Shown here in pieces: positions 1 to 64,000 of a stretch of DNA of 64,000 nt. Under the pieces are notes generated by a model that did no database searches, was not told the origin of the DNA, and saw nothing but the letters and a program-made list of their open reading frames with translations. Both the position numbers and the translations under genes were made by a program. This stretch comes from Saprospiraceae bacterium. GTDB lineage: Bacteria; Bacteroidota; Bacteroidia; Chitinophagales; Saprospiraceae. Position 1 is the stretch's first letter. Each line of letters begins with the position of its first letter. The DNA is taken from NCBI GenBank assembly GCA_029263015.1, contig JAJCYI010000222.1, positions 1-64,000 of the forward strand, given 5' to 3'.

Positions 1-3
1 TTT

Positions 4-43
4 GACGAGGTTACCTGCCTACCGGCAGGCAGGTAACCTCGTC
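4..43. repeat. 17-bp perfect inverted repeat (hairpin) with GCCTACCGGCAGGC-type core
   Basis: Arms at 4-20 and 27-43 are exact reverse complements. The centre contains the short palindromic word TGCCTACCGGCAGGCA; a variant of this word, TGCCTGTCGGTAGGCA, recurs at 18064-18079. It lies directly in front of the dispersed repeat at 44-130. It could be a terminator for a gene left of the window or a mobile palindromic repeat; nothing decides between the two. Confidence 0.6.
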
Positions 44-130
44 AGACAAGGCAAAAAAAATTAGCATAGCCATAGCTACGGTCATTTTTTTTAACAAAGT
101 ATGGCGGAAAAAGAGGCCGCCAAAAGTGTC
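44..130 (+). repeat. Dispersed repeat, copy 1 (about 87 bp)
   Basis: This stretch aligns over its whole length, at roughly 75 percent identity by eye, with the reverse complement of 31867-31953. Shared blocks include GACAAG.CAAAAAAA, GCATAGC, GCTACGGT, TTTAAC and GCCGCCAAAA. Both copies keep a small hairpin around the GCATAGC/GCTAC block although the bases differ. No ORF is shared. The remaining 131-324 holds nothing I can recognise. Confidence 0.6.
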
Positions 131-324
131 GATTATTTGAGTTCACCTACTTAATATTCAAAATATATCTGACCAATTATCATTTTTAATGGGAGGCGAA
201 TTCGGAATTCAATATGAACCTGTTGCTAAATTAAGGAACAGTTCAAAAATACATGTTGAATTATGCTGAAAAAGCAAGCCGGCCTCGAATAAATGCTTTT
301 GGTTTGTCAACAAATACGTTCCAG

Positions 325-783
325 TTACACATTATCTGTCCTGATCACCTGGCCATTGATCCTCCCTTCCCAGGTGCCCATCGTTTTTGAGTCACCGCCA
401 ATGTTCCCGCTTTTATCTTCTTTTATTCGATAGTGGTCCAGGGAGATGATTCGATTTGGATCTTCTTTTTTATAGCCTCGCAAATAGTATTGCTTTGTTT
501 TAGGATCATAGGTGCCTTTCACGTATTCTTTCGCTTGTGCACCAATTTTTTCTTCGTAATAGTTTTTGCTGATTGTGTTTTTTTCGTCGTAGTTGACAAA
601 CTCCCAACTGAAAACACCTTCCACTTGGTTGCCATCAACATGTTTGATGTACAAATCAAACGCAAAATCGTAAGTCGTTTCAAGTTTTGTCCAATTGCCT
701 TTGAAATGTTTAATTTGAGCGGTCAAACTATTTGAAAACGAAACACATAATAGGAATAGGAAAAACAGGATTGATTTTTTCAT
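325..783 (-). CDS. Small secreted protein of unknown function
   Basis: A 152-residue protein that I do not recognise. Residues 1-22 form a clear Sec signal peptide (MKKS, long hydrophobic core, Ser/Thr-Ala-Gln end), so it is probably exported. The mature part begins HFKGNWTKLETTYDF and ends GTWEGRINGQ. It alternates polar and aromatic residues as small beta-barrel (lipocalin-like) proteins do, but that fold is only a guess. It stands alone, divergent from the beta-helix gene at 859, with 75 bp between the two start codons that must hold both promoters. Confidence 0.75.
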   Translation of the reverse strand: MKKSILFFLFLLCVSFSNSLTAQIKHFKGNWTKLETTYDFAFDLYIKHVDGNQVEGVFSWEFVNYDEKNTISKNYYEEKIGAQAKEYVKGTYDPKTKQYYLRGYKKEDPNRIISLDHYRIKEDKSGNIGGDSKTMGTWEGRINGQVIRTDNV

Positions 784-858
784 GTTTTAAAATTTTCCTG
801 TTAAACGGTCATCTGAACGGGTTCATTATTTCCCACACCCTTTCAATAAATTAAATTC

Positions 859-2292
859 ATGAAATTTACCATCACATTATTCGCATTCCTTGCCTTTTCA
901 ATTTTATCAGAAAAAATATTAGCACAGTGCGAGTGCCCCCAACTACCTGATCCACAAGGTGTGATAGATACGGTTAGCACGGTTGGTGAATTACAAGCGG
1001 CGCTTCAGCAAGCTAACCAGGACAGTGGCAACCATACTATCCTGCTCGAAGATGGCACCTATGAATTGTTCAATAATTTGTTGTACATCGGCCAAAATAT
1101 GTCAAACCTGACCATCCGTAGCTTATCAGGTGATCGTGATGCCGTCATCGTAAAGGGGCCGGGGATGGATGGCAACATCAGTCATGTTTTTAATGTGGCT
1201 GCGAAGAATTTTACAGCAGCAGACCTGACAATCGGCTGGGTAGCCAACCACGCTATTCAAATCCATGCAGAATCGGATGCCGATTTTCCGCTAATTCAAA
1301 ATGTGAAATTTGTTGACGTTCGGGAGCAAATGCTCAAAGTTTCAGGGAGTGTTTCTTCTGATTTTTCAGATGGGGGAGTGGTGCAATGTTGCGAATTTGA
1401 ATTCACGGATGGCGTAGGTTTTCAATATTATACAGGCGGTATAGATGCACACCGGGCAAAGGATTGGGTGGTTCGAAACAATATTTTTCGGCATATCCGC
1501 AGCCCGGAAAACATGTTGTCGGAACATGCTATCCATTTTTGGTCATGGTCAGAAAATACCTTGGTCGAGAACAATTTGATTATCAATTGTGACCGGGGAA
1601 TTGGATTTGGCTTGGGCAGTAGTGGTCACAATGGCGGCACCATCCGCAACAATTGGGTGCATACCAGCCGGGATGTCGGCATCGGGTTGGAAAGTGCGCC
1701 GGATGTAAAAATATACCACAACACCGTATTTACCGAAAACTATTTCAACTCCATTGAATATCGTTTTACAGAAACGGTCAATACCCATATCGCCAACAAT
1801 TTGACCAATAAATCTGTTGCTTCCCGTGATGGGGGAACGGGTACTATAGAAAGCAATTTTCTATTCGCTGATGCTTCGATTTTTGTGGACGCCGAAATTT
1901 TTGATTACCATTTAACCGATGCACACCTTGCTATTGCAAATGAAGGTGTTTTACTCGCAGAGGCCGCTTTGGATTATGATTGCCACGAGCGTCTTGATGG
2001 ACTGCCGGATATTGGGGCTGATGAATTTGATTCGGTTTTTAATCCAACCAATAATATTTCAAGAAATGAATCCGTTCGGGTATTTCCAAATCCGAGTTCA
2101 GGGGAATTTTTTATAAAAAACAAAACCCCTATTTTTATTGAAATCTATGATTTGAGCGGGAAGAAGATAATCGAAAAAGAATTACCTCAGGGGGGACAAA
2201 CGCTCTTTTTAAATGACTTGTCATCTGGCGTTTATTTTCTGAAATGGGTTGGATATAAGATGGCTGGGGTTGAAAAGGTTGTAATAAAATAA
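859..2292 (+). CDS. Secreted right-handed parallel beta-helix protein with T9SS type A sorting domain
   Basis: 477 residues. Residues 1-22 are a signal peptide ending at ILAQ. From about residue 60 to 370 the chain has the stacked-coil pattern of pectate-lyase-like beta-helices: repeated Asn-rich turns such as VRNNIFRH, VENNLIIN, IRNNWVHT and YHNTVF about 25 residues apart. The block closes with DIGADEF, a motif common at the end of such helices in Bacteroidota. The last 70 residues are a T9SS type A sorting domain (VFPNPSSGEF, IYDLSGKKI, LSSGVYFLK), so it is expected to cross the outer membrane and be anchored or released. Such proteins bind or cleave acidic polysaccharides, but no catalytic residues can be assigned, so substrate and activity are open. 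Confidence 0.88.
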   Translation: MKFTITLFAFLAFSILSEKILAQCECPQLPDPQGVIDTVSTVGELQAALQQANQDSGNHTILLEDGTYELFNNLLYIGQNMSNLTIRSLSGDRDAVIVKGPGMDGNISHVFNVAAKNFTAADLTIGWVANHAIQIHAESDADFPLIQNVKFVDVREQMLKVSGSVSSDFSDGGVVQCCEFEFTDGVGFQYYTGGIDAHRAKDWVVRNNIFRHIRSPENMLSEHAIHFWSWSENTLVENNLIINCDRGIGFGLGSSGHNGGTIRNNWVHTSRDVGIGLESAPDVKIYHNTVFTENYFNSIEYRFTETVNTHIANNLTNKSVASRDGGTGTIESNFLFADASIFVDAEIFDYHLTDAHLAIANEGVLLAEAALDYDCHERLDGLPDIGADEFDSVFNPTNNISRNESVRVFPNPSSGEFFIKNKTPIFIEIYDLSGKKIIEKELPQGGQTLFLNDLSSGVYFLKWVGYKMAGVEKVVIK

Positions 2293-2327
2293 ACTTGTTC
2301 AGATTCTGATAAAGTGCATTTTCATAA

Positions 2328-2395
2328 AACCACAAAAGGAACAAAGGAATCATAAGTCACATTTTTATGGTGTCTCTTTTGTGCCTTTTATGGTT
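2328..2395. terminator. Imperfect inverted repeat between two co-directional genes
   Basis: Arms at about 2328-2349 and 2374-2395 (core CCACAAAAGG against CCTTTTATGG) match at roughly 17 of 20 positions with a 25-base loop. The position after the beta-helix gene suggests transcription termination. Similar AT-rich words recur in spacers here, so it may instead be a decayed repeat. Confidence 0.4.
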
Positions 2396-2434
2396 CAATA
2401 AAAATGCCTAAATATTTTGATCCAACAGATTTTT

Positions 2435-2992
2435 ATGAAATATATAATCACCTCGTTTACATTGCTTTTATTTATTGGTTGCAATAGTCAACCTGCTGAT
2501 AACCAGTCAGGTATAGTTAATGGCAAAACCGCTCCGAAAGAAAAAACTGTCGTAGAGGAAGCGCCACCATTCCCCGTTTACATGACTTTCGATGAGTTCG
2601 AACACCATATTAGGTATGCCAACGACACCACTTATGTGGTCAATTTTTGGGCGACTTGGTGCAAGCCTTGCGTGGCAGAACTGCCCTGGTTCGAGCAGCT
2701 GATCCCAGCCTACGAAGATAAGCCGGTGAAGGTGTTGTTGGTGAGCATGGATTTTCCGAAAAAAATAAAAAACAAATTGATCCCATTCGTGAAAGAGCGG
2801 AATCTTGAAAAGTCTGTTGTCGCCCTGGCCGATATGGATTATAATTCCTGGATTGATAAAGTCAGCACCAAGTGGGATGGGGCAATCCCTTTTACGCTCA
2901 TTTACAACAAGGAAAAACAACAACTCAAATTTGGCGAGCTGGACGGTTACGACGAATTGGAAGAACTGCTGGACGGAGTAATGGGAGATTGA
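2435..2992 (+). CDS. TlpA-like thioredoxin-fold lipoprotein
   Basis: 185 residues when begun at the ATG at 2435. An in-frame TTG at 2417 would put six residues before the signal peptide and is unlikely. Residues 1-16 form a lipoprotein signal (LLLFIGC, Cys16), so the protein should sit on a membrane facing the periplasm. The thioredoxin motif WCKPC is at residues 75-79 inside VNFWATWCKPCVAELPW, the hallmark of TlpA/ResA-type thiol-disulfide oxidoreductases. The conserved cis-proline follows in GAIPFT. Known relatives reduce apocytochrome or other periplasmic disulfides; the partner here cannot be told. The DUF2147 gene follows 41 bp downstream, so the two may be cotranscribed. Confidence 0.9.
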   Translation: MKYIITSFTLLLFIGCNSQPADNQSGIVNGKTAPKEKTVVEEAPPFPVYMTFDEFEHHIRYANDTTYVVNFWATWCKPCVAELPWFEQLIPAYEDKPVKVLLVSMDFPKKIKNKLIPFVKERNLEKSVVALADMDYNSWIDKVSTKWDGAIPFTLIYNKEKQQLKFGELDGYDELEELLDGVMGD

Positions 2993-3033
2993 ATTTTTAT
3001 CGATCCTATCTGACTCCTAATAAAAAAATATAC

Positions 3034-3474
3034 ATGAAATTTACCCTAACTATAATTCTGACGACCCTCGCGTCATTCGCCTTTTCACAGGAAGTAACGG
3101 GTTATTGGAAAACCATCGATGATGACAGCGGCGAAGCCAAGAGCATCGTCCAGGTTTACAAAAATGGAGATGGAAAACTCGCTGGCAAGGTGGTTCAATT
3201 GTTTCGTAAACCAAATGAAGATCAAGATCCCGTTTGTGAAGAATGCCCAAAAGATGACTATCGCCGTGGGCAAAAAGTAAAGGGCATGGTTATTATGTCT
3301 GGCATGGAAAAAGATGATGATGTATTTACAGGTGGTGAAATAATGGATCCAGACAACGGCAATACCTACCGCTGCAAAATCTGGCTGGAAGGACAGGAGA
3401 AACTGAAAGTCCGGGGATATTTAGGGCCGTTTTATAGAACGCAGACTTGGTTGAGGGAGTCGGGGTATAAATAA
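3034..3474 (+). CDS. DUF2147 family secreted protein
   Basis: 146 residues from the ATG at 3034; the open frame continues upstream into the previous gene, but that part is out of phase with it and lacks a signal. Residues 1-19 are a signal peptide (MKFTL..SFAFSQ). The mature part shows the DUF2147 pattern: GYWKTIDDDSGEAKSIVQVY, then GKVV, a Cys-x-x-Cys (VCEEC), GMVIMSGM, GGEIMDPDNGNTYRCK, LKVRGYLGPFYRTQTW. This family is a small periplasmic beta-barrel of unknown function. It follows the TlpA-like gene in the same direction. Confidence 0.9.
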   Translation: MKFTLTIILTTLASFAFSQEVTGYWKTIDDDSGEAKSIVQVYKNGDGKLAGKVVQLFRKPNEDQDPVCEECPKDDYRRGQKVKGMVIMSGMEKDDDVFTGGEIMDPDNGNTYRCKIWLEGQEKLKVRGYLGPFYRTQTWLRESGYK

Positions 3475-3514
3475 TTTTACTTACCTTCACTCCTGCACCA
3501 AAGAACCACAAATC

Positions 3515-5209
3515 ATGCAAAAACGTTGGACCCGCATTCCTGCCGATGAAACAACCGTCAACCACCTTCAAGAAGTCCTGAAAATCAATCCTGTCTTTTG
3601 TCGCCTGCTTGTACAACGCGGCATTTCCACTTTCGATGAGGCCAAAACATTTTTCCGGCCCAATCTCTCCCATCTCCACGATCCTTTCCTGATGCAGGAC
3701 ATGGGCTTGGCAGTTGAACGAATGGAAAAAGCCATTTCGGAAGAAGAAAAAATATTGCTGTACGGCGATTATGATGTGGACGGCACTACCTGCGTGGCGC
3801 TTATGTACTCCTTTCTTTTCAAATACCACAACCAGCTTGATTACTACATCCCTGATCGTTACAAAGAAGGTTATGGGATCAGCCGAGCAGGAATTGAATA
3901 TGCTCAAGAAAATGATGTTTCGCTCATCATTGCCATGGATTGCGGAATCCGGGCAGCGGAACAAGTGGCTTATGCTAAATCACTGGGCATAGATTTTATC
4001 ATCTGTGACCACCATTTGCCCGACGGTGAATTGCCAGCAGCAGTTGCAGTCCTCGACCCAATGCGGACAGATTGCGATTATCCGTATAAAGGCTTGAGCG
4101 GTTGCGGCGTGGCTTTCAAATTGGCACAGGCCTATTCAAGTTATAATGACCTACCCGAAGAAGAACTGTACAACCTGCTGGACATCCTAGTGCTGAGCAT
4201 CGCTGCCGATATTGTGCCCATGACTGGCGAAAACCGCACGCTGGCCTATTTTGGCTTGCAAAAACTCAACCGTACAGAACGCATCGGCCTGCGAGCCTTG
4301 ATCGAAAAAGGCAAGCGACGTAAACCATTGGCCATCAGCGATATTGTGTTTGGATTAGCACCAATGATAAATGCTGTTGGTAGATTGGGCGATGCCAAAT
4401 TGGCCGTCAAACTGATGCTCTCAAACGACAAGATGGTTGCTGCCGATCATGCCCGTTACTTGAACCATCAAAATGAATTGAGAAAAGAGCACGACCAGCA
4501 CATCCTTCGTGAGGCAAAGGCGCAGTTTCTGGACGTATCAGGTTGGGAAGAGCGGCGGAGCATTTTACTGTTCAACAAAGGCTGGCACAAGGGTGTGGTC
4601 GGTATTGCAGCGGCGAGGATGGTCGAACATTTCCACCGGCCAGCCATTTTGTTGACCGAGTCGAATGGAAAAGCGTCTGGTTCGGCCAGGTCAATACCGG
4701 GATTCAATATTTATGCAGCGATAAAAACCTGCGAAGACCTGCTCATCAATTTTGGTGGCCACGAGCATGCAGCAGGTATGACTTTGCCCATCAATGCTGT
4801 ACCCGAATTTCAGGAACGATTTGAAAAAGCGGTTAAAAACTCGATCACTGACGAGCAACAAATACCTAAAATAAAGCTTTCTGACTCGTTGAACCTGCAA
4901 GACATCAATCCAAAATTCTGGCGCTTGCTCAAACAGTTCGCCCCTTTTGGCCCAGGCAATAGAAGCCCCGTTTTCGCAACAAAAAATGTTGTGGACACTG
5001 GGCATTCACGCTTATTGAAAGGCAACCACTTGCGTATTTCGGTAAAACAAGATGGCTCTAAACCAGTAACGGGGATTGCCTTCGGGATGGGTGAACATTT
5101 CACGAAAGTAAAATCGAAAAAGCCGTTTCACCTGGCCTATAAAATCGAAGAGGAAACCTGGAAGGGAGAGAAGATACTGCGGTTGGTGGTTCGGGATTTT
5201 TGGTTTTGA
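3515..5209 (+). CDS. recJ: Single-stranded-DNA-specific exonuclease RecJ
   Basis: 564 residues, the usual length. It degrades single-stranded DNA 5' to 3' in recombination and mismatch/base-excision repair, in the cytoplasm. DHH-family metal motifs are in order: DYDVDGT at residues 85-91, MDCGIR near 141-146, CDHH ending at residue 167. The DHHA1 motif NFGGHEHAAGM lies near residue 415 and the RecJ OB-fold follows (FGPGNRSPVF, LRISVKQDG). The ATG start sits 40 bp after the DUF2147 stop; a weak -7-like TACCTTCA lies just upstream. Nothing is missing or unusual. Confidence 0.96.
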   Translation: MQKRWTRIPADETTVNHLQEVLKINPVFCRLLVQRGISTFDEAKTFFRPNLSHLHDPFLMQDMGLAVERMEKAISEEEKILLYGDYDVDGTTCVALMYSFLFKYHNQLDYYIPDRYKEGYGISRAGIEYAQENDVSLIIAMDCGIRAAEQVAYAKSLGIDFIICDHHLPDGELPAAVAVLDPMRTDCDYPYKGLSGCGVAFKLAQAYSSYNDLPEEELYNLLDILVLSIAADIVPMTGENRTLAYFGLQKLNRTERIGLRALIEKGKRRKPLAISDIVFGLAPMINAVGRLGDAKLAVKLMLSNDKMVAADHARYLNHQNELRKEHDQHILREAKAQFLDVSGWEERRSILLFNKGWHKGVVGIAAARMVEHFHRPAILLTESNGKASGSARSIPGFNIYAAIKTCEDLLINFGGHEHAAGMTLPINAVPEFQERFEKAVKNSITDEQQIPKIKLSDSLNLQDINPKFWRLLKQFAPFGPGNRSPVFATKNVVDTGHSRLLKGNHLRISVKQDGSKPVTGIAFGMGEHFTKVKSKKPFHLAYKIEEETWKGEKILRLVVRDFWF

Positions 5210-5217
5210 AATGGATC

Positions 5218-5234
5218 AGGGCAAATGCATCAAA
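5218..5234 (+). repeat. Solo copy of the GGGCAAAYGCATCAAA end repeat
   Basis: The word GGGCAAATGCATCAAA differs by one base from the left end of the 140-bp element at 31588-31727. No matching right end is visible within the next few hundred bases, so it is either a solo end or a remnant. It begins 9 bp after the recJ stop. Confidence 0.45.
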
Positions 5235-5278
5235 TTATTACGCAGCGCTGGAGCTACCTGGTCATATAGAAGATTTAA

Positions 5279-5689
5279 TTAAATCAAGCCTTTCCGTACC
5301 AATTCCTTTCGCTCAATAATACTTTCAGGATGATTAAATCTTAAAATTTTAATTGTGGCTGCGCCAATCATTGATTTTGCAATTATTTCCCCTGTTTCAT
5401 ACAATGAAAAATGATCTTCCCAAATATCAATGCGTGGGTTGAAAAAGCGTACAATATTTTCAGGATCGTCAACGAAGGTAGCTATGTCTGAACCTTTGCT
5501 CTCATTGCATATTGAACACGCGTTTGCAAGGTTCTCGGTCATGGTCTTACCTCCATGCTTTAGACCGATGATGTGATCCATGTGGAATTTAAAAAAGGAA
5601 AAGAATTCAGGTAAATGGCAGTATTCGCACTGATGGTTGGCTCGCGCAGCAACGAGGCTACGGATTTTTTGGGAGATATATTCACTCAT
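5279..5689 (-). CDS. HNH endonuclease family protein
   Basis: 136 residues. The HNH nuclease fold is clear: CEYCHLPE (first zinc knuckle), then HMDHIIGLKHGGK with the catalytic His pair, then NLANACSICNESKG with the Asn and second CxxC, all within residues 19-70. The C-terminal half (RIDIWEDHFSLYETGEIIAKS) is typical of small stand-alone HNH proteins found in many Bacteroidota and Cyanobacteria. The start ATG overlaps the stop of the upstream 78-residue gene by 4 bp (ATGA), so the two are translationally coupled. Whether it is a defence nuclease, a homing remnant or something else is unknown. Confidence 0.9.
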   Translation of the reverse strand: MSEYISQKIRSLVAARANHQCEYCHLPEFFSFFKFHMDHIIGLKHGGKTMTENLANACSICNESKGSDIATFVDDPENIVRFFNPRIDIWEDHFSLYETGEIIAKSMIGAATIKILRFNHPESIIERKELVRKGLI

Positions 5690-5922
5690 GCCTTTGCCTG
5701 GTAAGAACGGATTTTTGCCAGCCTCACCAAACGCTCCAAAACAAGATAATGATCCAATTCATCTTTCTCTTCTATTGAAATAATATTCTCCCTTGATTTT
5801 TTCATAAGCAATTCAAACTGCTTTTGCATTTCATCAGAAGCCTTTAATTTCATGACTTCTTCGGGTCCTAATTTGGCAAGGATAGTGGCGACTTGATCGT
5901 ATGCGGAATAGATGCTTCCCAT
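5686..5922 (-). CDS. Small protein coupled to the HNH nuclease
   Basis: 78 residues, no signal peptide, charged and predicted helical (EEVMKLKASDEMQKQFELLMKK, then EKDELDHYLVLERLVRLAK, with the hydrophobic spacing of amphipathic helices). It ends inside the start of the HNH gene, so both products are made from one message at similar levels. Small helical partners in front of HNH genes are common, but I know of no assigned function; an accessory or inhibitor role is only a guess. No clean TAnnTTTG box is visible upstream; the nearest is an off-spaced version at about 5937-5945. Confidence 0.75.
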   Translation of the reverse strand: MGSIYSAYDQVATILAKLGPEEVMKLKASDEMQKQFELLMKKSRENIISIEEKDELDHYLVLERLVRLAKIRSYQAKA

Positions 5923-5978
5923 GATTAGTTTTTTACAAAGTAAATATTTTTTGTCAGTTATGGCAAGTCTTCAAACCA

Positions 5979-6012
5979 AATTAGAGTGTAACTTCAAATT
6001 ACCCCCTAATTT
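5979..6012. repeat. Palindromic repeat GTGTAACTTCAA, copy 1 (degenerate)
   Basis: Imperfect palindrome related to the copies at 34875-34909 and 61461-61495 and sharing the central GTGTAACTTCAA. Two stem positions are mismatched here. It lies between divergent genes, unlike the other two copies, which directly follow stop codons. Confidence 0.6.
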
Positions 6013-6070
6013 CAGCCATTAACGGATTATCCGTTTTCTCTAAATTCAACGTTCTTTGCGGCCTGTTTTC

Positions 6071-6105
6071 AGTAGGCACTGCCCACTGTAAACTGCCTAC
6101 TGTAA
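6071..6105. repeat. Heptamer array, five 7-bp words
   Basis: Five consecutive 7-bp words, alternating the ACTGCCC and ACTGTAA types, end four bases before the ATG of the flippase gene, so they would form its 5' leader. The same word family, reverse-complemented, makes the array at 20314-20397. Confidence 0.65.
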
Positions 6106-6108
6106 AAC

Positions 6109-7596
6109 ATGAACCGTGAATTCCTCATAAATGCCCTTTTCCTCGTTTTGGTGAACCTACTCATCAAACCGTTTTACGTGTTCGGCATCGAGCGGGTGAT
6201 ACAGGATCGGGTGGGGGCGGAAACCTATGGGCTGTATGCCACGCTATTCAATTTCACCTTCCTGTTTTTCATGGTCACGGATTTTGGGATACACTATTAC
6301 AATAACCGCACGATCGCACAGCACCCGCAGCTGGCCAGAAAATATTTCCCGAATATCCTGGTTTTGAAACTGCTGCTGGCGGTACTGTATATTTCGTTTG
6401 TTTTTGCGGCGGCATTTTTCAGGGGTTTTGAGGTTGAAATATTCAACTTGATCTTTTTTGTGGCACTCAACCATGTTTTGATTTCAATGGTGGCTTACCT
6501 CCGCTCCAATATTTCAGGGTTGGGCATGTACCGGGTGGACAGCGTGGTCTCGACGCTCGACAAGTTTTTACTGATCATTTTTTGTGCGGTCTTGCTGTGG
6601 GCAAACCCATTTTCCGGAAGTGAAACATTCCAGATAAAATGGTTCGTCCATGCCCAAAATGTTGCGTGGTTTTTGACAGCTGTGATTGCCTTTGTCGTCG
6701 TTTACCGAAAGGTGAGAACAAGAATAAAATGGCGGGTGAACGTCCCGTTTTTGCTGGTAATCCTAAAAAAGTCCTTCCCTTTTGCACTGGCTGTTTTCCT
6801 GATGACCGCCTATACCCGTTTCGACATTGTGATACTGGAATGGCTGTTGCCAGATGGCCTTTATCATGCTGGGGTATATGCCGCTTCCTACCGTTTGCTC
6901 GATGCGTTCAACATGGTGGGGTATCTTTTTGCAGGCCTGTTGTTGCCGATGTTTTCAAAACTATTGACCTCGAAAGAAAAAAACAAAGGTGCTGCTACAA
7001 CCGAAATCACTGGCCTTCTCCGGTTCAGTCTCCAGCTTATTTGGGCGGGTACGGTGACGCTGGCTGTGGCCTGTTTCTTTTTCCAATTGGAACTGATGGA
7101 GCTAATGTACCCCCGCTCCGTCAATGCAGGCAATGTGGAATATTATGGGAATGTGATGGGGCTACTCATTTTAACACTGGTGCCTTTCAGCGGGATTTTT
7201 GTTTATTCTACCTTGCTGACTGCCAATAATAGCCTTCGGAAAATGAACAAGTTGTTCCTTATCGGCATCGCAGTAAATGTTGGCCTGAACCTTTTGTTCA
7301 TTCCAACCATGAAAGCCACAGGGGCCGCTGCGGCAGCCCTCGCCACCCAGTCCGTTGTGCTGATCGGAATGATGGGATTGGCAAAAAAAGAGCTGCGGTT
7401 ACCGTTTGAGGCCAAACCTATTTTCAGGATACTGGCGTTTGCCATGCTGACTATCTTGGTCGCCTGGCAACTTTACCATTTTCCCGGAATGAACTGGATG
7501 CTAAAATTTGCTTGTAGCATCCTTTCCGGCCTCGTCCTTGCGTTTGTTTTCCGGTTAATAAATTTGAATTTGTTATTTCAGATGGCCAAAAAATAA
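6109..7596 (+). CDS. Wzx-type polysaccharide flippase (MATE/MOP superfamily)
   Basis: 495 residues, almost entirely hydrophobic with about 12-14 transmembrane helices. The N-terminus (NREFLINALFLVLVNLLIKPFYVFGIERVIQDRVG..YGLYATLFNF) is the pattern of oligosaccharide flippases of the MOP superfamily, which turn lipid-linked sugar repeat units across the inner membrane. Genes downstream encode Wzz-like and Wzy/WaaL-like proteins, which supports an exopolysaccharide or O-antigen role. Teichoic-acid or lipid II-type flippases of the same superfamily cannot be excluded, and no glycosyltransferases lie beside it. Confidence 0.88.
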   Translation: MNREFLINALFLVLVNLLIKPFYVFGIERVIQDRVGAETYGLYATLFNFTFLFFMVTDFGIHYYNNRTIAQHPQLARKYFPNILVLKLLLAVLYISFVFAAAFFRGFEVEIFNLIFFVALNHVLISMVAYLRSNISGLGMYRVDSVVSTLDKFLLIIFCAVLLWANPFSGSETFQIKWFVHAQNVAWFLTAVIAFVVVYRKVRTRIKWRVNVPFLLVILKKSFPFALAVFLMTAYTRFDIVILEWLLPDGLYHAGVYAASYRLLDAFNMVGYLFAGLLLPMFSKLLTSKEKNKGAATTEITGLLRFSLQLIWAGTVTLAVACFFFQLELMELMYPRSVNAGNVEYYGNVMGLLILTLVPFSGIFVYSTLLTANNSLRKMNKLFLIGIAVNVGLNLLFIPTMKATGAAAAALATQSVVLIGMMGLAKKELRLPFEAKPIFRILAFAMLTILVAWQLYHFPGMNWMLKFACSILSGLVLAFVFRLINLNLLFQMAKK

Positions 7597-7625
7597 CAGC
7601 GGGTTATACAAGTGCTGAAACTCTG

Positions 7626-7633
7626 TACTTTTG
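7626..7633 (+). promoter_or_regulatory. Bacteroidota -7 box TACTTTTG
   Basis: Exact match to the TAnnTTTG -7 consensus of Bacteroidota promoters, 45 bp before the ATG of the TonB-C lipoprotein gene. No clear -33 TTG is seen. This suggests the gene can be transcribed apart from the flippase. Confidence 0.55.
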
Positions 7634-7678
7634 CCAGCTAAATTCATTGTTTCATTGTGGTAGTCATTAATTTAAGAA

Positions 7679-8164
7679 ATGAAAGAAAAAGTAAATTCAA
7701 TTTTAGCCGTAGCAATATTGGCGTTCATCATTCCTGGTTGTTATTCAACCTATTCTTCGACCCAAGTAGTGAATAAGCCCCAATCCCAAAGAAGGCTGAT
7801 GCCTGAAATGAAATTTTACGTGGATGCTGACGGAGATGGAACATTTGATGAAGTTCAGTTAGAGAAAAAACCAGAGCCAAAACAAGGCAATGATCAATGG
7901 ATGAGGGATTTTTATGGTTCTATTAAATATCCATCTTCTGCCCGTCAAAATGGAATAGAAGGGATCGTGATATTAAAAGTTACTGTTAACGAGTTCGGTA
8001 ACATTCAAAATGTGGGAATCAAACAGGGGATTTCTCAGGATTGTGATGAAGAAGCAAAAAGAGCATTTATATATGCAACCGAACTTGGTTATTCTCCATT
8101 AAAATTTAACTCAAATCCCGTAAAATTTATAGTAGAATTGCCTGTTGGATTCTGGTTGAACTAA
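7679..8164 (+). CDS. Lipoprotein with TonB C-terminal domain
   Basis: 161 residues. A lipoprotein signal ends at IIPGC (Cys21). After a linker, residues 80-161 resemble a TonB C-terminal domain: YPSSARQNGIEGIVILKVTV, then GNIQNVGIKQG, CDEEAKRAF and PVKFIVELPV. Normal TonB has an N-terminal membrane anchor and a Pro-rich stretch; this one is a lipid-anchored stand-alone domain, a form common in Bacteroidota whose role is unclear. The Asp-rich DADGDGTFDEV at 46-56 resembles an EF-hand-type calcium loop. It sits between the flippase and chain-length genes and has its own -7 box. Confidence 0.82.
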   Translation: MKEKVNSILAVAILAFIIPGCYSTYSSTQVVNKPQSQRRLMPEMKFYVDADGDGTFDEVQLEKKPEPKQGNDQWMRDFYGSIKYPSSARQNGIEGIVILKVTVNEFGNIQNVGIKQGISQDCDEEAKRAFIYATELGYSPLKFNSNPVKFIVELPVGFWLN

Positions 8165-8242
8165 AAATCCGACAAAATAAATATACTCAACCATATTTGG
8201 TTTTGTGCACTCTGGCAAGGGTTTCAAATAGACAGTGATTTG

Positions 8243-8250
8243 TACTTTTG
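8243..8250 (+). promoter_or_regulatory. Bacteroidota -7 box TACTTTTG with TTTC upstream
   Basis: Exact TAnnTTTG match 77 bp before the ATG at 8328, with a TTTC at 8222-8225 in the place of the -33 element. It favours the ATG at 8328 for the Wzz-like gene, although an earlier in-frame codon at 8274 is also downstream of this box. Confidence 0.55.
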
Positions 8251-8327
8251 CCGGATTATTTTGAAATGAGAGAATGAGTGAATATTCTTTCATTCCTCCA
8301 TCCTCTCAATCAGTCATTATTATTTAT

Positions 8328-9425
8328 ATGGAGAATAAAGAAAACCTTCTTGGCGTCGTCGAAACTGTTTTTAAATGGAAAAAGGTAATCATTTATACTT
8401 GCCTGGCGACGGCAATTGGAGCGAGTATCGTGGCACTTTTGCTGCCGGTATATTACAAGTCGAGCACTGCGTTTTATGCCGCCAGCCCTGACTTGGCAAC
8501 TCCGGAATCCATTTTCGGAAATTCGAGCAAAGCCCCTCAATATTATGGTACAACGAACGATACGGAGCGCCTTATGAGCATCGCCAATTCAGGTGAACTG
8601 ACTAGTTTTATGATTGATAGTTTTGACCTTTATGAGCGTTATGACATTGACCCAGCGTCCAAGCTTGGCCCATATACTATCCGGCTGAAATTCGGGGATC
8701 ATTTTGATGTGGTGAAAACCAAATACGATGCGATCGAACTTTCGATGGAAGATGAAGAAAAGGAAATGGCTGCAAAAATGGCGAACGCCGCTCGTGATTA
8801 TATTGCTGCCGTTAGCCAAAAACTCGTTAAGAACAGCCAGTCAAAACTGCTTACCATTTTTAAGCTGAATATTGATGAAAAGGAAGTACAGCTTGATTCT
8901 TTGAACGGCCAATTGCAAAGCGTGCGTAAAGAATACGGCGTGTACAATCCGACGGCCCAAAGCGACGGGCTGACTGACCTGCTCGCCAAGGCTGAGTCAA
9001 AATTGTACAATACCCAAGCTCGGTTAGAGGCCCTGACGGGCGTCAATTCACTCAGGGATACGGTCAGGTTAATGAAGGCCTCAGTCAAAGGATATGAAAA
9101 CGAATTATTGAAATTGAATGAACGCATAGGGGTCTTCAACAATGGTATGGCAGAGGTAGAAATGCTGGCAAGTATCCAAGATATTGCGAGTCAAAAATTA
9201 GCTGAAGATCGGGAGCATTTCAAACTCATCAAATCTTCTTACGAATCTGAATTCCCAACCATTATACTGCTCGAAACTGCACCGGTGCCAATTATCAAAT
9301 CCCGCCCAAAAAGGTCATTGATCGTGGTGGCTTCGGTAATGATCGCTTTTGTTTTCAGCGTCATCGGTATCATTATCTTCGATACCTACCGCGATGTAAA
9401 TTGGAAAAAAGTGATGGATCTTTGA
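8328..9425 (+). CDS. Wzz-type chain-length determinant protein
   Basis: 365 residues from the ATG at 8328 (an in-frame codon at 8274 would add 18 residues with no membrane logic). Two transmembrane segments frame the protein: residues about 21-42 after the basic FKWKK, and about 327-350 (SLIVVASVMIAFVFSVIGIIIF). The periplasmic middle is rich in coiled coil (roughly 175-300), as in Wzz/PCP proteins that set polysaccharide length. The Pro-containing PIIKSRPKRS just before the second helix is typical. There is no C-terminal kinase domain. It lies between the flippase and the polymerase/ligase gene. Confidence 0.88.
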   Translation: MENKENLLGVVETVFKWKKVIIYTCLATAIGASIVALLLPVYYKSSTAFYAASPDLATPESIFGNSSKAPQYYGTTNDTERLMSIANSGELTSFMIDSFDLYERYDIDPASKLGPYTIRLKFGDHFDVVKTKYDAIELSMEDEEKEMAAKMANAARDYIAAVSQKLVKNSQSKLLTIFKLNIDEKEVQLDSLNGQLQSVRKEYGVYNPTAQSDGLTDLLAKAESKLYNTQARLEALTGVNSLRDTVRLMKASVKGYENELLKLNERIGVFNNGMAEVEMLASIQDIASQKLAEDREHFKLIKSSYESEFPTIILLETAPVPIIKSRPKRSLIVVASVMIAFVFSVIGIIIFDTYRDVNWKKVMDL

Positions 9426-9426
9426 T

Positions 9427-9482
9427 ATTTATGAATGGTGATTTATGATTGATAAAGACCAGCAATCATAAATCAAAAATCA
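9427..9482. repeat. Heptamer array of eight words, partly self-complementary
   Basis: Eight successive 7-bp words (ATTTATG twice, then a run ending ..AATCA three times) fill the spacer between the Wzz-like and Wzy-like genes. The first half can pair with the second (TTTATGATTG with CAATCATAAA), giving a hairpin in the message. Confidence 0.6.
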
Positions 9483-9488
9483 TCAAGT

Positions 9489-10934
9489 TTGACTTTTTCC
9501 GAACAACAAACAAAATACCTCATCATTGGCTTTTGCACCATCACGGTGGTTAGCTTGCTGGTGGGTATTGCTGGTTACTGGTATTTTCTGGCGGCAGTGC
9601 CGGCAGCGCTGTTGTTTGTTTATTTGGCGGTGATTGATTTCAAAAAGATCTTTTTTTTACTGTTTGCCTTGTTGCCGCTTACCGTGGAGGTTTGGCTGCC
9701 GAACGGCGTGGTCACGGACCTGCCGACCGAGCCGATGCAGGTTATCTTGATGGGCATTTTTTTTCTTTATGTTTTGAGACAGGGAAAAACACTTGACGGG
9801 CGGTTTGTGACTCATCCGATAACCTTATTGTTGTTGCTCCACTTGGCCTGGTTGTTTCTTACTGCGCTCACCTCCGAAGCGTTCGTAGTTTCGTTTAAAT
9901 TTTTCCTCGCCAAAATCTGGTACATCACGACCTTCTTTTTTCTCGCTGGTTTTTTATTGAAAACCGAACGGGACATCAAAATATTAACTTGGTGTGTGCT
10001 GTTGCCGCTCTGCCTGACAATTTTCTATGTGCTGGCCAACCAAGCTGGCGATGGGTTCAGCTTCGCAGCGGTGAACGAAGCGATGGCGCCATTTTATCGA
10101 AACAAAGTAGCGTATGCCTGCATGTTGTCTATTTTTCTTCCATTCGTTTGGTTCTTGCGGGCGAGGTATGCCAAGTATTCTGGCAAATGGTGGCTTGTTG
10201 TAGCCATCACACTTTTGTTGATTATAGGTGTGCAGTTTTCATATACCCGCGCTGCGTATTTAACATTGGTGATGGCCATCGGGAGCTATTATGTTGTAAA
10301 ATGGAAATTAATGAAAGTAGTATTGGGTGGTGCGACGGTCTTGATGGTTTTGTTCGTGCTCAATATTGTCCAGCACAATAATTATCTAGACCAGAAACCC
10401 ACTTATGAAAAGACGATCACCCATGATGAGTTTGGCGATCTGATAAGTGCCACTGCCAAAGGACGGGATGTCTCCACGATGGAACGGGTGTACCGTTGGG
10501 TGGCCGGGGGACACATGATCGCTGACAAACCCATACTGGGCTTTGGTCCCGGCACTTTCACAAAATTTTACAAAAGCTATTCATTGGTGGGTTTTGCCAC
10601 TTATGTGAGCGATAATGACGAGAGCTCCGGTATCCATTGTTATTATCTCATGACCTGGGTGGAGCAAGGTTTCATAGGCTTACTGATCTTCATCGCTCTC
10701 GTCTATTTTGTGCTATTGAAGGGTGAGCAGGTCTATCATCAGACCGTTTCGGCTGGTCGCCGCCGCATTGTGATGACGGCCATCCTGACCTCGGTCGTTA
10801 TTGATGGCCTGCTGCTCATGAACGACCTTGTGGAATCAGATAAGATCGGGTCGTTCTTCTTCCTGTGCATGGCGCTAATCGTGAGCATGGATTTGCAGAA
10901 CAAGAAGGAAGGTAGATTGATGAGTGGTGAGTGA
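9489..10934 (+). CDS. O-antigen ligase / polymerase family membrane protein (Wzy/WaaL-like)
   Basis: 481 residues with about 11-12 transmembrane helices and one large periplasmic loop at about 295-385. That loop holds the Wzy_C/O-antigen-ligase pattern: RVYRWVAGGHMIADKPILGFGPGTF and, further on, a conserved His in SSGIHCYYLMTWVEQGFIG. These enzymes join lipid-linked repeat units or move glycan onto lipid A or protein. The only in-frame start is TTG at 9489; a stop lies at 9453 and there is no ATG between. It continues the flippase/Wzz block. Polymerase and ligase cannot be told apart from sequence. Confidence 0.85.
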   Translation: MTFSEQQTKYLIIGFCTITVVSLLVGIAGYWYFLAAVPAALLFVYLAVIDFKKIFFLLFALLPLTVEVWLPNGVVTDLPTEPMQVILMGIFFLYVLRQGKTLDGRFVTHPITLLLLLHLAWLFLTALTSEAFVVSFKFFLAKIWYITTFFFLAGFLLKTERDIKILTWCVLLPLCLTIFYVLANQAGDGFSFAAVNEAMAPFYRNKVAYACMLSIFLPFVWFLRARYAKYSGKWWLVVAITLLLIIGVQFSYTRAAYLTLVMAIGSYYVVKWKLMKVVLGGATVLMVLFVLNIVQHNNYLDQKPTYEKTITHDEFGDLISATAKGRDVSTMERVYRWVAGGHMIADKPILGFGPGTFTKFYKSYSLVGFATYVSDNDESSGIHCYYLMTWVEQGFIGLLIFIALVYFVLLKGEQVYHQTVSAGRRRIVMTAILTSVVIDGLLLMNDLVESDKIGSFFFLCMALIVSMDLQNKKEGRLMSGE

Positions 10935-10947
10935 TGATTTCTCAATT

Positions 10948-11649
10948 TCAATCTGCTTTTTCGAATAGTTCAACTACTGCCATTTCAAATCCTTTCACTA
11001 CATTGGATTTCAATGAATCACCTGCTTTGTAAATTCCTTTTAAAGCATATTTTTTTTCTTTTAAAACATGTACTTCAACTGTTTTCAGTTCAGTGTCCAC
11101 TAACCAGTATTCGAGAACGCCATGTTTTTGATAAAGGTTGAATTTGTTTTTTTTGTCATTCCTTTTAGTGGAGGGAGAGAATATTTCAACTGCAAGGTCA
11201 GGAGCACCAAATATCCAATCCTTGATGATTGCATTCCTTTCTTTCGAAACAAAGAGGATATCAGGCTGGACAATGTTTTTCTCATCAAAATGTACATCCA
11301 TCGGGGAGGAAAAGACTTTTCCCAATTTTTGTTGTTTCACAAAAAAGAAGAGATAGTTAAATATATTTCCGAGGATGAGTTGGTGTAGGGTCTTTGGAGA
11401 AGCTATATAAATTAATTTTCCGTTTTGTAGTTCAAATGGGGCGCCTTCTGGCAATTGCATAAAATCTTTTTTGCTATAAGTAGCTAGTGGGTCAATGGTA
11501 AATAGCACATATTCCCCTTTCTCGTTCTCGAACAACATGACTTGCTCGCCCAGCATGGCATAGGTGTTTCCCTTTAGAATGTCATCGAAGCTGTGGACAA
11601 TTTGCAAGTACCTATTTTGCTTTTGTTTTAATACAGTTGTATCTGTCAT
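10948..11649 (-). CDS. Uma2-family (DUF820) putative endonuclease
   Basis: 233 residues. The Uma2/DUF820 signature of the PD-(D/E)XK nuclease superfamily is complete: GKLIYIASPKTLHQLILGNIF, then DVHFDEKNIVQPDILFVS with the catalytic Asp, GAPDLAVEIFSPST with the Glu, and KFNLYQKHGVLEYWLVD. Proteins of this family are very abundant in Cyanobacteria and some Bacteroidota. Their biological job is unproven, though a nuclease fold is well supported. It is convergent with the Wzy-like gene (13 bp between stops) and stands alone downstream of the acyl-CoA ligase on the same strand. Confidence 0.9.
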   Translation of the reverse strand: MTDTTVLKQKQNRYLQIVHSFDDILKGNTYAMLGEQVMLFENEKGEYVLFTIDPLATYSKKDFMQLPEGAPFELQNGKLIYIASPKTLHQLILGNIFNYLFFFVKQQKLGKVFSSPMDVHFDEKNIVQPDILFVSKERNAIIKDWIFGAPDLAVEIFSPSTKRNDKKNKFNLYQKHGVLEYWLVDTELKTVEVHVLKEKKYALKGIYKAGDSLKSNVVKGFEMAVVELFEKAD

Positions 11650-11678
11650 GAATCAATTGTTTTAGCAAAGTTGTGGGT

Positions 11679-11714
11679 CAATGTACTGTGAATCTGGGGA
11701 TTCGCAGTACATTG
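11679..11714 (-). terminator. 16-bp stem-loop after the acyl-CoA ligase gene
   Basis: Arms 11679-11694 and 11699-11714 pair with one exception around a TGGG loop (arm word CAATGTACTG). It follows the ligase stop by 44 bp on the minus strand and precedes the Uma2 gene. No T-run follows, so it may slow or stabilise rather than terminate. The single odd pair would be a U-G wobble on the plus-strand RNA but a C-A mismatch on the minus strand. Confidence 0.45.
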
Positions 11715-11757
11715 GGCTCACCAAACAAAAATACGGTTTTTTAGATAGGGTTCAAAT

Positions 11758-13524
11758 TCAGAACATCTTCTTAATCTCCTTCTCAAATCGCTCTTTCAAA
11801 ACCCTTCTGTTCAACTTCAAAGTGAAGGTCAATCCTCCTTTTTCGACGGTCCATTCCTCATGCATTAAGGTGTACTTCCGAATGCGTTCGTGTGGCTCAA
11901 GTGGTTCATTAAGGGAGTCCATTTCAGTCTGCATGAATTTTAAAACCATCGTATTGTGTACCATGAACTGTGGAGCAGTCCAATGCACGTTGTTTTCTGT
12001 ACACCAATTTTCGAGCGCGATGAAATCAGGGACAATCAAGGCAGCAGCGTGGGGGCGGTTCAGCCCCATGACCATGACCTGGGAAATGAAAGGTGAATTT
12101 TTCAAATGGTTTTCCACCTTTTGTGGAGCGACAAATTTACCGCTGCTCGTTTTGAAAATATCTCTTTTCCGGTCGGTTATTTTCAAAAAACGGCGGTGGA
12201 CAAAACGGCCAATATCGCCAGTGTGCAGCCAACCATTTTTATCCAATACCTCAGCGGTGGCTTCAGGGGCATTGTAATAGCCGACCATTACGTTCGGTCC
12301 TTTGACCCATATTTCACCTTCGCCATTTTCGTTTGGTTGGTTAATTTTAACGTCTACGCCTGGAAGGGGAATACCGACCGTGCCAAAGCGGTAAAGCCCT
12401 GGCTCAAAGTGGTTGAGTGAAACCACGGGCGAAGATTCCGTCAGACCATAACCCTCCCGCACAGGTATGCCGGCTGCGCAGTACAGCCTGGCGAGTTTTG
12501 GTTGCAGGGCAGCAGCCCCAACGACCATGCCTTCCACCTTGCCGCCAAATGCTTGCCTGAGTTTTCGATAAACCAGCAGGTCGAGAAATTTGTGCTGCAA
12601 CCAATACATGGGGGACAATCTTTCCAAAGGGTCAAAATTTTCACCTAAACTGATTGCCCAGTCGAATATCTTTTTGCCCAACCAGCCTTTTCCGCTGCGG
12701 GTCTCGAGCGATAGGGCATATATTTTTTCCAATACTCTGGGAACAGCTGAAAGGAAATTGGGCCGCACCTCCTGTGCATCTGTGAAGAGTTGGTCCAGGC
12801 CTTCAGAATAATAGAGGGAAGTGCCTGCCGCCATATAATTAAAGGTAGTTGATCGCTCAAGGATGTGGCTCAATGGCAGATAGCTTAGGGCTTTTTTATC
12901 GTGGTCGATCGGTACGATTGTCATCACCGATTTAATATTGCTAACGATGTTTTGGTGGGAAAGCATGACTCCTTTCGGCGAACCAGTAGTGCCAGAAGTA
13001 TAAATAATGGTGGCGATGTCAGTTGGGACAATGCTATCTTTTATTTTTTTAATATCAACGGATCCCTCTATGGTCGGTTTGGCAAGCAGTTCCTTGGTGT
13101 GTTGGCCATGTTTACTTTTTGAAAAAACAAACAGCTTTAATTTTTTGTCCGAAACAGCAGCTATTTTCTCTGCCAATTCCTCGTTCGAGGCAAAACAATA
13201 TTTTAAACCCGCATCTTGAATAATAAAAGAAATATCGGTTTCGCTGGCCGAATGGTGAATGGGCACGACGATAACACCAATTTGTTGTAACGCCAGGTCC
13301 ACAAGGTTCCAAATTGGACTGCCACAATGGGCGATGATGCCCGCCTTGTCCCCCCTCTGAAACCCAGCCCGCAACATGCCAGCACTCAACATTTGCACAT
13401 GTTCCAGGCATTTTTCTGTGGAATAGTAAGTCCATTTGCCTTTCCGGCGGTAAGCCAAAGCAATTTTTTGCGGGTACTTGGCCTGCTGATAAGGGAGTAT
13501 GTCGAAAAGGCGTTTGAAATCCAT
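11758..13524 (-). CDS. Long-chain fatty acid-CoA ligase (AMP-binding)
   Basis: 588 residues. It activates fatty acids to acyl-AMP and then acyl-CoA. The adenylation motifs are intact: YTSGTTGSPKGVMLSHQN near residues 174-191 (phosphate loop), LPLSHILER, the GYGLTESSPVVS motif near 360, GWLHTGDIG near 430 and KITDRKRDIFKTSSGKFVAPQKVE near 447-470 with the hinge and catalytic Lys region. The overall form (long helical insert after the LSHILER motif) is that of FAA1/FadD15-type long-chain enzymes. It is monocistronic or followed by the Uma2 gene after a hairpin. Confidence 0.93.
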   Translation of the reverse strand: MDFKRLFDILPYQQAKYPQKIALAYRRKGKWTYYSTEKCLEHVQMLSAGMLRAGFQRGDKAGIIAHCGSPIWNLVDLALQQIGVIVVPIHHSASETDISFIIQDAGLKYCFASNEELAEKIAAVSDKKLKLFVFSKSKHGQHTKELLAKPTIEGSVDIKKIKDSIVPTDIATIIYTSGTTGSPKGVMLSHQNIVSNIKSVMTIVPIDHDKKALSYLPLSHILERSTTFNYMAAGTSLYYSEGLDQLFTDAQEVRPNFLSAVPRVLEKIYALSLETRSGKGWLGKKIFDWAISLGENFDPLERLSPMYWLQHKFLDLLVYRKLRQAFGGKVEGMVVGAAALQPKLARLYCAAGIPVREGYGLTESSPVVSLNHFEPGLYRFGTVGIPLPGVDVKINQPNENGEGEIWVKGPNVMVGYYNAPEATAEVLDKNGWLHTGDIGRFVHRRFLKITDRKRDIFKTSSGKFVAPQKVENHLKNSPFISQVMVMGLNRPHAAALIVPDFIALENWCTENNVHWTAPQFMVHNTMVLKFMQTEMDSLNEPLEPHERIRKYTLMHEEWTVEKGGLTFTLKLNRRVLKERFEKEIKKMF

Positions 13525-13588
13525 ATGCGCGATTTGTTTCTAACTACTTACATTTGGCAGTAAATGTAAAAATAATTGTGAGTTGTGA

Positions 13589-13670
13589 GGGGTCAGGATT
13601 CAGGGACAGAAGCTAAAGCCCAAAAATATAACTCACACTTCCTCTTTTCATTTCTCTGACCCCTGACCCC
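13589..13670. repeat. Heptamer words forming an inverted pair
   Basis: Three 7-bp words begin at 13589 (GGGGTCA, GGATTCA, GGGACAG) and two copies of CTGACCC lie at 13656-13669. GGGGTCAGG (13589-13597) is the exact reverse complement of CCTGACCCC (13662-13670). Placed in the divergent spacer between the acyl-CoA ligase and the permease gene. Confidence 0.5.
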
Positions 13671-13685
13671 TAAAATATATTCAAT

Positions 13686-14804
13686 ATGAAAATTTCCAGC
13701 CGGACGGTCACGCTCATCGTAAGCCTGCTATTGATGGCTTCTTTGGTTTATTTTTTCACAAATATTGTGATCTACGTTTGCATTGCTTGGGTGCTGTCCA
13801 TGATCGGACAGCCATTGGTGCAATTTTTTCAAAGAAAGATTCGGATCTGGAAATTCCATGCTGGGCCAAATTTTTCTGCCGTACTCACGCTTCTCACTTT
13901 TTTTCTGGTGGTTTTCATAATAATCCGGTTGTTTGTGCCGCCTATTGTTACTCAAATAAACAACCTAGCGGGGGTCGACTATGCCCAGATAGCAATGGCG
14001 TTGGAAGAGCCGATGAGCCACTTGCAACAGTCGCTTGCCAAATACGGTATTTTGCAATCCGCAGATCCGTTGGACCAACAATTAAAAGAAAATTTGTCTG
14101 TGTGGTTGGAGCCAGCTACTATAGGCAATTACTTTGGGGGATTGTTATCTGCTGCTGGAGGTGTTTTGGTGGGAGTGGTGTCCGTTCTCTTCATCACTTT
14201 TTTTTTCCTGAAAGAACAAGGGCTATTTGTCAATTTCATTGCCGCTATCATGCCGCCACAATACGATTCGCAGGTCCACCGGGCCATTTCGGATGTAGCC
14301 ACCATGTTGAGCCGCTACTTTCGGGGGCTGCTTTTACAGATGCTGAGTTTCGCATCATTCGTGACCTTGGCGCTGACCGTGCTCGGGGTGAAAAATGCAC
14401 TTCTCATTGGTGTGTTAGCGGCCTTGCTAAATGTCATCCCATATATCGGGCCGATGATCGGGGCGGTGTTCGGCATCATCTTTACCATCTCCTCTGGGCT
14501 TGACCTGGATTTTTATACCCAAATGTTGCCCCTCCTCATCAAGGTCGTTAGTGTTTTTGCTGCTGCTCAAATGCTGGATAATTATATTCTACAGCCTTAT
14601 ATTTTTTCCAGCAGCGTACTAGCTCATCCGCTCGAAATCTTTATTGTCGTATTGATGGGGGCGCAGATAAACGGCATACTGGGTATGGTGTTGGCTATTC
14701 CATTTTATACCGTTTTACGTGCTGTCGCCGCAGCATTCCTGAGTGAGTTCCACATAGTGCAATATTTGACGGAAAGAATGAATAAATTGAAAATTAGAAA
14801 TTAG
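13686..14804 (+). CDS. AI-2E family transporter (PerM-like permease)
   Basis: 372 residues with about eight transmembrane helices. The family pattern is clear: a pair of N-terminal helices (LVYFFTNIVIYVCIAWVLSM..GQPLV), a long periplasmic segment (about 95-145, EEPMSHLQQSLAKYGI), then GGVLVGVVSVLFITFFFLKE, and the C-terminal LLNVIPYIGPMIGAVFG and LEIFIVVLMGAQINGILGMVLAIPFY. Members export varied small solutes (autoinducer-2, sodium/proton exchange); the substrate here is unknown. The last residues, KLKIRN, are encoded by the start of a heptamer array that runs through the stop codon. Confidence 0.92.
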   Translation: MKISSRTVTLIVSLLLMASLVYFFTNIVIYVCIAWVLSMIGQPLVQFFQRKIRIWKFHAGPNFSAVLTLLTFFLVVFIIIRLFVPPIVTQINNLAGVDYAQIAMALEEPMSHLQQSLAKYGILQSADPLDQQLKENLSVWLEPATIGNYFGGLLSAAGGVLVGVVSVLFITFFFLKEQGLFVNFIAAIMPPQYDSQVHRAISDVATMLSRYFRGLLLQMLSFASFVTLALTVLGVKNALLIGVLAALLNVIPYIGPMIGAVFGIIFTISSGLDLDFYTQMLPLLIKVVSVFAAAQMLDNYILQPYIFSSSVLAHPLEIFIVVLMGAQINGILGMVLAIPFYTVLRAVAAAFLSEFHIVQYLTERMNKLKIRN

Positions 14805-14903
14805 AAATTAGAAATTGGAAATTTCCAGTGTAACTCAATTATCAATTATCAATTATCAATTATCAATTATCAATTATCAATTATCAATTATCAATTATCA
14901 ATT
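14790..14903. repeat. Two adjacent heptamer arrays overlapping two gene ends
   Basis: 14790-14822 repeats the word AGAAATT about four times and encodes the end of the permease. After a 13-bp gap, 14836-14903 repeats CAATTAT nearly ten times with no error and runs through the stop codon (14898-14900) of the convergent TMTC-like gene. The arrays fill the whole space between the two convergent genes. Confidence 0.9.
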
Positions 14904-16799
14904 CCCCAATCTCTCTGCTTTTTCCAAATAAGGCCGTCCTTTATCCACCTGCCCAGCATCGCGGTAAGCCGAACCAAGGTAACGGTTGATAAGTGGATCG
15001 TTGGGGGCATATTGTAGGGCCTGTGAAAACCATTTTATTGCTTCTGTAAAGTTGCCCATTTGACCGTTGATGGCACCGAGGTTGCGCAGTGCATCCACCA
15101 TGCGAGGGTTTTCTTGTACGGCAGTTTCATACATTTCTTTGGCTTTTGCATTGTCGCCCATTTCGGAATATAGCGTACCCATATTGCTATGTACGAGTGC
15201 AAAATTGGGACGGTATTTTAAAGCCAAGTTATAATGCTCCAATGCTTTTGGGAAATTTTTGTCCCGGTAATATGCAAGACCCAATTGTCCATAAGCGTCA
15301 TGGTAGGCAGGCAGTATTTCTGTTGCTTTTGTGAAATGGAATTTTGCTTTATCATACCATGATTTTTTTTCTTTTGGCGTAGCTGCGTCGTTTCCGTTTT
15401 TCACTAATTCAAGTCCGTAGTGGAAATTTAATTTTGCAGAATTTGGGGAAACCTCAATATCTTTTTCATAAAGTGTAAAACTGCTTTCCCAGTCATAATT
15501 TCTGGTAAATGTTTTTGCGCTATATAAAAATAATATTACGATTGTTGTGCCCCATAAAGCTTTGTTATTAAAAATATAGGAAAAAGAAAATGGCTGATTG
15601 TCTTTGATTTTTTCTTTAAATATTTTCATCAATAAATAAGCGAGCGCCATTGCAAAAGCAGGTGATGCCGAGTATAAGAGCCTGTCACCGAAACTTGTCC
15701 CGATCATGATGATAATGTTTGATGAAATAGAAAAATTAATCAAGAAAAACAAAATAATAAATGACCATAAATTTTTGCTTCTCAATTTCATCAATGCAAA
15801 CATTCCCATGGCGACCCAAGCCAGCAATGACAACAATGTCCGCCAATCTCCAAGATTGGTCAATGGGATTTGATTATACCCAAAATCGCTGCAAAGCGGG
15901 TGTGGGAAAAGAAGTGTCCATAAATATTTCCCCAATAATAAAAAGACACTGGCAAGCTGTGTCCCTTCGTTAGTTGCCCCTGCCAGGAAATTGTCCAATA
16001 CAGAAATATTGCCTGGGTTTCCAAATGCCCCGATAACGTTGCTTCTGATTAAAATAAAAACTATGGCACAAAGAAGAAATGGAAGGGAGGTTAGAATGAT
16101 GTTTTTTATTTTTTTATCCGTAAAAAAATAAATGCAAAGTGGGAAAATGGCAATAAAAGTGATCGAGTTCTCTTTTGAAAAAAGGGCGATGATATAAGTA
16201 AAAACTGCACCGATGATCCATTTAATGTTTTCTTTTTCAATATATCGCCATATAAAATTAAGCGTCAATATACACATCAAAAACATTACTATTTCATCTC
16301 GACTTTTAATATTTGCAACAACCTCCACATGGACGGGGTGTGCCATAAAAAAAAGGGTGGCCAATAAAGGAAAAATAAGATTGTATTTTCTCATCATCCT
16401 TGCCAAAGTGAGGAATAATATGCCACCCGTCAGTGCATATAATAATACATTAATAATATGGCTTAATTCAGGCGTGTCGGGGTCCAATTCCCATTCAATG
16501 GAAAACATGGACATAGGAACAGGTCGATACAATTCACCTGGACCTGGGCGATAGCCATACCGGGCGTGGGTTGTCCATTGTGTGGCAATGCCATCAAACC
16601 CTTGCTTGGTAACAAAATTTTCTTTTATCTGCGAAAAATCATCGAGTACATAACCGTGGGTAAGAGTGTTTGAGTACAATAAAAAGCCAAATATGGATAT
16701 GGCCAAAGCGATAAAATATAAACTATTAGACGACTTTTTTTCAATGGGCCTTTTAATTTTATTACTTTTTATAGCCTTGTTTCTTTTTGATTTTTTCAC
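14898..16799 (-). CDS. TMTC-like membrane protein with C-terminal TPR repeats
   Basis: 633 residues. After a very basic N-terminus (about 25 residues, mostly Lys/Arg) there are about 10-11 transmembrane helices to residue 440. The first lumenal/periplasmic loop has the acidic pair in GYVLDDFSQIKEN, as GT-C fold glycosyltransferases do, and LYRPVPM follows, a motif of the DUF1736/TMTC group. FGDRLLYSASPAFAMALAYLL matches the Arg-x-Leu-Tyr-x-x-Ser segment of that group. Five TPRs fill about 450-633. Eukaryotic TMTC proteins are O-mannosyltransferases for cadherins; a bacterial protein glycosylation role is plausible but inferred. The stop codon lies inside a heptamer array. Confidence 0.85.
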   Translation of the reverse strand: MKKSKRNKAIKSNKIKRPIEKKSSNSLYFIALAISIFGFLLYSNTLTHGYVLDDFSQIKENFVTKQGFDGIATQWTTHARYGYRPGPGELYRPVPMSMFSIEWELDPDTPELSHIINVLLYALTGGILFLTLARMMRKYNLIFPLLATLFFMAHPVHVEVVANIKSRDEIVMFLMCILTLNFIWRYIEKENIKWIIGAVFTYIIALFSKENSITFIAIFPLCIYFFTDKKIKNIILTSLPFLLCAIVFILIRSNVIGAFGNPGNISVLDNFLAGATNEGTQLASVFLLLGKYLWTLLFPHPLCSDFGYNQIPLTNLGDWRTLLSLLAWVAMGMFALMKLRSKNLWSFIILFFLINFSISSNIIIMIGTSFGDRLLYSASPAFAMALAYLLMKIFKEKIKDNQPFSFSYIFNNKALWGTTIVILFLYSAKTFTRNYDWESSFTLYEKDIEVSPNSAKLNFHYGLELVKNGNDAATPKEKKSWYDKAKFHFTKATEILPAYHDAYGQLGLAYYRDKNFPKALEHYNLALKYRPNFALVHSNMGTLYSEMGDNAKAKEMYETAVQENPRMVDALRNLGAINGQMGNFTEAIKWFSQALQYAPNDPLINRYLGSAYRDAGQVDKGRPYLEKAERLGN

Positions 16800-16882
16800 C
16801 GCTGTTGTTTTATTGTTTTTGGTTCAAATAGGAACAGGTAAGAAATGGATTTTGATATTTTGAAAAAGACTGTTTTTTTACC

Positions 16883-16966
16883 TAATCACTAATCACTAAT
16901 CACTAATCACTAATCACTAATCACTAATCACTAATCACTGACCTCTGACTCCTCTCCCCTGACCCC
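16883..16966. repeat. Heptamer array: eight TAATCAC words followed by four CTGACCY-type words
   Basis: 16883-16938 carries eight exact copies of TAATCAC; the phase then continues, still in sevens, with four related words of another kind (CTGACCT, CTGACTC and so on) to about 16965. It fills the spacer between two minus-strand genes. Confidence 0.85.
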
Positions 16967-16988
16967 TTTTTCAAAACAAAAATAAGGG

Positions 16989-17990
16989 TCATTCAGACAA
17001 CATCAAATTACAACCCCTGATGTCGCTGTTGTCCAATCGGCCAAGTACCTCGAAAGAACCATCCTGATGTACCTTTCCCAGGTCTTCGGTAGCAATGAAA
17101 CTGATTGTTTGGAAGTTGGCGAGGTCAGCAATGTTGAGTACCCCGATTTTGTTATTTTTTTGAAGGGTAAGTGGATCAGTGATTTCCCGTGTGAAAACTT
17201 TCATGGTTGGAGCTGACTGGAATTTACCGTTTCCCTTTGAATAAGCCTGTGAAAAAAGCTCCGTCATCCCATATTCTGAATGGACGCTTTTTATGCCAAA
17301 TGAAGCCTTTAGAATTGCATGCAACTCACTACGTGTCAATTCTTTACGGCGGCCTTTCATGCCACCCGTTTCCATGACAATAATATTGGTCAAATCAATT
17401 TCATACCGTTCTGCAAGGTCGAGCAAAGCAAAACTGACGCCCAGTAGTATTGTAGGGATTTTATTTTTTTTCACCGAACTCAAAACCTGTAGCAAGTCGT
17501 CCGTGTTGTTCAAAAAGAATCCGCTTTGTGGATATTTTGACTGTTGGATAAAATGGTCGGCCATGAAAATAAGGGACGAACCTGACCGTTCCAGATAAGA
17601 TGGGAGCAGCGCCAAAATGCAGTAATTGGATGGGTGACCATAGAATTTCTGAAAGCCCAGTTCCGTGTTCTGTTTATAAAACCCCAAATCGTGGACGGGA
17701 TGATGGCTTGCAGAATCGCTTGTGGTGCCGCTGCTGGTGAAAATTGACTGCTCCTGCCAACTGCCCGTTTTTATGGAGTAGTTTTTGAAAAATTGAATGG
17801 GGAGGAAAGGGACCTCCTCGACCGACTTAATGTCCTGAAAATCAACTTTTAACAACGATAAATACTCGGAATATACTGCGTTGCAATTTGCTTGAAACCG
17901 AAAAACATCCATTGCCAGATCATTAAAACTATCGATTGATAAAGTTTTAATTTTTTGAATAATATCCGCCTGTTGTTTTTCGTATGACAT
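16989..17990 (-). CDS. LuxE-like acyl-protein synthetase / PaaK-type adenylating enzyme
   Basis: 333 residues. The chain matches LuxE/acyl-protein synthetase proteins: EVPFLPIQFFKNYSIKTG, then IFTSSGTTSDSASHHPVHD (the Ser/Thr/Gly-rich phosphate loop near residues 84-95), YLERSGSSLIFMADHFI, METGGMKGRRKELTRSELH and VHSEYGMTELFSQAYS, the adenylation core. The C-terminus GVLNIADLANFQTISFIATEDLGKV fits the same fold. In luminous bacteria LuxE activates fatty acids; Bacteroidota homologues are thought to load an acyl group in lipid or polysaccharide modification, but no partner is visible here. No lux genes are present. Confidence 0.87.
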   Translation of the reverse strand: MSYEKQQADIIQKIKTLSIDSFNDLAMDVFRFQANCNAVYSEYLSLLKVDFQDIKSVEEVPFLPIQFFKNYSIKTGSWQEQSIFTSSGTTSDSASHHPVHDLGFYKQNTELGFQKFYGHPSNYCILALLPSYLERSGSSLIFMADHFIQQSKYPQSGFFLNNTDDLLQVLSSVKKNKIPTILLGVSFALLDLAERYEIDLTNIIVMETGGMKGRRKELTRSELHAILKASFGIKSVHSEYGMTELFSQAYSKGNGKFQSAPTMKVFTREITDPLTLQKNNKIGVLNIADLANFQTISFIATEDLGKVHQDGSFEVLGRLDNSDIRGCNLMLSE

Positions 17991-18061
17991 ACCTTGGTTA
18001 ATGGCAATTTGGGGTTATTGGATATTAGGGTTAATTTTGAAACAGCTCAAAATATGACTTT

Positions 18062-18135
18062 CCTGCCTGTCGGTAGGCAGATTATTTTTACATTTTACTT
18101 TTTACTTTTTACTTTTTACATTTTACTTTTTACTT
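18062..18135. repeat. GCCTGTCGGTAGGC palindrome followed by a TTTTTAC heptamer array
   Basis: A short palindromic word (TGCCTGTCGGTAGGCA) is followed from about 18086 by seven copies of TTTTTAC with occasional changes (TTTTTAC, ATTTTAC). It fills the divergent spacer up to the ATG of the lipoprotein gene at 18148. Confidence 0.75.
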
Positions 18136-18147
18136 AATTACTCGACA

Positions 18148-18645
18148 ATGCTATCTTTTCTTAAAAAATACGCACCATTCCTTTTTTTCGCAGCTTTTAT
18201 AGCAACCTGCGCCACACCGCCTGATTATCCGGTCGAACCTACCATTGAATTCATTGGGGTGACAAAAGATACGATGGCGAGGGGTAGCTTTTTTAACGAT
18301 ACCACTTTTATTCAGTTTTCATTTACGGATGGCGATGGCGATATTGGTGATGGTGACAGCTTGCAATTGTTCCTGAAAGATTCAAGAAATGGCTTCGTTA
18401 ACGATTTCCGAATCCCCTTTGTGCCGGAGTTGGGAGCATCGAATGGCATTAAAGGTGAAATTTCGGTTCGGGTATTTACCTCTTGCTGCATTTTTCCGCC
18501 AGAATTGTTCCTTGATGGCTGCAACGACGAATTTGCTCAAATGCCTTACGATCAGTTCAGCTATGATGTTTTCATAAAAGACCGGGCCGGCCACGAAAGC
18601 AACATCATCCAAACGACCCCGATCTTTATCAGGTGTTTTGAGTAG
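18148..18645 (+). CDS. Lipoprotein of unknown function
   Basis: 165 residues. A signal ending FIATC (Cys21) marks a lipoprotein. The mature part starts PPDYPVEPTIEFIGVT and has an acidic loop TDGDGDIGDGDSLQ near residues 58-71, which looks able to bind calcium as in Ig-like/cadherin-type domains. The ending HESNIIQTTPIFIRC suggests one beta-sandwich domain. Small lipoproteins with this layout occur widely in Saprospiraceae but have no known function. It converges on hemF, separated by an inverted pair of heptamer arrays. Confidence 0.78.
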   Translation: MLSFLKKYAPFLFFAAFIATCATPPDYPVEPTIEFIGVTKDTMARGSFFNDTTFIQFSFTDGDGDIGDGDSLQLFLKDSRNGFVNDFRIPFVPELGASNGIKGEISVRVFTSCCIFPPELFLDGCNDEFAQMPYDQFSYDVFIKDRAGHESNIIQTTPIFIRCFE

Positions 18646-18658
18646 GTTTGAATGTGGG

Positions 18659-18724
18659 AAGTAAAAAGTAAAAAGTAAAAAGTAAGGTGCATTTGCTCTG
18701 CTTTTTACTTTTTACTTTTTACTT
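18659..18724. repeat. Inverted pair of heptamer arrays forming a long hairpin
   Basis: AAGTAAA words at 18659-18684 face complementary TTTTTAC words at 18701-18724, making an AT-rich hairpin with a loop of about 15 bases between two convergent genes. It can serve as a terminator in both directions. The right arm encodes the final residues (VKSKK) of HemF. Confidence 0.75.
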
Positions 18725-19646
18725 CAGTAAGCCAATCCAACTCTTTCCTCAGCATCTTTAAAGTTTGTTCTTCCTGGCTTCCAGGCTCAGTTCGGTGATT
18801 GTAAAACCACTGTGCTTGAGGCGGCATGCTCATCAAAATAGATTCCGTGCGACCGCCAGTGTCGAGCCCAAATTTGGTCCCCCTGTCCCAGAGTAGATTA
18901 AACTCTACATAACGGCTGCGTCGGATGGCTTGCCATTCTTTTTCCTGTTCGCCATAGGCTAAGTCTTTGTTTTTCAGGACTATGTGGTTATAAGTTGGTG
19001 CGAAAACATCTCCTATCTCCTGTACAAATTTAAAAGCTGATTCTCTATCAAGCCCGCGTTTTTCATTTAAATGATCGAAAAAGATACCGCCCACGCCACG
19101 TGTCTCATTCCTGTGTTTTAAATAAAAATAGTCGTCTGCCCATTTTTTGAATTCTGGATAAAATGCTGGATTGTGTTTATCGCAAGCATCTTTTAATTTT
19201 TGGTGGAAATAGCAAGCATCTTCTTCAACTACGTAATGTGGGGTGAGGTCAATGCCCCCGCCAAACCACCAGGTTTGTGCTTGCTGCTTGTTGTTTGAGG
19301 ATTGGTCGGTCGTTTGGAAGTAACGGACGTTCATGTGGATGATGGGTACCATCGGACTGACAGGGTGGAGCACAATGGATACGCCGGTAGCAAAAAAATC
19401 GCAGGGAGATAATCCGAGTTTTTCAGAAATATTGACAGGCATTTTACCATGAACTGCGCTGAAATTAACGCCACCTTTTTCAATGACTTTCCCGTGGATG
19501 ACTCGGCTCCGTCCGCCGCCGCCGCCTTCTCTTTGCCAGATGTCTTCCTGAAATTTTCCCTGATCATCCATTGATTCCAACGCATTACAAATGCGGTCTT
19601 GCAAACCACGAAACCACGTTGCGATTTGTTCTTTTTTTATATCCAT
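18705..19646 (-). CDS. hemF: Aerobic coproporphyrinogen III oxidase
   Basis: 313 residues, the normal length. It converts coproporphyrinogen III to protoporphyrinogen IX using oxygen in heme synthesis, in the cytoplasm. Signatures: GGGGGRSRVIHGKVIEKGGVNFSAVHG near residues 40-66, VHPVSPMVPIIHMNVRYF, then WWFGGGIDLTPHYVVEED near 126-143, FFDHLNEKRGLD, and the C-terminal YVEFNLLWDRGTKFGLDTGGRTESILMSMPP. The ArsC-like gene ends one base before this ATG, so the two form an operon. The last codons are built from a heptamer array. Confidence 0.97.
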   Translation of the reverse strand: MDIKKEQIATWFRGLQDRICNALESMDDQGKFQEDIWQREGGGGGRSRVIHGKVIEKGGVNFSAVHGKMPVNISEKLGLSPCDFFATGVSIVLHPVSPMVPIIHMNVRYFQTTDQSSNNKQQAQTWWFGGGIDLTPHYVVEEDACYFHQKLKDACDKHNPAFYPEFKKWADDYFYLKHRNETRGVGGIFFDHLNEKRGLDRESAFKFVQEIGDVFAPTYNHIVLKNKDLAYGEQEKEWQAIRRSRYVEFNLLWDRGTKFGLDTGGRTESILMSMPPQAQWFYNHRTEPGSQEEQTLKMLRKELDWLTEVKSKK

Positions 19647-19647
19647 T

Positions 19648-20001
19648 TTATCCTAAAAATTTAGCCCTTGCTGCTTCTACTACTTTTTTTGCATTGCCAA
19701 TAAACACCTCCTCACCATCAACAATTACTGGCCTTTTCAAAAAAGTATATTCTTCCAAGATGTATTTGCGGTAATCTTTTTCACCAAGTTCTTTTTCGTG
19801 CAAGGTCCATGCCCGGAATTTCATGGAGCGGCGACTAAAAAGTGCTTCATACGACCCTGCTTTTTCTTTCAAAAAATCGAGTTCTTTTGCTGAAATGTTT
19901 TTTTCTTTCAGGTTTTGGTGTTCAAAATCGGTGAGGCCACCCAGTTCTTTGATGATTCGTTGACAAGTGTTGCAAGTGGACAAATGGAAAACTTTTTTCA
20001 T
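19648..20001 (-). CDS. ArsC/Spx-family thioredoxin-fold protein
   Basis: 117 residues from the ATG at 20001; an in-frame ATG at 20022 would add seven residues. MKKVFHLSTCNTCQRIIKELG carries a CxxC at residues 10-13 where ArsC-type arsenate reductases have their catalytic Cys. LKRPVIVDGEEVFIGN near 88-103 is the family's C-terminal motif. FSRRSMKFRAW fits the middle region. The family includes arsenate reductases, Spx regulators and YffB-like proteins, and the assignment among these is not possible. No ars genes are nearby; it is the first gene of an operon with hemF. Confidence 0.88.
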   Translation of the reverse strand: MKKVFHLSTCNTCQRIIKELGGLTDFEHQNLKEKNISAKELDFLKEKAGSYEALFSRRSMKFRAWTLHEKELGEKDYRKYILEEYTFLKRPVIVDGEEVFIGNAKKVVEAARAKFLG

Positions 20002-20040
20002 GATTTTTTCAATTTCGCTCATGTTCCGTAATTGCTGATT

Positions 20041-20220
20041 TGATTTCCGAAATTTCAGCTACTTTGAAAAAAGGCCATTGCGCACGCCGTAGTGCAGCCC
20101 ACGGGCAATTTCGGAAATCTCACTGGGAAGCAACTAGCAAGATTTCCGAAATTCGCCCTGAAGTTAACTTGTGGGCCAGGCTTGGATACCGCCCAAGGCT
20201 ATCTGAAATTTCGGAAATCA
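20041..20220. repeat. Nested palindromic element with four ATTTCCGAAAT cores
   Basis: Outer arms TGATTTCCGAAATTTCAG (20041-20058) and its exact reverse complement (20203-20220) enclose a second inverted pair, GGGCAATTTCGGAAATCT (20103-20120) and its near complement at 20140-20158. Additional complementary pieces (GCCCAC with GTGGGC, CTTGG with CCAAG) lie between. The 180 bp sit between the start of the ArsC-like gene and the nucleoside phosphorylase gene. It looks like a REPIN/MITE-type element or a structured RNA. A plus-strand open frame crossing it is not a gene. Confidence 0.75.
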
Positions 20221-20292
20221 GCGCATCGGGAACATGAGCGTTCAATTTTGCCGCAATGTAAATCAATTTTGTCATCATTCTCCAACAAACCC

Positions 20293-20300
20293 TACTTTAG
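20293..20300 (+). promoter_or_regulatory. Probable promoter, -7 TACTTTAG with TTTG upstream
   Basis: One base away from TAnnTTTG, with TTTG at 20268-20271 as -33 element (21-bp spacing). If used, the leader of the phosphorylase gene would be about 130 bases and contain the entire heptamer array at 20314-20397. Confidence 0.4.
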
Positions 20301-20313
20301 CAAAATTATGTAA

Positions 20314-20397
20314 TAGTGAGCAGAGGGCAGAGGGCAGTGAGCAGTGAGCAGTAGGCAGTAGGCAGTGAGCAGTAAGCAGTGAGCAGTAAGCAGTAAC
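20314..20397. repeat. Heptamer array, about twelve GCAGTRR-type words
   Basis: About twelve 7-bp words with consensus GCAGTGA/GCAGTAG/GCAGTAA run from about 20314 to 20397. Words differ from each other at positions 6-7 mostly. The array lies in the probable leader of the nucleoside phosphorylase gene, ending 40 bp before its ATG. Confidence 0.85.
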
Positions 20398-20437
20398 TCC
20401 GAACCAAAAACCAATTTCCAAATAATTCAACGAATTT

Positions 20438-21319
20438 ATGAATCAACCAATATTGCCTTCCGAACTAATCCTCAATCCTGACGGGAGCATTTACCACCTC
20501 AATTTGCGCCCAGAGCATATTGGTGACACCATCATATTGGTTGGCGATCCTGATCGGGTGCCAAAGGTCTCCCGTTATTTCGACAAAATAGAATTCAAAA
20601 CCCAAAAACGGGAGTTCGTGACCCATACTGGTTGGGTTGGCAACAAGCGGCTCACTGTCATTTCAACAGGCATCGGCACCGATAACATTGATATTGTATT
20701 GAATGAGGTTGATGCCCTTGTAAACGTTGATCTTCAGACCCGGATGATCCGTGAAAAAAAGACTGCGTTGAGTTTTATCCGTATCGGTACATCGGGTGCG
20801 CTGGCGAACCATATCCCTATTGATGGACAGGTTGTTTCGGCATATGGAATAGGATTGGACAACTTACTTTCTTATTATCATTTTGAACCAAATGAAGAGG
20901 AAAAAGCGCTGGCCGATGCGTTTTATACTTTTTCAAAAAAGCAGCATTTACCTTTTCGTTCCACTGTGGCCATGGCCGATTCAGAGTTGGTGGTACAATT
21001 AGAGAAAATTATGTTGAAAGGCATAACCCTTTCTTGTCCAGGGTTTTATGGGCCACAGGGTAGGGTGATCCGTTTAAAGAGCAAAATCACTGCTGATTTT
21101 TTTGAGGAAACAAGCAATTTCAAATTTAATGGGTTGCACCTGGCAAATTTTGAAATGGAGACCTCGGCCATCTGTGGCATGGCCAGGATGCTTGGACACC
21201 GGGCTGTCTCGACCAACGCCATCGTCGCCAACCGCATCACGAATGAATTTTCCAGCGATCCAGCTAAAACGGTGGATGGGTTGATAAGGAATGTTTTGGG
21301 GAAGTTGTGTGAGGTTTAA
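20438..21319 (+). CDS. Nucleoside phosphorylase (uridine phosphorylase-like)
   Basis: 293 residues. It splits a nucleoside with phosphate to base and ribose-1-phosphate in salvage. [15 protein letters not shown] at residues 35-49 is the phosphate-binding loop of the NP-I family; [19 protein letters not shown] and IRIGTSGAL follow; [19 protein letters not shown] near 236-254 holds the conserved Glu-Met-Glu that contacts the ribose. The C-terminus is short as in uridine phosphorylases. Specificity between uridine and purine nucleosides cannot be settled. Confidence 0.92.
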
Positions 21320-21424
21320 TGGCTGGGTGAAATAAACTCTCCAATTCTATATTTCATACTAGTCAGGGTTGTAGCTTTACTGCTAGAACTAAAGGTTTAT
21401 TTCCAATTTCAAAATTTCAAACAC

Positions 21425-22621
21425 ATGTCTCAACCCATTTCCAAGCTGGTCTCCAGAATGAACGAAAGTGCCACTATCAAAATGGCACAACTGGCACGTG
21501 ATCTCAGTTCACAGGGTGTCAATGTGATCAGCTTGACGCTTGGTGAACCGGATTTTGATACCCCCGACCATATTAAAGAAGCTGCAAAACAGGCCCTCGA
21601 CGATGGCTATACTAAATATACCCCAGTACCTGGATTGGTAGAATTAAGGGAAGCGATAGTCCGTAAGTTCAAAAGGGACAATGGGCTTGATTTTGCGATG
21701 AACCAGATCGTTGTGTCCAATGGCGCAAAGCAAAGCATCGCGAATGTCTGCCTCAGCATGCTTGATGAGGGAGATGAGGTGATTTTGTTTGCGCCTTACT
21801 GGGTTTCTTATGAAGAGATTGTGAAAATGACAGGTGCTATGCCGGTGCCGGTGTTGGCCGGCGTTGAACAGGACTTCAAAGTAACCCCTGAACAAGTGCG
21901 GGAAGCTATTACCGAACGCACCAAAATGATCATTTTTTCTTCTCCCTGCAACCCAAGCGGCTCAGTATATAGCCAACAGGAACTGGAAGAAATAGCTGCG
22001 GTGGTTGCGCCTCACGAGCAAGTATATATCGTTTCTGATGAAATATATGAGTACATCAATTTTACTGGCAAACATGCCAGCATTGGTACGGTGGAAAGTG
22101 TTAGGGAAAGGGTTGTCACTGTTAATGGTTTTGCGAAAGGATTTGCAATGACGGGCTGGCGCTTGGGTTATATGGGGGCACCAAAATTCATTGCGGCGGC
22201 CTGCTCCAAATTACAGGGGCAGTTTACTTCCGGGGCCAATGCCTTTGGCCAGAAAGCTGCTGCTTATGCCCTCGACGCAGATTTGGCACCGACTTATAAA
22301 ATGCGGGACGAATTCCTAAAACGGCGTGATTTGATTATTAGCCTGTTGAAAGAAATCCCCGGATTTAAAGTTAATGTGCCGGAAGGCGCGTTTTATATGT
22401 TCCCTGACATTAGTTATTATTTTGGCAAAAGTGTTGGCGACAGGATTATTAATGATAGCACCGATTTTTGCGAATACTTGCTCACGGTCGGCCACGTCGG
22501 TACGGTCGGCGGCGATGCCTTTGGCGAGCCAAATTGTATGCGGATCTCCTATGCCGCTTCCGAGGAAGACCTGCGCACTGCTGTTGAGCGGATCAAAAAT
22601 GCGGTGGCGGAGTTGAAATAG
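21425..22621 (+). CDS. PLP-dependent class I/II aminotransferase (aspartate aminotransferase-like)
   Basis: 398 residues. Fold type I aminotransferase of the Iγ/AspC group. LTLGEPDFDTPDHIKEAA near residues 38-55, YTPVPGLVELREAIV, SNGAKQSIANVCLSML near 98-113, FSSPCNPSGSVYS near 171-183 (Asn contacting PLP), VSDEIYEYI near 202-210 (Asp and Tyr), and the Schiff-base Lys in NGFAKGFAMTGWRLGY near 232-247. The last-domain Arg is in CMRISYAAS. It probably transaminates aspartate and 2-oxoglutarate. A TATATTTC box at 21348-21355 is one base from the -7 consensus. Confidence 0.94.
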   Translation: MSQPISKLVSRMNESATIKMAQLARDLSSQGVNVISLTLGEPDFDTPDHIKEAAKQALDDGYTKYTPVPGLVELREAIVRKFKRDNGLDFAMNQIVVSNGAKQSIANVCLSMLDEGDEVILFAPYWVSYEEIVKMTGAMPVPVLAGVEQDFKVTPEQVREAITERTKMIIFSSPCNPSGSVYSQQELEEIAAVVAPHEQVYIVSDEIYEYINFTGKHASIGTVESVRERVVTVNGFAKGFAMTGWRLGYMGAPKFIAAACSKLQGQFTSGANAFGQKAAAYALDADLAPTYKMRDEFLKRRDLIISLLKEIPGFKVNVPEGAFYMFPDISYYFGKSVGDRIINDSTDFCEYLLTVGHVGTVGGDAFGEPNCMRISYAASEEDLRTAVERIKNAVAELK

Positions 22622-22636
22622 GATTGTCTTCGTGGC

Positions 22637-22669
22637 AACCTCAAGGAAGTTCCAAACTTCCTTGAGGTT
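22637..22669. terminator. Perfect 15-bp stem-loop between convergent genes
   Basis: Arms 22637-22651 and 22655-22669 (AACCTCAAGGAAGTT and complement) around a 3-base loop. It lies 15 bp after the aminotransferase stop and 27 bp after the end of the giant surface-protein gene on the other strand, so it can terminate in both directions. No long T-run. Confidence 0.75.
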
Positions 22670-22695
22670 TCGCACATTGAAGCAGTGTCTCCTGT

Positions 22696-25600
22696 TCAAC
22701 GTACAATCGTCACGCCTCCTTCCCTGAAAATGTCTATTTCACGCCCACCACATAGTTCGACTTTTGCTTTCAAATACCAGACATAAACGGAAGGTTGTTT
22801 TTGCACCTCCTTGTACATGCCATTCCAGCCTTCCTCCAAATTAGTTGTGCCAAACATCATGTCGCCCCATCGGTCGAACACCCTGAACTCAAAAGAATTT
22901 ACCTTGAAATCAACGCCTGGGAAGACTCTAAACAAGTCGTTGATGCCGTCGTAGTTTGGCGAAAAACTATTGGGTACAAAGAAAAAACTGTTTGTGGACC
23001 GATCGTCCTCCCAGGAAACATTCATGGTAAACTCCTGCACCTCGCAGCCATCCCCTATCTGCAAGAAGTAGTTGCCGGAGTTTTCCACCAACATCCACGG
23101 GGCGGTAGAGCCGTCAGGCCATTGCCAATTAAGGTCAAACAAATTCCCCGATACGACAGTTGGCCGCAGGATGACGGAGGTCTGGTCACAGCTCAGTTCC
23201 ATGTCCTCCACCAATATTTCCAGCGGCTCTTTTTGGGGGATGTCAATGGTTTCTTCAAGAATACAACCGTTTGCATCGCTGACCTCCACCAAATGCAGGC
23301 CACTCGGAAGGTCAGTAAAAACAGGGTCTCCCTGATAATTTCCACCATTAAGGGCATATTGAAATGGCGCCGTGCCATTTTGCATGGACACTTGTACCGT
23401 GCCATCCAGGGCATTCGAACAAGCTTCGGTGGTCGATAAGTCAAAAGCCACCGCAGGAAAGGCTGTCACGCTGACCGTCACGACTGAGTCGCAGCCATTG
23501 GCCGCATTGAACACAAACTCCTGCGTGTCGCCCGCTACGATTTGTATTCCATTATAGGTTGTAACTGAGCCTTCGCAAGCAGAAAAGGCCACCGTAGTGG
23601 TGAGGGCTGGAGCGAGTGATGTTTGGATGACCACTAGGCTGTCGCAGCCGAATTGGTTGGTCATCACGAATTCCACTGTTCCAGTATCCTGTGTTGAGCA
23701 AGCATCTAGCTGCACAAAATTATAATCGGACTGCAGTTGCGTCAATGTCCATTGGTCGGTAGCAGTGCAGCCGTTCGCATCGCTCACCGTTACCGAATAG
23801 ATACCTCCTTGACCTACAGTAATGGTGGGTGTCGTTTCTCCCGTGTTCCAAAGGTATTGGACAAAACTGCCGGGAGCCACCAGTTCGGTATCATCGCCTT
23901 CGCAAATGGCCGTGGCGCCAGCAATAGTGACCACAGGTGCTTCGGGCAAGATGATGTCCAGGGTTGCCACTCCCGTGCAGCCGTTGGCATCGCTCACCGT
24001 TACCGTATAAAGGCCATTGGTAGCGATGACAATATTTGTACTGCTCGAACCTGTTGACCATTGATAGGTGGCAAAGCCAGGTCCCGCATCGAGTGTGGAA
24101 GTGCCGTCGCAATCTTCCAGGGAGGAGGTAATGTCTGGTGAAAGGGAGTCCGAAACACCGAGTTCAAGTTCATCTGTGGCGGTACAGCCGTTGCTGTCAG
24201 TCACAGTCACTCCGTAAATGCCCGCAGAGGCGACCGTGATCGTTGGTGTTGTTTCTCCTGTATTCCATTCGATTTGTGGAAAATTATCTGGCACAGAAAA
24301 TTGCGTACTGCTGCCCGTGCAAATGGAATTGGCCCCTAAAATGTCCACCAAAGGAGGAGCGGGCAGGTTGACCATCAGGGAAGTCTCGCCCGAACAGCCC
24401 GAAGCGTCGCTCACTGTCACGGCATAAAGGCCATTGGCATTTACTGTAATATTGGGCTCCGTTTCGCCATTTGACCAAAAGAAATTGGTGAACCCTGCCC
24501 CTGCGCTGAGGGTGGCCGTGCCGTTGCAGGAAACGTCCGTCGTGGTGATGACGGGAGAAAGGGAAGTCCCGGTCAGCAACTCGTGTGTGCCGGAAGCAGT
24601 ACAGCCGTTGGCGTCGCTCACTTCTACGGTGTATGTTCCTGATTGTGAAACAGTTATGCTGTTGGTTGTCTCACCCGTGTTCCATATTATTTGAGTAAAA
24701 TTGCCGCTCACGTTCAATTCGGTTTCACTTCCGGTGCAAATAGAAGCTGCGCCGTTGATGACGGCGGCGGGTGCTGCAAAATACTCGAAAGGCTGGCTGT
24801 CTGTGGCGGTGCACCCGTTGGCATCGGACACTTCCACCGTGTATGTTCCTGTTTGTGAAACGGCTATACTGCTTGTGGTAGCCCCGTTCGACCAATTGTA
24901 CGAAACAAAACCGAGGTCGGCGGCCAGCGTGGCCATTTCACTCTCACAAGCTGATGCCGGACCGCTGATGCTGACCTGGGGAGGCACGGGAATATCCACG
25001 GCCAATTGTGCCGTACCCGAGCAGCCTGAGCCATCGCTCACGGTCACGATATAATTGCCATTGGCAGTCACTGTGATGTTCTGGCCTGTTCCGCCATTTG
25101 ACCAAAGATAGGTCGAGTAGCCACCACCAGCATCAAGGGTGGCTGTGCCGTCGCAAGCTGGAGTGGCCTCGGTGATGACCGGGCTGAGGGAATCGCCTGT
25201 TTCCAGTTCGTGTACGTCATCGTTGGTGCAGCCATTTGCATCGGTCACTTCTACCGTGTACACTCCCGCTTGTGAAACGGTTATGCTGCTCGTTGTCTCT
25301 CCCGTGTTCCAGTTTATTTGGCTAAAACTTCCCGACACCTCCAAGCTCGTACTACTCCCTGTACATATTGATAAAGGTCCTTCAATCAGTACCGTTGGTA
25401 GCGGGTAATTGTCAAAAGCAAAACTGGCCTCGGCGGTGCAGCCGTTGATATCGGTAGCCACGACGCTGTAAGTTCCGGGTTGTGAGACATCGGTGCTGGT
25501 TGCCGTTTCACCATTCGACCAACTGTACGAAACGAAACCAGGGCCTGCGGTCAACGTACCCATTTCACCCTCGCATACTGCCGTCGGGCCAGCTATGCCG

Positions 25601-28089
25601 ACCGTTGGAGGGGCTGGTATGCTGACGGTCACGGCATCCTCACCGGTACAGCCTGCCCCATTGGTGACTGTCACTGAGTAAGCCCCATTGGCGCTTACGG
25701 TTATGGTAGTTCCAGTTCCGCCATTTGACCATAAATAAGTAACGAATCCACTCCCTGCATCGAGGGTGGCTGTGCCGATGCACGATATGGCCGGGGTGGC
25801 GATGACCGGGGTGGGGGATGTTGCAATTTGCAGTTCTTGTTCATTGTTGGCCGTACAGCCGTTGGCATCCGTTATCGTTACCTGGTAGGTGCCTGCCTGC
25901 GTCACAGTAATATTTGTAGTGGTGTCGCCCGTGCTCCAAGCTATTTGGGAAAAACCGCCTGGCACAGAGAAGCTTCCACTCGTGCCACTACAGATAGAAG
26001 CAGGGCCTTCGATGGCCACCGATGGCAGGGCAAATTCTTCCAACACCCAATCATCCGTGGCGGTACAACCCAGCGTGTCTGTCACCGTTACATCGTAAGT
26101 GCCTGGTTGGGAGACGGTTATGTTTTGTGTTTCGTCGCCATTTGACCAAACCATTTGTGGAAAGGACTGTGCAAGCCCAAGGGTTGCCGATGTGCCTTCG
26201 CAAAATCCTGGAGGGCCTGTGACCTCTGGTTCCGGAGAAGGGTTGGCAGCCACTGGTTGGGTGGAAGTTGCGGTACAGCCGTTGTCGTCTGTCACCGTTA
26301 CTTCATACGTGCCTGGCTGCGAAACGGAAATCACCGCAGTTGTATCGCCCCCTGTCCACAAGTATTCTCCAAATCCGCTACTGGCTTCCAGTTCGCCCGA
26401 TGCCCCGGTGCATAAGCCTGTTGTCCCGGTGATGGAGACTTCAGGGGCGACGGGAATGTTGATGACTTCGGCAACCGTGTCTGCACAGCCTGAAGAATCG
26501 GTCACGATCACCGAGTAATTGCCACTGTTCTGGACGATTATGGCAGTTGTCGTATCGCCATTCGACCACAGATAAGTACCTCCTCCTCCGGCGTTCAAGG
26601 TCATTGATCCGTCGCATTCATAAGTTGCTGGCGCAATGGTGGCCGTCGGGCCAGTTGACAGATTCACTTCCAGGTTTGTATTTGTAGTACATCCAAAAAC
26701 ATTGCTGACCGTCACGATGTAGTTGCCGGATTGGCTCACTGTGATGGTGGGAGTTGTTTCGCCATTTGACCATTCGTAAGTCGGGTAAGGGCCGTTGTTC
26801 ACTGTCAGTTCAATCGGACTGCCTTCACAGGATGCGGCGGGTTGGGGGATAACCGGTTCGGGTAATGGGGAAGGCAGGATCAAATGTTCCCCTTGTGTGG
26901 TGCAGCCGTTCACGTCCGTTACGGTGACAGAGTACAATCCGGGTGTATTTACAATGACGGACTGTGTGGTTTCATTGGTTGACCAGGCGTATTCCTGAAA
27001 ACTAGGGAGTACTGTCATTTCTACCTCTTCCTGTCCCTCGCAGAGATCTGCTTCCCCGTTGATGGCGGGCGAGGTCACTGAGTACACACCGATAGACACG
27101 GATGCGATGTCGGTGCAGCCATTGAAATCGGTTACCGTCACTTGGTAGCTTTCTCCCGGAAAGCCCACAAAGCTTGGCGTTGTTTGTCCTGTGCTCCAAC
27201 TGAACGAAACATAATCAGACTGGTTGATCACCTGAACCGTCCCATCGCCCTCGGGACATAGGAATGGAGGGGCATCGAGGTTGGGCGGGATGATGGGGAA
27301 CGGCAATATTTCAACTACGTCCACCCCCGAACATCCAAAATTGTCGGTGACAGTAACACTGTAAATGCCTGGGCCATTGATCGTAATCTGAGGCGACGAC
27401 TGCCCGCCTGGTGACCATTCGTACAAATTGTAAGGTCCGCCCAACACTTCGAGGATGCCTATATTGTCGGGGCACAGGTTAGCGGGTCCGCTTATTTCAG
27501 GTTCGGGTAAAGGGATAAAATTTGGTTCGACTTCTAAAACCTTGGTGCAGCCCGTGGGCGTATTGGTTACCGTTACAGTATAAAGGCCACCCGTGCTGAC
27601 CGTGATCGGGTTGACCGTTTCACCATTTGACCATAAATAAGTGTAATTTCCACCAAAAGAAACATTTACTTGCAACTGGATAGTCCCCTGTCCTTCACAG
27701 GCAGGCCCCCCAAAAGCGAATATGGAGGCGTTCCAAAAGACGGGTTTGATGTGGATGGTATTTGAAAAGGCTACGCAGCCGTTTGCGTCAGTGACCATTA
27801 AGTTAACAGAAAACCAACTGTTAAGTGGTGCCACCGCCGTTTCTGTAGGATCAGTGCCCCCAGTTGACCAACTGTATGTGTATGGCCCAGTTCCTCCTGT
27901 CACGGTGGAGGTTATGGTCACGGTGTCTCCAGGGCAGTAAGTTTCTTCTGCCGGGGATGTAATGCTGACAAAAAATCCTTGACATTGTCCATAAACGTCA
28001 GCGGATTGTAGCCCCAGTATGAGTGCCAAAGCGATAAAGCAGTACCATGGTTTCTTTGAAGAGACTTTTTTAGTAAATATTCGATTCAT
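22696..28089 (-). CDS. Giant Ig/PKD-like repeat surface protein with T9SS type B (CHU_C) sorting domain
   Basis: 1797 residues. Residues 1-34 are a signal peptide. From about 52 to 1470 there are about 20 tandem units of 69-79 residues with the pattern Cys-x-G ... F..Y.WS.GETT..ITVS..G.Y.VTVTD.NGCT. Each unit has one Cys near its start and one in NGC, able to form an intradomain disulfide. Units 11-20 show a higher-order A-B-C triplet. Beyond the repeats are two Cys-containing domains, then the gliding-motility-type C-terminus (VPNSFSPNYDGINDLFRVFP, FRVFDRWGDMMF, GWNG, YVWYLKA) that marks T9SS type B cargo. It is expected to be a long rod-like adhesin or matrix protein on the cell surface. 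Many D-S/T-hydrophobic sites (for example GDTV, SDSL, CDSV) fit the Bacteroidota O-glycosylation motif. Confidence 0.93.
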   Translation of the reverse strand: MNRIFTKKVSSKKPWYCFIALALILGLQSADVYGQCQGFFVSITSPAEETYCPGDTVTITSTVTGGTGPYTYSWSTGGTDPTETAVAPLNSWFSVNLMVTDANGCVAFSNTIHIKPVFWNASIFAFGGPACEGQGTIQLQVNVSFGGNYTYLWSNGETVNPITVSTGGLYTVTVTNTPTGCTKVLEVEPNFIPLPEPEISGPANLCPDNIGILEVLGGPYNLYEWSPGGQSSPQITINGPGIYSVTVTDNFGCSGVDVVEILPFPIIPPNLDAPPFLCPEGDGTVQVINQSDYVSFSWSTGQTTPSFVGFPGESYQVTVTDFNGCTDIASVSIGVYSVTSPAINGEADLCEGQEEVEMTVLPSFQEYAWSTNETTQSVIVNTPGLYSVTVTDVNGCTTQGEHLILPSPLPEPVIPQPAASCEGSPIELTVNNGPYPTYEWSNGETTPTITVSQSGNYIVTVSNVFGCTTNTNLEVNLSTGPTATIAPATYECDGSMTLNAGGGGTYLWSNGDTTTAIIVQNSGNYSVIVTDSSGCADTVAEVINIPVAPEVSITGTTGLCTGASGELEASSGFGEYLWTGGDTTAVISVSQPGTYEVTVTDDNGCTATSTQPVAANPSPEPEVTGPPGFCEGTSATLGLAQSFPQMVWSNGDETQNITVSQPGTYDVTVTDTLGCTATDDWVLEEFALPSVAIEGPASICSGTSGSFSVPGGFSQIAWSTGDTTTNITVTQAGTYQVTITDANGCTANNEQELQIATSPTPVIATPAISCIGTATLDAGSGFVTYLWSNGGTGTTITVSANGAYSVTVTNGAGCTGEDAVTVSIPAPPTVGIAGPTAVCEGEMGTLTAGPGFVSYSWSNGETATSTDVSQPGTYSVVATDINGCTAEASFAFDNYPLPTVLIEGPLSICTGSSTSLEVSGSFSQINWNTGETTSSITVSQAGVYTVEVTDANGCTNDDVHELETGDSLSPVITEATPACDGTATLDAGGGYSTYLWSNGGTGQNITVTANGNYIVTVSDGSGCSGTAQLAVDIPVPPQVSISGPASACESEMATLAADLGFVSYNWSNGATTSSIAVSQTGTYTVEVSDANGCTATDSQPFEYFAAPAAVINGAASICTGSETELNVSGNFTQIIWNTGETTNSITVSQSGTYTVEVSDANGCTASGTHELLTGTSLSPVITTTDVSCNGTATLSAGAGFTNFFWSNGETEPNITVNANGLYAVTVSDASGCSGETSLMVNLPAPPLVDILGANSICTGSSTQFSVPDNFPQIEWNTGETTPTITVASAGIYGVTVTDSNGCTATDELELGVSDSLSPDITSSLEDCDGTSTLDAGPGFATYQWSTGSSSTNIVIATNGLYTVTVSDANGCTGVATLDIILPEAPVVTIAGATAICEGDDTELVAPGSFVQYLWNTGETTPTITVGQGGIYSVTVSDANGCTATDQWTLTQLQSDYNFVQLDACSTQDTGTVEFVMTNQFGCDSLVVIQTSLAPALTTTVAFSACEGSVTTYNGIQIVAGDTQEFVFNAANGCDSVVTVSVTAFPAVAFDLSTTEACSNALDGTVQVSMQNGTAPFQYALNGGNYQGDPVFTDLPSGLHLVEVSDANGCILEETIDIPQKEPLEILVEDMELSCDQTSVILRPTVVSGNLFDLNWQWPDGSTAPWMLVENSGNYFLQIGDGCEVQEFTMNVSWEDDRSTNSFFFVPNSFSPNYDGINDLFRVFPGVDFKVNSFEFRVFDRWGDMMFGTTNLEEGWNGMYKEVQKQPSVYVWYLKAKVELCGGREIDIFREGGVTIVR

Positions 28090-28176
28090 AACAATTGAGT
28101 TGATTTTTTAACAATGATTCGATGATGATTTAGGGCGTAAGGCTTGTTTGGAGACCCTGTCAAAAAGTGCATGCTT

Positions 28177-30912
28177 TTAGAAAATAATGATCCGCTCACT
28201 GAATACTTGGCCAGACTGTCCTACCTGGATCAAGTAGACGCCTGGCACATAACCTATTAGGTCTAGGTGAAATGACTGCGCCCCGCTCAATTCCCGGCGG
28301 AGCAATTCCCTCCCGCCAGTATCGAACAGGCGCAACAGGCCGTTTTCAATTGATCTGTTTTTTATATTTATTAAAACCTGTCCATCAGAGGGATTGGGAA
28401 AAATTTCAATACCCGGTGGGTGTTCATTTTCTTTTGTGGCAGTGACTGAGACCTCCACCGGAACCCGCTCGGAAATGCACTCGAAACCTTGTCCCCTGAC
28501 CTGCCAATCGTAGAAATAGTAATAGTACCCATCGCCAAAACCGGAAGTGGTGATTTGGCCGACATCGCCAATGAGGTAGGGGAATTCCAGTAGCCCTTCG
28601 TTCCTGAAAAGATTGCCCAGTGGGCAGTGGAGTGAAAAATTCCCGGCAGGGATTTCGAAATCCAAATCCAGCACGTTCCAGCCAGTTTGCACTTGAAACT
28701 GTTTGACTGCTAATAGGGTGTCGGGCGAAAACAACTGTACAAAACGTACGCCCTCGGGAGCGCCTAGTGGTAGGTAAACGTTGACAGATAAGAGGGTGAA
28801 AGGTTCCCACGCCTCAAAAAATAAGTAGCCAGTTTGGGTGGAAAGGCCGCCCTGCCCTGCGGCGTCGGATTTGCCTCCTGATTGGACTTCACTAGGATAG
28901 AAATGATGGCTTTCAACGAAATACACCTCGTTACCGTCGAGCCCCGGCGTTTGAAAGTTAGGGCCGACGTGCAATAGATTGCCCCCAGATGCCGCATCGT
29001 ACCAATGGCAGTTTGCCCCTTCGGCAGTGATCAAAACAGAATCGCCTTGGCCGATGGTGATAGCCGTGGCTTCAGGGGCGGTCGATGGTAGTATGTTTAC
29101 CTCAAAAGGCTGGGATTCCAGCTTTCCCAAGGTGCATTTCGCATCTATTGACACTTTGTAACTTCCTGATTTTAATACATTTATACTTTGATTTTCTTCA
29201 CCTGTTGACCACATTGGATTCTGACCGTTTTCGATTGACAAAATGACCGTGTCCCCTTTGCATTGACGGTGGCTGGGATTGGCCGTGATCGTGGGCGGCT
29301 CATCTTCTGCCATTATTATTTCGATGAAATTGGAAAGCGAAACGCACCCATTGTTGTCCGTCAGTGAATAAAAGTACCTTCCAGGCTGGCTGACCTGAAG
29401 AATCGGTTCTGTGCTTCCATCCGACCAAAAATAATTGGCAAAACCTACTGGGGCTTCCAATTGGATGGTATCGCCTGGGCACAGTTCGTATTGTTCGTTT
29501 TCAAAAAAAGAAAAGGGTAACACACAGTCGGCTTCGGGCACGAGATAAGTGGTGTCGGCTGACAGTCCCATCACGGTCGTGGTGATGCCAGAAGGCCATT
29601 TGATGGTCATGGAATCCACGTCGGTATGTTGCCCCAACCCAAAATGGATGGTCAAAGACCCCATCGGGCTAAAGCTCTGTCCTGAGCGTACCTCTCTCGA
29701 CTGCACACCCCAGGAACCATATATTTCTACCCTCGCCCCGATGCCGTTGCGGTTGCCCGCAAGGCCGAACGGGTTCACTTTGAACCAATGGTTTTCAACG
29801 TTGCCTTGGTTTATCCAGAACAGGCCATTGGTCAATACATCGAGGAAACCGTCGTTGTTGAAATCACCGATGGCGCCTGGTGTTATGGGTGCATCCTGGG
29901 CGGTAAAAGTCAGGTCACCGTTGCCGAGATAGAGTTCTTTGTCGAGTTCCGAGAAAATGTCAATGAAACCATCGTTGTTGAAATCGGCAGCCGCATTTTC
30001 CCAGGCTCCGAGGTCGTTGGCATCAATGCCGGAACTGGCCGTCACATCTGTGAATGTCCCATTGCCGATGTTCCTAAAAAGTAGGTTTTGGTTGTCGTGG
30101 TTGACGATGAAGGCATCAAAGTCGCCGTCGTTGTCGAAGTCTTCGAATACGGTGCTCCACGATTGGGAATTGTCGGCCAGGCCTGCTGCCGTCGCTATTT
30201 CAGAATAGGTGCCATCGCCGTTGTTTTGGTACAGTAGGTTAGTACGGGCTATATTGCCGGGCGCAGCGCCCCCGAGGCATTTGGAGATGTAGAGGTCAAT
30301 GTCCCGGTCGTTGTCGAAGTCCGTCCAGATGGCAGCATAGTTGCCGGGGAGGTCTATCGTGTTTATCAAAGTATAATCGGGTACCATGCCTCCCGTGCCG
30401 TCATTTCTGAACGGGATGGACTGGCCAATGTCGTGGCAGACAAAAGCGTCAAGGTGCCCATCGTTGTCAATGTCGGCCATTGTGGAGCGTTGGCTGAAAA
30501 TGGAAACGGGCATCACCGTTTCGAAATATGACGCTATCGATTGGTTGTATTTGACAAAGGAAACCGATGTGCCGTTCCCAAACAGCAAGTCGTTGAACCC
30601 GTCGTTGTCTAGGTCGCCAGCGCAGATGCTCCAACTGGGCGGGGATTGCACAGGGGTTGCGAAAAACTGCTGCGTAAACGAACCGTCTTTTTGCTGGTAA
30701 TCAATATAGATGCCTTTGTTGCCCACCCGCACTACATCGTCGAGGAAATCGCCGTTCATATCCACTGCACAATCACTATACGAAGTAAAACCTGAGACGG
30801 GATTGAGCAAGCCACTCTCTGCGCTAAAATTCACTGCTTGTCCAACCATCAAAAAAGTGCATGGCATGAAAAATAAAAGAAGGCTGTATTTAATAGGTAT
30901 AGGAGGACACAT
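28177..30912 (-). CDS. FG-GAP/VCBS and ASPIC/UnbV repeat surface protein with Ig units and T9SS type A domain
   Basis: 911 residues from the ATG at 30912; the frame stays open to 31005 but residues before MCPPIPIKYSLLLFF lack sense. A signal peptide ends at GQA. Residues about 30-400 hold repeated calcium-loop blades (DMNGDFLDD, DLDNDGFND, DIDNDGHLD, DFDNDRDID, DFDNDGDFD, DFNNDGFID, DFNNDGFLD), the FG-GAP/VCBS propeller. NGIGARVEIYG and FGLGQHTDVDSMTIKWPSG are the ASPIC/UnbV domain. Two Ig units (CPGDTIQLEAP..FWSDGSTEP and CKGDTVILS..MWSTGEENQ) resemble those of the neighbouring giant gene. The C-terminus (IEIFPNPSDGQV, VPGVYLIQV) is a T9SS type A sorting domain. The two genes lie in tandem, 88 bp apart. 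Confidence 0.92.
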   Translation of the reverse strand: MCPPIPIKYSLLLFFMPCTFLMVGQAVNFSAESGLLNPVSGFTSYSDCAVDMNGDFLDDVVRVGNKGIYIDYQQKDGSFTQQFFATPVQSPPSWSICAGDLDNDGFNDLLFGNGTSVSFVKYNQSIASYFETVMPVSIFSQRSTMADIDNDGHLDAFVCHDIGQSIPFRNDGTGGMVPDYTLINTIDLPGNYAAIWTDFDNDRDIDLYISKCLGGAAPGNIARTNLLYQNNGDGTYSEIATAAGLADNSQSWSTVFEDFDNDGDFDAFIVNHDNQNLLFRNIGNGTFTDVTASSGIDANDLGAWENAAADFNNDGFIDIFSELDKELYLGNGDLTFTAQDAPITPGAIGDFNNDGFLDVLTNGLFWINQGNVENHWFKVNPFGLAGNRNGIGARVEIYGSWGVQSREVRSGQSFSPMGSLTIHFGLGQHTDVDSMTIKWPSGITTTVMGLSADTTYLVPEADCVLPFSFFENEQYELCPGDTIQLEAPVGFANYFWSDGSTEPILQVSQPGRYFYSLTDNNGCVSLSNFIEIIMAEDEPPTITANPSHRQCKGDTVILSIENGQNPMWSTGEENQSINVLKSGSYKVSIDAKCTLGKLESQPFEVNILPSTAPEATAITIGQGDSVLITAEGANCHWYDAASGGNLLHVGPNFQTPGLDGNEVYFVESHHFYPSEVQSGGKSDAAGQGGLSTQTGYLFFEAWEPFTLLSVNVYLPLGAPEGVRFVQLFSPDTLLAVKQFQVQTGWNVLDLDFEIPAGNFSLHCPLGNLFRNEGLLEFPYLIGDVGQITTSGFGDGYYYYFYDWQVRGQGFECISERVPVEVSVTATKENEHPPGIEIFPNPSDGQVLINIKNRSIENGLLRLFDTGGRELLRRELSGAQSFHLDLIGYVPGVYLIQVGQSGQVFSERIIIF

Positions 30913-31468
30913 ATTATTATAGTGATTAGTCTCTTTTATTATTAGTAATTTGTAACATGATATTTTGTAAATGAGTGCTCGCAAAAACAAATGATTATCG
31001 ATCATTTACATTTATCCTTATTGGTCAAAAGGAGCAGTATTTTTTTATAAAACAGTTGTTATATATTCGTCGGATTTTGCAATTTCATTTCATTTCTTTG
31101 ATAAATATATAAGTCTGTCCATTCGTTCATCCCATCGAGATTGCTGAACTGGAATAAAAGAATGCTAAAAGAGAAAGTCTTGTGATTAATTGATGTAAAT
31201 GCACAAAATTCGGCTGAATATCCTGTATTTAAAGGTGTTTTAACTGTATTGGTGTATGTGTGCGGCACTGCTGATTCGGACTATTATTATCCCTGTTCAG
31301 GTGTTTACTTTTTACTAATTAATATTTTCTAATTAATATTGAAGCCAGAAAATTAATTACAGTTCTTTCTTTGTTTCCTATTATAATAGTGATAAAATTT
31401 ACATCAATTTAATTCGATTGGAGTTTCGATATATCCTGAATAAAATTATCAATAACTATTTTTTTAAC

Positions 31469-31476
31469 TAAATTTG
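31469..31476 (+). promoter_or_regulatory. Orphan -7 box TAAATTTG
   Basis: Exact TAnnTTTG match about 10 bp before a strong terminator hairpin on the same strand (31486-31525). No -33 TTG is obvious. No coding region follows, so if active it would make an RNA of about 45 bases or a leader. Confidence 0.4.
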
Positions 31477-31485
31477 CTTTTGAAA

Positions 31486-31525
31486 AGAGGCCCCTTCGCT
31501 GTATGGTGAGGGGTCTATTTTTTTT
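31486..31525 (+). terminator. Strong rho-independent terminator with no upstream plus-strand gene
   Basis: GGCCCCTTCGC pairs with GTGAGGGGTC with one bulged T and G-U pairs, followed by a run of eight T (31518-31525). The nearest gene to the left is on the minus strand, so this terminator has no obvious coding client. Confidence 0.7.
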
Positions 31526-31575
31526 GGTATTCCTTATTGTTTTTTTGCTTTGTGTCTTAATTAAATTTTGGACTC

Positions 31576-31740
31576 AGGTTTAAATTAGGGCAAACGCATC
31601 AAAGTATTGTTAGAAAAGTCGAGTATTGAAAATCAGGCGTTTATGAAAAAAATATTTATTAAATTGATTTTATTTCACTTCGTAAATTCCTGATTATTAG
31701 CACTCGTAAATTTTGGTGCGTTTGCCCTAGGTTTAAATTA
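31576..31740. mobile_element. MITE-like element with 16-bp inverted ends and 12-bp flanking direct repeats
   Basis: The 140-bp core (31588-31727) begins GGGCAAACGCATCAAA and ends with its complement (one mismatch, TTTGGTGCGTTTGCCC). Both sides are flanked by the identical 12-mer AGGTTTAAATTA (31576-31587 and 31729-31740), which looks like a target-site duplication or a direct repeat carried by the element. It has no ORF. A related left end occurs at 5218-5234. Confidence 0.6.
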
Positions 31741-31800
31741 GTTCAGTATTTTAGGGAGTTGTTTTTTGTATAGTAAGGTAAAATAAATGAGCATAGCATA

Positions 31801-31848
31801 ACTTAGCTCGACTTTAGCCATTTTCAAATGGCTAAAGTCGAGCTAAGT
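31801..31848. repeat. Perfect 23-bp palindrome with 2-base loop
   Basis: Arms 31801-31823 and 31826-31848 (core GCTCGACTTTAGCC and complement) are exact. No T-run follows. Its right arm overlaps by four bases the left end of the element at 31845-32005. Confidence 0.75.
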
Positions 31849-32005
31849 AGTCGGACACAATTACTTAACATTTTTGGCGGCTTCTTTTCAGCGATGACTG
31901 CGTTAAATAAAGGAACCGTAGCATACAGCTATGCTTAATTTTTTTGTCTTGTCCTCATTAAAAACAAACTCGCCAAAATATCAACATAAATATGCCCGAC
32001 TACTT
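31845..32005 (-). repeat. Dispersed repeat, copy 2, bounded by 10-bp inverted ends
   Basis: Ends AAGTAGTCGG (31845-31854) and CCGACTACTT (31996-32005) are exact complements. Inside, the reverse complement of 31867-31953 aligns with 44-130 of the window. Copy 1 lacks these clear ends. Confidence 0.6.
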
Positions 32006-32202
32006 TTCTGATTTTTTTAACATAGCGAATACAGAAAAGGCGACCGACAAAAACGGGATTCATTCGGGCACGACTATTTATCCTCCTCACTTTTTTTATT
32101 ACACTTTATTATTTTAATTTGCCAGGAAGCGGTACCTGGACTTTTGACGAATGGAATTATCCAGAACCGGGAACTTATTCTTTGATCGTTATTAAAAAAA
32201 AT

Positions 32203-33189
32203 ATGACTTCCACCATCAATTGGGGCATTCTCGCCCCAGGGCGCATCGCCCACAAATTTGCAAATGACCTCAATCTTGTGAAAAATGCCCGCCTCCATGC
32301 TGTCGCTTCCCGCTCATTGGAACGGGCACAGGATTTCGCAAAAAAATATGGAGCCAACCATGCTTTTGGGAGTTATGAAGAGTTGGCAGGCTGCCCTGAT
32401 CTCGATGTGGTTTATGTTGCCTCGCCCCATTCTGGTCATATGGAACATTCTATATTTTTATTGGAAAATAAAATACCCGTGCTGTGCGAAAAGCCATTGG
32501 CCATCAATTCAAAGCAAGTGCATAAAATAGTTTCGGCTGCCCGTGCGAACGATACTTTTTTGATGGAGGCTATCTGGACTCGGTTTATTCCTGTTTTTGA
32601 TAAAATAATTGAAATGGTAGGAAGCGGAATGATCGGTGAATTGAATACCATCAGGGCAGACTTTGGATTCAAAGCGAATTTCGATCCGGCAGGGAGGGTG
32701 TTTGACCTGGCGCTTGGCGGCGGCTCTTTGCTCGATGTTGGGTTGTACCCAGTATATGCCGCAACGCAGTTTTTTGGTAAACCTGAAGAAGTGAAAGCCG
32801 TGGCGATAAAGGGATCTACAGGCACCGATGATAGTTGCGCGATGCTGCTCCGTTATGCTGGCAACAAGTTGGCAATCCTTGATTCTTCCGTTGTAAACCT
32901 TACTGATACCGTCGCTGTGCTGCATGGTGAAAAGGGGAATATCCATATTCATGGCCGCTTCCATGAAGGCGAGCGAGCTACAGTTTCTATATTTGGGAAA
33001 AAAGAACAAGAAATATACCTCCCTAAAACAGGGCATGGCTATTCCCATGAAATATTGGCTGTGAATGATTGTTTGGTACGGGGTAAAAAGGAGTGCGAAA
33101 AACTCCCACTTGATTTTAGTATTTTTATGATGCAAAACCTCGATGCCGTGCGAAAAGAGGCAGGTATTTTTTATCCTGATTTTGATTAA
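32203..33189 (+). CDS. Gfo/Idh/MocA family NAD(P)-dependent oxidoreductase
   Basis: 328 residues from the ATG at 32203; a TTG at 32119 would add 28 residues without Rossmann features. The N-terminus INWGILAPGRIAHKFANDL is the GxGxxA-like nucleotide-binding loop in the variant form (Ala-Pro-Gly-Arg-Ile-Ala). VYVASPHSGHMEHSIFLLENKIPVLCEKPLAIN (residues about 69-101) holds the family's Glu-Lys-Pro, and GGGSLLDVGLYPVYAATQFFG is the substrate-domain motif. These enzymes oxidise sugars, inositols or dihydrodiols; the dimeric dihydrodiol dehydrogenase branch is the nearest by pattern. The substrate is unknown. Confidence 0.93.
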   Translation: MTSTINWGILAPGRIAHKFANDLNLVKNARLHAVASRSLERAQDFAKKYGANHAFGSYEELAGCPDLDVVYVASPHSGHMEHSIFLLENKIPVLCEKPLAINSKQVHKIVSAARANDTFLMEAIWTRFIPVFDKIIEMVGSGMIGELNTIRADFGFKANFDPAGRVFDLALGGGSLLDVGLYPVYAATQFFGKPEEVKAVAIKGSTGTDDSCAMLLRYAGNKLAILDSSVVNLTDTVAVLHGEKGNIHIHGRFHEGERATVSIFGKKEQEIYLPKTGHGYSHEILAVNDCLVRGKKECEKLPLDFSIFMMQNLDAVRKEAGIFYPDFD

Positions 33190-33240
33190 AAATCATCAGA
33201 AAATTTTGTGGGAATTTTGCCACAAAGAAACCTAACAATT

Positions 33241-34875
33241 ATGAAATTCATTTCTATTTTACCTGTCCTGTTCCTAACGGCCATTCACCTCTGTGCTCAG
33301 GTTGACCTGACAACTTCTAATCTGCCTATTTTGATTATTGAAACAGAAAATGGAATAGACATTCCAGATGAACCAAAAATTGACGCTCAGCTTGGCATCA
33401 TTTGGAATGGTGACGGCGAGATCAATAGCATGGACGACCCATTCAATAATTATGATGGTAAAATCGCGATCGAAAAACGGGGCGCCAGTTCGCAGGCCAT
33501 CTTCCCAAAGGTTGGGTATGCGTTTGAAACAAGAAACGATGACGACTCCAACAACAATGTCTCATTGTTGGGTTTTCCTGATGAAAATGACTGGGTGTTG
33601 CACGGGCCTTATAGTGATAAAAGTTTGATACGCAATGCATTGTCTTATATTTTGGCAGGAAGGATCATGGAGTATGCACCGAGAGTAAAGTTTTGTGAGG
33701 TGGTATTGAATGGCGATTATATTGGCGTTTACTTATTTACTGAAAAAATAAAACGGGATGCTGACAGGGTAAATATCAGTTCCCTGAACCCAGAAGAAAA
33801 TGCAGGCGATGAATTGACCGGAGGATATATATTGAAGTTTGACAAAAACCAAGGGGTGGGTTTTGATGGTTTTTATTCGCAATATCCAGCTATGCCAGGT
33901 GGAGTCATTGGCACTTTTTTCCAATACCATTATCCTAAGTTTGATGAAATATCTTCGCAGCAAAAAACATACATTCAAAACTATATTTCAGAATTGGAAG
34001 ATGTATTACAATCGCCTCAGTTTGCCGACGAACAAGATGGCTATCGGAAGTATCTTGATATGCCTTCTTTTTATCAATATCTTTTTATACAAGAGATCGG
34101 GAGGAATGTGGACGGCTACCGTTTGAGTACGTATTTTTATAAAGACAAGGACAGTGTGAACGGCAAATTAAAATTTGGGCCGATATGGGATTTTAACCTT
34201 GCCTTTGGCAATGTTGACTATTGCATCGGATCAGGTTCTGAGGGTTGGGCAAAAGATTTTAATGATGTTTGTCCTGGCGATTTTTGGGTCGTACATTTTT
34301 GGTGGAGCAGGCTTTGGCAAGATCCATTATTTAAGCAAGAATTGAAAGAATATTGGCAGGATTTGCGAACAGCTGAACTATCGGACGATAGTGTGTTCCA
34401 GATAATTGATAGCCTGGGAAGCCTCCTTGAAGAACCAGCTCAACGCAATTTTGAACGGTGGCCAGTGCTCGATCAATATGTTTGGCCAAATGGTTTTGTA
34501 GGTGGTACTTATGAGTTGGAACTGGATTATTTGCAGAACTGGACAACTGATCGACTGGCCTGGTTGGATGAAAATATGGAATTGTTGAGCAGCATAGACT
34601 CCGTGCCCTCCGAACCAGTAAACCCAACCGTACAACCGAACCCTTTCTCTGGCCAGGTAACATTTAAATATGATTGCCCAAACAACGAAAATGTGAGAAT
34701 AGAAATTTACGATGTTCAGGGACGGTTTGTGGAAGAGCTGGTGGATCCGGAAACGGGCATCGGTCTTCGGGCATTGGATTGGAAGACTAATATTCCAAAT
34801 GGAATATATTTCTATAAAATAAAATTTAGCAGCGGAAAAACAGCGGTAGGGAAATTGGTTAGGAATGGGTCGTGA
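33241..34875 (+). CDS. CotH kinase-like secreted protein with T9SS type A sorting domain
   Basis: 544 residues from the ATG at 33241. Signal peptide ends at HLCAQ (residue 20). The CotH family core runs from about 22 to 430: LPILIIETENG, IEKRGASSQ, KVGYAFETR, DENDWVLHGPYSDKSLIRNALSY, FCEVVLNGDYIGVYLFTEKIKRD with the presumed nucleotide-site Lys, GGYILKFDK, and later GPIWDFNLAFGN with the metal Asp-Phe-Asn. CotH proteins are atypical secreted protein kinases; Bacteroidota members usually lie in polysaccharide or adhesin contexts. The last 70 residues (VQPNPFSGQVTFKY, EIYDVQGRFV, PNGIYFYKI) are the T9SS signal. The stop codon overlaps the first base of a palindromic hairpin. Confidence 0.92.
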   Translation: MKFISILPVLFLTAIHLCAQVDLTTSNLPILIIETENGIDIPDEPKIDAQLGIIWNGDGEINSMDDPFNNYDGKIAIEKRGASSQAIFPKVGYAFETRNDDDSNNNVSLLGFPDENDWVLHGPYSDKSLIRNALSYILAGRIMEYAPRVKFCEVVLNGDYIGVYLFTEKIKRDADRVNISSLNPEENAGDELTGGYILKFDKNQGVGFDGFYSQYPAMPGGVIGTFFQYHYPKFDEISSQQKTYIQNYISELEDVLQSPQFADEQDGYRKYLDMPSFYQYLFIQEIGRNVDGYRLSTYFYKDKDSVNGKLKFGPIWDFNLAFGNVDYCIGSGSEGWAKDFNDVCPGDFWVVHFWWSRLWQDPLFKQELKEYWQDLRTAELSDDSVFQIIDSLGSLLEEPAQRNFERWPVLDQYVWPNGFVGGTYELELDYLQNWTTDRLAWLDENMELLSSIDSVPSEPVNPTVQPNPFSGQVTFKYDCPNNENVRIEIYDVQGRFVEELVDPETGIGLRALDWKTNIPNGIYFYKIKFSSGKTAVGKLVRNGS

Positions 34876-34909
34876 ATTTAGGGTGTAACTTCAAGTTACA
34901 CCCTAAATT
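34875..34909 (+). terminator. Palindromic repeat GTGTAACTTCAA, copy 2 (perfect 17-bp stem)
   Basis: Arms 34875-34891 and 34893-34909 pair perfectly around one base, starting at the last base of the CotH stop codon. It has no T-run, but copy 3 sits just after another plus-strand stop, which suggests a role at transcript 3' ends. Confidence 0.7.
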
Positions 34910-34925
34910 ATGCACCAACAAAAAA

Positions 34926-34947
34926 AGGGCATCCCGCAGGACGCCCT
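34926..34947 (-). terminator. Rho-independent terminator for the gene at 34993-35811
   Basis: GGGCATCC pairs with GGACGCCC with one mismatch around a 4-base loop; read on the minus strand the stem is followed by seven T. It lies 46 bp beyond the stop of the secreted-protein gene. Confidence 0.8.
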
Positions 34948-34992
34948 CATGTTATGGCTATTTTCACTACTTAATTACTATGGTTGGTGACA

Positions 34993-35811
34993 TCATTTGA
35001 TAAACGCATACGTCTTGTTATCTGCACCGAAAAAATCATTGATGTCGCTGGTTTTCATCACCTGTTCAAGTATCAACCCGTGGTCATCAACTTGAGTGAT
35101 TCGGATGACTTTGGTTGATTTTATATTCTCATTACATTTTTTGTCGGCAACATGCAAGAGCAGGTATTGGCAATCTTTTGAAACCTCCCAAACACCGGTT
35201 TCTTGATGATTGACCTTTGTACTCCCAAAATCACAGGTAAAAGTTCCATCGGCAGAAAATTGATAGTTAAAATAAGAACCAGCTTTTATCTTTTTGTTTT
35301 CTTGATTTTCAAAAACACTTACATTGGTCCATTCACCTACCATATATGCTTTTGTGAGATTTGATTTGATACTTGCCCTAAGTGGCTGGTAGTCAAACTC
35401 TAAAGTTTCATTATAGACTACATCAGTCAAGATTAATCCTTCACAGGTCTGGTTAATGCTCAATAGCTTTTCACTTCCAGATGGCTCAGATAATATGAGG
35501 AAAGACTGTGAATCAAATTCATCAATCCTCCAAAAAATAGAATTATAGGATTTGTGACCATCCAGGTCGGTATTTAGTATTTGCAACAGCCCTTCGGTGG
35601 TAAACTGATATGTTTTTTCACTACCATTTTTATTTGTAGTCGTCCAAACACCATTCACGAAATCGTGCTCTATCAGTTTGGTGGTAGATAACCCCGTCAG
35701 AACTTTTGGTGAATAATCGCGGCATTTGGTTATATCAAAACCAACACCATCGTGTGCTGATAAAAAGGTAGCGGCTGCCATTAGCAGAGCGAACAATGCA
35801 GAAGTTTTCAT
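34993..35811 (-). CDS. Secreted protein with two lipocalin-like halves
   Basis: 272 residues with a signal peptide (residues 1-19, ending at LSA). It looks internally duplicated: the first half has VNGVWTTTNKNGSEKTYQFTTEG and the second has VGEWTNVSVFENQ..YFNYQFSADGTF, both the pattern of short lipocalin-like (DUF4923/lipocalin_5-type) barrels in which a Trp and a Phe-containing strand repeat. Four or five Cys could pair (Cys30, TCEG, CDFG, DCQY, KCNE). I do not recognise a function. It has its own terminator and is unlinked to its neighbours. Confidence 0.72.
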   Translation of the reverse strand: MKTSALFALLMAAATFLSAHDGVGFDITKCRDYSPKVLTGLSTTKLIEHDFVNGVWTTTNKNGSEKTYQFTTEGLLQILNTDLDGHKSYNSIFWRIDEFDSQSFLILSEPSGSEKLLSINQTCEGLILTDVVYNETLEFDYQPLRASIKSNLTKAYMVGEWTNVSVFENQENKKIKAGSYFNYQFSADGTFTCDFGSTKVNHQETGVWEVSKDCQYLLLHVADKKCNENIKSTKVIRITQVDDHGLILEQVMKTSDINDFFGADNKTYAFIK

Positions 35812-36364
35812 GATACATTTTTATTTAAGAATCCTTCAGAGAATATGGAAGATGTATTGGTTGACGTTTTGAAATTTGGTTTTTTTTGGAGCGGCGATGG
35901 GGCAGCCAGTTTTTTTTATTTATATACGATTTACAGTCAGGTAAAATTTATCTGGCTGCCCACAGCCTGTATTATTTCGGATGATTTCTTGACGGCAACG
36001 ACACAAAGAACTGATTAGGGTTGCCTCTTGCCAAATTGAATCCGTAGTTCGTAGGCAGATTCTCGACGAATGACAGTTTTTGAGGCAAAAACGAATTTCC
36101 TTTTATCAATTGTCAACATTGGTTCGATGGATTGCTGTAATTCTTAGTTACATTTTACTTGTTTAAGGATGTGGCATAAATTCTGATCTTTAAACTTAAT
36201 TACACGCATTATCTGAATTACATTTGGCATTCATTTCCCTCTGTATTCCAGAAAAATAAATACCGAAATCCTGTAATCCCTCTTAGCGTTGTTGCAAGTT
36301 GGCACTTTGTTTCTATATGCCTAGCAAAGCAGCCAATACTTGCTGAACATATAAAAATTTGCAA
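35812..36364. other. 553-bp spacer between divergent genes with a 10-bp inverted repeat
   Basis: No ORF of substance. GGGCAGCCAG (35900-35909) is repeated as its exact complement at 35952-35961, 42 bases apart. No exact TAnnTTTG box on either strand was found. Confidence 0.5.
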
Positions 36365-38515
36365 ATGATCCTGCAAGACACACCCAGTTTCGTTCATAAA
36401 TATTTAATTGTCAGTCGTTTATTCATTACGTTATTTTTATGTATCATTTTGGTCAGTTGCAACACTGATGATTTCAATGACCTCAGCAATGCAACTTTAG
36501 TACAGGAAGGAGCATTTGCATTTCCGATCGGGAAATTGGATTTCACCCTCGCCGATATACTGGAAAATGATACCACCCTTACCATCGATAATGATAATGC
36601 CATCCGGTTGGTTTATCGGGAAGATGACCTTTTCAGATTGGAAGCAGCTGATATTTTGGACGACCTGACTGGAGAGCTTAATGAAGTTTTTGTGGAAAAT
36701 TCAAAAATTGGCAATGTCGAAATAGATGATGCTTCACAAGAATCCGATGTGCTCTTCAGTTCCATCCTTGATGATTTCAACGACCAGGCCCTGGCAAATT
36801 ATATCAGTCAAAACAATGGCTCATTGGCAGCTATTCCCGCGTTTGAAGAAAACATCTTATCGGAAGAAGATCTCCCAGCATTCAATGACTATACATCCCT
36901 CGGCATCGAAAATGGCGCAATGTTCCTGTCCATCACCAATAATTTCTTTTTTGACATTGAAGGTTTCTCAATTGAAATAATTGACATTGGCAACAATCAA
37001 ACGGTGGGTACATTCAGCTTCGCCTACCTTGCTATGGGCGCAACCGAGACCAGTCAGATAGATTTGTCTGGTAAGGATATCAGCAATGAATTTAAGGTAT
37101 TGATGAGTTCAATCAAAACTCCGGGAACGGGTGCATCCCAAGTTATTGTGGACTTGGATTCAAAACTTCACATCGTTTTTGAAGTTAAAAATATCAGCAT
37201 CAATCAAGGCGTAGTCAACTTGCCAGCAGGGATTTTGGCAGAGGATAAATTGATCTTTGATTTCACAACAGATAATGGCGAACGCATCAAAAGCATCGTG
37301 CTTGATGATGCAGCGGTGACCTATGAAATCATGTCGGAAGTGGCAACGGATATTTTAGTGAAGCTTACTTTCCCTGATATTACCAGGAACAATGTGCCAG
37401 TGGAGCAGGAGCTGCTGGTAACACCAACAAGTACCACCAGCCCAGTAACGGGTTCGTTTGATTTCTCAAATACGGTCTGGCGGCTCGACAATGATGATGA
37501 CCAACCATACAACCGAATTCGGGCAAATTATGAGGTGTTGTTGCCAAATGGTTCCAATGGCCAATTGGCGTTTTCATCGGAAGACGAGGTGAGTATCATG
37601 TTTTCATTGAGCCAGTTAGAAGTGTCGGAGGTAACGGGCTTTTTTGGTTTCCGACAGGAGCAATTAGATGAAAGTACCTATGATTTGGGTTTTGATTTCA
37701 GTTTGTTTTCAAATGGGAGCAGTCCCATTTTGTTTAGCGAACCAGAGATGCGGATCGAGATTAGCAACTCTTTTGGTATCCCATTGCAAGGTGAGTTTAA
37801 TGCCACGGCCTTTGGCTTTTTTGGCGATGAAGCCAACTTGGACCCTCCGAAAGTGATCATCAATTATCCTGCAATGACAGAAATGGGACAGATCCGTGAG
37901 ACGGATTTTGTGCTGAACAAGGTCAATTCAAATTTAGTAGAATTGCTTTCGGTATTTCCTTCTTATATCGTTTATTCTGGATCCACTACCATTAACCCCA
38001 ACAACGAGCCTGACGAAGTCAATTTCATAACATCAAATAGTGCACTTTCGGCTTCAGTTGAATTTGATCTGCCATTTAAATTTCAGGCGCAACACCTTAT
38101 ATATAGGGATACAGGTCAATCCGTTGATTTGGAATTGGATGAGGGCGGTTTCACCATTGAAGACATTGACAGCGCTGAATTGAAGATTGTGTACGACAAT
38201 GGTTTACCATTGAAATCAAACATCCGCATCATCACCCTTGATGTCGCGGGAAATGAAACTTTAGTGGTAGATAATATTGAATTCAGTGCTGCAAGTGTCG
38301 ATGCCGACGGAAAAGTGCCCGCCAATGGCAGTATAAAAGAAGAGACATTTATACAATTGACAACTGAGCAAATAGAAGCGCTTGACGATGCCCACCAATA
38401 TATTTATGAAATAATTTTCCAGACAGAAGACAACGAGCAAGTGCCGGTAGCCATGTATTCTGACTATCGCGTGGAAGTAGGGATCGGGATAAAGATGACG
38501 TTGAGTAAAAATTAG
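36365..38515 (+). CDS. Large lipoprotein of unknown function
   Basis: 716 residues from the ATG at 36365 (a TTG two codons earlier is possible). The lipoprotein signal is preceded by about 14 residues and ends IILVSC (near residue 33). The mature part is acidic and rich in alternating beta-type sequence. I see no known domain; the order is FTLADILEND early, repeated regions with GNVEIDDASQESD, VIVDLDSKLHIVFEVKN in the middle, and YDNGLPLKSNIRIITLDVAGNETLV late. It might be an outer-membrane-anchored beta-sandwich chain. It is monocistronic, closed by a perfect terminator hairpin. Confidence 0.8.
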   Translation: MILQDTPSFVHKYLIVSRLFITLFLCIILVSCNTDDFNDLSNATLVQEGAFAFPIGKLDFTLADILENDTTLTIDNDNAIRLVYREDDLFRLEAADILDDLTGELNEVFVENSKIGNVEIDDASQESDVLFSSILDDFNDQALANYISQNNGSLAAIPAFEENILSEEDLPAFNDYTSLGIENGAMFLSITNNFFFDIEGFSIEIIDIGNNQTVGTFSFAYLAMGATETSQIDLSGKDISNEFKVLMSSIKTPGTGASQVIVDLDSKLHIVFEVKNISINQGVVNLPAGILAEDKLIFDFTTDNGERIKSIVLDDAAVTYEIMSEVATDILVKLTFPDITRNNVPVEQELLVTPTSTTSPVTGSFDFSNTVWRLDNDDDQPYNRIRANYEVLLPNGSNGQLAFSSEDEVSIMFSLSQLEVSEVTGFFGFRQEQLDESTYDLGFDFSLFSNGSSPILFSEPEMRIEISNSFGIPLQGEFNATAFGFFGDEANLDPPKVIINYPAMTEMGQIRETDFVLNKVNSNLVELLSVFPSYIVYSGSTTINPNNEPDEVNFITSNSALSASVEFDLPFKFQAQHLIYRDTGQSVDLELDEGGFTIEDIDSAELKIVYDNGLPLKSNIRIITLDVAGNETLVVDNIEFSAASVDADGKVPANGSIKEETFIQLTTEQIEALDDAHQYIYEIIFQTEDNEQVPVAMYSDYRVEVGIGIKMTLSKN

Positions 38516-38519
38516 GTTT

Positions 38520-38556
38520 AGGTGTCGGACGCCTCCAAAGGCGTCCGACACCTTTT
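38520..38556. terminator. Perfect 15-bp stem-loop with T-run between convergent genes
   Basis: Arms 38520-38534 and 38539-38553 (AGGTGTCGGACGCCT and complement) around CCAA, followed by TTTT. It lies 4 bp after the lipoprotein stop and 3 bp before the end of the haloperoxidase-like gene and can terminate both. Confidence 0.85.
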
Positions 38557-38558
38557 AG

Positions 38559-41501
38559 TCACAGTCGAACCACCTTTTCTATAAAATGATGCACACCTTC
38601 CTCGTCTGAGGCAATTATATAATAAACGCTGGGTACCACATCTTTCAAATCCATTTGAGCCATAGCTCCCGAAAAATCAAGAACTTGGGAACGGACAACC
38701 CTGCCATCTGCATGAAAGACTTTGGCCGTTAGGCTACCCGCATATTCATATTCAATATTCAAGATGTTAGCAGTTGGGTTTGGATATATTTTGACAGAGC
38801 GCTGTTCCAACTCATTGACGGAAGTAACGCCATCGTCCACCAAGCCATTGCAGTCATTGTCGAGACTGTCAAACACTTCCATCATAAATGGATTTATATC
38901 GGGATTGGTATCGTCACAATCAAACCCATTTAATACAAATCCCAGATTGGGATCAAGCGCACCACAAGAATCAATGGTGATAGCTGGATCGCCAAACAAA
39001 TCCCCATCGCTATCGAGGTAATAAGTAAAAACTGTCAAGCCATCATCAGCTATTCCGTTGCAGTCATTGTCAACGCCATCGCAGGATTCAGTCATGTCAG
39101 GATGGATGGATGGGTCGAGGTCATTGCAATCCAAAGCATTTTCAGCAAAACCTGTTGGGGCTGCGTTCAGGCAAGTATCCAAAGTGGAAGCGGCTGCGCC
39201 AAATCCATCACCATCATTGTCAGCAAAGTAAGTGAACAGGGTCAATCCATCATCCACGAGGCTGTTGCAATCGTTATCGAGGCCGTCGCAAACTTCTGTT
39301 TGGCCTGGGTGGATATTTTCATTGGTGTCGTCACAGTCAAGTGCATTTTCCACATAACCCGTTGGAGGAGTGCCTGGGCAATCTTGGACCACATCTGCCA
39401 AACTTCCAAAACCATCGTTGTCGGCATCTAGGAAATAGGCAGTCAACTGGAAGCCTTCATCAATTTGTCCGTCGCAGTTATTGTCGATGCCATCGCAGAC
39501 TTCCGTGGCATTGGGGTTGATGTCAGGATTGTTATCGTCACAATCCAGATAATTAAGAAAACCATCCATGTCTTCATCTTTGTAAAACAGGCTCTCGGCC
39601 AGGTCAAAAGCCTCCACGCCGATGGCCAAACCGATGATCCGGCCAGGAATATCATCTACGGGTGGGTGAATACCGCCCCAAATCCGGGAAAGGCTGCATT
39701 GGTCTGAAGCATCGCGATAGGTTGCCCACTGCAAGGTGACATCCATGCTCGGCCCATCTTCAAAAACGAGAAACTCGTTTTTCGGACAGAAAAATTCACC
39801 CATGCCACCAGGAAAATATGCATCACCAGTAAGCTCTGTAAGCAATTCAGCCGCAGCCCGGCTGTATGTAGAATGGCCTGATACGTAACCTGCAAATGGA
39901 GGCGTCACGAAAGAAGGCCGCTGGTAAGGCCACCAGTTTTCAGCTAAAATCCAACCAACACCAGCTACATCTGTTTCTGGTTCATCAATAACTGTGGGGC
40001 CAATCCATGCCAATAATTTTATCTTGCCAACATGCTCATCACCTGCACCAGCCAACGTGTCGCCTGTTTCAACCAACTCAATATAACCAGGGATCAAGTG
40101 AATGCCACCGGGGTGGTACGAAGCCATATTTGGGTCAGAACTTTGCCCCAGTTCTGTCATGCCGCGGATCGCAGAAACTGGACGGATGTAATCATACCAG
40201 CCTTTGATCCCCCATGCAGAAATGGCAACATCGTGCATTGCACCACCCAATATCAAATATGCTTTTACATCCCACTCCAGATCGTCCACCACTTCCCCTT
40301 GCCCCCTGAATTTTTTAACTAGATCAGGATGGTCATTGACATAGTTTAATATAGTGAACCAGTGGCCAGGAGGTGTTTCCGAATCAGGGCCATCGGCCCA
40401 AAACTCTGCAAGCACCCTTCCGTAATCACCACGGGGCACCATTTGCAGTTCGTATGGTTGTCCAGTTTTAGGGTTTACATCGTAGCCATGGCTTGCATCC
40501 CCGCCATTTATTTGGTCATAAAAATCGCGCATGCCAGGTATGGAGGTCGGGAAATCTGTCAATTGGATATTGCCAATAGATGCTGGGGACACGTCCCACA
40601 TCACGCCATCGTTAGGGTCGAGGTGGGAAGACCAGACAGCGACCAAAGAGTTGCCCCATTTATATTCTTCCGAAAGGCCACCAACGGTAGTCGTGTCCAA
40701 ATAAGCTGGAGGTCCTGGATCGTGATAAACAACATAATCAAAGAAATCCCTTGTGTAAACATTGGCACTGGCCGGATCAAGAGAAAATGGAGCGACCTGT
40801 CCCCACTCCGGACTTAAAAAGTCAGGTGTGTTGAAAGGGATAGGGTTGCCACTTTGATCGATAAAAAATTCAAGGGTCAACGGTTGCCAACGGTTATAAT
40901 CCAAAATATCCGGGTTGCCCGGATCAGTGATTACCAATGGCGGATTGACGGCCTCATAGAATAGGTTCAGATAGCCGAACTGTTCGTTGGCGCCATCTTG
41001 TAGGCCATAAGCAATAATTTGCTCCGCAATGTAATTGCCCAGTGCAGCTGGATCGCCAGAGGTATAATCGGTCGAAGTATTTTCCTCGTCATAACCCAGT
41101 TGGGCCATTAGGAATTCAATATCAGTAAACAACTCGAATGCATCTGGGGCAGTCAGGAACCGGTGGCGCAACAACCGGTAAACGGCAAAGCTCATGGCTT
41201 CTTCTTGTGCTGCTTTCACATCGGCAGGGCTGTCCACCCCATCAAACGGGCAGGTGTACCCATGTACTGTTTTTCCCAAAAAGTAGGTTTCGGCAATGGG
41301 ATCGTAAGCGGCCCAAGCATCGTACATGGCCACCGAAGTGTGGAAGAGGTTGCGGGCATGCACCGTTGGGCGGGCAAAATCGCCCCGGATGGCATCCAAA
41401 GTCTTCTCGTTCCACTCACGAGCAACGGATTGCTGGGCATCGGCAATGTTGATGGAAAAAAAGAGAAAACTGAAAAGAAGTGTAACGGTTTTAAATTTCA
41501 T
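38559..41501 (-). CDS. Vanadium-haloperoxidase/PAP2-like protein with MopE repeats and T9SS type A domain
   Basis: 980 residues. Signal peptide ends at IADA (residue 22). Residues about 25-635 are the PAP2/vanadium-dependent haloperoxidase-type domain: GYVSGHSTYSRAAAELL at 538-554 contains the acid/base His of the phosphate or vanadate pocket, and SRIWGGIHPPVDDIPGR at 605-621 holds the second His/Arg site. Residues about 640-895 contain four MopE-type metal-binding repeats (DEDMDGF, DADNDGF, DNDGDGF, DSDGDLF with DCDD/DCND and CDGxDNxC). The last 75 residues (IYPNPTANILNIEY, DVVPSVYYIIA) are the T9SS signal. It may be a phosphatase or a haloperoxidase; bound calcium or copper is inferred for the repeats. 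Confidence 0.9.
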   Translation of the reverse strand: MKFKTVTLLFSFLFFSINIADAQQSVAREWNEKTLDAIRGDFARPTVHARNLFHTSVAMYDAWAAYDPIAETYFLGKTVHGYTCPFDGVDSPADVKAAQEEAMSFAVYRLLRHRFLTAPDAFELFTDIEFLMAQLGYDEENTSTDYTSGDPAALGNYIAEQIIAYGLQDGANEQFGYLNLFYEAVNPPLVITDPGNPDILDYNRWQPLTLEFFIDQSGNPIPFNTPDFLSPEWGQVAPFSLDPASANVYTRDFFDYVVYHDPGPPAYLDTTTVGGLSEEYKWGNSLVAVWSSHLDPNDGVMWDVSPASIGNIQLTDFPTSIPGMRDFYDQINGGDASHGYDVNPKTGQPYELQMVPRGDYGRVLAEFWADGPDSETPPGHWFTILNYVNDHPDLVKKFRGQGEVVDDLEWDVKAYLILGGAMHDVAISAWGIKGWYDYIRPVSAIRGMTELGQSSDPNMASYHPGGIHLIPGYIELVETGDTLAGAGDEHVGKIKLLAWIGPTVIDEPETDVAGVGWILAENWWPYQRPSFVTPPFAGYVSGHSTYSRAAAELLTELTGDAYFPGGMGEFFCPKNEFLVFEDGPSMDVTLQWATYRDASDQCSLSRIWGGIHPPVDDIPGRIIGLAIGVEAFDLAESLFYKDEDMDGFLNYLDCDDNNPDINPNATEVCDGIDNNCDGQIDEGFQLTAYFLDADNDGFGSLADVVQDCPGTPPTGYVENALDCDDTNENIHPGQTEVCDGLDNDCNSLVDDGLTLFTYFADNDGDGFGAAASTLDTCLNAAPTGFAENALDCNDLDPSIHPDMTESCDGVDNDCNGIADDGLTVFTYYLDSDGDLFGDPAITIDSCGALDPNLGFVLNGFDCDDTNPDINPFMMEVFDSLDNDCNGLVDDGVTSVNELEQRSVKIYPNPTANILNIEYEYAGSLTAKVFHADGRVVRSQVLDFSGAMAQMDLKDVVPSVYYIIASDEEGVHHFIEKVVRL

Positions 41502-41540
41502 GTTTTTATGGAATTGAATGTTGAAGAAGTATGGATCAAA

Positions 41541-41586
41541 AGCTTGTCAGGGATTTTTCTCTTGAAAGTTAAACCCCTAACAAGCT
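41541..41586. repeat. 12-bp stem, 22-base loop upstream of the haloperoxidase-like gene
   Basis: AGCTTGTCAGGG pairs with CCCTAACAAGCT with one mismatch. It lies 40-85 bp upstream of the minus-strand start and could be part of its leader or an operator. No other signal was found in 41502-41756. Confidence 0.4.
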
Positions 41587-41756
41587 GTGGGATTTGGAAA
41601 TTAATAATAGAAGGTTGGAGCAAAAGTGCTTAAAAAAATTACGATAAAAAACTGTCGGGGTGAGGACTGTACTTCAAAAGTCAAAATTATTTCAAATATG
41701 TAAATTTACAACTGACTATTGTCAGCTTTACCAATTGGAGCAAGTACAGAAATATT

Positions 41757-41791
41757 AAGAAGCGAGGCTATTCTAAAAAGCGTCGCTTCTT
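41757..41791 (-). terminator. Hairpin overlapping the end of the MATE gene
   Basis: AAGAAGCGA (41757-41765) and its complement TCGCTTCTT (41783-41791) pair around 17 bases; the stop of the MATE gene is within it. No T-run. Confidence 0.4.
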
Positions 41792-43131
41792 AAGGACGCC
41801 GGCCCTAGCTTATTCAATTGCTTTCGCAAAAAATAAAAACAGATACTGGCAGAAAGCACATCGGCAATGGGAAAGGCCATCCAAACACCATTGAGGCCAA
41901 AGAACGGAGGGAGGATGAAAAGGAGCGGGATAAGACAAAACCCCTGTTTGGTAAGAGTAAGAAAGAGTGCTTGGCGGGCTTTGCCAATGGCTTGGAAATA
42001 GGCCGACCCCACCAATTGGAACAGAATGCAAGGGGTGGCCAAAAATGCTATCTGTATGGCAGGCGCGGTCAAGTCAATCAATTCCTGCTCGTTGGTAAAC
42101 AGGCATACAAGCGGCTTCGAAAAAAGCATGATCCCGGCAAAAATAGAAACAGCAATCAATGTCCCACTTTTCAGTGCCAAGCTTACAACATGGCGAACGC
42201 GTGGCCAGTTCTGAGCTCCAAAATTGAACCCGGCGATGGGAATGAACCCTTGCGTGATGCCTAAAACTGGGAAATTGGCGAACATCATGACCCGCTGGAT
42301 AATGCCATAGACCGACAGCGCCAGTTCTCCGCCATAACTGAAAAGGGTATTGTTCAGCACGATCATGAGCAGGCTGACCACGCTTTGGCGGGAGAAGGTG
42401 ACAAATCCGAGGGAAAATATCTCTTTTACAATGGGCCACCGCAATCGCATGTCGGGCAGGTTGATGCGCATAGCTGATTTTCCTGAGAGGAAATTCCAGA
42501 GGCAAAAGATGGCAGAAGCAATGTAGGAAATAGTGGTAGCGATAGCAGCTCCAGCCAAACCCATTTCCAAATAGATAATAAAAATGGGATCGAGCACCAA
42601 GTTGAGGATGGCCGGGATAATCATCACCGTCATCGCGATTTTAGGTTTGCCTTCTGCCCTGAACACGTTATTGGACATCATGGCTATGGCCAGGAACGGG
42701 ATGCCTGGCAATAGTATCCTGAAATATTCCTGTGCAGCAGGAAGCGTCTCCCCCTTTCCACCGAACAACTTCAAGACTTCAGTTTGATAAACGGTAAAGA
42801 CCACCAAGGCTAAGGCAACAAACATTAGGACCAGTGTCACCTGGTTGCCGAAGGTTCGGTGTGCCAGTTGTTGGTTTTTAGCACCAAATGCCCTTGAAAT
42901 GATCGAACCTCCGCCCACGCCTATCGCCATGCCAAGGCTGGAAATCAGGTAAGTAATCGGCAAAACGACTGTGATGGCACCGATGGCCACGGCCCCCACA
43001 TATTTTCCCACAAAAATGGTGTCCACAATACCATAAATAGATAGCACTAAGATGCCAATAGAAGCAGGAATTGCCTGCTGGCGGAGCAATTGGCCTATCG
43101 GGGCTGTACCTAGTTGGGAGGTTTGACTCAT
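41773..43131 (-). CDS. MATE family efflux transporter
   Basis: 452 residues with 12 transmembrane helices in two halves. The N-terminal half has IGQLLRQQAIPASIGILVLSIYGIVDTIFVGKYVG and GMAIGVGGGSIISRAFGAKN (residues about 70-90), the MATE motif. The second half repeats FPVLGITQGFIPIAGFNFGAQNW, and SAYFQAIGKARQALFLTL. Such proteins export cations, drugs or metabolites by Na+ or H+ exchange; the substrate is unknown. It is minus-strand and ends near the haloperoxidase-like gene's leader. Confidence 0.93.
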   Translation of the reverse strand: MSQTSQLGTAPIGQLLRQQAIPASIGILVLSIYGIVDTIFVGKYVGAVAIGAITVVLPITYLISSLGMAIGVGGGSIISRAFGAKNQQLAHRTFGNQVTLVLMFVALALVVFTVYQTEVLKLFGGKGETLPAAQEYFRILLPGIPFLAIAMMSNNVFRAEGKPKIAMTVMIIPAILNLVLDPIFIIYLEMGLAGAAIATTISYIASAIFCLWNFLSGKSAMRINLPDMRLRWPIVKEIFSLGFVTFSRQSVVSLLMIVLNNTLFSYGGELALSVYGIIQRVMMFANFPVLGITQGFIPIAGFNFGAQNWPRVRHVVSLALKSGTLIAVSIFAGIMLFSKPLVCLFTNEQELIDLTAPAIQIAFLATPCILFQLVGSAYFQAIGKARQALFLTLTKQGFCLIPLLFILPPFFGLNGVWMAFPIADVLSASICFYFLRKQLNKLGPASLRSDAF

Positions 43132-43167
43132 TTGAAGGATTGACTTGACCCCAGGTAAAGGTTATGA

Positions 43168-43193
43168 AAGTAAAAAGTAAAAAGTAAAAAGTA
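43168..43193. repeat. Heptamer array GTAAAAA (3-4 copies)
   Basis: Three full copies plus a partial of GTAAAAA, the complement of the TTTTTAC word of 18086-18135. Placed 37 bp upstream of the MATE start codon on the minus strand. Confidence 0.7.
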
Positions 43194-43335
43194 GATTCAG
43201 GAACAAATCTAATGATCGTCCCAGCCTCGAAGGGATGCAAGTTTGTGAATTAGTTTACGCAAAAAAAAGGAATAGGGTTTATTTGATACGGAATTTGCCC
43301 AAAAACAATTTCCTGAAGGACAACCTTTATTTTAT

Positions 43336-43343
43336 TACCTTTG
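43336..43343 (+). promoter_or_regulatory. -7 box TACCTTTG
   Basis: Exact TAnnTTTG match. If used, only the downstream part (from about 43350) of the open frame at 43235-43624 would be transcribed. Confidence 0.4.
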
Positions 43344-43387
43344 TTTACCCTTCTATATATACAGAGAACTACAAAAATCAATCAGAA

Positions 43388-43624
43388 TTGAACAATCCTA
43401 CACATAAATTAGATGAGAACTTTCTCAAAGTTCACCCTGATATTGCCGCCCTTTTCAGGGAGGTGAAAGAAAAAGAATTAGCAGTCAAAAAGCATAAAGC
43501 AAAAAAAATATTTTTAAAAGAAGAGTTGAAAGCAACAAAAAAAGAACTCAAAAAGCGGCTTGCCGTTTTAGAGAGTTGGCGGCTACAGGGCGAAATTTAT
43601 TCCGTTCCGTCCGCAAACCTTTAA
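43388..43624 (+). CDS. Small lysine-rich coiled-coil protein (uncertain)
   Basis: About 78 residues if started at the TTG at 43388 downstream of the TACCTTTG box; the frame is open back to 43235 but upstream residues look non-coding. The middle (FREVKEKELAVKKHKAKKIFLKEELKATKKELKKRLAVLES) is a strongly charged heptad-like helix. No signal or known domain. The absence of an ATG and the low-complexity composition make the gene doubtful; I keep it because it is framed by a promoter-like box and a terminator hairpin at 43668. Confidence 0.35.
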   Translation: MNNPTHKLDENFLKVHPDIAALFREVKEKELAVKKHKAKKIFLKEELKATKKELKKRLAVLESWRLQGEIYSVPSANL

Positions 43625-43667
43625 CAGGTTTTTTCTGAAAAATAGAATGCGACTTTCACGATATAAA

Positions 43668-43704
43668 AAAAGCTTCAAGAGTAAAACATACTATTGAAGC
43701 TTTT
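43668..43704. terminator. Bidirectional 11-bp hairpin with A/T flanks
   Basis: AAAAGCTTCAA (43668-43678) and its complement (43694-43704) with a 15-base loop sit between the plus-strand small ORF and the minus-strand flavin reductase, with A-run and T-run sides matching rho-independent termination in both directions. Confidence 0.65.
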
Positions 43705-43740
43705 AGATTCTTGGCCTATCCTCAGAGTTGTGAGTAAGAG

Positions 43741-44304
43741 TCAAACTTTCACTTCAACCCCAGCCATTATTTCATTAGCAAACAGGGTAGCTCGTTCTTC
43801 AAAACTCATTTTAAGAGATTTGTCCAAAATGCCATTTTCGGGAGAGAAATTATTTCTGAAGGAAGGCAGGGAAAACGAAGCAACAACCCTTCCACCACTA
43901 AAAGGGAAAAGTTTGTTTGCTAATTCCAGCACGGATGCTCCTCCTCTTCCACCAGGAGAAGTCGCCATCAGGAACATTGGTTTGTCGGCCCACACTTTGC
44001 CTTCCAATCTCGATACCCAATCAGTAATGTTTTTGAAAGCAGCAGAATAGTTACCGTTGTGTTCTGCGAATGAAATGATAATTCCATCGTGTTCTTCAAT
44101 AATTTCCTTAAAGCGATGAGCTGCTTCAGGGATGCCGTTTTCTTTTTCCCTGTCGATGCTGAAAATGGGCATTTCAAAATCGTTCAGGTCAATAACCTTA
44201 GGAGTTGTATTTGGTATTTGCTGGGAAGCGAAAGTAGCAAGTTGTTTGTTGATTGAGTTCCGGCTGTTGCTTGCGCCGAGTGCAAGTATCTTTTTCATCT
44301 TCAA
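43741..44304 (-). CDS. NAD(P)H-dependent FMN reductase-type flavoprotein
   Basis: 187 residues. Flavodoxin-like fold: KILALGASNSRNSINKQLA at residues 4-22 is the FMN phosphate loop, PIFSIDREKENGIPEAAHRFKE near 50-71 and SFAEHNGNYSAAFKNITDWVSRL follow, and ATSPGGRGGASVLELANKLFPFSGG near 108-132 is the second FMN/NAD contact. Members of this NADPH-dependent FMN reductase family reduce quinones, chromate or azo dyes in vitro; the physiological substrate is unknown. It stands alone, codirectional with proline dehydrogenase upstream but separated by about 200 bp. Confidence 0.92.
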   Translation of the reverse strand: MKMKKILALGASNSRNSINKQLATFASQQIPNTTPKVIDLNDFEMPIFSIDREKENGIPEAAHRFKEIIEEHDGIIISFAEHNGNYSAAFKNITDWVSRLEGKVWADKPMFLMATSPGGRGGASVLELANKLFPFSGGRVVASFSLPSFRNNFSPENGILDKSLKMSFEERATLFANEIMAGVEVKV

Positions 44305-44484
44305 TGTTTTAAGAATATTTCGGTTACGCTTTTTACTAATAAGTGCCGAATCAGAACATCATAAGTGCTGGTTTGGTTTTGAGAGACTAATTTCAAATAC
44401 AATACCTGCCAGAATTTCTAAATCCTGGCAGGTTTTGTAGCAATTTTCTGATTAGGTTCGGCAAGGAAAAATTGGCAGACAACG

Positions 44485-44512
44485 CTTTTACTTTTATCTT
44501 TTTACCTTTTAC
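44485..44512. repeat. Heptamer array, four words of CTTTTAC type
   Basis: Four 7-bp words (CTTTTAC, TTTTATC, TTTTTAC, CTTTTAC) run from 44485 to 44512 and abut the stop codon of the proline dehydrogenase gene at 44513. Confidence 0.65.
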
Positions 44513-45775
44513 TTAAAGTCCCCTTCTTTTCACTTCCCGCATGATAAAACCAAGCTCGCGGCTCAAGTCCCCAGTAACAGAAGCGTTCTCTTCCGAACGC
44601 CGGATCAAGTAAGGCACAACATCGCTGACTTTTCCATAAACGAGATATTTGGAAACGTTATAGCCTGACTTGGCAAGGTTGAAAGTTAAGTGGTCACTCA
44701 TGCCATATAACTGAGAAAACAGCAAGTGGTGATGACCTTTATCAATGCCCTTCTCAACAATGAGTTCGGCGGCAAGGCGTGTACTTTCCGCATTGTGCGA
44801 TGCAATGCAACTGGCCATATTTTCCGAATTTTCCACGCAGAAACGGACGGCGAGATCGTAGTCGTGATCAGTTGCTTCTTTGGTCGGTTGAATGGGGGAA
44901 GGATAACCTTTGTCTTTGGCGCGGTCTCTTTCTTTATCCATGTATGCCCCGCGGACGAGTTTTGCGCCAAGTATATAGCCATCTTGTTTTGCTCGGTCAA
45001 ATGACTCCATCAAGTAGGACAAGCGATCGGTCCGATAGAGTTGGAAGGTGTTGTAAACAATGACTTTTTGCTTGTTGTACCGCTTCATCATTTGGTTGGC
45101 GATGCGGTCAATGGCATCCTGGATCCATGTTTCTTCAGCATCTATGAAAACGCCTACATCCAGCCGAGCGGCATTGTGGCATATCGAATCAACCCGTTTT
45201 AGTACGCTCTGGTATTCCTCCTGTTCAGCTTGGTTGAGTTCCTCCGAGTGGCTAACTTTTTCCAGCAAATCGAATCTTGCTATCCCCGTTATTTTGGAAC
45301 TAATGATCGGTGCGCCCTCCTGTTGGGAAGCAAACTCAATGGCCCGAATATTTTCGTTCATGGTAAGGTTGAAATCCTCCTCTGCATCTTTTCCTTCTGC
45401 CCCGTAATCGAGTACGGAAAATACCTTATTTGAATATAATCGGTCAATACTTGTTTGTGATTCGAGCAAGGTAGTGCCGCCACAAAACTGAGGGAAAATA
45501 GTTTTTTGTGTAATGATGTCAAAAAAAGGTAGGCGGAGTTTTAAGGCAAGAAAAGCAAATTTTGATGTGACGTTAACCAAGGTGGCATTGTTCATCAATT
45601 TAAATAGTAAAGCAGTCCGTTTAAGCTCCTTGTCCGATTTGTCGGCAAAAGCGATTTCCGTATTGGAAAAGTCCACGGGTGTATGACCATTAGATCGCAA
45701 GGGTTTGGTCATTTTTTTCAATTTAGAAAGATCTGGTACAGGCTTACCAAGTTTTTTCATGTCTGTTCTATTCAA
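44513..45775 (-). CDS. Proline dehydrogenase
   Basis: 420 residues. It oxidises proline to pyrroline-5-carboxylate with FAD at the inner membrane face. The TIM-barrel ProDH pattern is present: RFDLLEKVSHSEELNQ, RLDVGVFIDAEETWIQDAI, KVIVYNTFQLYRTDRL, LGAKLVRGAYMDKERDRAKDKGYPSPIQPTKEATDHDYD (residues about 260-300, FAD and substrate residues) and GMSDHLTFNLAKSGYNVSKYLVYG, then YLIRRSEENAS, the C-terminal Arg-Arg that binds the carboxylate. It is a stand-alone ProDH, not a PutA fusion. Start may be the ATG at 45775 or 45760; both give a lysine-rich leader. Confidence 0.95.
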   Translation of the reverse strand: MNRTDMKKLGKPVPDLSKLKKMTKPLRSNGHTPVDFSNTEIAFADKSDKELKRTALLFKLMNNATLVNVTSKFAFLALKLRLPFFDIITQKTIFPQFCGGTTLLESQTSIDRLYSNKVFSVLDYGAEGKDAEEDFNLTMNENIRAIEFASQQEGAPIISSKITGIARFDLLEKVSHSEELNQAEQEEYQSVLKRVDSICHNAARLDVGVFIDAEETWIQDAIDRIANQMMKRYNKQKVIVYNTFQLYRTDRLSYLMESFDRAKQDGYILGAKLVRGAYMDKERDRAKDKGYPSPIQPTKEATDHDYDLAVRFCVENSENMASCIASHNAESTRLAAELIVEKGIDKGHHHLLFSQLYGMSDHLTFNLAKSGYNVSKYLVYGKVSDVVPYLIRRSEENASVTGDLSRELGFIMREVKRRGL

Positions 45776-45802
45776 TGGGTATTACCGGGCTAAAAACAAG
45801 GT

Positions 45803-45833
45803 CAAATTTACGACAATGAGTTGGAGTATTCAA
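45803..45833 (-). promoter_or_regulatory. Promoter of proline dehydrogenase: TTG - 20 bp - TAAATTTG
   Basis: On the minus strand, TAAATTTG (45810-45803) matches the -7 consensus exactly, and TTG at 45833-45831 gives a -33 box at a 20-bp spacing. Transcription would begin near 45796, about 20 bases before the start codon. Confidence 0.6.
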
Positions 45834-45878
45834 CATGAAAATGGGTAGGTTAGGGGAGTTGGTTTTGATTTAAGAATA

Positions 45879-45943
45879 ACGATTACATGATTTAAGATTT
45901 TTGATTGGCTACCGCAATCAAAAATCTTAAATCATGTAATCGT
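45879..45943. repeat. Perfect 29-bp inverted repeat built of heptamer words
   Basis: Arms 45879-45907 and 45915-45943 are exact complements around a 7-base loop. Each arm consists of 7-bp words sharing GATT at the same place (ATGATTT, AAGATTT, TTGATTG). It lies between the DUF2723 and proline dehydrogenase genes. Confidence 0.8.
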
Positions 45944-46029
45944 AAATCGGAGAGGAATTAATGTTCTAGTCTTTTAAGTAACCTTTGTTACTTACATAGA
46001 TGTCCCATATTTGTTGAAAGTTCTCGCCA

Positions 46030-49000
46030 TCAGTTTGGTGGCCGCCCTGGCATTGGGAAGTCTTTGAACATTTCCTCCAGTTGTTTCAAAAAATCTTCGT
46101 CACTCTCCCTTCGGACAGCCCGGAGGATGGTTTCTTTGGTATTCATGGCGAGTCCATAGTCCTGCTCAAAATCGCCATTTTGGTCAGTAAAATGGGCATC
46201 AATGGAATCGAAGAATTCCAATTGCTGCATCATTTCATTGGCAAGGACTTCAAGGTGTGGTTTTGCTTTGTCATAAGCACCAGCCTCTATCATTACGTTC
46301 AGCATTTGCATGGTGTTCCAGTCGTAAGGGAAATTAAAATGCGGGAACGAAGAAAGGTATTTTTCGATCAGTTGAACGGCTTTCTCTTTTTCTCCAGAAC
46401 TGTTTAAGCGGCGGGCAGCACGGAGGATCACAATCCGCATACTTTGTAAGCTGGGGCCATAACTGCGGTTAATGAATGCTTCGTGGGCGTCAAAATTGCC
46501 CCAGCGCCATTTGTTCATTACCCGGTCATAAATCTTCTCTGTGTCTACCCGGCCAAAGCCATAGACATAAAGCCCCTTTTCACTATTTGATTTCACAGGA
46601 ACGATACGAAGGCCAAGCCCTTCCAACTGCATGTAATCGTCAAGCCCAAACATTTTGTCAGGCCGGCAAGTGACTGCGAAATAGACTGGGCGGTCGTTGA
46701 TATTGGAAGCGACAACATCGAGAATGGCCAATTCGTCTTTTGTGATGTACTGGCGGCCAGGCATTTTGAGTGGAAGCTGGCCAGTATATTTCAGACTATC
46801 AGAAGGCACGTAAGTTCCGTTTGCGACAGCAGTGGTGCTGTCAATATTGATAAATACATTTTTTGTTGGCAAATAAGTCTCGAGCGTCCGTCCTCCTGCG
46901 GCATTCAGCGGGTGGTCTTCCCCAATGAATTTCAGCACATCCACGGCACTCAAGCGAGGGTTTTTGTCATTTGGGTCGAAATGGAAAACCGCATTCCGCA
47001 ATTTGCCACGATAGCTTTCAGTAGGGATGGTCAATTTTATTGGGGGACTGTCATTTACTTTCCGGCGCAGTAGGTTGATGTACCAATCCACTTGGATCAG
47101 CGACAAGTTGACTACCCTTACATCCGTGCGAATGCCTTCCACCTCTTGGGCATACCAAAGTGGATAGGTGTCGTTGTCGCCATAAGTGAAAATAATGGCA
47201 TTTTGATCGCAACTCTCCAGAAAATTGGATGCGTAGTCACGAGCACCATAATGTCCTGCACGGGTATGGTCGTCCCAGTTTTCCGAACCCATGATGACTG
47301 GAGCGGAAAGTGCCAATAAGGTTGCCAACCCAGCAGCGGCAGTTTTGCTCATTTTATCTCTCAGCAAACTAAACAGGCCCAACACACCAAATCCGATCCA
47401 GATACAAAACGTGAAAAATGATCCAACGAGCACGTAGTCTCGCTCACGGGGTTCGCTGGGTGGTTGGTTTGAATAAATGATAATACCAAGCCCTGTGATG
47501 ATGAAGAGGGCGAGCAGCCCTAAGAATTCATTTGGACGGCGGCGGTAGTGGAACAACAGGCCAAGCAAACCAAAAATCAGCGGGAGGAAATAGTAGTGGT
47601 TTCTTGCCCGATGGTTTTTCATGCTGTCGGGCATTTTTTCCATATTGAATAAACGGGATTCGTCAATGACGCTGATCCCCGATTCCCAATGACCGCTTTT
47701 TTTGTCCCATGAAAAATATCCTTGCTCACCATTTTGGCGGCCAATGAAGTTCCAGGCAAAATAACGCCAGTACATCCAGCCCATTTGGTAACGGACCAAG
47801 TATTTTATATTGTCAAAAAAGTTAAGCGGGCCAGTGGGCTTGTTGATCCACATTCGATATTTCTCCGGTCTGTTTTGCGAATCGTCGCCCATGCGGGGGA
47901 ACAGCCCTTTATCGCTATCCTTATATTTATAGGCAAGTTTTTCATCGGTATATTCATAACGGGCTATTTTTTTACCGTTCTCTTCCTTCACTACTTGGCC
48001 GTAACGTTTTTCTATTTCGTTGTCGAATGGGCTTGCATCGAAATTGGGGCCATAGAGCAACGGCCGCTCTCCATACTGTTCGCGGTTGACATAAGACAAT
48101 AAACGAATAGGATCAGCAGGGCGGTTCATGTTGATAACAGGGTCAGCATTTGCCCGCACTAGGATGACGCCGATGGTAGAAAAGCCGATCATGGACATCA
48201 TGGCACAAATGATTAGTGTCTGTGCCGGCCAAGTTTTGTTTTTCATAAAAAGCCAAACCCCTGTCAATAGGACAGCCAGCGCAAGGATGCCAACGATGTT
48301 TATACCCAATTTGCCCAATACGATTATGGTGATAAACCCTCCCCAAAGAAAGGCGTGGGCCTTGCCATTTTCACCACGGTTGGCATGGCGCAATGCGCCA
48401 TAAAACATGGCTGCCAAAATCAATAAGGTTGGTACAAGGCCACTGTGGAATGGAAGCCCGAGCGAGTTCACGGTGAATATTTCCCATTCCTTCCACATAT
48501 AGGCAATGCCAGTGATCACAAAACTTTGAATGGCAACGATGGCTGCAGCACCAATGCCAACGGCCACGGCCATGCCCCAGAAATTATGTTCTTTGTATTT
48601 TTTGAAATAATAAAACAGGCCCAGTGCCGGGAATGTCAGCAAGCTCAGCAGGTGGACGCCAATGGAAAGCGCTGCAACATATACGGTCAATACCAGCCAG
48701 CGGTCATTGCTGGGTTTGTCAGGCAGACTGTACCATTTTATCATGGTCCAAAGGGTGAGCGCTGTAAAAAAGGTGGACATGGCATAAACCTCACCTTCCA
48801 CTGCTGAAAACCAGATCGACGAGGTAAATGTAGTGGCCAGACCAGCCACAAGGCCGGCGCCAGCAAGTGCTATATTCTGGGAGGAATCTGTGCTGCCATC
48901 ACGTCCTACCAAGGTCATCTTTCCCAAAATCATGGTGACCCAGCAAACAAACAAAGCCACAAAGGCAGTACAGATGCCAGACATGAGATTGACTGCATAA

Positions 49001-49245
49001 GCGATGTTTTGAGGATTGGCTTCCGTATCAGTAAATATTTCTGCCACCCAAATGAACATCCTCGCAACGATCATGAACAAAGCCGCTCCAGGGGGGTGAA
49101 CCACTTCCATTTTATATGCACCGAGGATAAATTCGCCACAATCCCAAAGACTGCCCGTCGGTTCGGCAGTGAGCATGTAAACGATGACGGCAGTTGCGAA
49201 AACGAGCCATCCGGTTATGTTGGTTACTGATTTGAATGAATTCAT
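46030..49245 (-). CDS. DUF2723 membrane protein, putative protein O-mannosyltransferase (TMEM260-like)
   Basis: 1071 residues. The N-terminus VTNITGWLVFATAVIVYMLTAEPTGSLWDCGEFILGAYKMEVVHPPGAALFMIVARMF (residues about 6-63; quoted in part: the Asp-Cys-Gly-Glu and His-Pro-Pro-Gly motifs) is the DUF2723 signature with a GT-C-type acidic loop. About 13 transmembrane helices reach residue 650, then a soluble domain follows with GDNDTYPLWYAQEV and RTDVRVVNLSLIQVDWYINLLRR. The C-terminus has helical repeats (about 950-1071). Mammalian TMEM260, a member of this family, O-mannosylates IPT domains. A similar role in Bacteroidota is inferred. Usually a single-copy conserved gene in this phylum. Confidence 0.9.
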   Translation of the reverse strand: MNSFKSVTNITGWLVFATAVIVYMLTAEPTGSLWDCGEFILGAYKMEVVHPPGAALFMIVARMFIWVAEIFTDTEANPQNIAYAVNLMSGICTAFVALFVCWVTMILGKMTLVGRDGSTDSSQNIALAGAGLVAGLATTFTSSIWFSAVEGEVYAMSTFFTALTLWTMIKWYSLPDKPSNDRWLVLTVYVAALSIGVHLLSLLTFPALGLFYYFKKYKEHNFWGMAVAVGIGAAAIVAIQSFVITGIAYMWKEWEIFTVNSLGLPFHSGLVPTLLILAAMFYGALRHANRGENGKAHAFLWGGFITIIVLGKLGINIVGILALAVLLTGVWLFMKNKTWPAQTLIICAMMSMIGFSTIGVILVRANADPVINMNRPADPIRLLSYVNREQYGERPLLYGPNFDASPFDNEIEKRYGQVVKEENGKKIARYEYTDEKLAYKYKDSDKGLFPRMGDDSQNRPEKYRMWINKPTGPLNFFDNIKYLVRYQMGWMYWRYFAWNFIGRQNGEQGYFSWDKKSGHWESGISVIDESRLFNMEKMPDSMKNHRARNHYYFLPLIFGLLGLLFHYRRRPNEFLGLLALFIITGLGIIIYSNQPPSEPRERDYVLVGSFFTFCIWIGFGVLGLFSLLRDKMSKTAAAGLATLLALSAPVIMGSENWDDHTRAGHYGARDYASNFLESCDQNAIIFTYGDNDTYPLWYAQEVEGIRTDVRVVNLSLIQVDWYINLLRRKVNDSPPIKLTIPTESYRGKLRNAVFHFDPNDKNPRLSAVDVLKFIGEDHPLNAAGGRTLETYLPTKNVFINIDSTTAVANGTYVPSDSLKYTGQLPLKMPGRQYITKDELAILDVVASNINDRPVYFAVTCRPDKMFGLDDYMQLEGLGLRIVPVKSNSEKGLYVYGFGRVDTEKIYDRVMNKWRWGNFDAHEAFINRSYGPSLQSMRIVILRAARRLNSSGEKEKAVQLIEKYLSSFPHFNFPYDWNTMQMLNVMIEAGAYDKAKPHLEVLANEMMQQLEFFDSIDAHFTDQNGDFEQDYGLAMNTKETILRAVRRESDEDFLKQLEEMFKDFPMPGRPPN

Positions 49246-49253
49246 TTAAAATG

Positions 49254-49288
49254 AATGATGAATTATGATTGATAAATGATGAATTATC
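49254..49288. repeat. Heptamer array, five AATGATG/AATTATG-type words
   Basis: Five successive 7-bp words (AATGATG, AATTATG, ATTGATA, AATGATG, AATTATC) begin 9 bp upstream of the DUF2723 start codon. The remainder of 49289-49533 holds nothing recognisable. Confidence 0.65.
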
Positions 49289-49554
49289 GGCTGCGTAGTA
49301 TTGAAGGTTAGGCCATGCGGAACTTCCATCATTTATTTTTCTCTCAAAATGAGTGATGATATTAAATCCAAGCAATCTTGAAAGGCGGAAGCTGAGTATG
49401 TAAAAAATTGATTATCAAAAGATTAATGCCAAAATTTATTCATAGAACGCTGCTGCTGTTTTCAAGAAACGCAAATGTAAAAAAAACGGATGGTAGTTGG
49501 CAGTAGCCAAATTGTAACCTATCTCGTTCCTGAGACCTTTCCACCACCAAAATA

Positions 49555-50988
49555 ATTACCTCTCTCCAACTCCTCACCCCTGAAGAGTTCAAATCCTTCG
49601 GAAAATGGCTGCAATCGCCCTGGTGCAACAGCAATAAAAAGCTAGTCGAATTCTATCAGTTATTGCAGAAACATCATCCAGATTATAAGTCTCGGATATT
49701 GACAAAAGAGCAACTGTTCGGAAAGTTGTATTCGGGAAAAAAGTTTGATGACAAATGGATGCGGAATATCATGGGGGCACTTTCAAAGCAGGTAGAAAAA
49801 TTCTTGATACACCAGCGTTTGGAGAAGGACGGGGTAATGTCGAAGCACTTGCTGTCAAAGGAATACTTGGAACGGCACCAGACAGAATGGTATGTGAAGC
49901 AGGCCAATGGCATGATTAAGTTGATGGAGTCAAAAGATGTAAAAGAAACTGAGGATTATTTATTGCTGGCTTTATTGCACGAGGAGTTATATCGCCAATC
50001 CAAGGTGGCCCAAAAACAAAATGGCAGCAATTCACCATTACAGATTGCTGATTTATACCTCGATACTTTTTACAGTATTACCAAATGGCGATACCTCACC
50101 GAATTGGTTGAACGGAAACTGGTTTTAGGGGGTGAAACAATGCTAGAAGACAAATTGAAACTGCTGTCTTCACTAACTGATAACCTAGATATTCCAGTCA
50201 TTAATATTTACAAACAACGAATAAAATCTGTTAATGAGTCAACCAAAGAAAATTACCTGCGATTAAAGGACATGGTATTTTTATCTTTTGATCGGTTGGC
50301 ATTGTGGGATAGGAAATTATTGTTTTTTTATCTTATAAATCATGCAATTCGATTATGGATAAGAGGGGGAAAAGAGATACTCAGAGAACTGTTTCAATTA
50401 TATAGGCAAGGTTTAGCTGACGGATTATTGTTGCATCATGGGCGATTATCAGAAAGTACCTATACCAATATTATTACAACATCGAATAGTTTGGGAGAAT
50501 TTGAGTTTGCAAAATATGTTGTTGACAACTATAACAATTCTCTTGCGCCTGAATTTAGAGAAGATGGAAAAATATGGGCTATGGGCCACCGCCTGCATAA
50601 ACAGAATAAAACCTTCAAGGCTATTGATATTTTGGCAACACACTCTTTTTCAAGTTACCATATAGTTATTTATAGTAAGACCCTTTTGATAGAATGTTAT
50701 TTTGATGCCAGCTTGATAGACAATTCATATTTTTTATTCTTTAATGATTTTTGTGAAGCATTTAAAAAACATCTTAAACGAAATTCAATTATGTCAGATA
50801 ATCGAATATTGGCTTGGTATAATTTAATAAAATATGCACAGAAAATATTGCTCCTTGCTTTAAATAATCCCCCTGTAAAAACAGAAATTGAGTTGATAAG
50901 ATCAAGCATTGACGGTGAGGTATATATACAGGGAAAACAATGGTTGGATGAAAAGATAGAACAAATTATAAAGGGGCTGACTGTCTGA
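49555..50988 (+). CDS. Hypothetical protein with no canonical start codon
   Basis: At least 441 residues from the TTG at 49663; the coding pattern continues 36 codons upstream (SLQLLTPEEFKSFGKWLQS, WCNSNKKLVEFYQLLQKHH) to an in-frame stop at 49531-49533 without ATG, GTG or TTG. ATT at 49555 or ATA at 49552 are the only near-cognate codons. The protein is helical, soluble and Lys-rich, with TPR-like helix pairs in the middle; a type seen in Saprospiraceae but I do not know its function. Nothing upstream looks like a signal peptide. The last residues and stop lie in a terminator hairpin. Confidence 0.7.
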   Translation: MTSLQLLTPEEFKSFGKWLQSPWCNSNKKLVEFYQLLQKHHPDYKSRILTKEQLFGKLYSGKKFDDKWMRNIMGALSKQVEKFLIHQRLEKDGVMSKHLLSKEYLERHQTEWYVKQANGMIKLMESKDVKETEDYLLLALLHEELYRQSKVAQKQNGSNSPLQIADLYLDTFYSITKWRYLTELVERKLVLGGETMLEDKLKLLSSLTDNLDIPVINIYKQRIKSVNESTKENYLRLKDMVFLSFDRLALWDRKLLFFYLINHAIRLWIRGGKEILRELFQLYRQGLADGLLLHHGRLSESTYTNIITTSNSLGEFEFAKYVVDNYNNSLAPEFREDGKIWAMGHRLHKQNKTFKAIDILATHSFSSYHIVIYSKTLLIECYFDASLIDNSYFLFFNDFCEAFKKHLKRNSIMSDNRILAWYNLIKYAQKILLLALNNPPVKTEIELIRSSIDGEVYIQGKQWLDEKIEQIIKGLTV

Positions 50989-50998
50989 CAGCCCCTTT
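50970..50998. terminator. 10-bp GC-rich hairpin overlapping the stop codon
   Basis: AAAGGGGCTG (50970-50979) and its complement (50989-50998) around a 9-base loop. It spans the stop of the hypothetical gene and faces the end of the minus-strand gene at 51005. No T-run longer than three. Confidence 0.6.
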
Positions 50999-51004
50999 AA
51001 ACAA

Positions 51005-51352
51005 TTAATTAACAATATTCTCTTCAATAATAATAAAAGAACTTATCTGGCCTGAACAATCAGTAGCGAAATAAAACTTGTAACTACCCGTAGGAAGGTT
51101 GATAAAAGAAAAGGAAGAGTTGGAAGCCGTGTATTCTTCGCTCCCGAAACTGTCTTCTTCCCTATAATATTTCAACTTGTATTCCGTGCAACCACCTGAG
51201 CAATCGTCCCAGTCAAATGAAATATCACCTTGGTCGATCGAGGTGGTGGAGACATTCTGTGGGGTATTGCAAACCAATGGCGCTGTAGTGGTGAATGCTT
51301 GTCCGATTATTAACGAAACAAAAAGAACGAGGGCTGAAAAATAATTTTTCAT
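51005..51352 (-). CDS. Small secreted fibronectin-III-like protein
   Basis: 115 residues from the ATG at 51352 (an upstream in-frame ATG at 51424 lacks a signal peptide). Signal peptide MKNYFSALVLFVSLIIGQAF. The mature part is one domain: TPQNVSTTSIDQGDISFDWDDCSGGCTEYKLKYYRE then SFINLPTGSYKFYFATDCSGQISSFIIIEE, the strand order and length of a short FnIII domain. Two Cys pairs may be linked. There is no sorting domain. Function unknown. Confidence 0.75.
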   Translation of the reverse strand: MKNYFSALVLFVSLIIGQAFTTTAPLVCNTPQNVSTTSIDQGDISFDWDDCSGGCTEYKLKYYREEDSFGSEEYTASNSSFSFINLPTGSYKFYFATDCSGQISSFIIIEENIVN

Positions 51353-51646
51353 AAGGCATAAGAATTTGTGCCGATGCCAGGCAGTTAAGCCCGTTCGGAA
51401 TGGTAAAAAAGAAGCAATTGGCAAGGAGGGAATTAGCAGATGGTTGTTCCAGAAAGGGTAGAGACAATTGGATTTCTCGCTAAAACTTGGAACCTTCGCT
51501 TCTTGCTGATTATCGACACAAAGTTGGGCGGGAAAAGAGGGCGGGAACAGCCTGTTTTCAGTATTTCGGTATGGCCGAAAACGGTTAGAAGGAGGGATTA
51601 TTGGATTATCGGGGTGTATTTCAAAATGTCAGTCTGAAAACTATGA

Positions 51647-51678
51647 TTGGTCGCGCATAAGATGAACCGCTATTTTTG
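51647..51678 (+). promoter_or_regulatory. Orphan promoter TTG - 21 bp - TATTTTTG
   Basis: Exact -7 box TATTTTTG with a TTG -33 at the usual distance. There is no plus-strand gene in front of it; the transcript would run from about 51685 to the hairpin at 51734-51766. Confidence 0.5.
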
Positions 51679-51684
51679 TAGTGC

Positions 51685-51772
51685 ATCAGTCGGGAAAGGC
51701 GGTTGACTATTTGCTTCCCCTTCCCTAAAATACAAAAGCTACGCTTTTCAAAAAAGCGTAGCTTTTATATCT
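51685..51772 (+). ncRNA. Candidate small RNA of about 90 bases
   Basis: The stretch between the orphan promoter and the terminator has no ORF. It can fold into a 5' hairpin (GGGAAAGG near 51693 with CCCCTTCCC near 51717-51725) followed by the terminator stem. Purely inferred from sequence; the hairpin may serve only the minus-strand gene at 51800. Confidence 0.3.
51734..51766. terminator. Perfect 15-bp bidirectional terminator
   Basis: AAAAGCTACGCTTTT (51734-51748) and its complement (51752-51766) with a CAA loop, flanked by A and T tracts. It follows the minus-strand gene at 51800 by 34 bp and the orphan plus-strand promoter by 56 bp. Confidence 0.8.
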
Positions 51773-51799
51773 TCTAAAAATTACCAGTATATAACTTCC

Positions 51800-54700
51800 T
51801 TACCACCCCGGCACAATATTCAACCCAAACACCCCTTTTGTTTCCGACAATAAGGGCCAGGCATAATAAGGCTCCAGTATCATTGCCCCAAAAACATTGA
51901 TCCGCAGGGAAGCACCTGCGCTGAACAAGGGATTGAAATCAAATTCACGCAGGTTTTGATCGCCCTTGGCATCAAATGTATCCCAGGTCAACCCACCGTC
52001 CACAAAAAGGGTCAGCTCGGAAAAAAACGCTTTTGACTTGATGGCCGAAATGCTTTCTGGTCCGGTGAACGGCAGACGAACTTCAAAATTGGTCAGCAAA
52101 GCCTTGCTGCCGAACAGCTCATCGATGGAACGTTTGTTTTGTTGCAAAATCTCATTAGCTGTGTTGAAATCATATCCCCGCATATACCAAGGGAAGCCAA
52201 TAAAAATATCGGTGAACGAATTGGCATCGTTGCCATAGCGCCCAATATGCATGACCCGTGCAGCCAATGTTACTGGCTTCAGGTGGACGTACTTTCGCGC
52301 ATCAGCGGTCACATTGTAAAAGTCAAAATCACCCATGTACCGCTCCACGCCTATCCGGTAGCGGTAGCCCTTTATCGGGGAGGCAATGCCAAAATAGGAA
52401 TTGTCACCGACCAGGGCTACGTTTGCGGAAGCGAGGTTGCCTTTGAACAGGTTGAGGCCGACGTCTTCAGGGTTTACTTTATCCTTGTCCTCGAAAATAA
52501 GGCGGCCAGATGCATCAAAATATTGGTCGAATCGATCGACCCTATTGGAATACAAAGCTAGGGAAAGGCCACCTTCCAATCTGGTTGTTTTGGAAAATGG
52601 ATATTGAGCAAACACACTCAATTTTTCCTCAAATGTCCGAATCCGGTCCAGGACGTAGTGATCGAAAACAATATTTGTATCATCGGAGCCAGGCAATGGG
52701 TCGCGCCCGACAAAGCCAAACCGCCCGCTGGAATAGGGTAGGTGCGACAGGCCAACGCCCCAGTTGATCCTCTTTTTTCGGTTGATGTAAGCAACAGAAC
52801 CGCCAAAGTCATATATATCGCCATTTAAGAAAATGCTCGTGTACAATTGGTGGTCGCCGAGCATGTCACCAAATAGAAGGTCGGCCCCACCGGCCAGGCC
52901 AGTGGTGGATCCACTGTAAATAGAGCCAGTACTAACCCCCACGCCAGCACTGCCGCCAGCATAGTCCAATTTGAATTTAGGACGGTAGTCATGGGCGACG
53001 ACCTCCTTTGTTGACAAAGATTTCAACTTATCCAACTTTGGCAAATTGATAGCGATGATGTCGGTTGCTGTAGGATCAACTTTGGGCAAGGTGGCAGCAG
53101 TCAGGTCAACACTGTCAATTGCAACCTCCTCATTGAGCAACTTATCTGATTTGGTGCGATAGATATTGTAACTGCCATTGGAGTAATGCGTGTAAAGTAT
53201 CCTGTCACGTTTTTCTTTCACTGAAGCTGAAATAGCTGGTGCATAAGGCGTTATTCCGGTAATCCCAGTCAGGAATTTTGTTTGTTGAAATACTTTTCCT
53301 GTGGCCGTCTCATACCTGTACATATTCCTGAAACCGTCCCGGTCGCTCAAGAAAAGAACATCTCCTTTGTTGTCAAAAATGGGATTGAGGTTGTCAGCGC
53401 CATTAAAAATTTCGAGGACTTTCACATCAGGCCGATCATTTACAGAAACTTCAAAATCCATGATGGCGAGGTTGAAGGTCCAGCGTGCATCGCCCCTTTC
53501 GATGCTCAATTGATCGGTGGCAAAGACCAGTTGGCTGCCATCGGCATTCCATGACGGGGCCATTTCAGAATATTTGTCGTCAGTGAGCTGGGTGGTTTTT
53601 TTGTTTTTCAATTTCACCTGAAACAAGTCAACCTGCCCATCTTTCAACCCTGCCACCACGATGTTTTTGCCATCGGGCGACCAAGCGGGATTGCTGAATG
53701 CTGGCAAGCCAGGAATTTCGAACGACTCAATCAGCTTTCCTTTCAAATCTTTGATAACCAGTACGTTGGAACCTTTCCGTACACCCACGAATGCGATCCT
53801 GTCACTTCTCGGCGACCAAGTGCCAGCACTTTCGATAAAGCTCAGGTCGTCAAGATGGCCGCTCTTGGTGGCGCTGTGGATATTCCCGATGACCTCGCCC
53901 GTTATGGCATTTGCGATAAACAGGTCAATGCTGAACAGGCCTTTTTCCGAAAGGAAAGCAACGTACTTGCCATTGGGACTCAGCACGGGGGCAATGTTGA
54001 TTCGTCCGCCATTTTCTTTCTGTGAAATGATGGAGTTGCCAATCACCTTTTCCTTTTTGTTTCCCAAAAACTGGCCGTAATGGTTTTTGATCGCATTCAC
54101 CCAAAGTTCAGAAAGGGCTTTTTGATCCATACCGACTTCTTTTTTGATGGCATCCCTCAATCCATATTTTGCCGTCGAAACAAAAAGCGGTGTGATGACT
54201 TCATCCCCTTTCAAACCTGTGATGAACGCCCAAAACGCCTGCCCCCAACGGTAGGGAAAATATCGGGGGTTGCTCAATTGTTTTATGCTCGGGATCTTAT
54301 CGTTCAGCACAGCATCCCGCATCCACAGCGAAGTGTTGGCGTCCACCCGCCCGATGGACATATACTCGGCCAGCCCCTCGATCATCCACAACGGGATGTT
54401 GGACAGGTTGCGGATATTGGTGCTGTCACCATTTATAATCATATGGTATTGGAAAGCATGTACCAGTTCATGTCCAAGCACGTGTTTTGTCTGTGCATTG
54501 GACATGGCGATGGGCATAATGACCCGGTTTTTCAGGCCCTCGGTTACACCGCCTGTACCCACTCCGATACTGCTGCCGACAGCGTTGGTCTGTTGGAAAT
54601 CAGCGTGGTTGTTGTAAATGATGAGCGGATTTTTTTGGGAAAAAGTATCGGCGAGTGCAGCTTGGTGCAACTGGTACCAATGTTCGGTCTGGTTCGCTAG

Positions 54701-54880
54701 GTATTCGATCAATTCAGGATTGTCGAGGTAATGGTAAATTTCAAAATTGGGTGTTTGCAATACCTTGAAGTCAAAGTCCTCATAGCGAGGTTTGTTTTTT
54801 CCAAAATATTGCGCTTGAATGGGTAGAGACCACAAAATCAGTAAGAATAGACTGGATAGGATAAATGCTATTTTTCGCAT
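51800..54880 (-). CDS. Zincin - TolB-like propeller - outer membrane barrel protein
   Basis: 1026 residues. Signal peptide ends at PIQAQ (residue 24). Residues 25-270 form a gluzincin (peptidase MA-like) domain: HELVHAFQ at 137-144 is the zinc-binding HExxH, and WMIEGLAEY at 165-173 gives the third ligand Glu. Residues about 290-600 are a WD40-like/PD40 propeller (SPNGKYVAFLSEKG, WSPRSDRIAFVG, NPAWSPDGKNIVVAG, APSWNADGSQLVFATD). The last 350 residues end LFVDGGLTWDTFD..FSAGASLRINVFG..LEPYYAWPL, as in the Omp85/D15 surface-antigen barrel. A peptidase or chaperone role at the outer membrane is inferred; I know of no characterised homologue. Confidence 0.88.
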   Translation of the reverse strand: MRKIAFILSSLFLLILWSLPIQAQYFGKNKPRYEDFDFKVLQTPNFEIYHYLDNPELIEYLANQTEHWYQLHQAALADTFSQKNPLIIYNNHADFQQTNAVGSSIGVGTGGVTEGLKNRVIMPIAMSNAQTKHVLGHELVHAFQYHMIINGDSTNIRNLSNIPLWMIEGLAEYMSIGRVDANTSLWMRDAVLNDKIPSIKQLSNPRYFPYRWGQAFWAFITGLKGDEVITPLFVSTAKYGLRDAIKKEVGMDQKALSELWVNAIKNHYGQFLGNKKEKVIGNSIISQKENGGRINIAPVLSPNGKYVAFLSEKGLFSIDLFIANAITGEVIGNIHSATKSGHLDDLSFIESAGTWSPRSDRIAFVGVRKGSNVLVIKDLKGKLIESFEIPGLPAFSNPAWSPDGKNIVVAGLKDGQVDLFQVKLKNKKTTQLTDDKYSEMAPSWNADGSQLVFATDQLSIERGDARWTFNLAIMDFEVSVNDRPDVKVLEIFNGADNLNPIFDNKGDVLFLSDRDGFRNMYRYETATGKVFQQTKFLTGITGITPYAPAISASVKEKRDRILYTHYSNGSYNIYRTKSDKLLNEEVAIDSVDLTAATLPKVDPTATDIIAINLPKLDKLKSLSTKEVVAHDYRPKFKLDYAGGSAGVGVSTGSIYSGSTTGLAGGADLLFGDMLGDHQLYTSIFLNGDIYDFGGSVAYINRKKRINWGVGLSHLPYSSGRFGFVGRDPLPGSDDTNIVFDHYVLDRIRTFEEKLSVFAQYPFSKTTRLEGGLSLALYSNRVDRFDQYFDASGRLIFEDKDKVNPEDVGLNLFKGNLASANVALVGDNSYFGIASPIKGYRYRIGVERYMGDFDFYNVTADARKYVHLKPVTLAARVMHIGRYGNDANSFTDIFIGFPWYMRGYDFNTANEILQQNKRSIDELFGSKALLTNFEVRLPFTGPESISAIKSKAFFSELTLFVDGGLTWDTFDAKGDQNLREFDFNPLFSAGASLRINVFGAMILEPYYAWPLLSETKGVFGLNIVPGW

Positions 54881-54929
54881 GGTGTAAAGGTTTTAATGAA
54901 AATAGCGGCGAAGTCTTTACATATAAAAG

Positions 54930-54991
54930 AATTGAAAATTGAGAATTGAGAATTGAGAACAGTTAATTTTCAATTATCCATTCTCAATTAT
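54930..54991. repeat. Heptamer arrays AATTGAG and CAATTAT, partly complementary
   Basis: Four words of AATTGAG type (54930-54957) are followed by CAATTAT, CCATTCT, CAATTAT (54971-54991). The two blocks can pair through AATTGAGA/TCTCAATT. They fill the divergent spacer between the barrel gene and the sensor-regulator gene. Confidence 0.7.
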
Positions 54992-55140
54992 ATTGTACCA
55001 TTATAAACTGGTGTTCCCTTAGTTGTGGTTTGGTTAAAATGGTTAAAATTGTCGTAAAAAAGCTTGGCGAATTATGGAGAAAGAGAGTTATAGGAAATTT
55101 GGGTTGGGTTTTCCTGCCAAGAAGTTTGGCACACCATTCT

Positions 55141-55148
55141 TATATTTG
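55141..55148 (+). promoter_or_regulatory. -7 box TATATTTG of the hybrid sensor-regulator gene
   Basis: Exact TAnnTTTG match. Transcription would start near 55155, which excludes the upstream ATG at 55039 and supports the TTG at 55201 as the start codon. Confidence 0.6.
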
Positions 55149-55200
55149 TTTTTTGTTCTCTTGCTCCAAATACCCATCCAATGAATCAACACCAACGGAG

Positions 55201-58200
55201 TTGTTAAGCACAAAGACTTTATTTGCTTCTATCCTTCTTGTATTCCTTTCTTTTGAGACTATCTCACAGGACCAGGTTCTCCATTCCCAATTTTACGGCA
55301 TCGAAGAAGGGCTTTCTCATCGTGATGTTCAATGTATTCATCAGGACAGGCAGGGCTTTATGTGGTTCGGCACCAAGTACGGCCTGAACCGCTTCGACGG
55401 ATATGGGTTTATGTGGATTACTGAAGAAAAGCATGGTTTACCCTCCAATAACATTGAATTTATTCTGGAAGATATGGATGGGGAGATGTGGCTGATGGAA
55501 ACAGAAGGGATTTATAAATACCAGGTAAAGAGTATTGCGATCTTCAACCCTGTCACCCACCACATCCAATCATTGGAAGAAAAATTCGGTGCTGACCTGC
55601 CATTTGTACCAACTGATATTATTGGTTTCGCACAAAATGAAAAAGGGCATTTGGTATTTGTATCCAAAAAACACCAACTCTTTACTTATACCGAAGAGTG
55701 GAAAACCTATTCCATTGATTTAGGTGAGTTTTCCGATTTACACCTGATTCATTTTGCCCCTAATGGCGAGTTCTGGATAACGGTTCAAGAACGAAATTCA
55801 CATCAAGCCTTGATCATCCTTGATGACCAGGGCAACATTAAAAAAAGGTACCGCCACCCAGCCTCCAACTACCTCAATGTGTATAAATTCGATGAGAGTG
55901 GTGGTGGCAGGTACTTCAGCGCTTACAACAATGTGGTCTTGGGCGAACAAACTGTTTTGTTCTTTTATATTACCCCTGAAGGAAAGCAAATTATAGATTC
56001 TGCCACCGTTTTTAATAAATCCGATGTCAAGTTTTATAATGTTGCCACTTTGGGAGAAGTCCACGAAACCCCAAGCAATTACTGGGTATTTACGGACAAG
56101 AAGCAGTTAAGTATAATTGATAAAATTTCTGGAAAAACCATTTCAACACCCAACAAGCAATATTTCAACCTTGAAACCACCAATGATATCTTCACAGATA
56201 AAAACAAGATAGTTTGGGTAGCTACCCAGTTCGGTATTTACCGTTTTCAGTTCAAAAAACCCCAGTTCAAAAAGTATTTGAGCGACCAAAAAGAAAAAGG
56301 GCATAACGAACTGTTTGCCTGTCGGCAAATGACAAGGGACGGCAATAACCATTTATGGGTGAGGGTGGAAAACCCGCAAGCTGTTTGGAAAATCAACTTG
56401 GACAGCCACGAGGCCAATGATGCCAGTAAAAAAAAATCCAGCCTACCCCCTCTGCCTTCATTAAGTAACACCAATTATGCTATAACCCAAACCTCTAATG
56501 GTGACATCATCTATTCGGGGAGCAGGGATATTTTTAGAGTAAACCCCGAGACCCATGAATATTTAAGGATCAATACCCTGGAATCACGGAGGTCTATTTG
56601 GGCTTTTTATGAAGATAAATTTGGCAGGGTCTGGTTTGGGGACCAGAACAACAATGAACTCGGATATATCGAAAACGGTGATGTTGCGATCGTGACAGGA
56701 CAGCTCAGCCAAACCGAACGTCTGTACATATATCAATTTTTAGAAAAGGAAAATGCCGATACATTATGGCTGGTGACCAACGGGGGCTTATTTACCTTGG
56801 ATATAAAAAACAAGAAGTTACTCGACCGTTTTTGGAGCAAAGGCGAAGGAAAATACTATTTCCCTTTTGACAATATCTACCATGTCCATCGCGACGGAGA
56901 CGGTTCATTTTGGATGGCTACAGGCGGCTATGGAATCATCCATGTGAACATTTCGGCAGGAGGGATTGACGTAACCGAGCAGTTCACCCGTGCAGATGGG
57001 CTGCCAAACAATACCATTTACGCGATCTATGAAGACGATTTCGGCAATCTTTGGATGTCATCGGATTACGGAATTGCCGAATTTAATAAAGCCAGCAAAC
57101 GGTTCAGGGGCTACACAGAAAAAGATGGCCTGGCCCATAATGAATTTAACCGGGTTTCCCATTTTCAGGACACGGAAGGGAATATTTATTTTGGTGGGCT
57201 GAACGGGATCACTGCCTTTCATCCAAAGGATCTTTTAGGCGATACTCTGACTGCCCGGCCAGAATTGGTGATCACAAACTTTGAGCAGTTCGATGGTGAT
57301 CAAAATAAATTGATAAATAAACTAGGTGATTTACGGCAACAAAATACGATTACCATTCATCCAGACGATCGGTTTTTTAGATTGGAATTTGCCTTGTTGA
57401 CATACAACGAAACAGATAAAATCCAATATGCTTTTAAAGTGGAAGGCGTGGACAAGGATTGGATTTATCAAAAGGAAAACATACTCCGGTTCAGTCGGTT
57501 GCCTTATGGCAATCATGTTTTGCACATCAAAGGACAAGCCGCCAATGGGCTATGGTCGGAGAAAGAACTGCAATTGGATGTAGTGGTGATAAAGCCATTT
57601 TATTTACAAACTTGGTTTTTGATTTTGACAGGCTTGTTGTTTATCATTAGTGGTCCTGTATTTTATTTCTGGCGGACAGCACGTTTGAGGAAAAGACAAG
57701 AAGAGTTGGAAAAGACGGTGGAGCAAAGAACCTATCAAATCCAGGAAGATAAAAAGATCATTGAAACACAAAACCAGACATTGGAGCAGCAGGCCGTGGA
57801 CTTGAAATCTTTGGAAAAACTCAAATCCCGCTTTTTAGCCAATGTGTCCCACGAGTTGCGTACTCCGCTCACGCTGATGCTCGGCCCCGTCAATTCATTG
57901 TTGAAACGAAAGAAAAAAGAGAATGACGAAAAGAAACTGCTCCAGTTCATCCAGCGCAACGCCCAACAGCTACAGAACCTCATTAATGAAATACTCGACC
58001 TCTCAAAACTGGAGAATAACAAACTGGAAGTAGAAGAAGAACCCGTTGCCTTTTACCCCTACCTGAAAGAGCAAATGGCACAGTTCCATTCTGCTGCTAC
58101 CAGCTACCTGCTGGATTTTGAACTGAAGTTTCAGGTCGATAAATCCCTGAATATCCTGTTGGACAAAGGCAAATTTGAAAAAATCGCCCTTAACTTTCTG

Positions 58201-59364
58201 TCTAATGCATTGAAATTTACGCCGTCGGGTGGCAACGTAACCCTCGCAGTGGAGGGTGACGACGCCCAACTGCAACTTAGTGTGAGGGATACAGGCCCTG
58301 GTATCCACCCCAACGACTTGCCCCACGTCTTTGATCGTTTTTACCAATCCAAACATGCGAACACTAGGACAGAAGGTGGAACGGGTATTGGCCTTTCGCT
58401 GGTCAAGGAACTGGCAGGATTGCTGGGAGGTGAGGTTTGGGTGGAGAGTGAATTGGGAATGGGGAGTGCTTTTTATTTCAAGTTTCCGAAGAAGACTACT
58501 TCTTTAATTGAAAATGGAGAATTAACAATTGAAAATTTCACCCAAACCCAAAAAGCACCGATAATTGCCCAGGGGCAGCAAACAATAAAACCTAAACAGC
58601 AAACAACAACCATCCTCGTTGTTGAAGACAACCGTGACCTGCGGGAATACCTCCAGTTCCTCCTCTCTGACTACAATGTCATCACTGCCGAAAATGGAAA
58701 AGTGGGCCTTGACTGCTTACTGCAAACTGCTGATTGCCAACTAATAATCAGCGACCTCATGATGCCTGTCATGGATGGTTTCCAGTTTTTGAAAAAATTG
58801 AAAGCCGACGACCGCTGGCGGCACCTACCTGTCATCATGCTGACGGCCAAAGTGAATGCCCGGGCGAAGCTCAAAGCCCTCCGCATTGGTGTGGACGATT
58901 ACCTGACGAAGCCCTTTCAGGAAGAAGAACTCAAAGCACGTATTGAGAACCTGCTCCGCAATTACCGGGAAAGGATGGCCTATTTCTCAGTAGAAAAAAC
59001 CAGGGAGGACAGTTCTGGGCCGAGTAGGCCCGTCATAGCTGCCGTGGATGCCGAGTGGTTAGAGGTATTAGAAAATGTATGTGCTACTCATCTTGCGGAT
59101 AGCCGGCTTAAAATTGATTTTGCAGCGGCAAAAATGCACCTTAGCGAACGCCAGTTCTACCGCCGCCTCAAACAACTTACAGGTCTTACACCCAATCAGT
59201 ACCTACAGGAAATCCGACTTCAACGAGCGAAAGACATGCTGGTGGAAGGAACGTATGCCACTGTGAAAGAAGTCAGCGCCGCAGTTGGCTTCAAAGATGT
59301 CCGCTATTTTTCCGAACTCTTTGAACGGCATTTTGCAGCGAAGCCTTCGGAGATGCGGGATTGA
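55201..59364 (+). CDS. Hybrid two-component sensor regulator (propeller, histidine kinase, receiver, AraC HTH)
   Basis: 1387 residues from the TTG at 55201, giving a proper signal/anchor (LSTKTLFASILLVFLSFETIS); the frame continues to 55030 but upstream residues do not fit. Residues about 30-720 are two seven-bladed propellers (repeats such as GLSHRDVQCIHQDRQGFMWFGTKYGLNRFDG), then a Y_Y_Y domain and one transmembrane segment at 801-825. A coiled coil leads to HisKA with His884 in NVSHELRTPL, then HATPase (GGTGIGLSLVKELAGLLGG). A receiver has its phosphoacceptor at Asp1185 (LIISDLMMPVMDG). The C-terminus is an AraC-type HTH (about 1285-1387). This is the HTCS class that regulates glycan use in Bacteroidota; no SusCD pair is in the window, so the regulon is unknown. 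Confidence 0.93.
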   Translation: MLSTKTLFASILLVFLSFETISQDQVLHSQFYGIEEGLSHRDVQCIHQDRQGFMWFGTKYGLNRFDGYGFMWITEEKHGLPSNNIEFILEDMDGEMWLMETEGIYKYQVKSIAIFNPVTHHIQSLEEKFGADLPFVPTDIIGFAQNEKGHLVFVSKKHQLFTYTEEWKTYSIDLGEFSDLHLIHFAPNGEFWITVQERNSHQALIILDDQGNIKKRYRHPASNYLNVYKFDESGGGRYFSAYNNVVLGEQTVLFFYITPEGKQIIDSATVFNKSDVKFYNVATLGEVHETPSNYWVFTDKKQLSIIDKISGKTISTPNKQYFNLETTNDIFTDKNKIVWVATQFGIYRFQFKKPQFKKYLSDQKEKGHNELFACRQMTRDGNNHLWVRVENPQAVWKINLDSHEANDASKKKSSLPPLPSLSNTNYAITQTSNGDIIYSGSRDIFRVNPETHEYLRINTLESRRSIWAFYEDKFGRVWFGDQNNNELGYIENGDVAIVTGQLSQTERLYIYQFLEKENADTLWLVTNGGLFTLDIKNKKLLDRFWSKGEGKYYFPFDNIYHVHRDGDGSFWMATGGYGIIHVNISAGGIDVTEQFTRADGLPNNTIYAIYEDDFGNLWMSSDYGIAEFNKASKRFRGYTEKDGLAHNEFNRVSHFQDTEGNIYFGGLNGITAFHPKDLLGDTLTARPELVITNFEQFDGDQNKLINKLGDLRQQNTITIHPDDRFFRLEFALLTYNETDKIQYAFKVEGVDKDWIYQKENILRFSRLPYGNHVLHIKGQAANGLWSEKELQLDVVVIKPFYLQTWFLILTGLLFIISGPVFYFWRTARLRKRQEELEKTVEQRTYQIQEDKKIIETQNQTLEQQAVDLKSLEKLKSRFLANVSHELRTPLTLMLGPVNSLLKRKKKENDEKKLLQFIQRNAQQLQNLINEILDLSKLENNKLEVEEEPVAFYPYLKEQMAQFHSAATSYLLDFELKFQVDKSLNILLDKGKFEKIALNFLSNALKFTPSGGNVTLAVEGDDAQLQLSVRDTGPGIHPNDLPHVFDRFYQSKHANTRTEGGTGIGLSLVKELAGLLGGEVWVESELGMGSAFYFKFPKKTTSLIENGELTIENFTQTQKAPIIAQGQQTIKPKQQTTTILVVEDNRDLREYLQFLLSDYNVITAENGKVGLDCLLQTADCQLIISDLMMPVMDGFQFLKKLKADDRWRHLPVIMLTAKVNARAKLKALRIGVDDYLTKPFQEEELKARIENLLRNYRERMAYFSVEKTREDSSGPSRPVIAAVDAEWLEVLENVCATHLADSRLKIDFAAAKMHLSERQFYRRLKQLTGLTPNQYLQEIRLQRAKDMLVEGTYATVKEVSAAVGFKDVRYFSELFERHFAAKPSEMRD

Positions 59365-59367
59365 TTT

Positions 59368-59529
59368 AGGAACGTGTAAAGAATAACTTATAACATCTTG
59401 CTGTTTCTTTTGCCCTTATTCTTTCCTTTAAAATCAGTCATAGTATCAACAATACTTCTTCTCTTAAAGAAAATCTAAGGACAAAATAATTCACCAATCT
59501 TGTTATAACTTATTCTTTACATGTTCCTT
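59368..59529. repeat. 162-bp element with 28-bp inverted ends
   Basis: 59368-59395 and the reverse complement of 59502-59529 agree at 26 of 28 positions (shared core TGTAAAGAATAA and TTATAACA). The left end begins 3 bp after the stop codon of the sensor-regulator. The interior has no ORF. MITE-like. Confidence 0.7.
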
Positions 59530-59631
59530 ATTTTTCATTTTATCATTACTTATCTTTAAATCCACCTCTTTTTTTTCAAAATGGCAGTTTAACCACACCA
59601 AGTCGGCAGGATTACCACACCTCGCCCTCCC

Positions 59632-59639
59632 CATCTTTG
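59632..59639 (+). promoter_or_regulatory. Possible -7 box CATCTTTG before a 20-residue ORF
   Basis: One base off TAnnTTTG. It is 50 bp upstream of the small ORF at 59689 and about 160 bp upstream of a strong terminator. Weak by itself. Confidence 0.3.
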
Positions 59640-59688
59640 CCCCTGTTATCACAACAGAAAAATCACCTAAAACCCAAATAAAAACACC

Positions 59689-59751
59689 ATGGACGACCTC
59701 ATCCTGCTGATTGCCTCTGTCATCTCATTGGCATCCCTCCATTTACCATAA
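59689..59751 (+). CDS. Candidate 20-residue membrane peptide
   Basis: ATG at 59689 opens a 20-codon frame: an acidic start (MDD) followed by a hydrophobic stretch of Leu, Ile, Val, Ala and Ser, ending LHLP. The composition fits a single short membrane helix. It has a promoter-like box upstream and a rho-independent terminator 45 bp downstream, so it may be a free peptide, a leader, or chance. Too short for any domain call. Confidence 0.35.
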   Translation: MDDLILLIASVISLASLHLP

Positions 59752-59796
59752 AAAATTAAAGACCAAACAGACCCTGCCCCAAAAGACTATAGTTCC

Positions 59797-59852
59797 AGAC
59801 CACCGGGTATTCATCATTTATTTTTAAAGTGAACCGCCCGGAGGTCTTTTTT
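59797..59852 (+). terminator. Rho-independent terminator upstream of the T9SS protein gene
   Basis: AGACCACCGGG (59797-59807) pairs with CCCGGAGGTCT (59837-59847) with one A-A mismatch and a 29-base loop, followed by TTTTT. It has no plus-strand client except the small ORF at 59689 and the element at 59368-59529, or the sensor-regulator 430 bp away. Confidence 0.75.
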
Positions 59853-59896
59853 CCACAGGCATCCCTTTGGGATGAAAAGTTGATTCACTTAAAAAA

Positions 59897-61453
59897 ATGA
59901 TGATGAAAAAGAAATTTACTAATCTATTCTTCTCAAACAGAGAAATGCAAGTCCGCCAGTTGCTGGTAACATGCTGCTTGCTGCTTGTCGGGATACTCTC
60001 GGCTCAAAACACTTTCAATGGCACAACAGACGATGACTGGACAGATGACGACAATTGGTCAGGTACAGCCCCATATAATCCAAGTAGTTGCACTGGAGGA
60101 CAATCTGTAAACGAAGAATTAATTATTGCAGCCAACTGTGACATGTCCAATGCAAACTGCCTCCCCAGCGGAAGATCATACGAATTTGAGAAATTCGTTA
60201 CTGTCAATTCCAGTGTCACTTGGGATATAAACCACTCAGGTAAAAATTTTTCAATCCGTGGAACAGGAGGGTTGTCCAATAGTGGTACTATGAATATCAA
60301 TAAAGGGTTTGAAAGTAGGAAGGTTTCAACGAACGAAAGTACAGGTATTATGAATTTCAATAATGGTGGTAGCCTAAATCAATCTGGATCGTTGGTAAAT
60401 AACAATATGGTCAACATCATTTCCGGAACGTTAGAAATATTAAATACAGGTACTTTTACAAATAATGCTGGATCAACCATTGTAGTAACTTCAATAATAG
60501 AACATGCTGGTGGTACCTTTACAAATAATGGATTTCTAAAAGGTATAGGGGAAATCAACTCAAACGGGTCAACAAATTTAGCAGGAACCATTCAGCCAGG
60601 CAATTCTGTGGGAACACTATCTACTCGGGATGATATAGTGTTTAGTGGTACAATTGAAATTGAAGTGGACAACGGAACTTCTTTTGATAAAATTACTTCA
60701 AACAATTCAGCTGCACTTACTATCAGTTCAGCTACTGTTCAGTTCATTTTTAACGGTACAAATTATTCCAATGGACAAACATTTCAAGTATTCAACAGTT
60801 TCGGGAGTGTTACAGCTCCGAGCAGCATCACCAATAATAATGGTTACACTATTGTACACAACGGAGATGGGGAATTTGAGATTACTGCTGGTGCACTTCC
60901 TGTGGAACTCATCGAATTTACTGTCCGAGAAACCAACCAATCTATAGACCTCCAATGGCGCACGGCCTCCGAACTCAACAACGAAGGTTTTGAAATTCAG
61001 CACTCCGCCGATGGCACAACTTGGAGCAACATCGCATTTGTAAATGGCCATGGTACTACTTTGGAGGAGCAGTCGTATTCTTATACTGACAATCGCCCAC
61101 TGCCTGGTATAAACTACTATCGCCTCAAGCAAATAGATTTCGATGGGAAGTTTGAATATTCTCCCATTGTCAGTGTGAATTTGACAAACCTGCAAGATTT
61201 GTCAAATCTGAGGCTCTTCCCGAACCCCGCTACTAATAATACAGTTACCTTGTCCATTGAAACCGACTTTACGGGTGAGGCTTCCTTTGTTTTGTACGAC
61301 CTGCTCGGCCAGCAAATGAATAGACAATCACTAAACCTGGAAAGTGGTTCTTTTAACCAAAGTATCGACCTGTCGGGAATCCCATCTGGGGTTTACATGG
61401 TGGAAATTACTGCAGGAAACGAAAGTTGGCAGGAAAGGTTGGTAGTGGAATGA
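59897..61453 (+). CDS. T9SS-secreted protein with passenger-like repeats
   Basis: 518 residues. A signal peptide ends at GILSAQ (about residue 36); the exact start among the three ATGs at 59897-59905 is uncertain. Residues 45-330 have a beta-helix-like passenger (NTGTFTNNAGSTIVV, AGGTFTNNGFLKGIGEIN) and then TIQPGNSVGTLSTRDDIVFSGTIEIEVD, the pattern of autotransporter passenger repeats. LPVELIEFTV introduces a FnIII-like domain, and the last 75 residues (LRLFPNPATNNTVT, VLYDLLGQQM, IPSGVYMVEI) are the T9SS type A signal. Probably a surface or matrix protein. Function unknown. Confidence 0.85.
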   Translation: MMMKKKFTNLFFSNREMQVRQLLVTCCLLLVGILSAQNTFNGTTDDDWTDDDNWSGTAPYNPSSCTGGQSVNEELIIAANCDMSNANCLPSGRSYEFEKFVTVNSSVTWDINHSGKNFSIRGTGGLSNSGTMNINKGFESRKVSTNESTGIMNFNNGGSLNQSGSLVNNNMVNIISGTLEILNTGTFTNNAGSTIVVTSIIEHAGGTFTNNGFLKGIGEINSNGSTNLAGTIQPGNSVGTLSTRDDIVFSGTIEIEVDNGTSFDKITSNNSAALTISSATVQFIFNGTNYSNGQTFQVFNSFGSVTAPSSITNNNGYTIVHNGDGEFEITAGALPVELIEFTVRETNQSIDLQWRTASELNNEGFEIQHSADGTTWSNIAFVNGHGTTLEEQSYSYTDNRPLPGINYYRLKQIDFDGKFEYSPIVSVNLTNLQDLSNLRLFPNPATNNTVTLSIETDFTGEASFVLYDLLGQQMNRQSLNLESGSFNQSIDLSGIPSGVYMVEITAGNESWQERLVVE

Positions 61454-61460
61454 TGCGTTG

Positions 61461-61495
61461 AATTTAGGGTGTAACTTCAAGTTACGTCCTAAATT
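61461..61495 (+). terminator. Palindromic repeat GTGTAACTTCAA, copy 3
   Basis: Same 35-bp layout as copy 2 at 34875, and also placed just after a plus-strand stop (7 bp). Two arm bases differ, but each change leaves a G-U pair in the plus-strand RNA, while the minus-strand RNA would have two mismatches. Confidence 0.65.
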
Positions 61496-61520
61496 TGAAG
61501 AGCACAGATCAAGACAAAAT

Positions 61521-61560
61521 AAAAAATGGAATCCTGACAATTGTCAGGATTCCATTTTTT
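61521..61560. terminator. Perfect 20-bp palindrome, bidirectional terminator
   Basis: A perfect 40-bp palindrome with A-run on the left and T-run on the right (AAAAAATGG ... CCATTTTTT), so it can act as a rho-independent terminator on both strands. It ends 15 bp before the stop of the toxin gene. Confidence 0.9.
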
Positions 61561-61575
61561 ATCAAAATCAGCTTT

Positions 61576-62223
61576 TTAGCTCGACTTGGAGATAAAGATT
61601 TTATCAGGGAACTTGGTTGCTGTGAGCAGCCTCTTTTTAACAGCCTCAAAAGTGACTTTGCGTTTGAGTATTGGTATTTCAATTTCAAAGTCAATATCGT
61701 CGAACCAGGTAATTCCCTTTAATGGAATGATGGGGTTTGAATGTGGGTACTTGTCCCGATAGGCATTGAGCAGATCTTTTAGAGGAAGGTGTTCCAATAG
61801 GAAAAAGAGATCATAAAAATCCTTCTGCCTGTTGCCGCTGTGGGCGATGGCATTAAGTTTCATGGCACTGATGTCAGGTAGGGAAGCAAGCGATAGGTTT
61901 TCTTTTCGTACCAAGGGTTCGACCAAAGGATAAGCATGGGTTAGGAAGTCAATTTTAAGGTTTTCAACGAAACCCTTTAGTGTATTGGTTGCCACGTAAT
62001 CGGTTGAAAAGTGATATTGTTTTAGCAGGTGTCCTTCAAGTTGAGCATTATCAAAAGGGAGGGTAGAAAAAAAATCGAGGTCAACAGATAAACGGTGTCC
62101 AATTTGTAAAGCCAGCGCAGTGCCCCCAACGAGAAAAAAGTCACTGAGGAAAGGGTCTTGCTGCATTCGGACAAGCAAATCCAAGGTGTCAGGAAGAATG
62201 ACTGCGGTGTCTTTGTGGATCAT
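61576..62223 (-). CDS. AbiEii/nucleotidyltransferase-type toxin
   Basis: 215 residues from the ATG at 62223; the open frame upstream is the antitoxin region in another frame. FLVGGTALALQIGHRLSVDLDFFS at residues 31-54 is the AbiEii/AbiGii nucleotidyltransferase motif: Gly-Gly for the nucleotide and Asp-x-Asp for metal. ISAMKLNAIAHSGNRQKDFYDLFFLLEH (about 135-162) is the second conserved block. Such toxins act by transferring nucleotides to targets such as tRNA and cause abortive infection or dormancy; here the target is unknown. It overlaps the partner gene by 35 bp. Confidence 0.9.
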   Translation of the reverse strand: MIHKDTAVILPDTLDLLVRMQQDPFLSDFFLVGGTALALQIGHRLSVDLDFFSTLPFDNAQLEGHLLKQYHFSTDYVATNTLKGFVENLKIDFLTHAYPLVEPLVRKENLSLASLPDISAMKLNAIAHSGNRQKDFYDLFFLLEHLPLKDLLNAYRDKYPHSNPIIPLKGITWFDDIDFEIEIPILKRKVTFEAVKKRLLTATKFPDKIFISKSS

Positions 62224-62476
62224 TGATAAAATCGGATTGGAGGTAAATGCGGGTGAAGTTTTTGTGCTTGGCATCCAAGCGTGTGCTTTTTTCGGCGACA
62301 GCGGATATCTTGTCAATGCCGTAAAAAGCAACGATTTCCAACCACTCGGCAGGAGTGCCGCGCTCAATCACCCGCTCAATCACGACAGTTGCCAACTGGG
62401 AAAATTCTATTTTATCCCAGTCGTACTCCCAGAGTAAATGCCGTCGAATGACAGGGTTGTTTTGCTTCGCAAGCAT
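62189..62476 (-). CDS. DUF6922-type antitoxin partner of the AbiEii toxin
   Basis: 95 residues from the ATG at 62476; a TTG 15 bp upstream is inside the -7 box and is rejected. The sequence PVIRRHLLWEYDWDKIEF, VIERVIERGTPAEWLEIVAFYG and VAEKSTRLDAKHKNF matches the small DUF6922-type proteins that precede nucleotidyltransferase toxins in Bacteroidota. The stop lies 35 bp inside the toxin gene, so the pair is translationally coupled with the antitoxin first. DNA binding or autoregulation is not obvious. Confidence 0.8.
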   Translation of the reverse strand: MLAKQNNPVIRRHLLWEYDWDKIEFSQLATVVIERVIERGTPAEWLEIVAFYGIDKISAVAEKSTRLDAKHKNFTRIYLQSDFINDPQRHRSHSS

Positions 62477-62488
62477 AATTTTTTTATA

Positions 62489-62496
62489 CAAAGATA
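62489..62496 (-). promoter_or_regulatory. Promoter -7 box TATCTTTG of the toxin-antitoxin operon
   Basis: On the minus strand TATCTTTG (62496-62489) matches TAnnTTTG exactly, 12 bp before the ATG at 62476, giving a leader of only a few bases. Confidence 0.55.
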
Positions 62497-62543
62497 ACTA
62501 GTTCATCTGAAAGGAAGTTGTTTAATGAGCTTCCTTTTTCCAT

Positions 62544-63950
62544 TCATTTCTTCTTCCCTTTCATCCCCCCGATCATATCCTCTGGCCGCACCCACTGGTC
62601 AAATTGCTTTTCTGTCAAAAGTCCTAATTTGAGAGCCGCCTGCCTTAAAGTAGTACCTTCCTTATGTGCCTTTTTGGCAATGGCCGCAGCATTGTCGTAA
62701 CCGATATGCGTATTTAATGCCGTTACCAACATCAACGAGTTGTCGAGATTTTGCTTGATACGGGGTAGGTTTGGTTCGAGGCCGGCCACACAGTTGTCGT
62801 TGAAACTGACACAGGTATCACCGATCAAACGGGCCGATGAGAGGAAGTTGTAGATCATCACTGGCTTGAACACATTGAGTTCAAAATGGCCGTTCATGCC
62901 GCCCACGTTGATCGCCACGTCGTTGCCGAGCACTTGCGCCATGGCCATGGTCATGGCCTCCGATTGGGTCGGGTTCACCTTGCCGGGCATGATGGACGAG
63001 CCAGGCTCGTTGGCAGGGATGGAAACCTCACCAATTCCGCAGCGTGGACCAGATGCCAGCAGGCGGATGTCATTGGCAATTTTGAAAAGAGAACAGGCCA
63101 CCGTTTTTAATGCCCCGTGTGATTCCACAATGGCATCATGGGCAGCGAGCGACTCAAATTTGTTGGGTGCAGTGATGAAAGGCAGTCCAGTCAGTTTGGC
63201 AATCTGGGCAGCCACGTTTTTGGCGTAGCCGGGAGGGGTGTTCAGCCCTGTGCCGACCGCTGTGCCGCCGAGAGCCAATTGCGAGAGGTGTTTCAGGGTA
63301 TTTTTGATGGCCTTGATGCCATGATCGAGTTGGGCGGCATAACCTGAAAGTTCCTGTCCAAGGGTAAGCGGCGTGGCATCCATCAGGTGGGTACGGCCGA
63401 TCTTCACCACTTTCATAAAATCCTTGGATTTGGCTTTTAATGTATCCCGTAGTTTTTCCAGACCTTGGATCGTCGTTTCCACCAAAATGGTATAAGCAGC
63501 GATGTGCATGGCCGTCGGGAAAGTATCGTTTGATGACTGCGACTTGTTCACATCATCGTTGGGGTGGAGGTATTTTTTTTCGTCGGTCAGTGCGCCACCT
63601 TTTATTACGTGTCCGCGGTTGGCAACGACCTCATTCACATTCATGTTCGACTGCGTGCCGCTGCCTGTCTGCCAAACGACGAGCGGAAATTGATCGTCGA
63701 GCTTGCCTTTTAATATTTCATCACAGACCTTCCCGATCAAGGTGGCCTTTGTTTTTGGTAAAACGCCGGCATCCATGTTGGTCAGTGCTGCTGCTTTTTT
63801 CAAAATAGCAAATGCTCGGATCACCTCAATGGGCATGGTGTTGCCGCCTATTTTAAAATTCTCTTTTGAGCGCTGGGTCTGGGCGGCCCAATATTTATCG
63901 GCAGGTACTTTTATGAAACCGATGGAGTCTTTTTCTTTTCGGAAAGTCAT
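62544..63950 (-). CDS. fumC: Fumarate hydratase class II
   Basis: 468 residues, full length. It interconverts fumarate and malate in the TCA cycle. Motifs: [18 protein letters not shown] (residues 96-113), [21 protein letters not shown] (129-149), [16 protein letters not shown] (185-200) with the catalytic His188, and the fumarate lyase signature [11 protein letters not shown] at 317-327. The N-terminal [18 protein letters not shown] is typical of class II. A Lys-rich tail (KGKKK) is the only odd part. The gene runs toward the toxin pair, which ends 50 bp away. Confidence 0.97.
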
Positions 63951-64000
63951 ATTTTTTTGTTGAAATGTTTAGAATGGTTTATCAATGGCTTACATGAAAA

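Follow-up and report, generated by a model that had tools for sequence, protein, structure and literature searches.

Period-7 repeat arrays and oriented hairpin arms in the intergenic spacers of a Saprospirales genome

Background

STRR are heptamer arrays of heterocyst-forming cyanobacteria, and REP/BIME elements are dispersed intergenic palindromes arranged in inverted pairs. Both are reference points for the repeats described here, which lie between the genes of a member of the Saprospirales (Bacteroidota). A unit of 7 in bacterial simple repeats was noted in 2007 by Mrazek et al., who found that among long simple repeats heptanucleotides were the commonest category in most genomes and proposed 7 nt as a possible polymerase-interacting length (as reported in PMC4679880); no tested cause was found in the literature consulted. 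GGGAATC repeats are described from Xanthomonas, with 70 convergently oriented inverted pairs reported in one genome and 75 in another, and GGGGA(C/T)T repeats from Nostoc, while three heptanucleotides are mentioned for Calothrix PCC7601 (PMC4692102). TAACTGA repeats are reported from Beggiatoaceae, Cyanobacteria and five Bacteroidetes (PMC4679880), in a paper whose main text does not name Saprospira or Lewinella.

Heptamer arrays are abundant in the Saprospirales genus studied here. With its abundant 7-mers, a preference visible already at two copies and a locus pair that differs by one unit, this genus is useful for measuring the step directly, and the paired, fixed-orientation arrangement of the arrays could help show where a 7-base step originates. 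We analysed a 64-kb stretch of DNA (the window), the genome from which it comes (G000) and further genomes of the genus. A sequence-only reading of the window had hinted at filamentous cyanobacteria, the hosts of STRR, but the host is a member of the Saprospirales and the 15 hemF loci among the genome contigs are all from Bacteroidota.

Results

Strength and scope of period 7

Gene borders were set by a simple script that took open frames of at least 100 aa greedily by length and used no annotation, and intergenic regions (IGR) are the spacers so defined. The sequence-only reading had named a genome-wide scan with other periods as common as 7 as the result that would overturn its claim of seven-base periodicity. 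Period 7 dominated that scan, with 44 exact runs of at least 14 bases in 720,774 bp of the genome against 7 at period 8, with no remaining period up to 22 exceeding 4 (a count reached at period 21), and shuffles gave 0. In 1.12 Mb of the genome there were 69 IGR arrays with a period of 7, 8 with a period of 8 and between 0 and 2 for each of periods 5, 6, 9 and 10, and by the same count there were none in 200 kb of E. coli. In held-out DNA, which consists of unread parts of contigs mostly sampled in part earlier, 400 kb of the same genome contained 23 IGR arrays at period 7, the runner-up being period 16 with 5. One genus sample held more 8-mer than 7-mer arrays.

The window agrees with the genome. 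Its exact lag-7 runs number 8 at a length of at least 14 bases and 11 at a length of at least 10, against 0.0 and 0.15 in local Markov shuffles, and outside multiples of 7 each period from 1 to 30 has at most one run of at least 10. Period 7 was also the commonest TRF period at a score of at least 30 (20 of 49 rows, among them 14791-14823, 14835-14903, 16882-16939, 18085-18135, 18659-18685, 18701-18724, 20315-20394, 43167-43193 and 54928-54959). The periodicity is real and far above chance.

As in heptanucleotide long simple sequence repeats, the 7-bp tandem units of this genome exceed chance by far and are mainly intergenic: the first sample of the genome had 46 period-7 arrays in spacers, which make up 97,141 of 720,774 bp, and 10 in frames. 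Two-copy tandem duplications between genes were likewise in excess at period 7 (99 against 11.0 expected) and at period 8 (28 against 4.8), with 89 against 52.6 at period 6 and 2 against 1.0 at period 9; some of these duplications may be shrunken arrays.

Sites in the window

Fourteen sites had been listed as period-7 arrays, of which eleven are clear lag-7 arrays, that at 44485 is weak, and those at 6071 and 45879 are hairpins instead. For 11 of the 14 coordinates there is a nearby lag-7 segment that no more than one local shuffle in 400 could equal. It lies 37 bases on for 9427 and 67 bases on for 13589, and at 14790 the test chose the adjacent array at 14836, the run at 14791-14816 having been detected separately. 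Folds were significant at 5 of the 13 sites tested.

The two hairpins are a weak heptamer hairpin at 6064..6109 in a divergent spacer, with arms CAGTAGGCA and TGCCTACTG, the G-rich arm first (DNA fold z -3.05; lag-7 array non-significant, p 0.09), and a long stem-loop at 45867..45948, one arm of which contains GATTTAAGATTT at lag 7 (fold z -10.69; array p at lag 7 0.14). The weak site at 44485..44512 is a mixed 7/8 array of CTTTTAC and TTTTACCT in which lag 8 outscores lag 7 (lag-7 p 0.03; fold z +2.03).

Further sites combine repeats with a possible partner arm. A tandem spacer carries a 13-bp stem of TGATTTATGATTG and CAATCATAAATCA at 9439..9482 (fold z -2.91), with AATCATAAATCAAAAATCA at 9464-9482 as its lag-7 part. 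In the divergent spacer at 13588..13671 the arm GGGGTCAGGATTCAGG is followed by a CTGACCC array arm (13656-13671), again G-rich first, with a fold z of only -1.19. The 93-bp convergent spacer at 14784..14903 is occupied by an AAATTAG array (14791-14823), which overlaps the end of a + strand gene, and a CAATTAT array (14835-14903); these words are related, their complementarity is imperfect and the hairpin is non-significant (fold z -0.30). At 18658..18725, where the ends of two genes converge, the paired arms AAGTAAA (18659-18685) and CTTTTTA (18701-18724) form a long stem that overlaps the hemF end (fold z -7.19). The second of these arms, the inverted partner of the 18659 array, was absent from the earlier list. 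In a divergent spacer at 54930..54991 an AATTGAG array (54930-54959) faces a degenerate TCAATTA/TCCATTC/TCAATTA arm, giving a hairpin (fold z -4.56).

At 16882..16967, C-rich on the + strand, 8.3 copies of CTAATCA pass in phase into CTGACCT and then into degraded CTGACCC-type units, an array that TRF extends to 16967 (69% matches); there is no significant hairpin (fold z -0.35). The switch of word without loss of phase that had been seen at 16883-16966 is thereby confirmed, at 16882-16949. A TTTTTAC array, also C-rich on + (18085..18135; fold z -1.45), ends 12 bp before a + frame that starts at 18148. The array of GCAGTGA, GCAGTAG and GCAGTAA at 20315..20396 is unpaired (fold z +1.63), its units keeping GCAGT mostly constant and varying in two bases. 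Also unpaired are 3.9 copies of AAAGTAA in a divergent spacer at 43167..43193 (fold z -0.20), and a degenerate ATGAATG array at 49251..49284 (fold z -0.05) adjoins the start of a - frame at 49245.

Recurring words

The words had been called unrelated in sequence, which does not hold. In 38 arrays from stretches taken without regard to sequence, a set that leaves out the window and includes two duplicated copies from one locus (L192), 20 pairs shared a word against 1.4 expected, or 1.6 with G+C matched, and the maximum in 2000 draws was 10. With the window added, the set grew to 45 arrays and the sharing pairs to 32, against 1.9 expected. The genome uses 33 distinct words in 63 arrays spaced 400 bp or more from each other, a set in which sharing is inflated because the first stretches were mostly picked for matches to window sequence, at least five of them for matches to window array words. 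The array vocabularies differ from species to species in the genus, for which no earlier report was found in the literature; word matching in the sister species G004 is biased, since its stretches were chosen by one word. Of the words from the own genome with at least two G/C letters, 17 of 27 have G and C separated onto opposite strands, against 9.1 expected.

Polarity and pairing of arms

Many arrays of the own genome form half of an inverted repeat, with the complementary word on the opposite arm and the G-rich arm first, an arrangement also present in G004, subject there to the selection of its stretches described below. We scored polarity as a G-rich word on the + strand in the left half of a spacer and a C-rich one in the right half. 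This order was found in 43 of 48 non-tied IGR arrays of the first own sample, 25 of 29 of the first genus sample, 19 of 24 in held-out own DNA (p 0.007) and 14 of 19 in held-out DNA of seven sister species without G004 (p 0.06). The GCAGT array at 20315..20396 is an exception, as it occupies the right half of a divergent spacer with its G-rich word on the + strand. Among neighbouring arms no more than 220 bp apart the order was G-then-C in 30 cases, C-then-G in none, C-C in one and G-G in one; 23 of the 30 come from G004, whose stretches, like contig C208, were selected for matching one word, with arm order as no criterion and with the strand order of early hits already seen. The held-out DNA of the seven sister species gave 3 G-C, 2 C-G and 2 G-G orders. 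No earlier report of polarity across many words was found in the literature.

Pairing was scored as the best reverse-complement match in the 250-bp flanks, against a complement control that keeps letters and period and makes the test independent of background skew. Of 68 own arrays, 19 had a match of at least 18 bases and 3 had one in the control (37 arrays better, 10 worse); the expected side led the other by 22:0, and 44 of the 68 had no 16-base partner match. The first genus sample gave 29 of 53 against 11 of 53, with sides at 34:1, and in held-out own DNA 19 arrays did better, 4 worse and 10 tied. Pairing failed in the held-out DNA of the seven sister species without G004, where 12 arrays did better, 11 worse and 9 tied, and matches of at least 18 bases numbered 4 for the reverse complement and 9 for the control.

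Twenty further loci of the own genome were chosen for the word AAAAAGT. After four arrays in frames or at edges had been dropped, and with one locus (L239) lacking an array under the filter, 17 arrays were placeable, of which 12 had the expected polarity (p 0.14) and 5 an expected-side partner (three elements, two of them counted from both arms), with none on the other side. Divergent spacers account for four of the five polarity exceptions.

Array-free spacers share the orientation in part. Their inverted repeats with a stem of at least 12 have the G-rich arm first by 80:28 in the own genome and 38:15 in the genus without G004, against 2:5 in E. coli. Part of the polarity may stem from background skew, as array-free spacers have a G-then-C skew, but this skew is weaker and base composition was rejected as the sole cause. 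If G-first complementary pairing holds in more genomes, it would tie the birth of repeats to hairpins and narrow the choice of mechanism.

Unit-length changes

In a duplicated pair at L192, about 178 aligned columns with few mismatches contain a single gap, which falls at the array and measures exactly 7 bp. In the duplicated spacers at L140 a core of about 66 bp has changed at only 2 positions, and the arms are set apart by gaps of 13, 8, 7, 7 and 6 bases plus four gaps of 1-2; spacers at L144 show unit-like gaps plus others. Loss of mismatch repair was rejected for the own genome, in which MutS1 and MutL matched above cut-off.

Discussion

Our preferred reading, which we consider somewhat probable, is that the arrays belong to a known class of simple sequence repeats with heptanucleotide and, in some cases, octanucleotide units, which arise by slippage of about 7 nt and grow on hairpin arms. 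Units would be gained and lost through replication strand slippage of about 7 nt, tolerated in intergenic spacers where harm is small. Intergenic hairpins, those at convergent or tandem genes being probably transcription terminators or 3'-end stabilisers, would act as seeds and favoured sites, although arrays are present in divergent spacers too. When one arm gained a unit, the other would tend to gain its match, either through template switching in the hairpin or because selection preserves the stem. The exact order of variants in one arm is not clearly mirrored in the other (mean rank of the own partner 7.1 and 6.2 of 16, with 8.5 expected), which argues against simple arm-to-arm copying.

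The hairpins might instead be the selected feature, as functional structures in RNA or DNA such as terminators or stabilisers of mRNA 3' ends, with selection for long stems favouring duplications that extend an arm and 7 being just the increment by which such extensions arise. In array-free spacers of the own genome, inverted repeats with a stem of at least 12 were found in 36 of 74 convergent, 75 of 220 tandem and 22 of 87 divergent cases, shuffles of 227 such spacers yielding only 2, and this distribution by gene orientation is suggestive of hairpins that may end transcripts. Arrays are less dense per base in divergent spacers (10 in 24,375 bp) than in convergent (8 in 9,537 bp) or tandem ones (32 in 47,886 bp; first own sample), and the five significant folds in the window point the same way. 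Counted per spacer, however, arrays are nearly equally frequent (divergent 10 of 76, convergent 8 of 78, tandem 32 of 254), many are unpaired, and some arms far exceed what a terminator stem needs. We regard selection on structure as unlikely.

Slippage alone is insufficient for the words shared by separate sites. It is conceivable, if rather doubtful, that a lineage-specific mutational process with a physical ruler of 7, sometimes 8, nt writes tandem units into spacers via hairpins, giving the two arms complementary words with the G-rich arm first, and moves favoured words between loci; structure and unit length would then be kept while sequence was free to change. That constant length with variable sequence points to a mechanism measuring length had been proposed from the window, an idea already in print. 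Its observational half stands, with period 7 dominant over many distinct words, but sequence also counts, as seen in the recurring words, the species vocabularies and the complementary paired arms.

A dispersed palindromic element, in which paired arrays would be the ends of a mobile REP/BIME- or MITE-like hairpin with its own word in each genome, seems less probable still. It would accommodate words that recur at many sites and differ between species, and neighbouring G004 spacers do share cores, direct in L140 and inverted in L144. Most inspected cores nevertheless look unrelated by eye, and an unsystematic look at the elements inspected noticed no fixed ends or target duplications. PF01797 (Y1) transposase matches exist in 33 of the 40 genomes searched, RAYTs not being separated from other Y1 proteins, but their numbers (8 in G000, 4 in G004, 9 in G009) do not follow array abundance, and a REP/RAYT origin is unsupported.

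A protein or RNA making one contact per 7-nt unit, in the manner of a cold-shock domain, could select a constant core every 7-8 bases. CspB binds with one protein per heptamer (PMC4679880), and a constant core with a variable rest occurs in GCAGTNN (20315-20396) and CTGANNN (L047). With 33 different words in 63 arrays of one genome and no core common to all, such binding is very improbable. Frame-stop cassettes, on the ground that 7 is not a multiple of 3 and arrays place stops in all frames, are rejected, since a stop on the G-rich strand in 24 of 32 unique own IGR words is what letter permutation predicts (22.5; z 0.7), as it is in G004 (17 against 14.9) and the other genus genomes (15 against 14.1).

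Comparison with known repeat systems

STRR are likewise heptamer arrays, but of a cyanobacterial phylum, whereas these belong to Bacteroidota. From REP/BIME elements the present repeats differ in that no conserved palindrome or end tag was seen: words differ by site, inspected cores differ by eye, and the arms are variable heptamer arrays. TAACTGA repeats resemble them as intergenic heptamer arrays of sporadic taxonomy, including some Bacteroidetes, but comprise one word, mostly direct and, in the main genome described, just before start codons (PMC4679880). The GGGAATC and GGGGA(C/T)T repeats are also heptamers, mostly intergenic and of variable length, but form one G-tract word family with a G-quadruplex hypothesis (PMC4692102), as against dozens of words here. 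Repeats of the G-quadruplex type were rejected, with a G3/C3 tract in just 5 of 77 own IGR arrays (period 7 or 8); another such tract is present in the short CTGACCC array at 13656. Bacterial heptanucleotide long simple sequence repeats are alike in unit, in their presence in many genomes, in the slippage proposed for them and in their lineage-patchy distribution, as described in PMC4679880 and PMC4692102; what was measured here differs in its G-first inverted arm pairs, its mixed 7/8 units and its recurring species vocabularies.

Period-seven arrays of the window and their host

Within bases 1-64000 of the 75,159-base contig, TRF and exact lag-match runs confirmed the period-7 arrays described by the sequence-only reading, with 8 exact lag-7 runs reaching 14 bases or more vs 0 in shuffles and, among periods up to 30, no run of this length except at multiples of 7. 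That reading had located 14 sites. Eleven of them hold clear lag-7 arrays and one, 44485, a weak array, while the sites at 6071 and 45879 are hairpins, not arrays; its list lacked 18701-18724, the inverted partner of 18659. When 13 window sites were folded as single-stranded DNA and their stability compared with shuffles, five were clearly stabler (6064, 9439, 18658, 45867 and 54930; z -2.9 to -10.7), the fold at 13588 was not clearly stabler (z -1.2), and the remaining seven gave no fold signal. The sequence ATCATGTAATCTTAAATC or a near form occurs in hairpin spacers of this genome, at window 45867-45948 and in three other stretches (L089 6059-6076, L105 8622-8639, L208 18183-18200). Window 20012-20259 holds a separate dispersed palindromic repeat, MITE-like and with GATTTCCGAAATT-type ends, which recurs in at least 13 other places of the genome at 72-87% identity and in no sister species among the matches listed.

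A hint at cyanobacteria in the same reading did not hold. A search of named genomes with the window hemF protein gave 15 loci, all Bacteroidota by title, with top identities to Flavilitoribacter (64%) and Lewinella (63%); judged from such sequence matches, the host is a member of the Saprospirales whose family includes Flavilitoribacter nigricans (G068). The genus was sampled in 14 genomes, those being the window's own (G000) and others such as G001, G004 and G012, and the best genus DNA match to the window among those listed was G004, at 72% identity over 3 kb.

Preference for period 7, then 8

In 720,774 bp of G000, exact runs of 14 bases or more were found 44 times at period 7 and 7 times at period 8, with no other period to 22 exceeding 4. 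The comparison with neighbouring periods proposed by the earlier reading came out for 7, with intergenic arrays of G000 (held-out 400 kb included) numbering 69 at period 7, 8 at 8, 2 at 5 and 0 at 6, 9 and 10. Without the stretches picked mostly by window matches, the counts were 49 at 7, 6 at 8, 2 at 5, 1 at 4 and none at 6 or from 9 to 11; the periods 14, 15 and 16, each the sum of two units of 7 or 8, had 7, 7 and 8 arrays. Two-copy tandem duplications in own spacers occurred at 9.0-fold the expected number for period 7, 5.8-fold for 8, 1.7-fold for 6 and 1.2-fold for both 4 and 5, and at least three copies were found 50 times at period 7, 9 at 4, 3 at 5, 2 at 8 and once at 14; lags 7, 8, 14 and 15 were raised even outside arrays, as were the short lags 3 to 5. 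The first genus sample gave 18 exact runs of at least 14 bases at period 8 and 13 at period 7, its 8-mers coming mainly from G012 and G004.

Spacers of G000 held 4.41 period-7 arrays per 10 kb, compared with 3.31 for the genus when G004 is excluded and 1.24 for 20 other family genera (one stretch each); the value of 13.54 for G004 comes from stretches mostly picked for an array word. No such array was found in 12 of the 15 named Bacteroidota hemF loci or in 200 kb of E. coli. The longest heptamer array found in G000 (L182 7411-7639) has ~33 units of TGAATGG/CGAATGG between two + frames, and G002 carries an internally palindromic array of 19-bp units, TTAAACCAACCGCAGGTTT-like, at L081 4696-4827.

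Words and species vocabularies

The 63 own arrays separated by 400 bp or more, a sample fetched in part for such words, had 33 distinct words and 67 word-sharing pairs vs 3.7 expected. The 38 arrays outside the window and window-match-picked stretches, two of which are one duplicated pair, had 23 distinct words and 20 sharing pairs vs 1.4 expected (maximum 10 in 2000 draws), or 1.6 with G+C matched (maximum 9). Counted as match places, of which a single long array yields several overlapping ones, AAAAAGT x3 occurred 77 times in G000, 6 in G008, 5 in G009 and 2 in G010, but in none of the remaining 10 genus genomes. AGTGATT x4 was confined to G004 (41) and G000 (6), and AGGCAGT x3 to G000 (33) and G012 (2), each being absent from the 12 remaining genomes. 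A GATTTAA array is present in G009. In words with at least two G/C letters, G and C were confined to separate strands in 17/27 own words vs 9.1 expected and in 22/35 genus words vs 9.8, a pattern that leaves a single arm little scope to fold back on itself.

Paired arms and G-first polarity

Prints of whole spacers showed many arrays to be the two arms of inverted repeats flanking cores, some of which are long hairpins. Neighbouring arms at most 220 bp apart ran G-rich then C-rich in 30 cases (23 from G004) and the reverse in none, with one C-C and one G-G pair. By spacer position, with the G-rich word on the + strand in the left half and the C-rich in the right (G-first), this polarity held in the discovery sample for 43/48 own arrays (after removal of 2 ties, 15 arrays in frames and 3 at edges) and 25/29 genus arrays (after removal of 22 in frames and 2 at edges). 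Pairing was judged by the reverse-complement word against the mere complement, a control of equal composition and period. Matches 18 bases or longer were found for 19/68 vs 3/68 arrays of the own genome and for 29/53 vs 11/53 of the genus.

Predictions were fixed in writing before unread stretches were fetched, comprising 400 kb of G000 and 396 kb of G001, G002, G005, G008, G009, G012 and G013. In held-out G000, period 7 came first with 23 arrays (next commonest 5), polarity held in 19/24 (p 0.007), pairing was better than control in 19, worse in 4 and tied in 10 (p 0.006), and partners lay on the expected vs other side 6:0; neighbouring arms gave just two pairs, both G-G. In the seven other species, period 7 again led (16 arrays; 8-mers 4), with polarity in 14/19 (p 0.06) and partner sides 6:0; pairing failed there (12 arrays better than control, 11 worse and 9 tied; 4 matches reaching 18 bases vs 9 for control) and arm orders were mixed (3 G-C, 2 C-G, 2 G-G). 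At another 20 own loci, selected for AAAAAGT, 17 arrays were placeable, with polarity in 12/17 (p 0.14; 4/5 exceptions in divergent spacers) and a partner on the expected side in 5/17 (3 elements) and on the other side in none. Together these counts show a clear polarity tendency in G000 and a weaker one elsewhere. The pairing of words is established in G000 and, subject to the caveat on how its stretches were selected, also in G004.

Hairpin background and duplicated loci

Array-free own spacers contained inverted repeats of at least 12 bp in 83/227 vs 2 after shuffling, most frequently in convergent and least in divergent spacers, as expected of terminators. With ties dropped, G-first vs reverse counts were 80:28 for G000, 38:15 for its genus when G004 is set aside, 13:4 for G004 itself and 10:6 for the other genera of the family. 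The corresponding counts for other Bacteroidota and for E. coli were 3:6 and 2:5. Since array-free spacers are rich in G-first inverted repeats, the arrays look like an outgrowth of this general hairpin habit.

The aligned copies of the duplicated region in L192 show a single gap, which is 7 bp long and lies at the array. In L140 the duplicated spacers share their core and differ in the arms by gaps of 13, 8, 7, 7 and 6 bases plus four short gaps of 1-2; the inverted duplicates of L144 show one 8-base and one 7-base gap as well as four single-base gaps. In these two G004 stretches (L140 5552-6795, L144 6377-7229), single frames stand between same-core spacers, direct in L140 and inverted in L144, a cassette-like arrangement. 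Very long stem-loop cores lie within array arms elsewhere in G004 (L143 6645-6785, L147 10466-10800, L149 4599-4997), and in part they resemble one another between sites (GGAGGGACTC-type). MutS1 and MutL were both found in G000.

Comparison with known heptameric repeats

No earlier report of polarity across many words was found in the open-licence literature; because this was the literature covered, its novelty is weakly supported. Mrazek et al. 2007, as reported in PMC4679880, found heptanucleotides to be the commonest class of long simple repeat in most genomes and proposed that 7 nt may be the length in contact with the polymerase. TAACTGA arrays are reported from five Bacteroidetes (PMC4679880), repeats of 6-9 bp are enriched in a subset of prokaryotic phyla (PMC12699852), and Xanthomonas and Nostoc strongly over-represent heptameric repeats but not other 4-11 nt units; convergent inverted heptamer pairs number 70 and 75 in two genomes of Xanthomonas but are few in Nostoc (PMC4692102). 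The period-7 arrays described here are real, strong and of this known kind, to which they add G-first pairing across many words, the mixing of 7 and 8, and species vocabularies.
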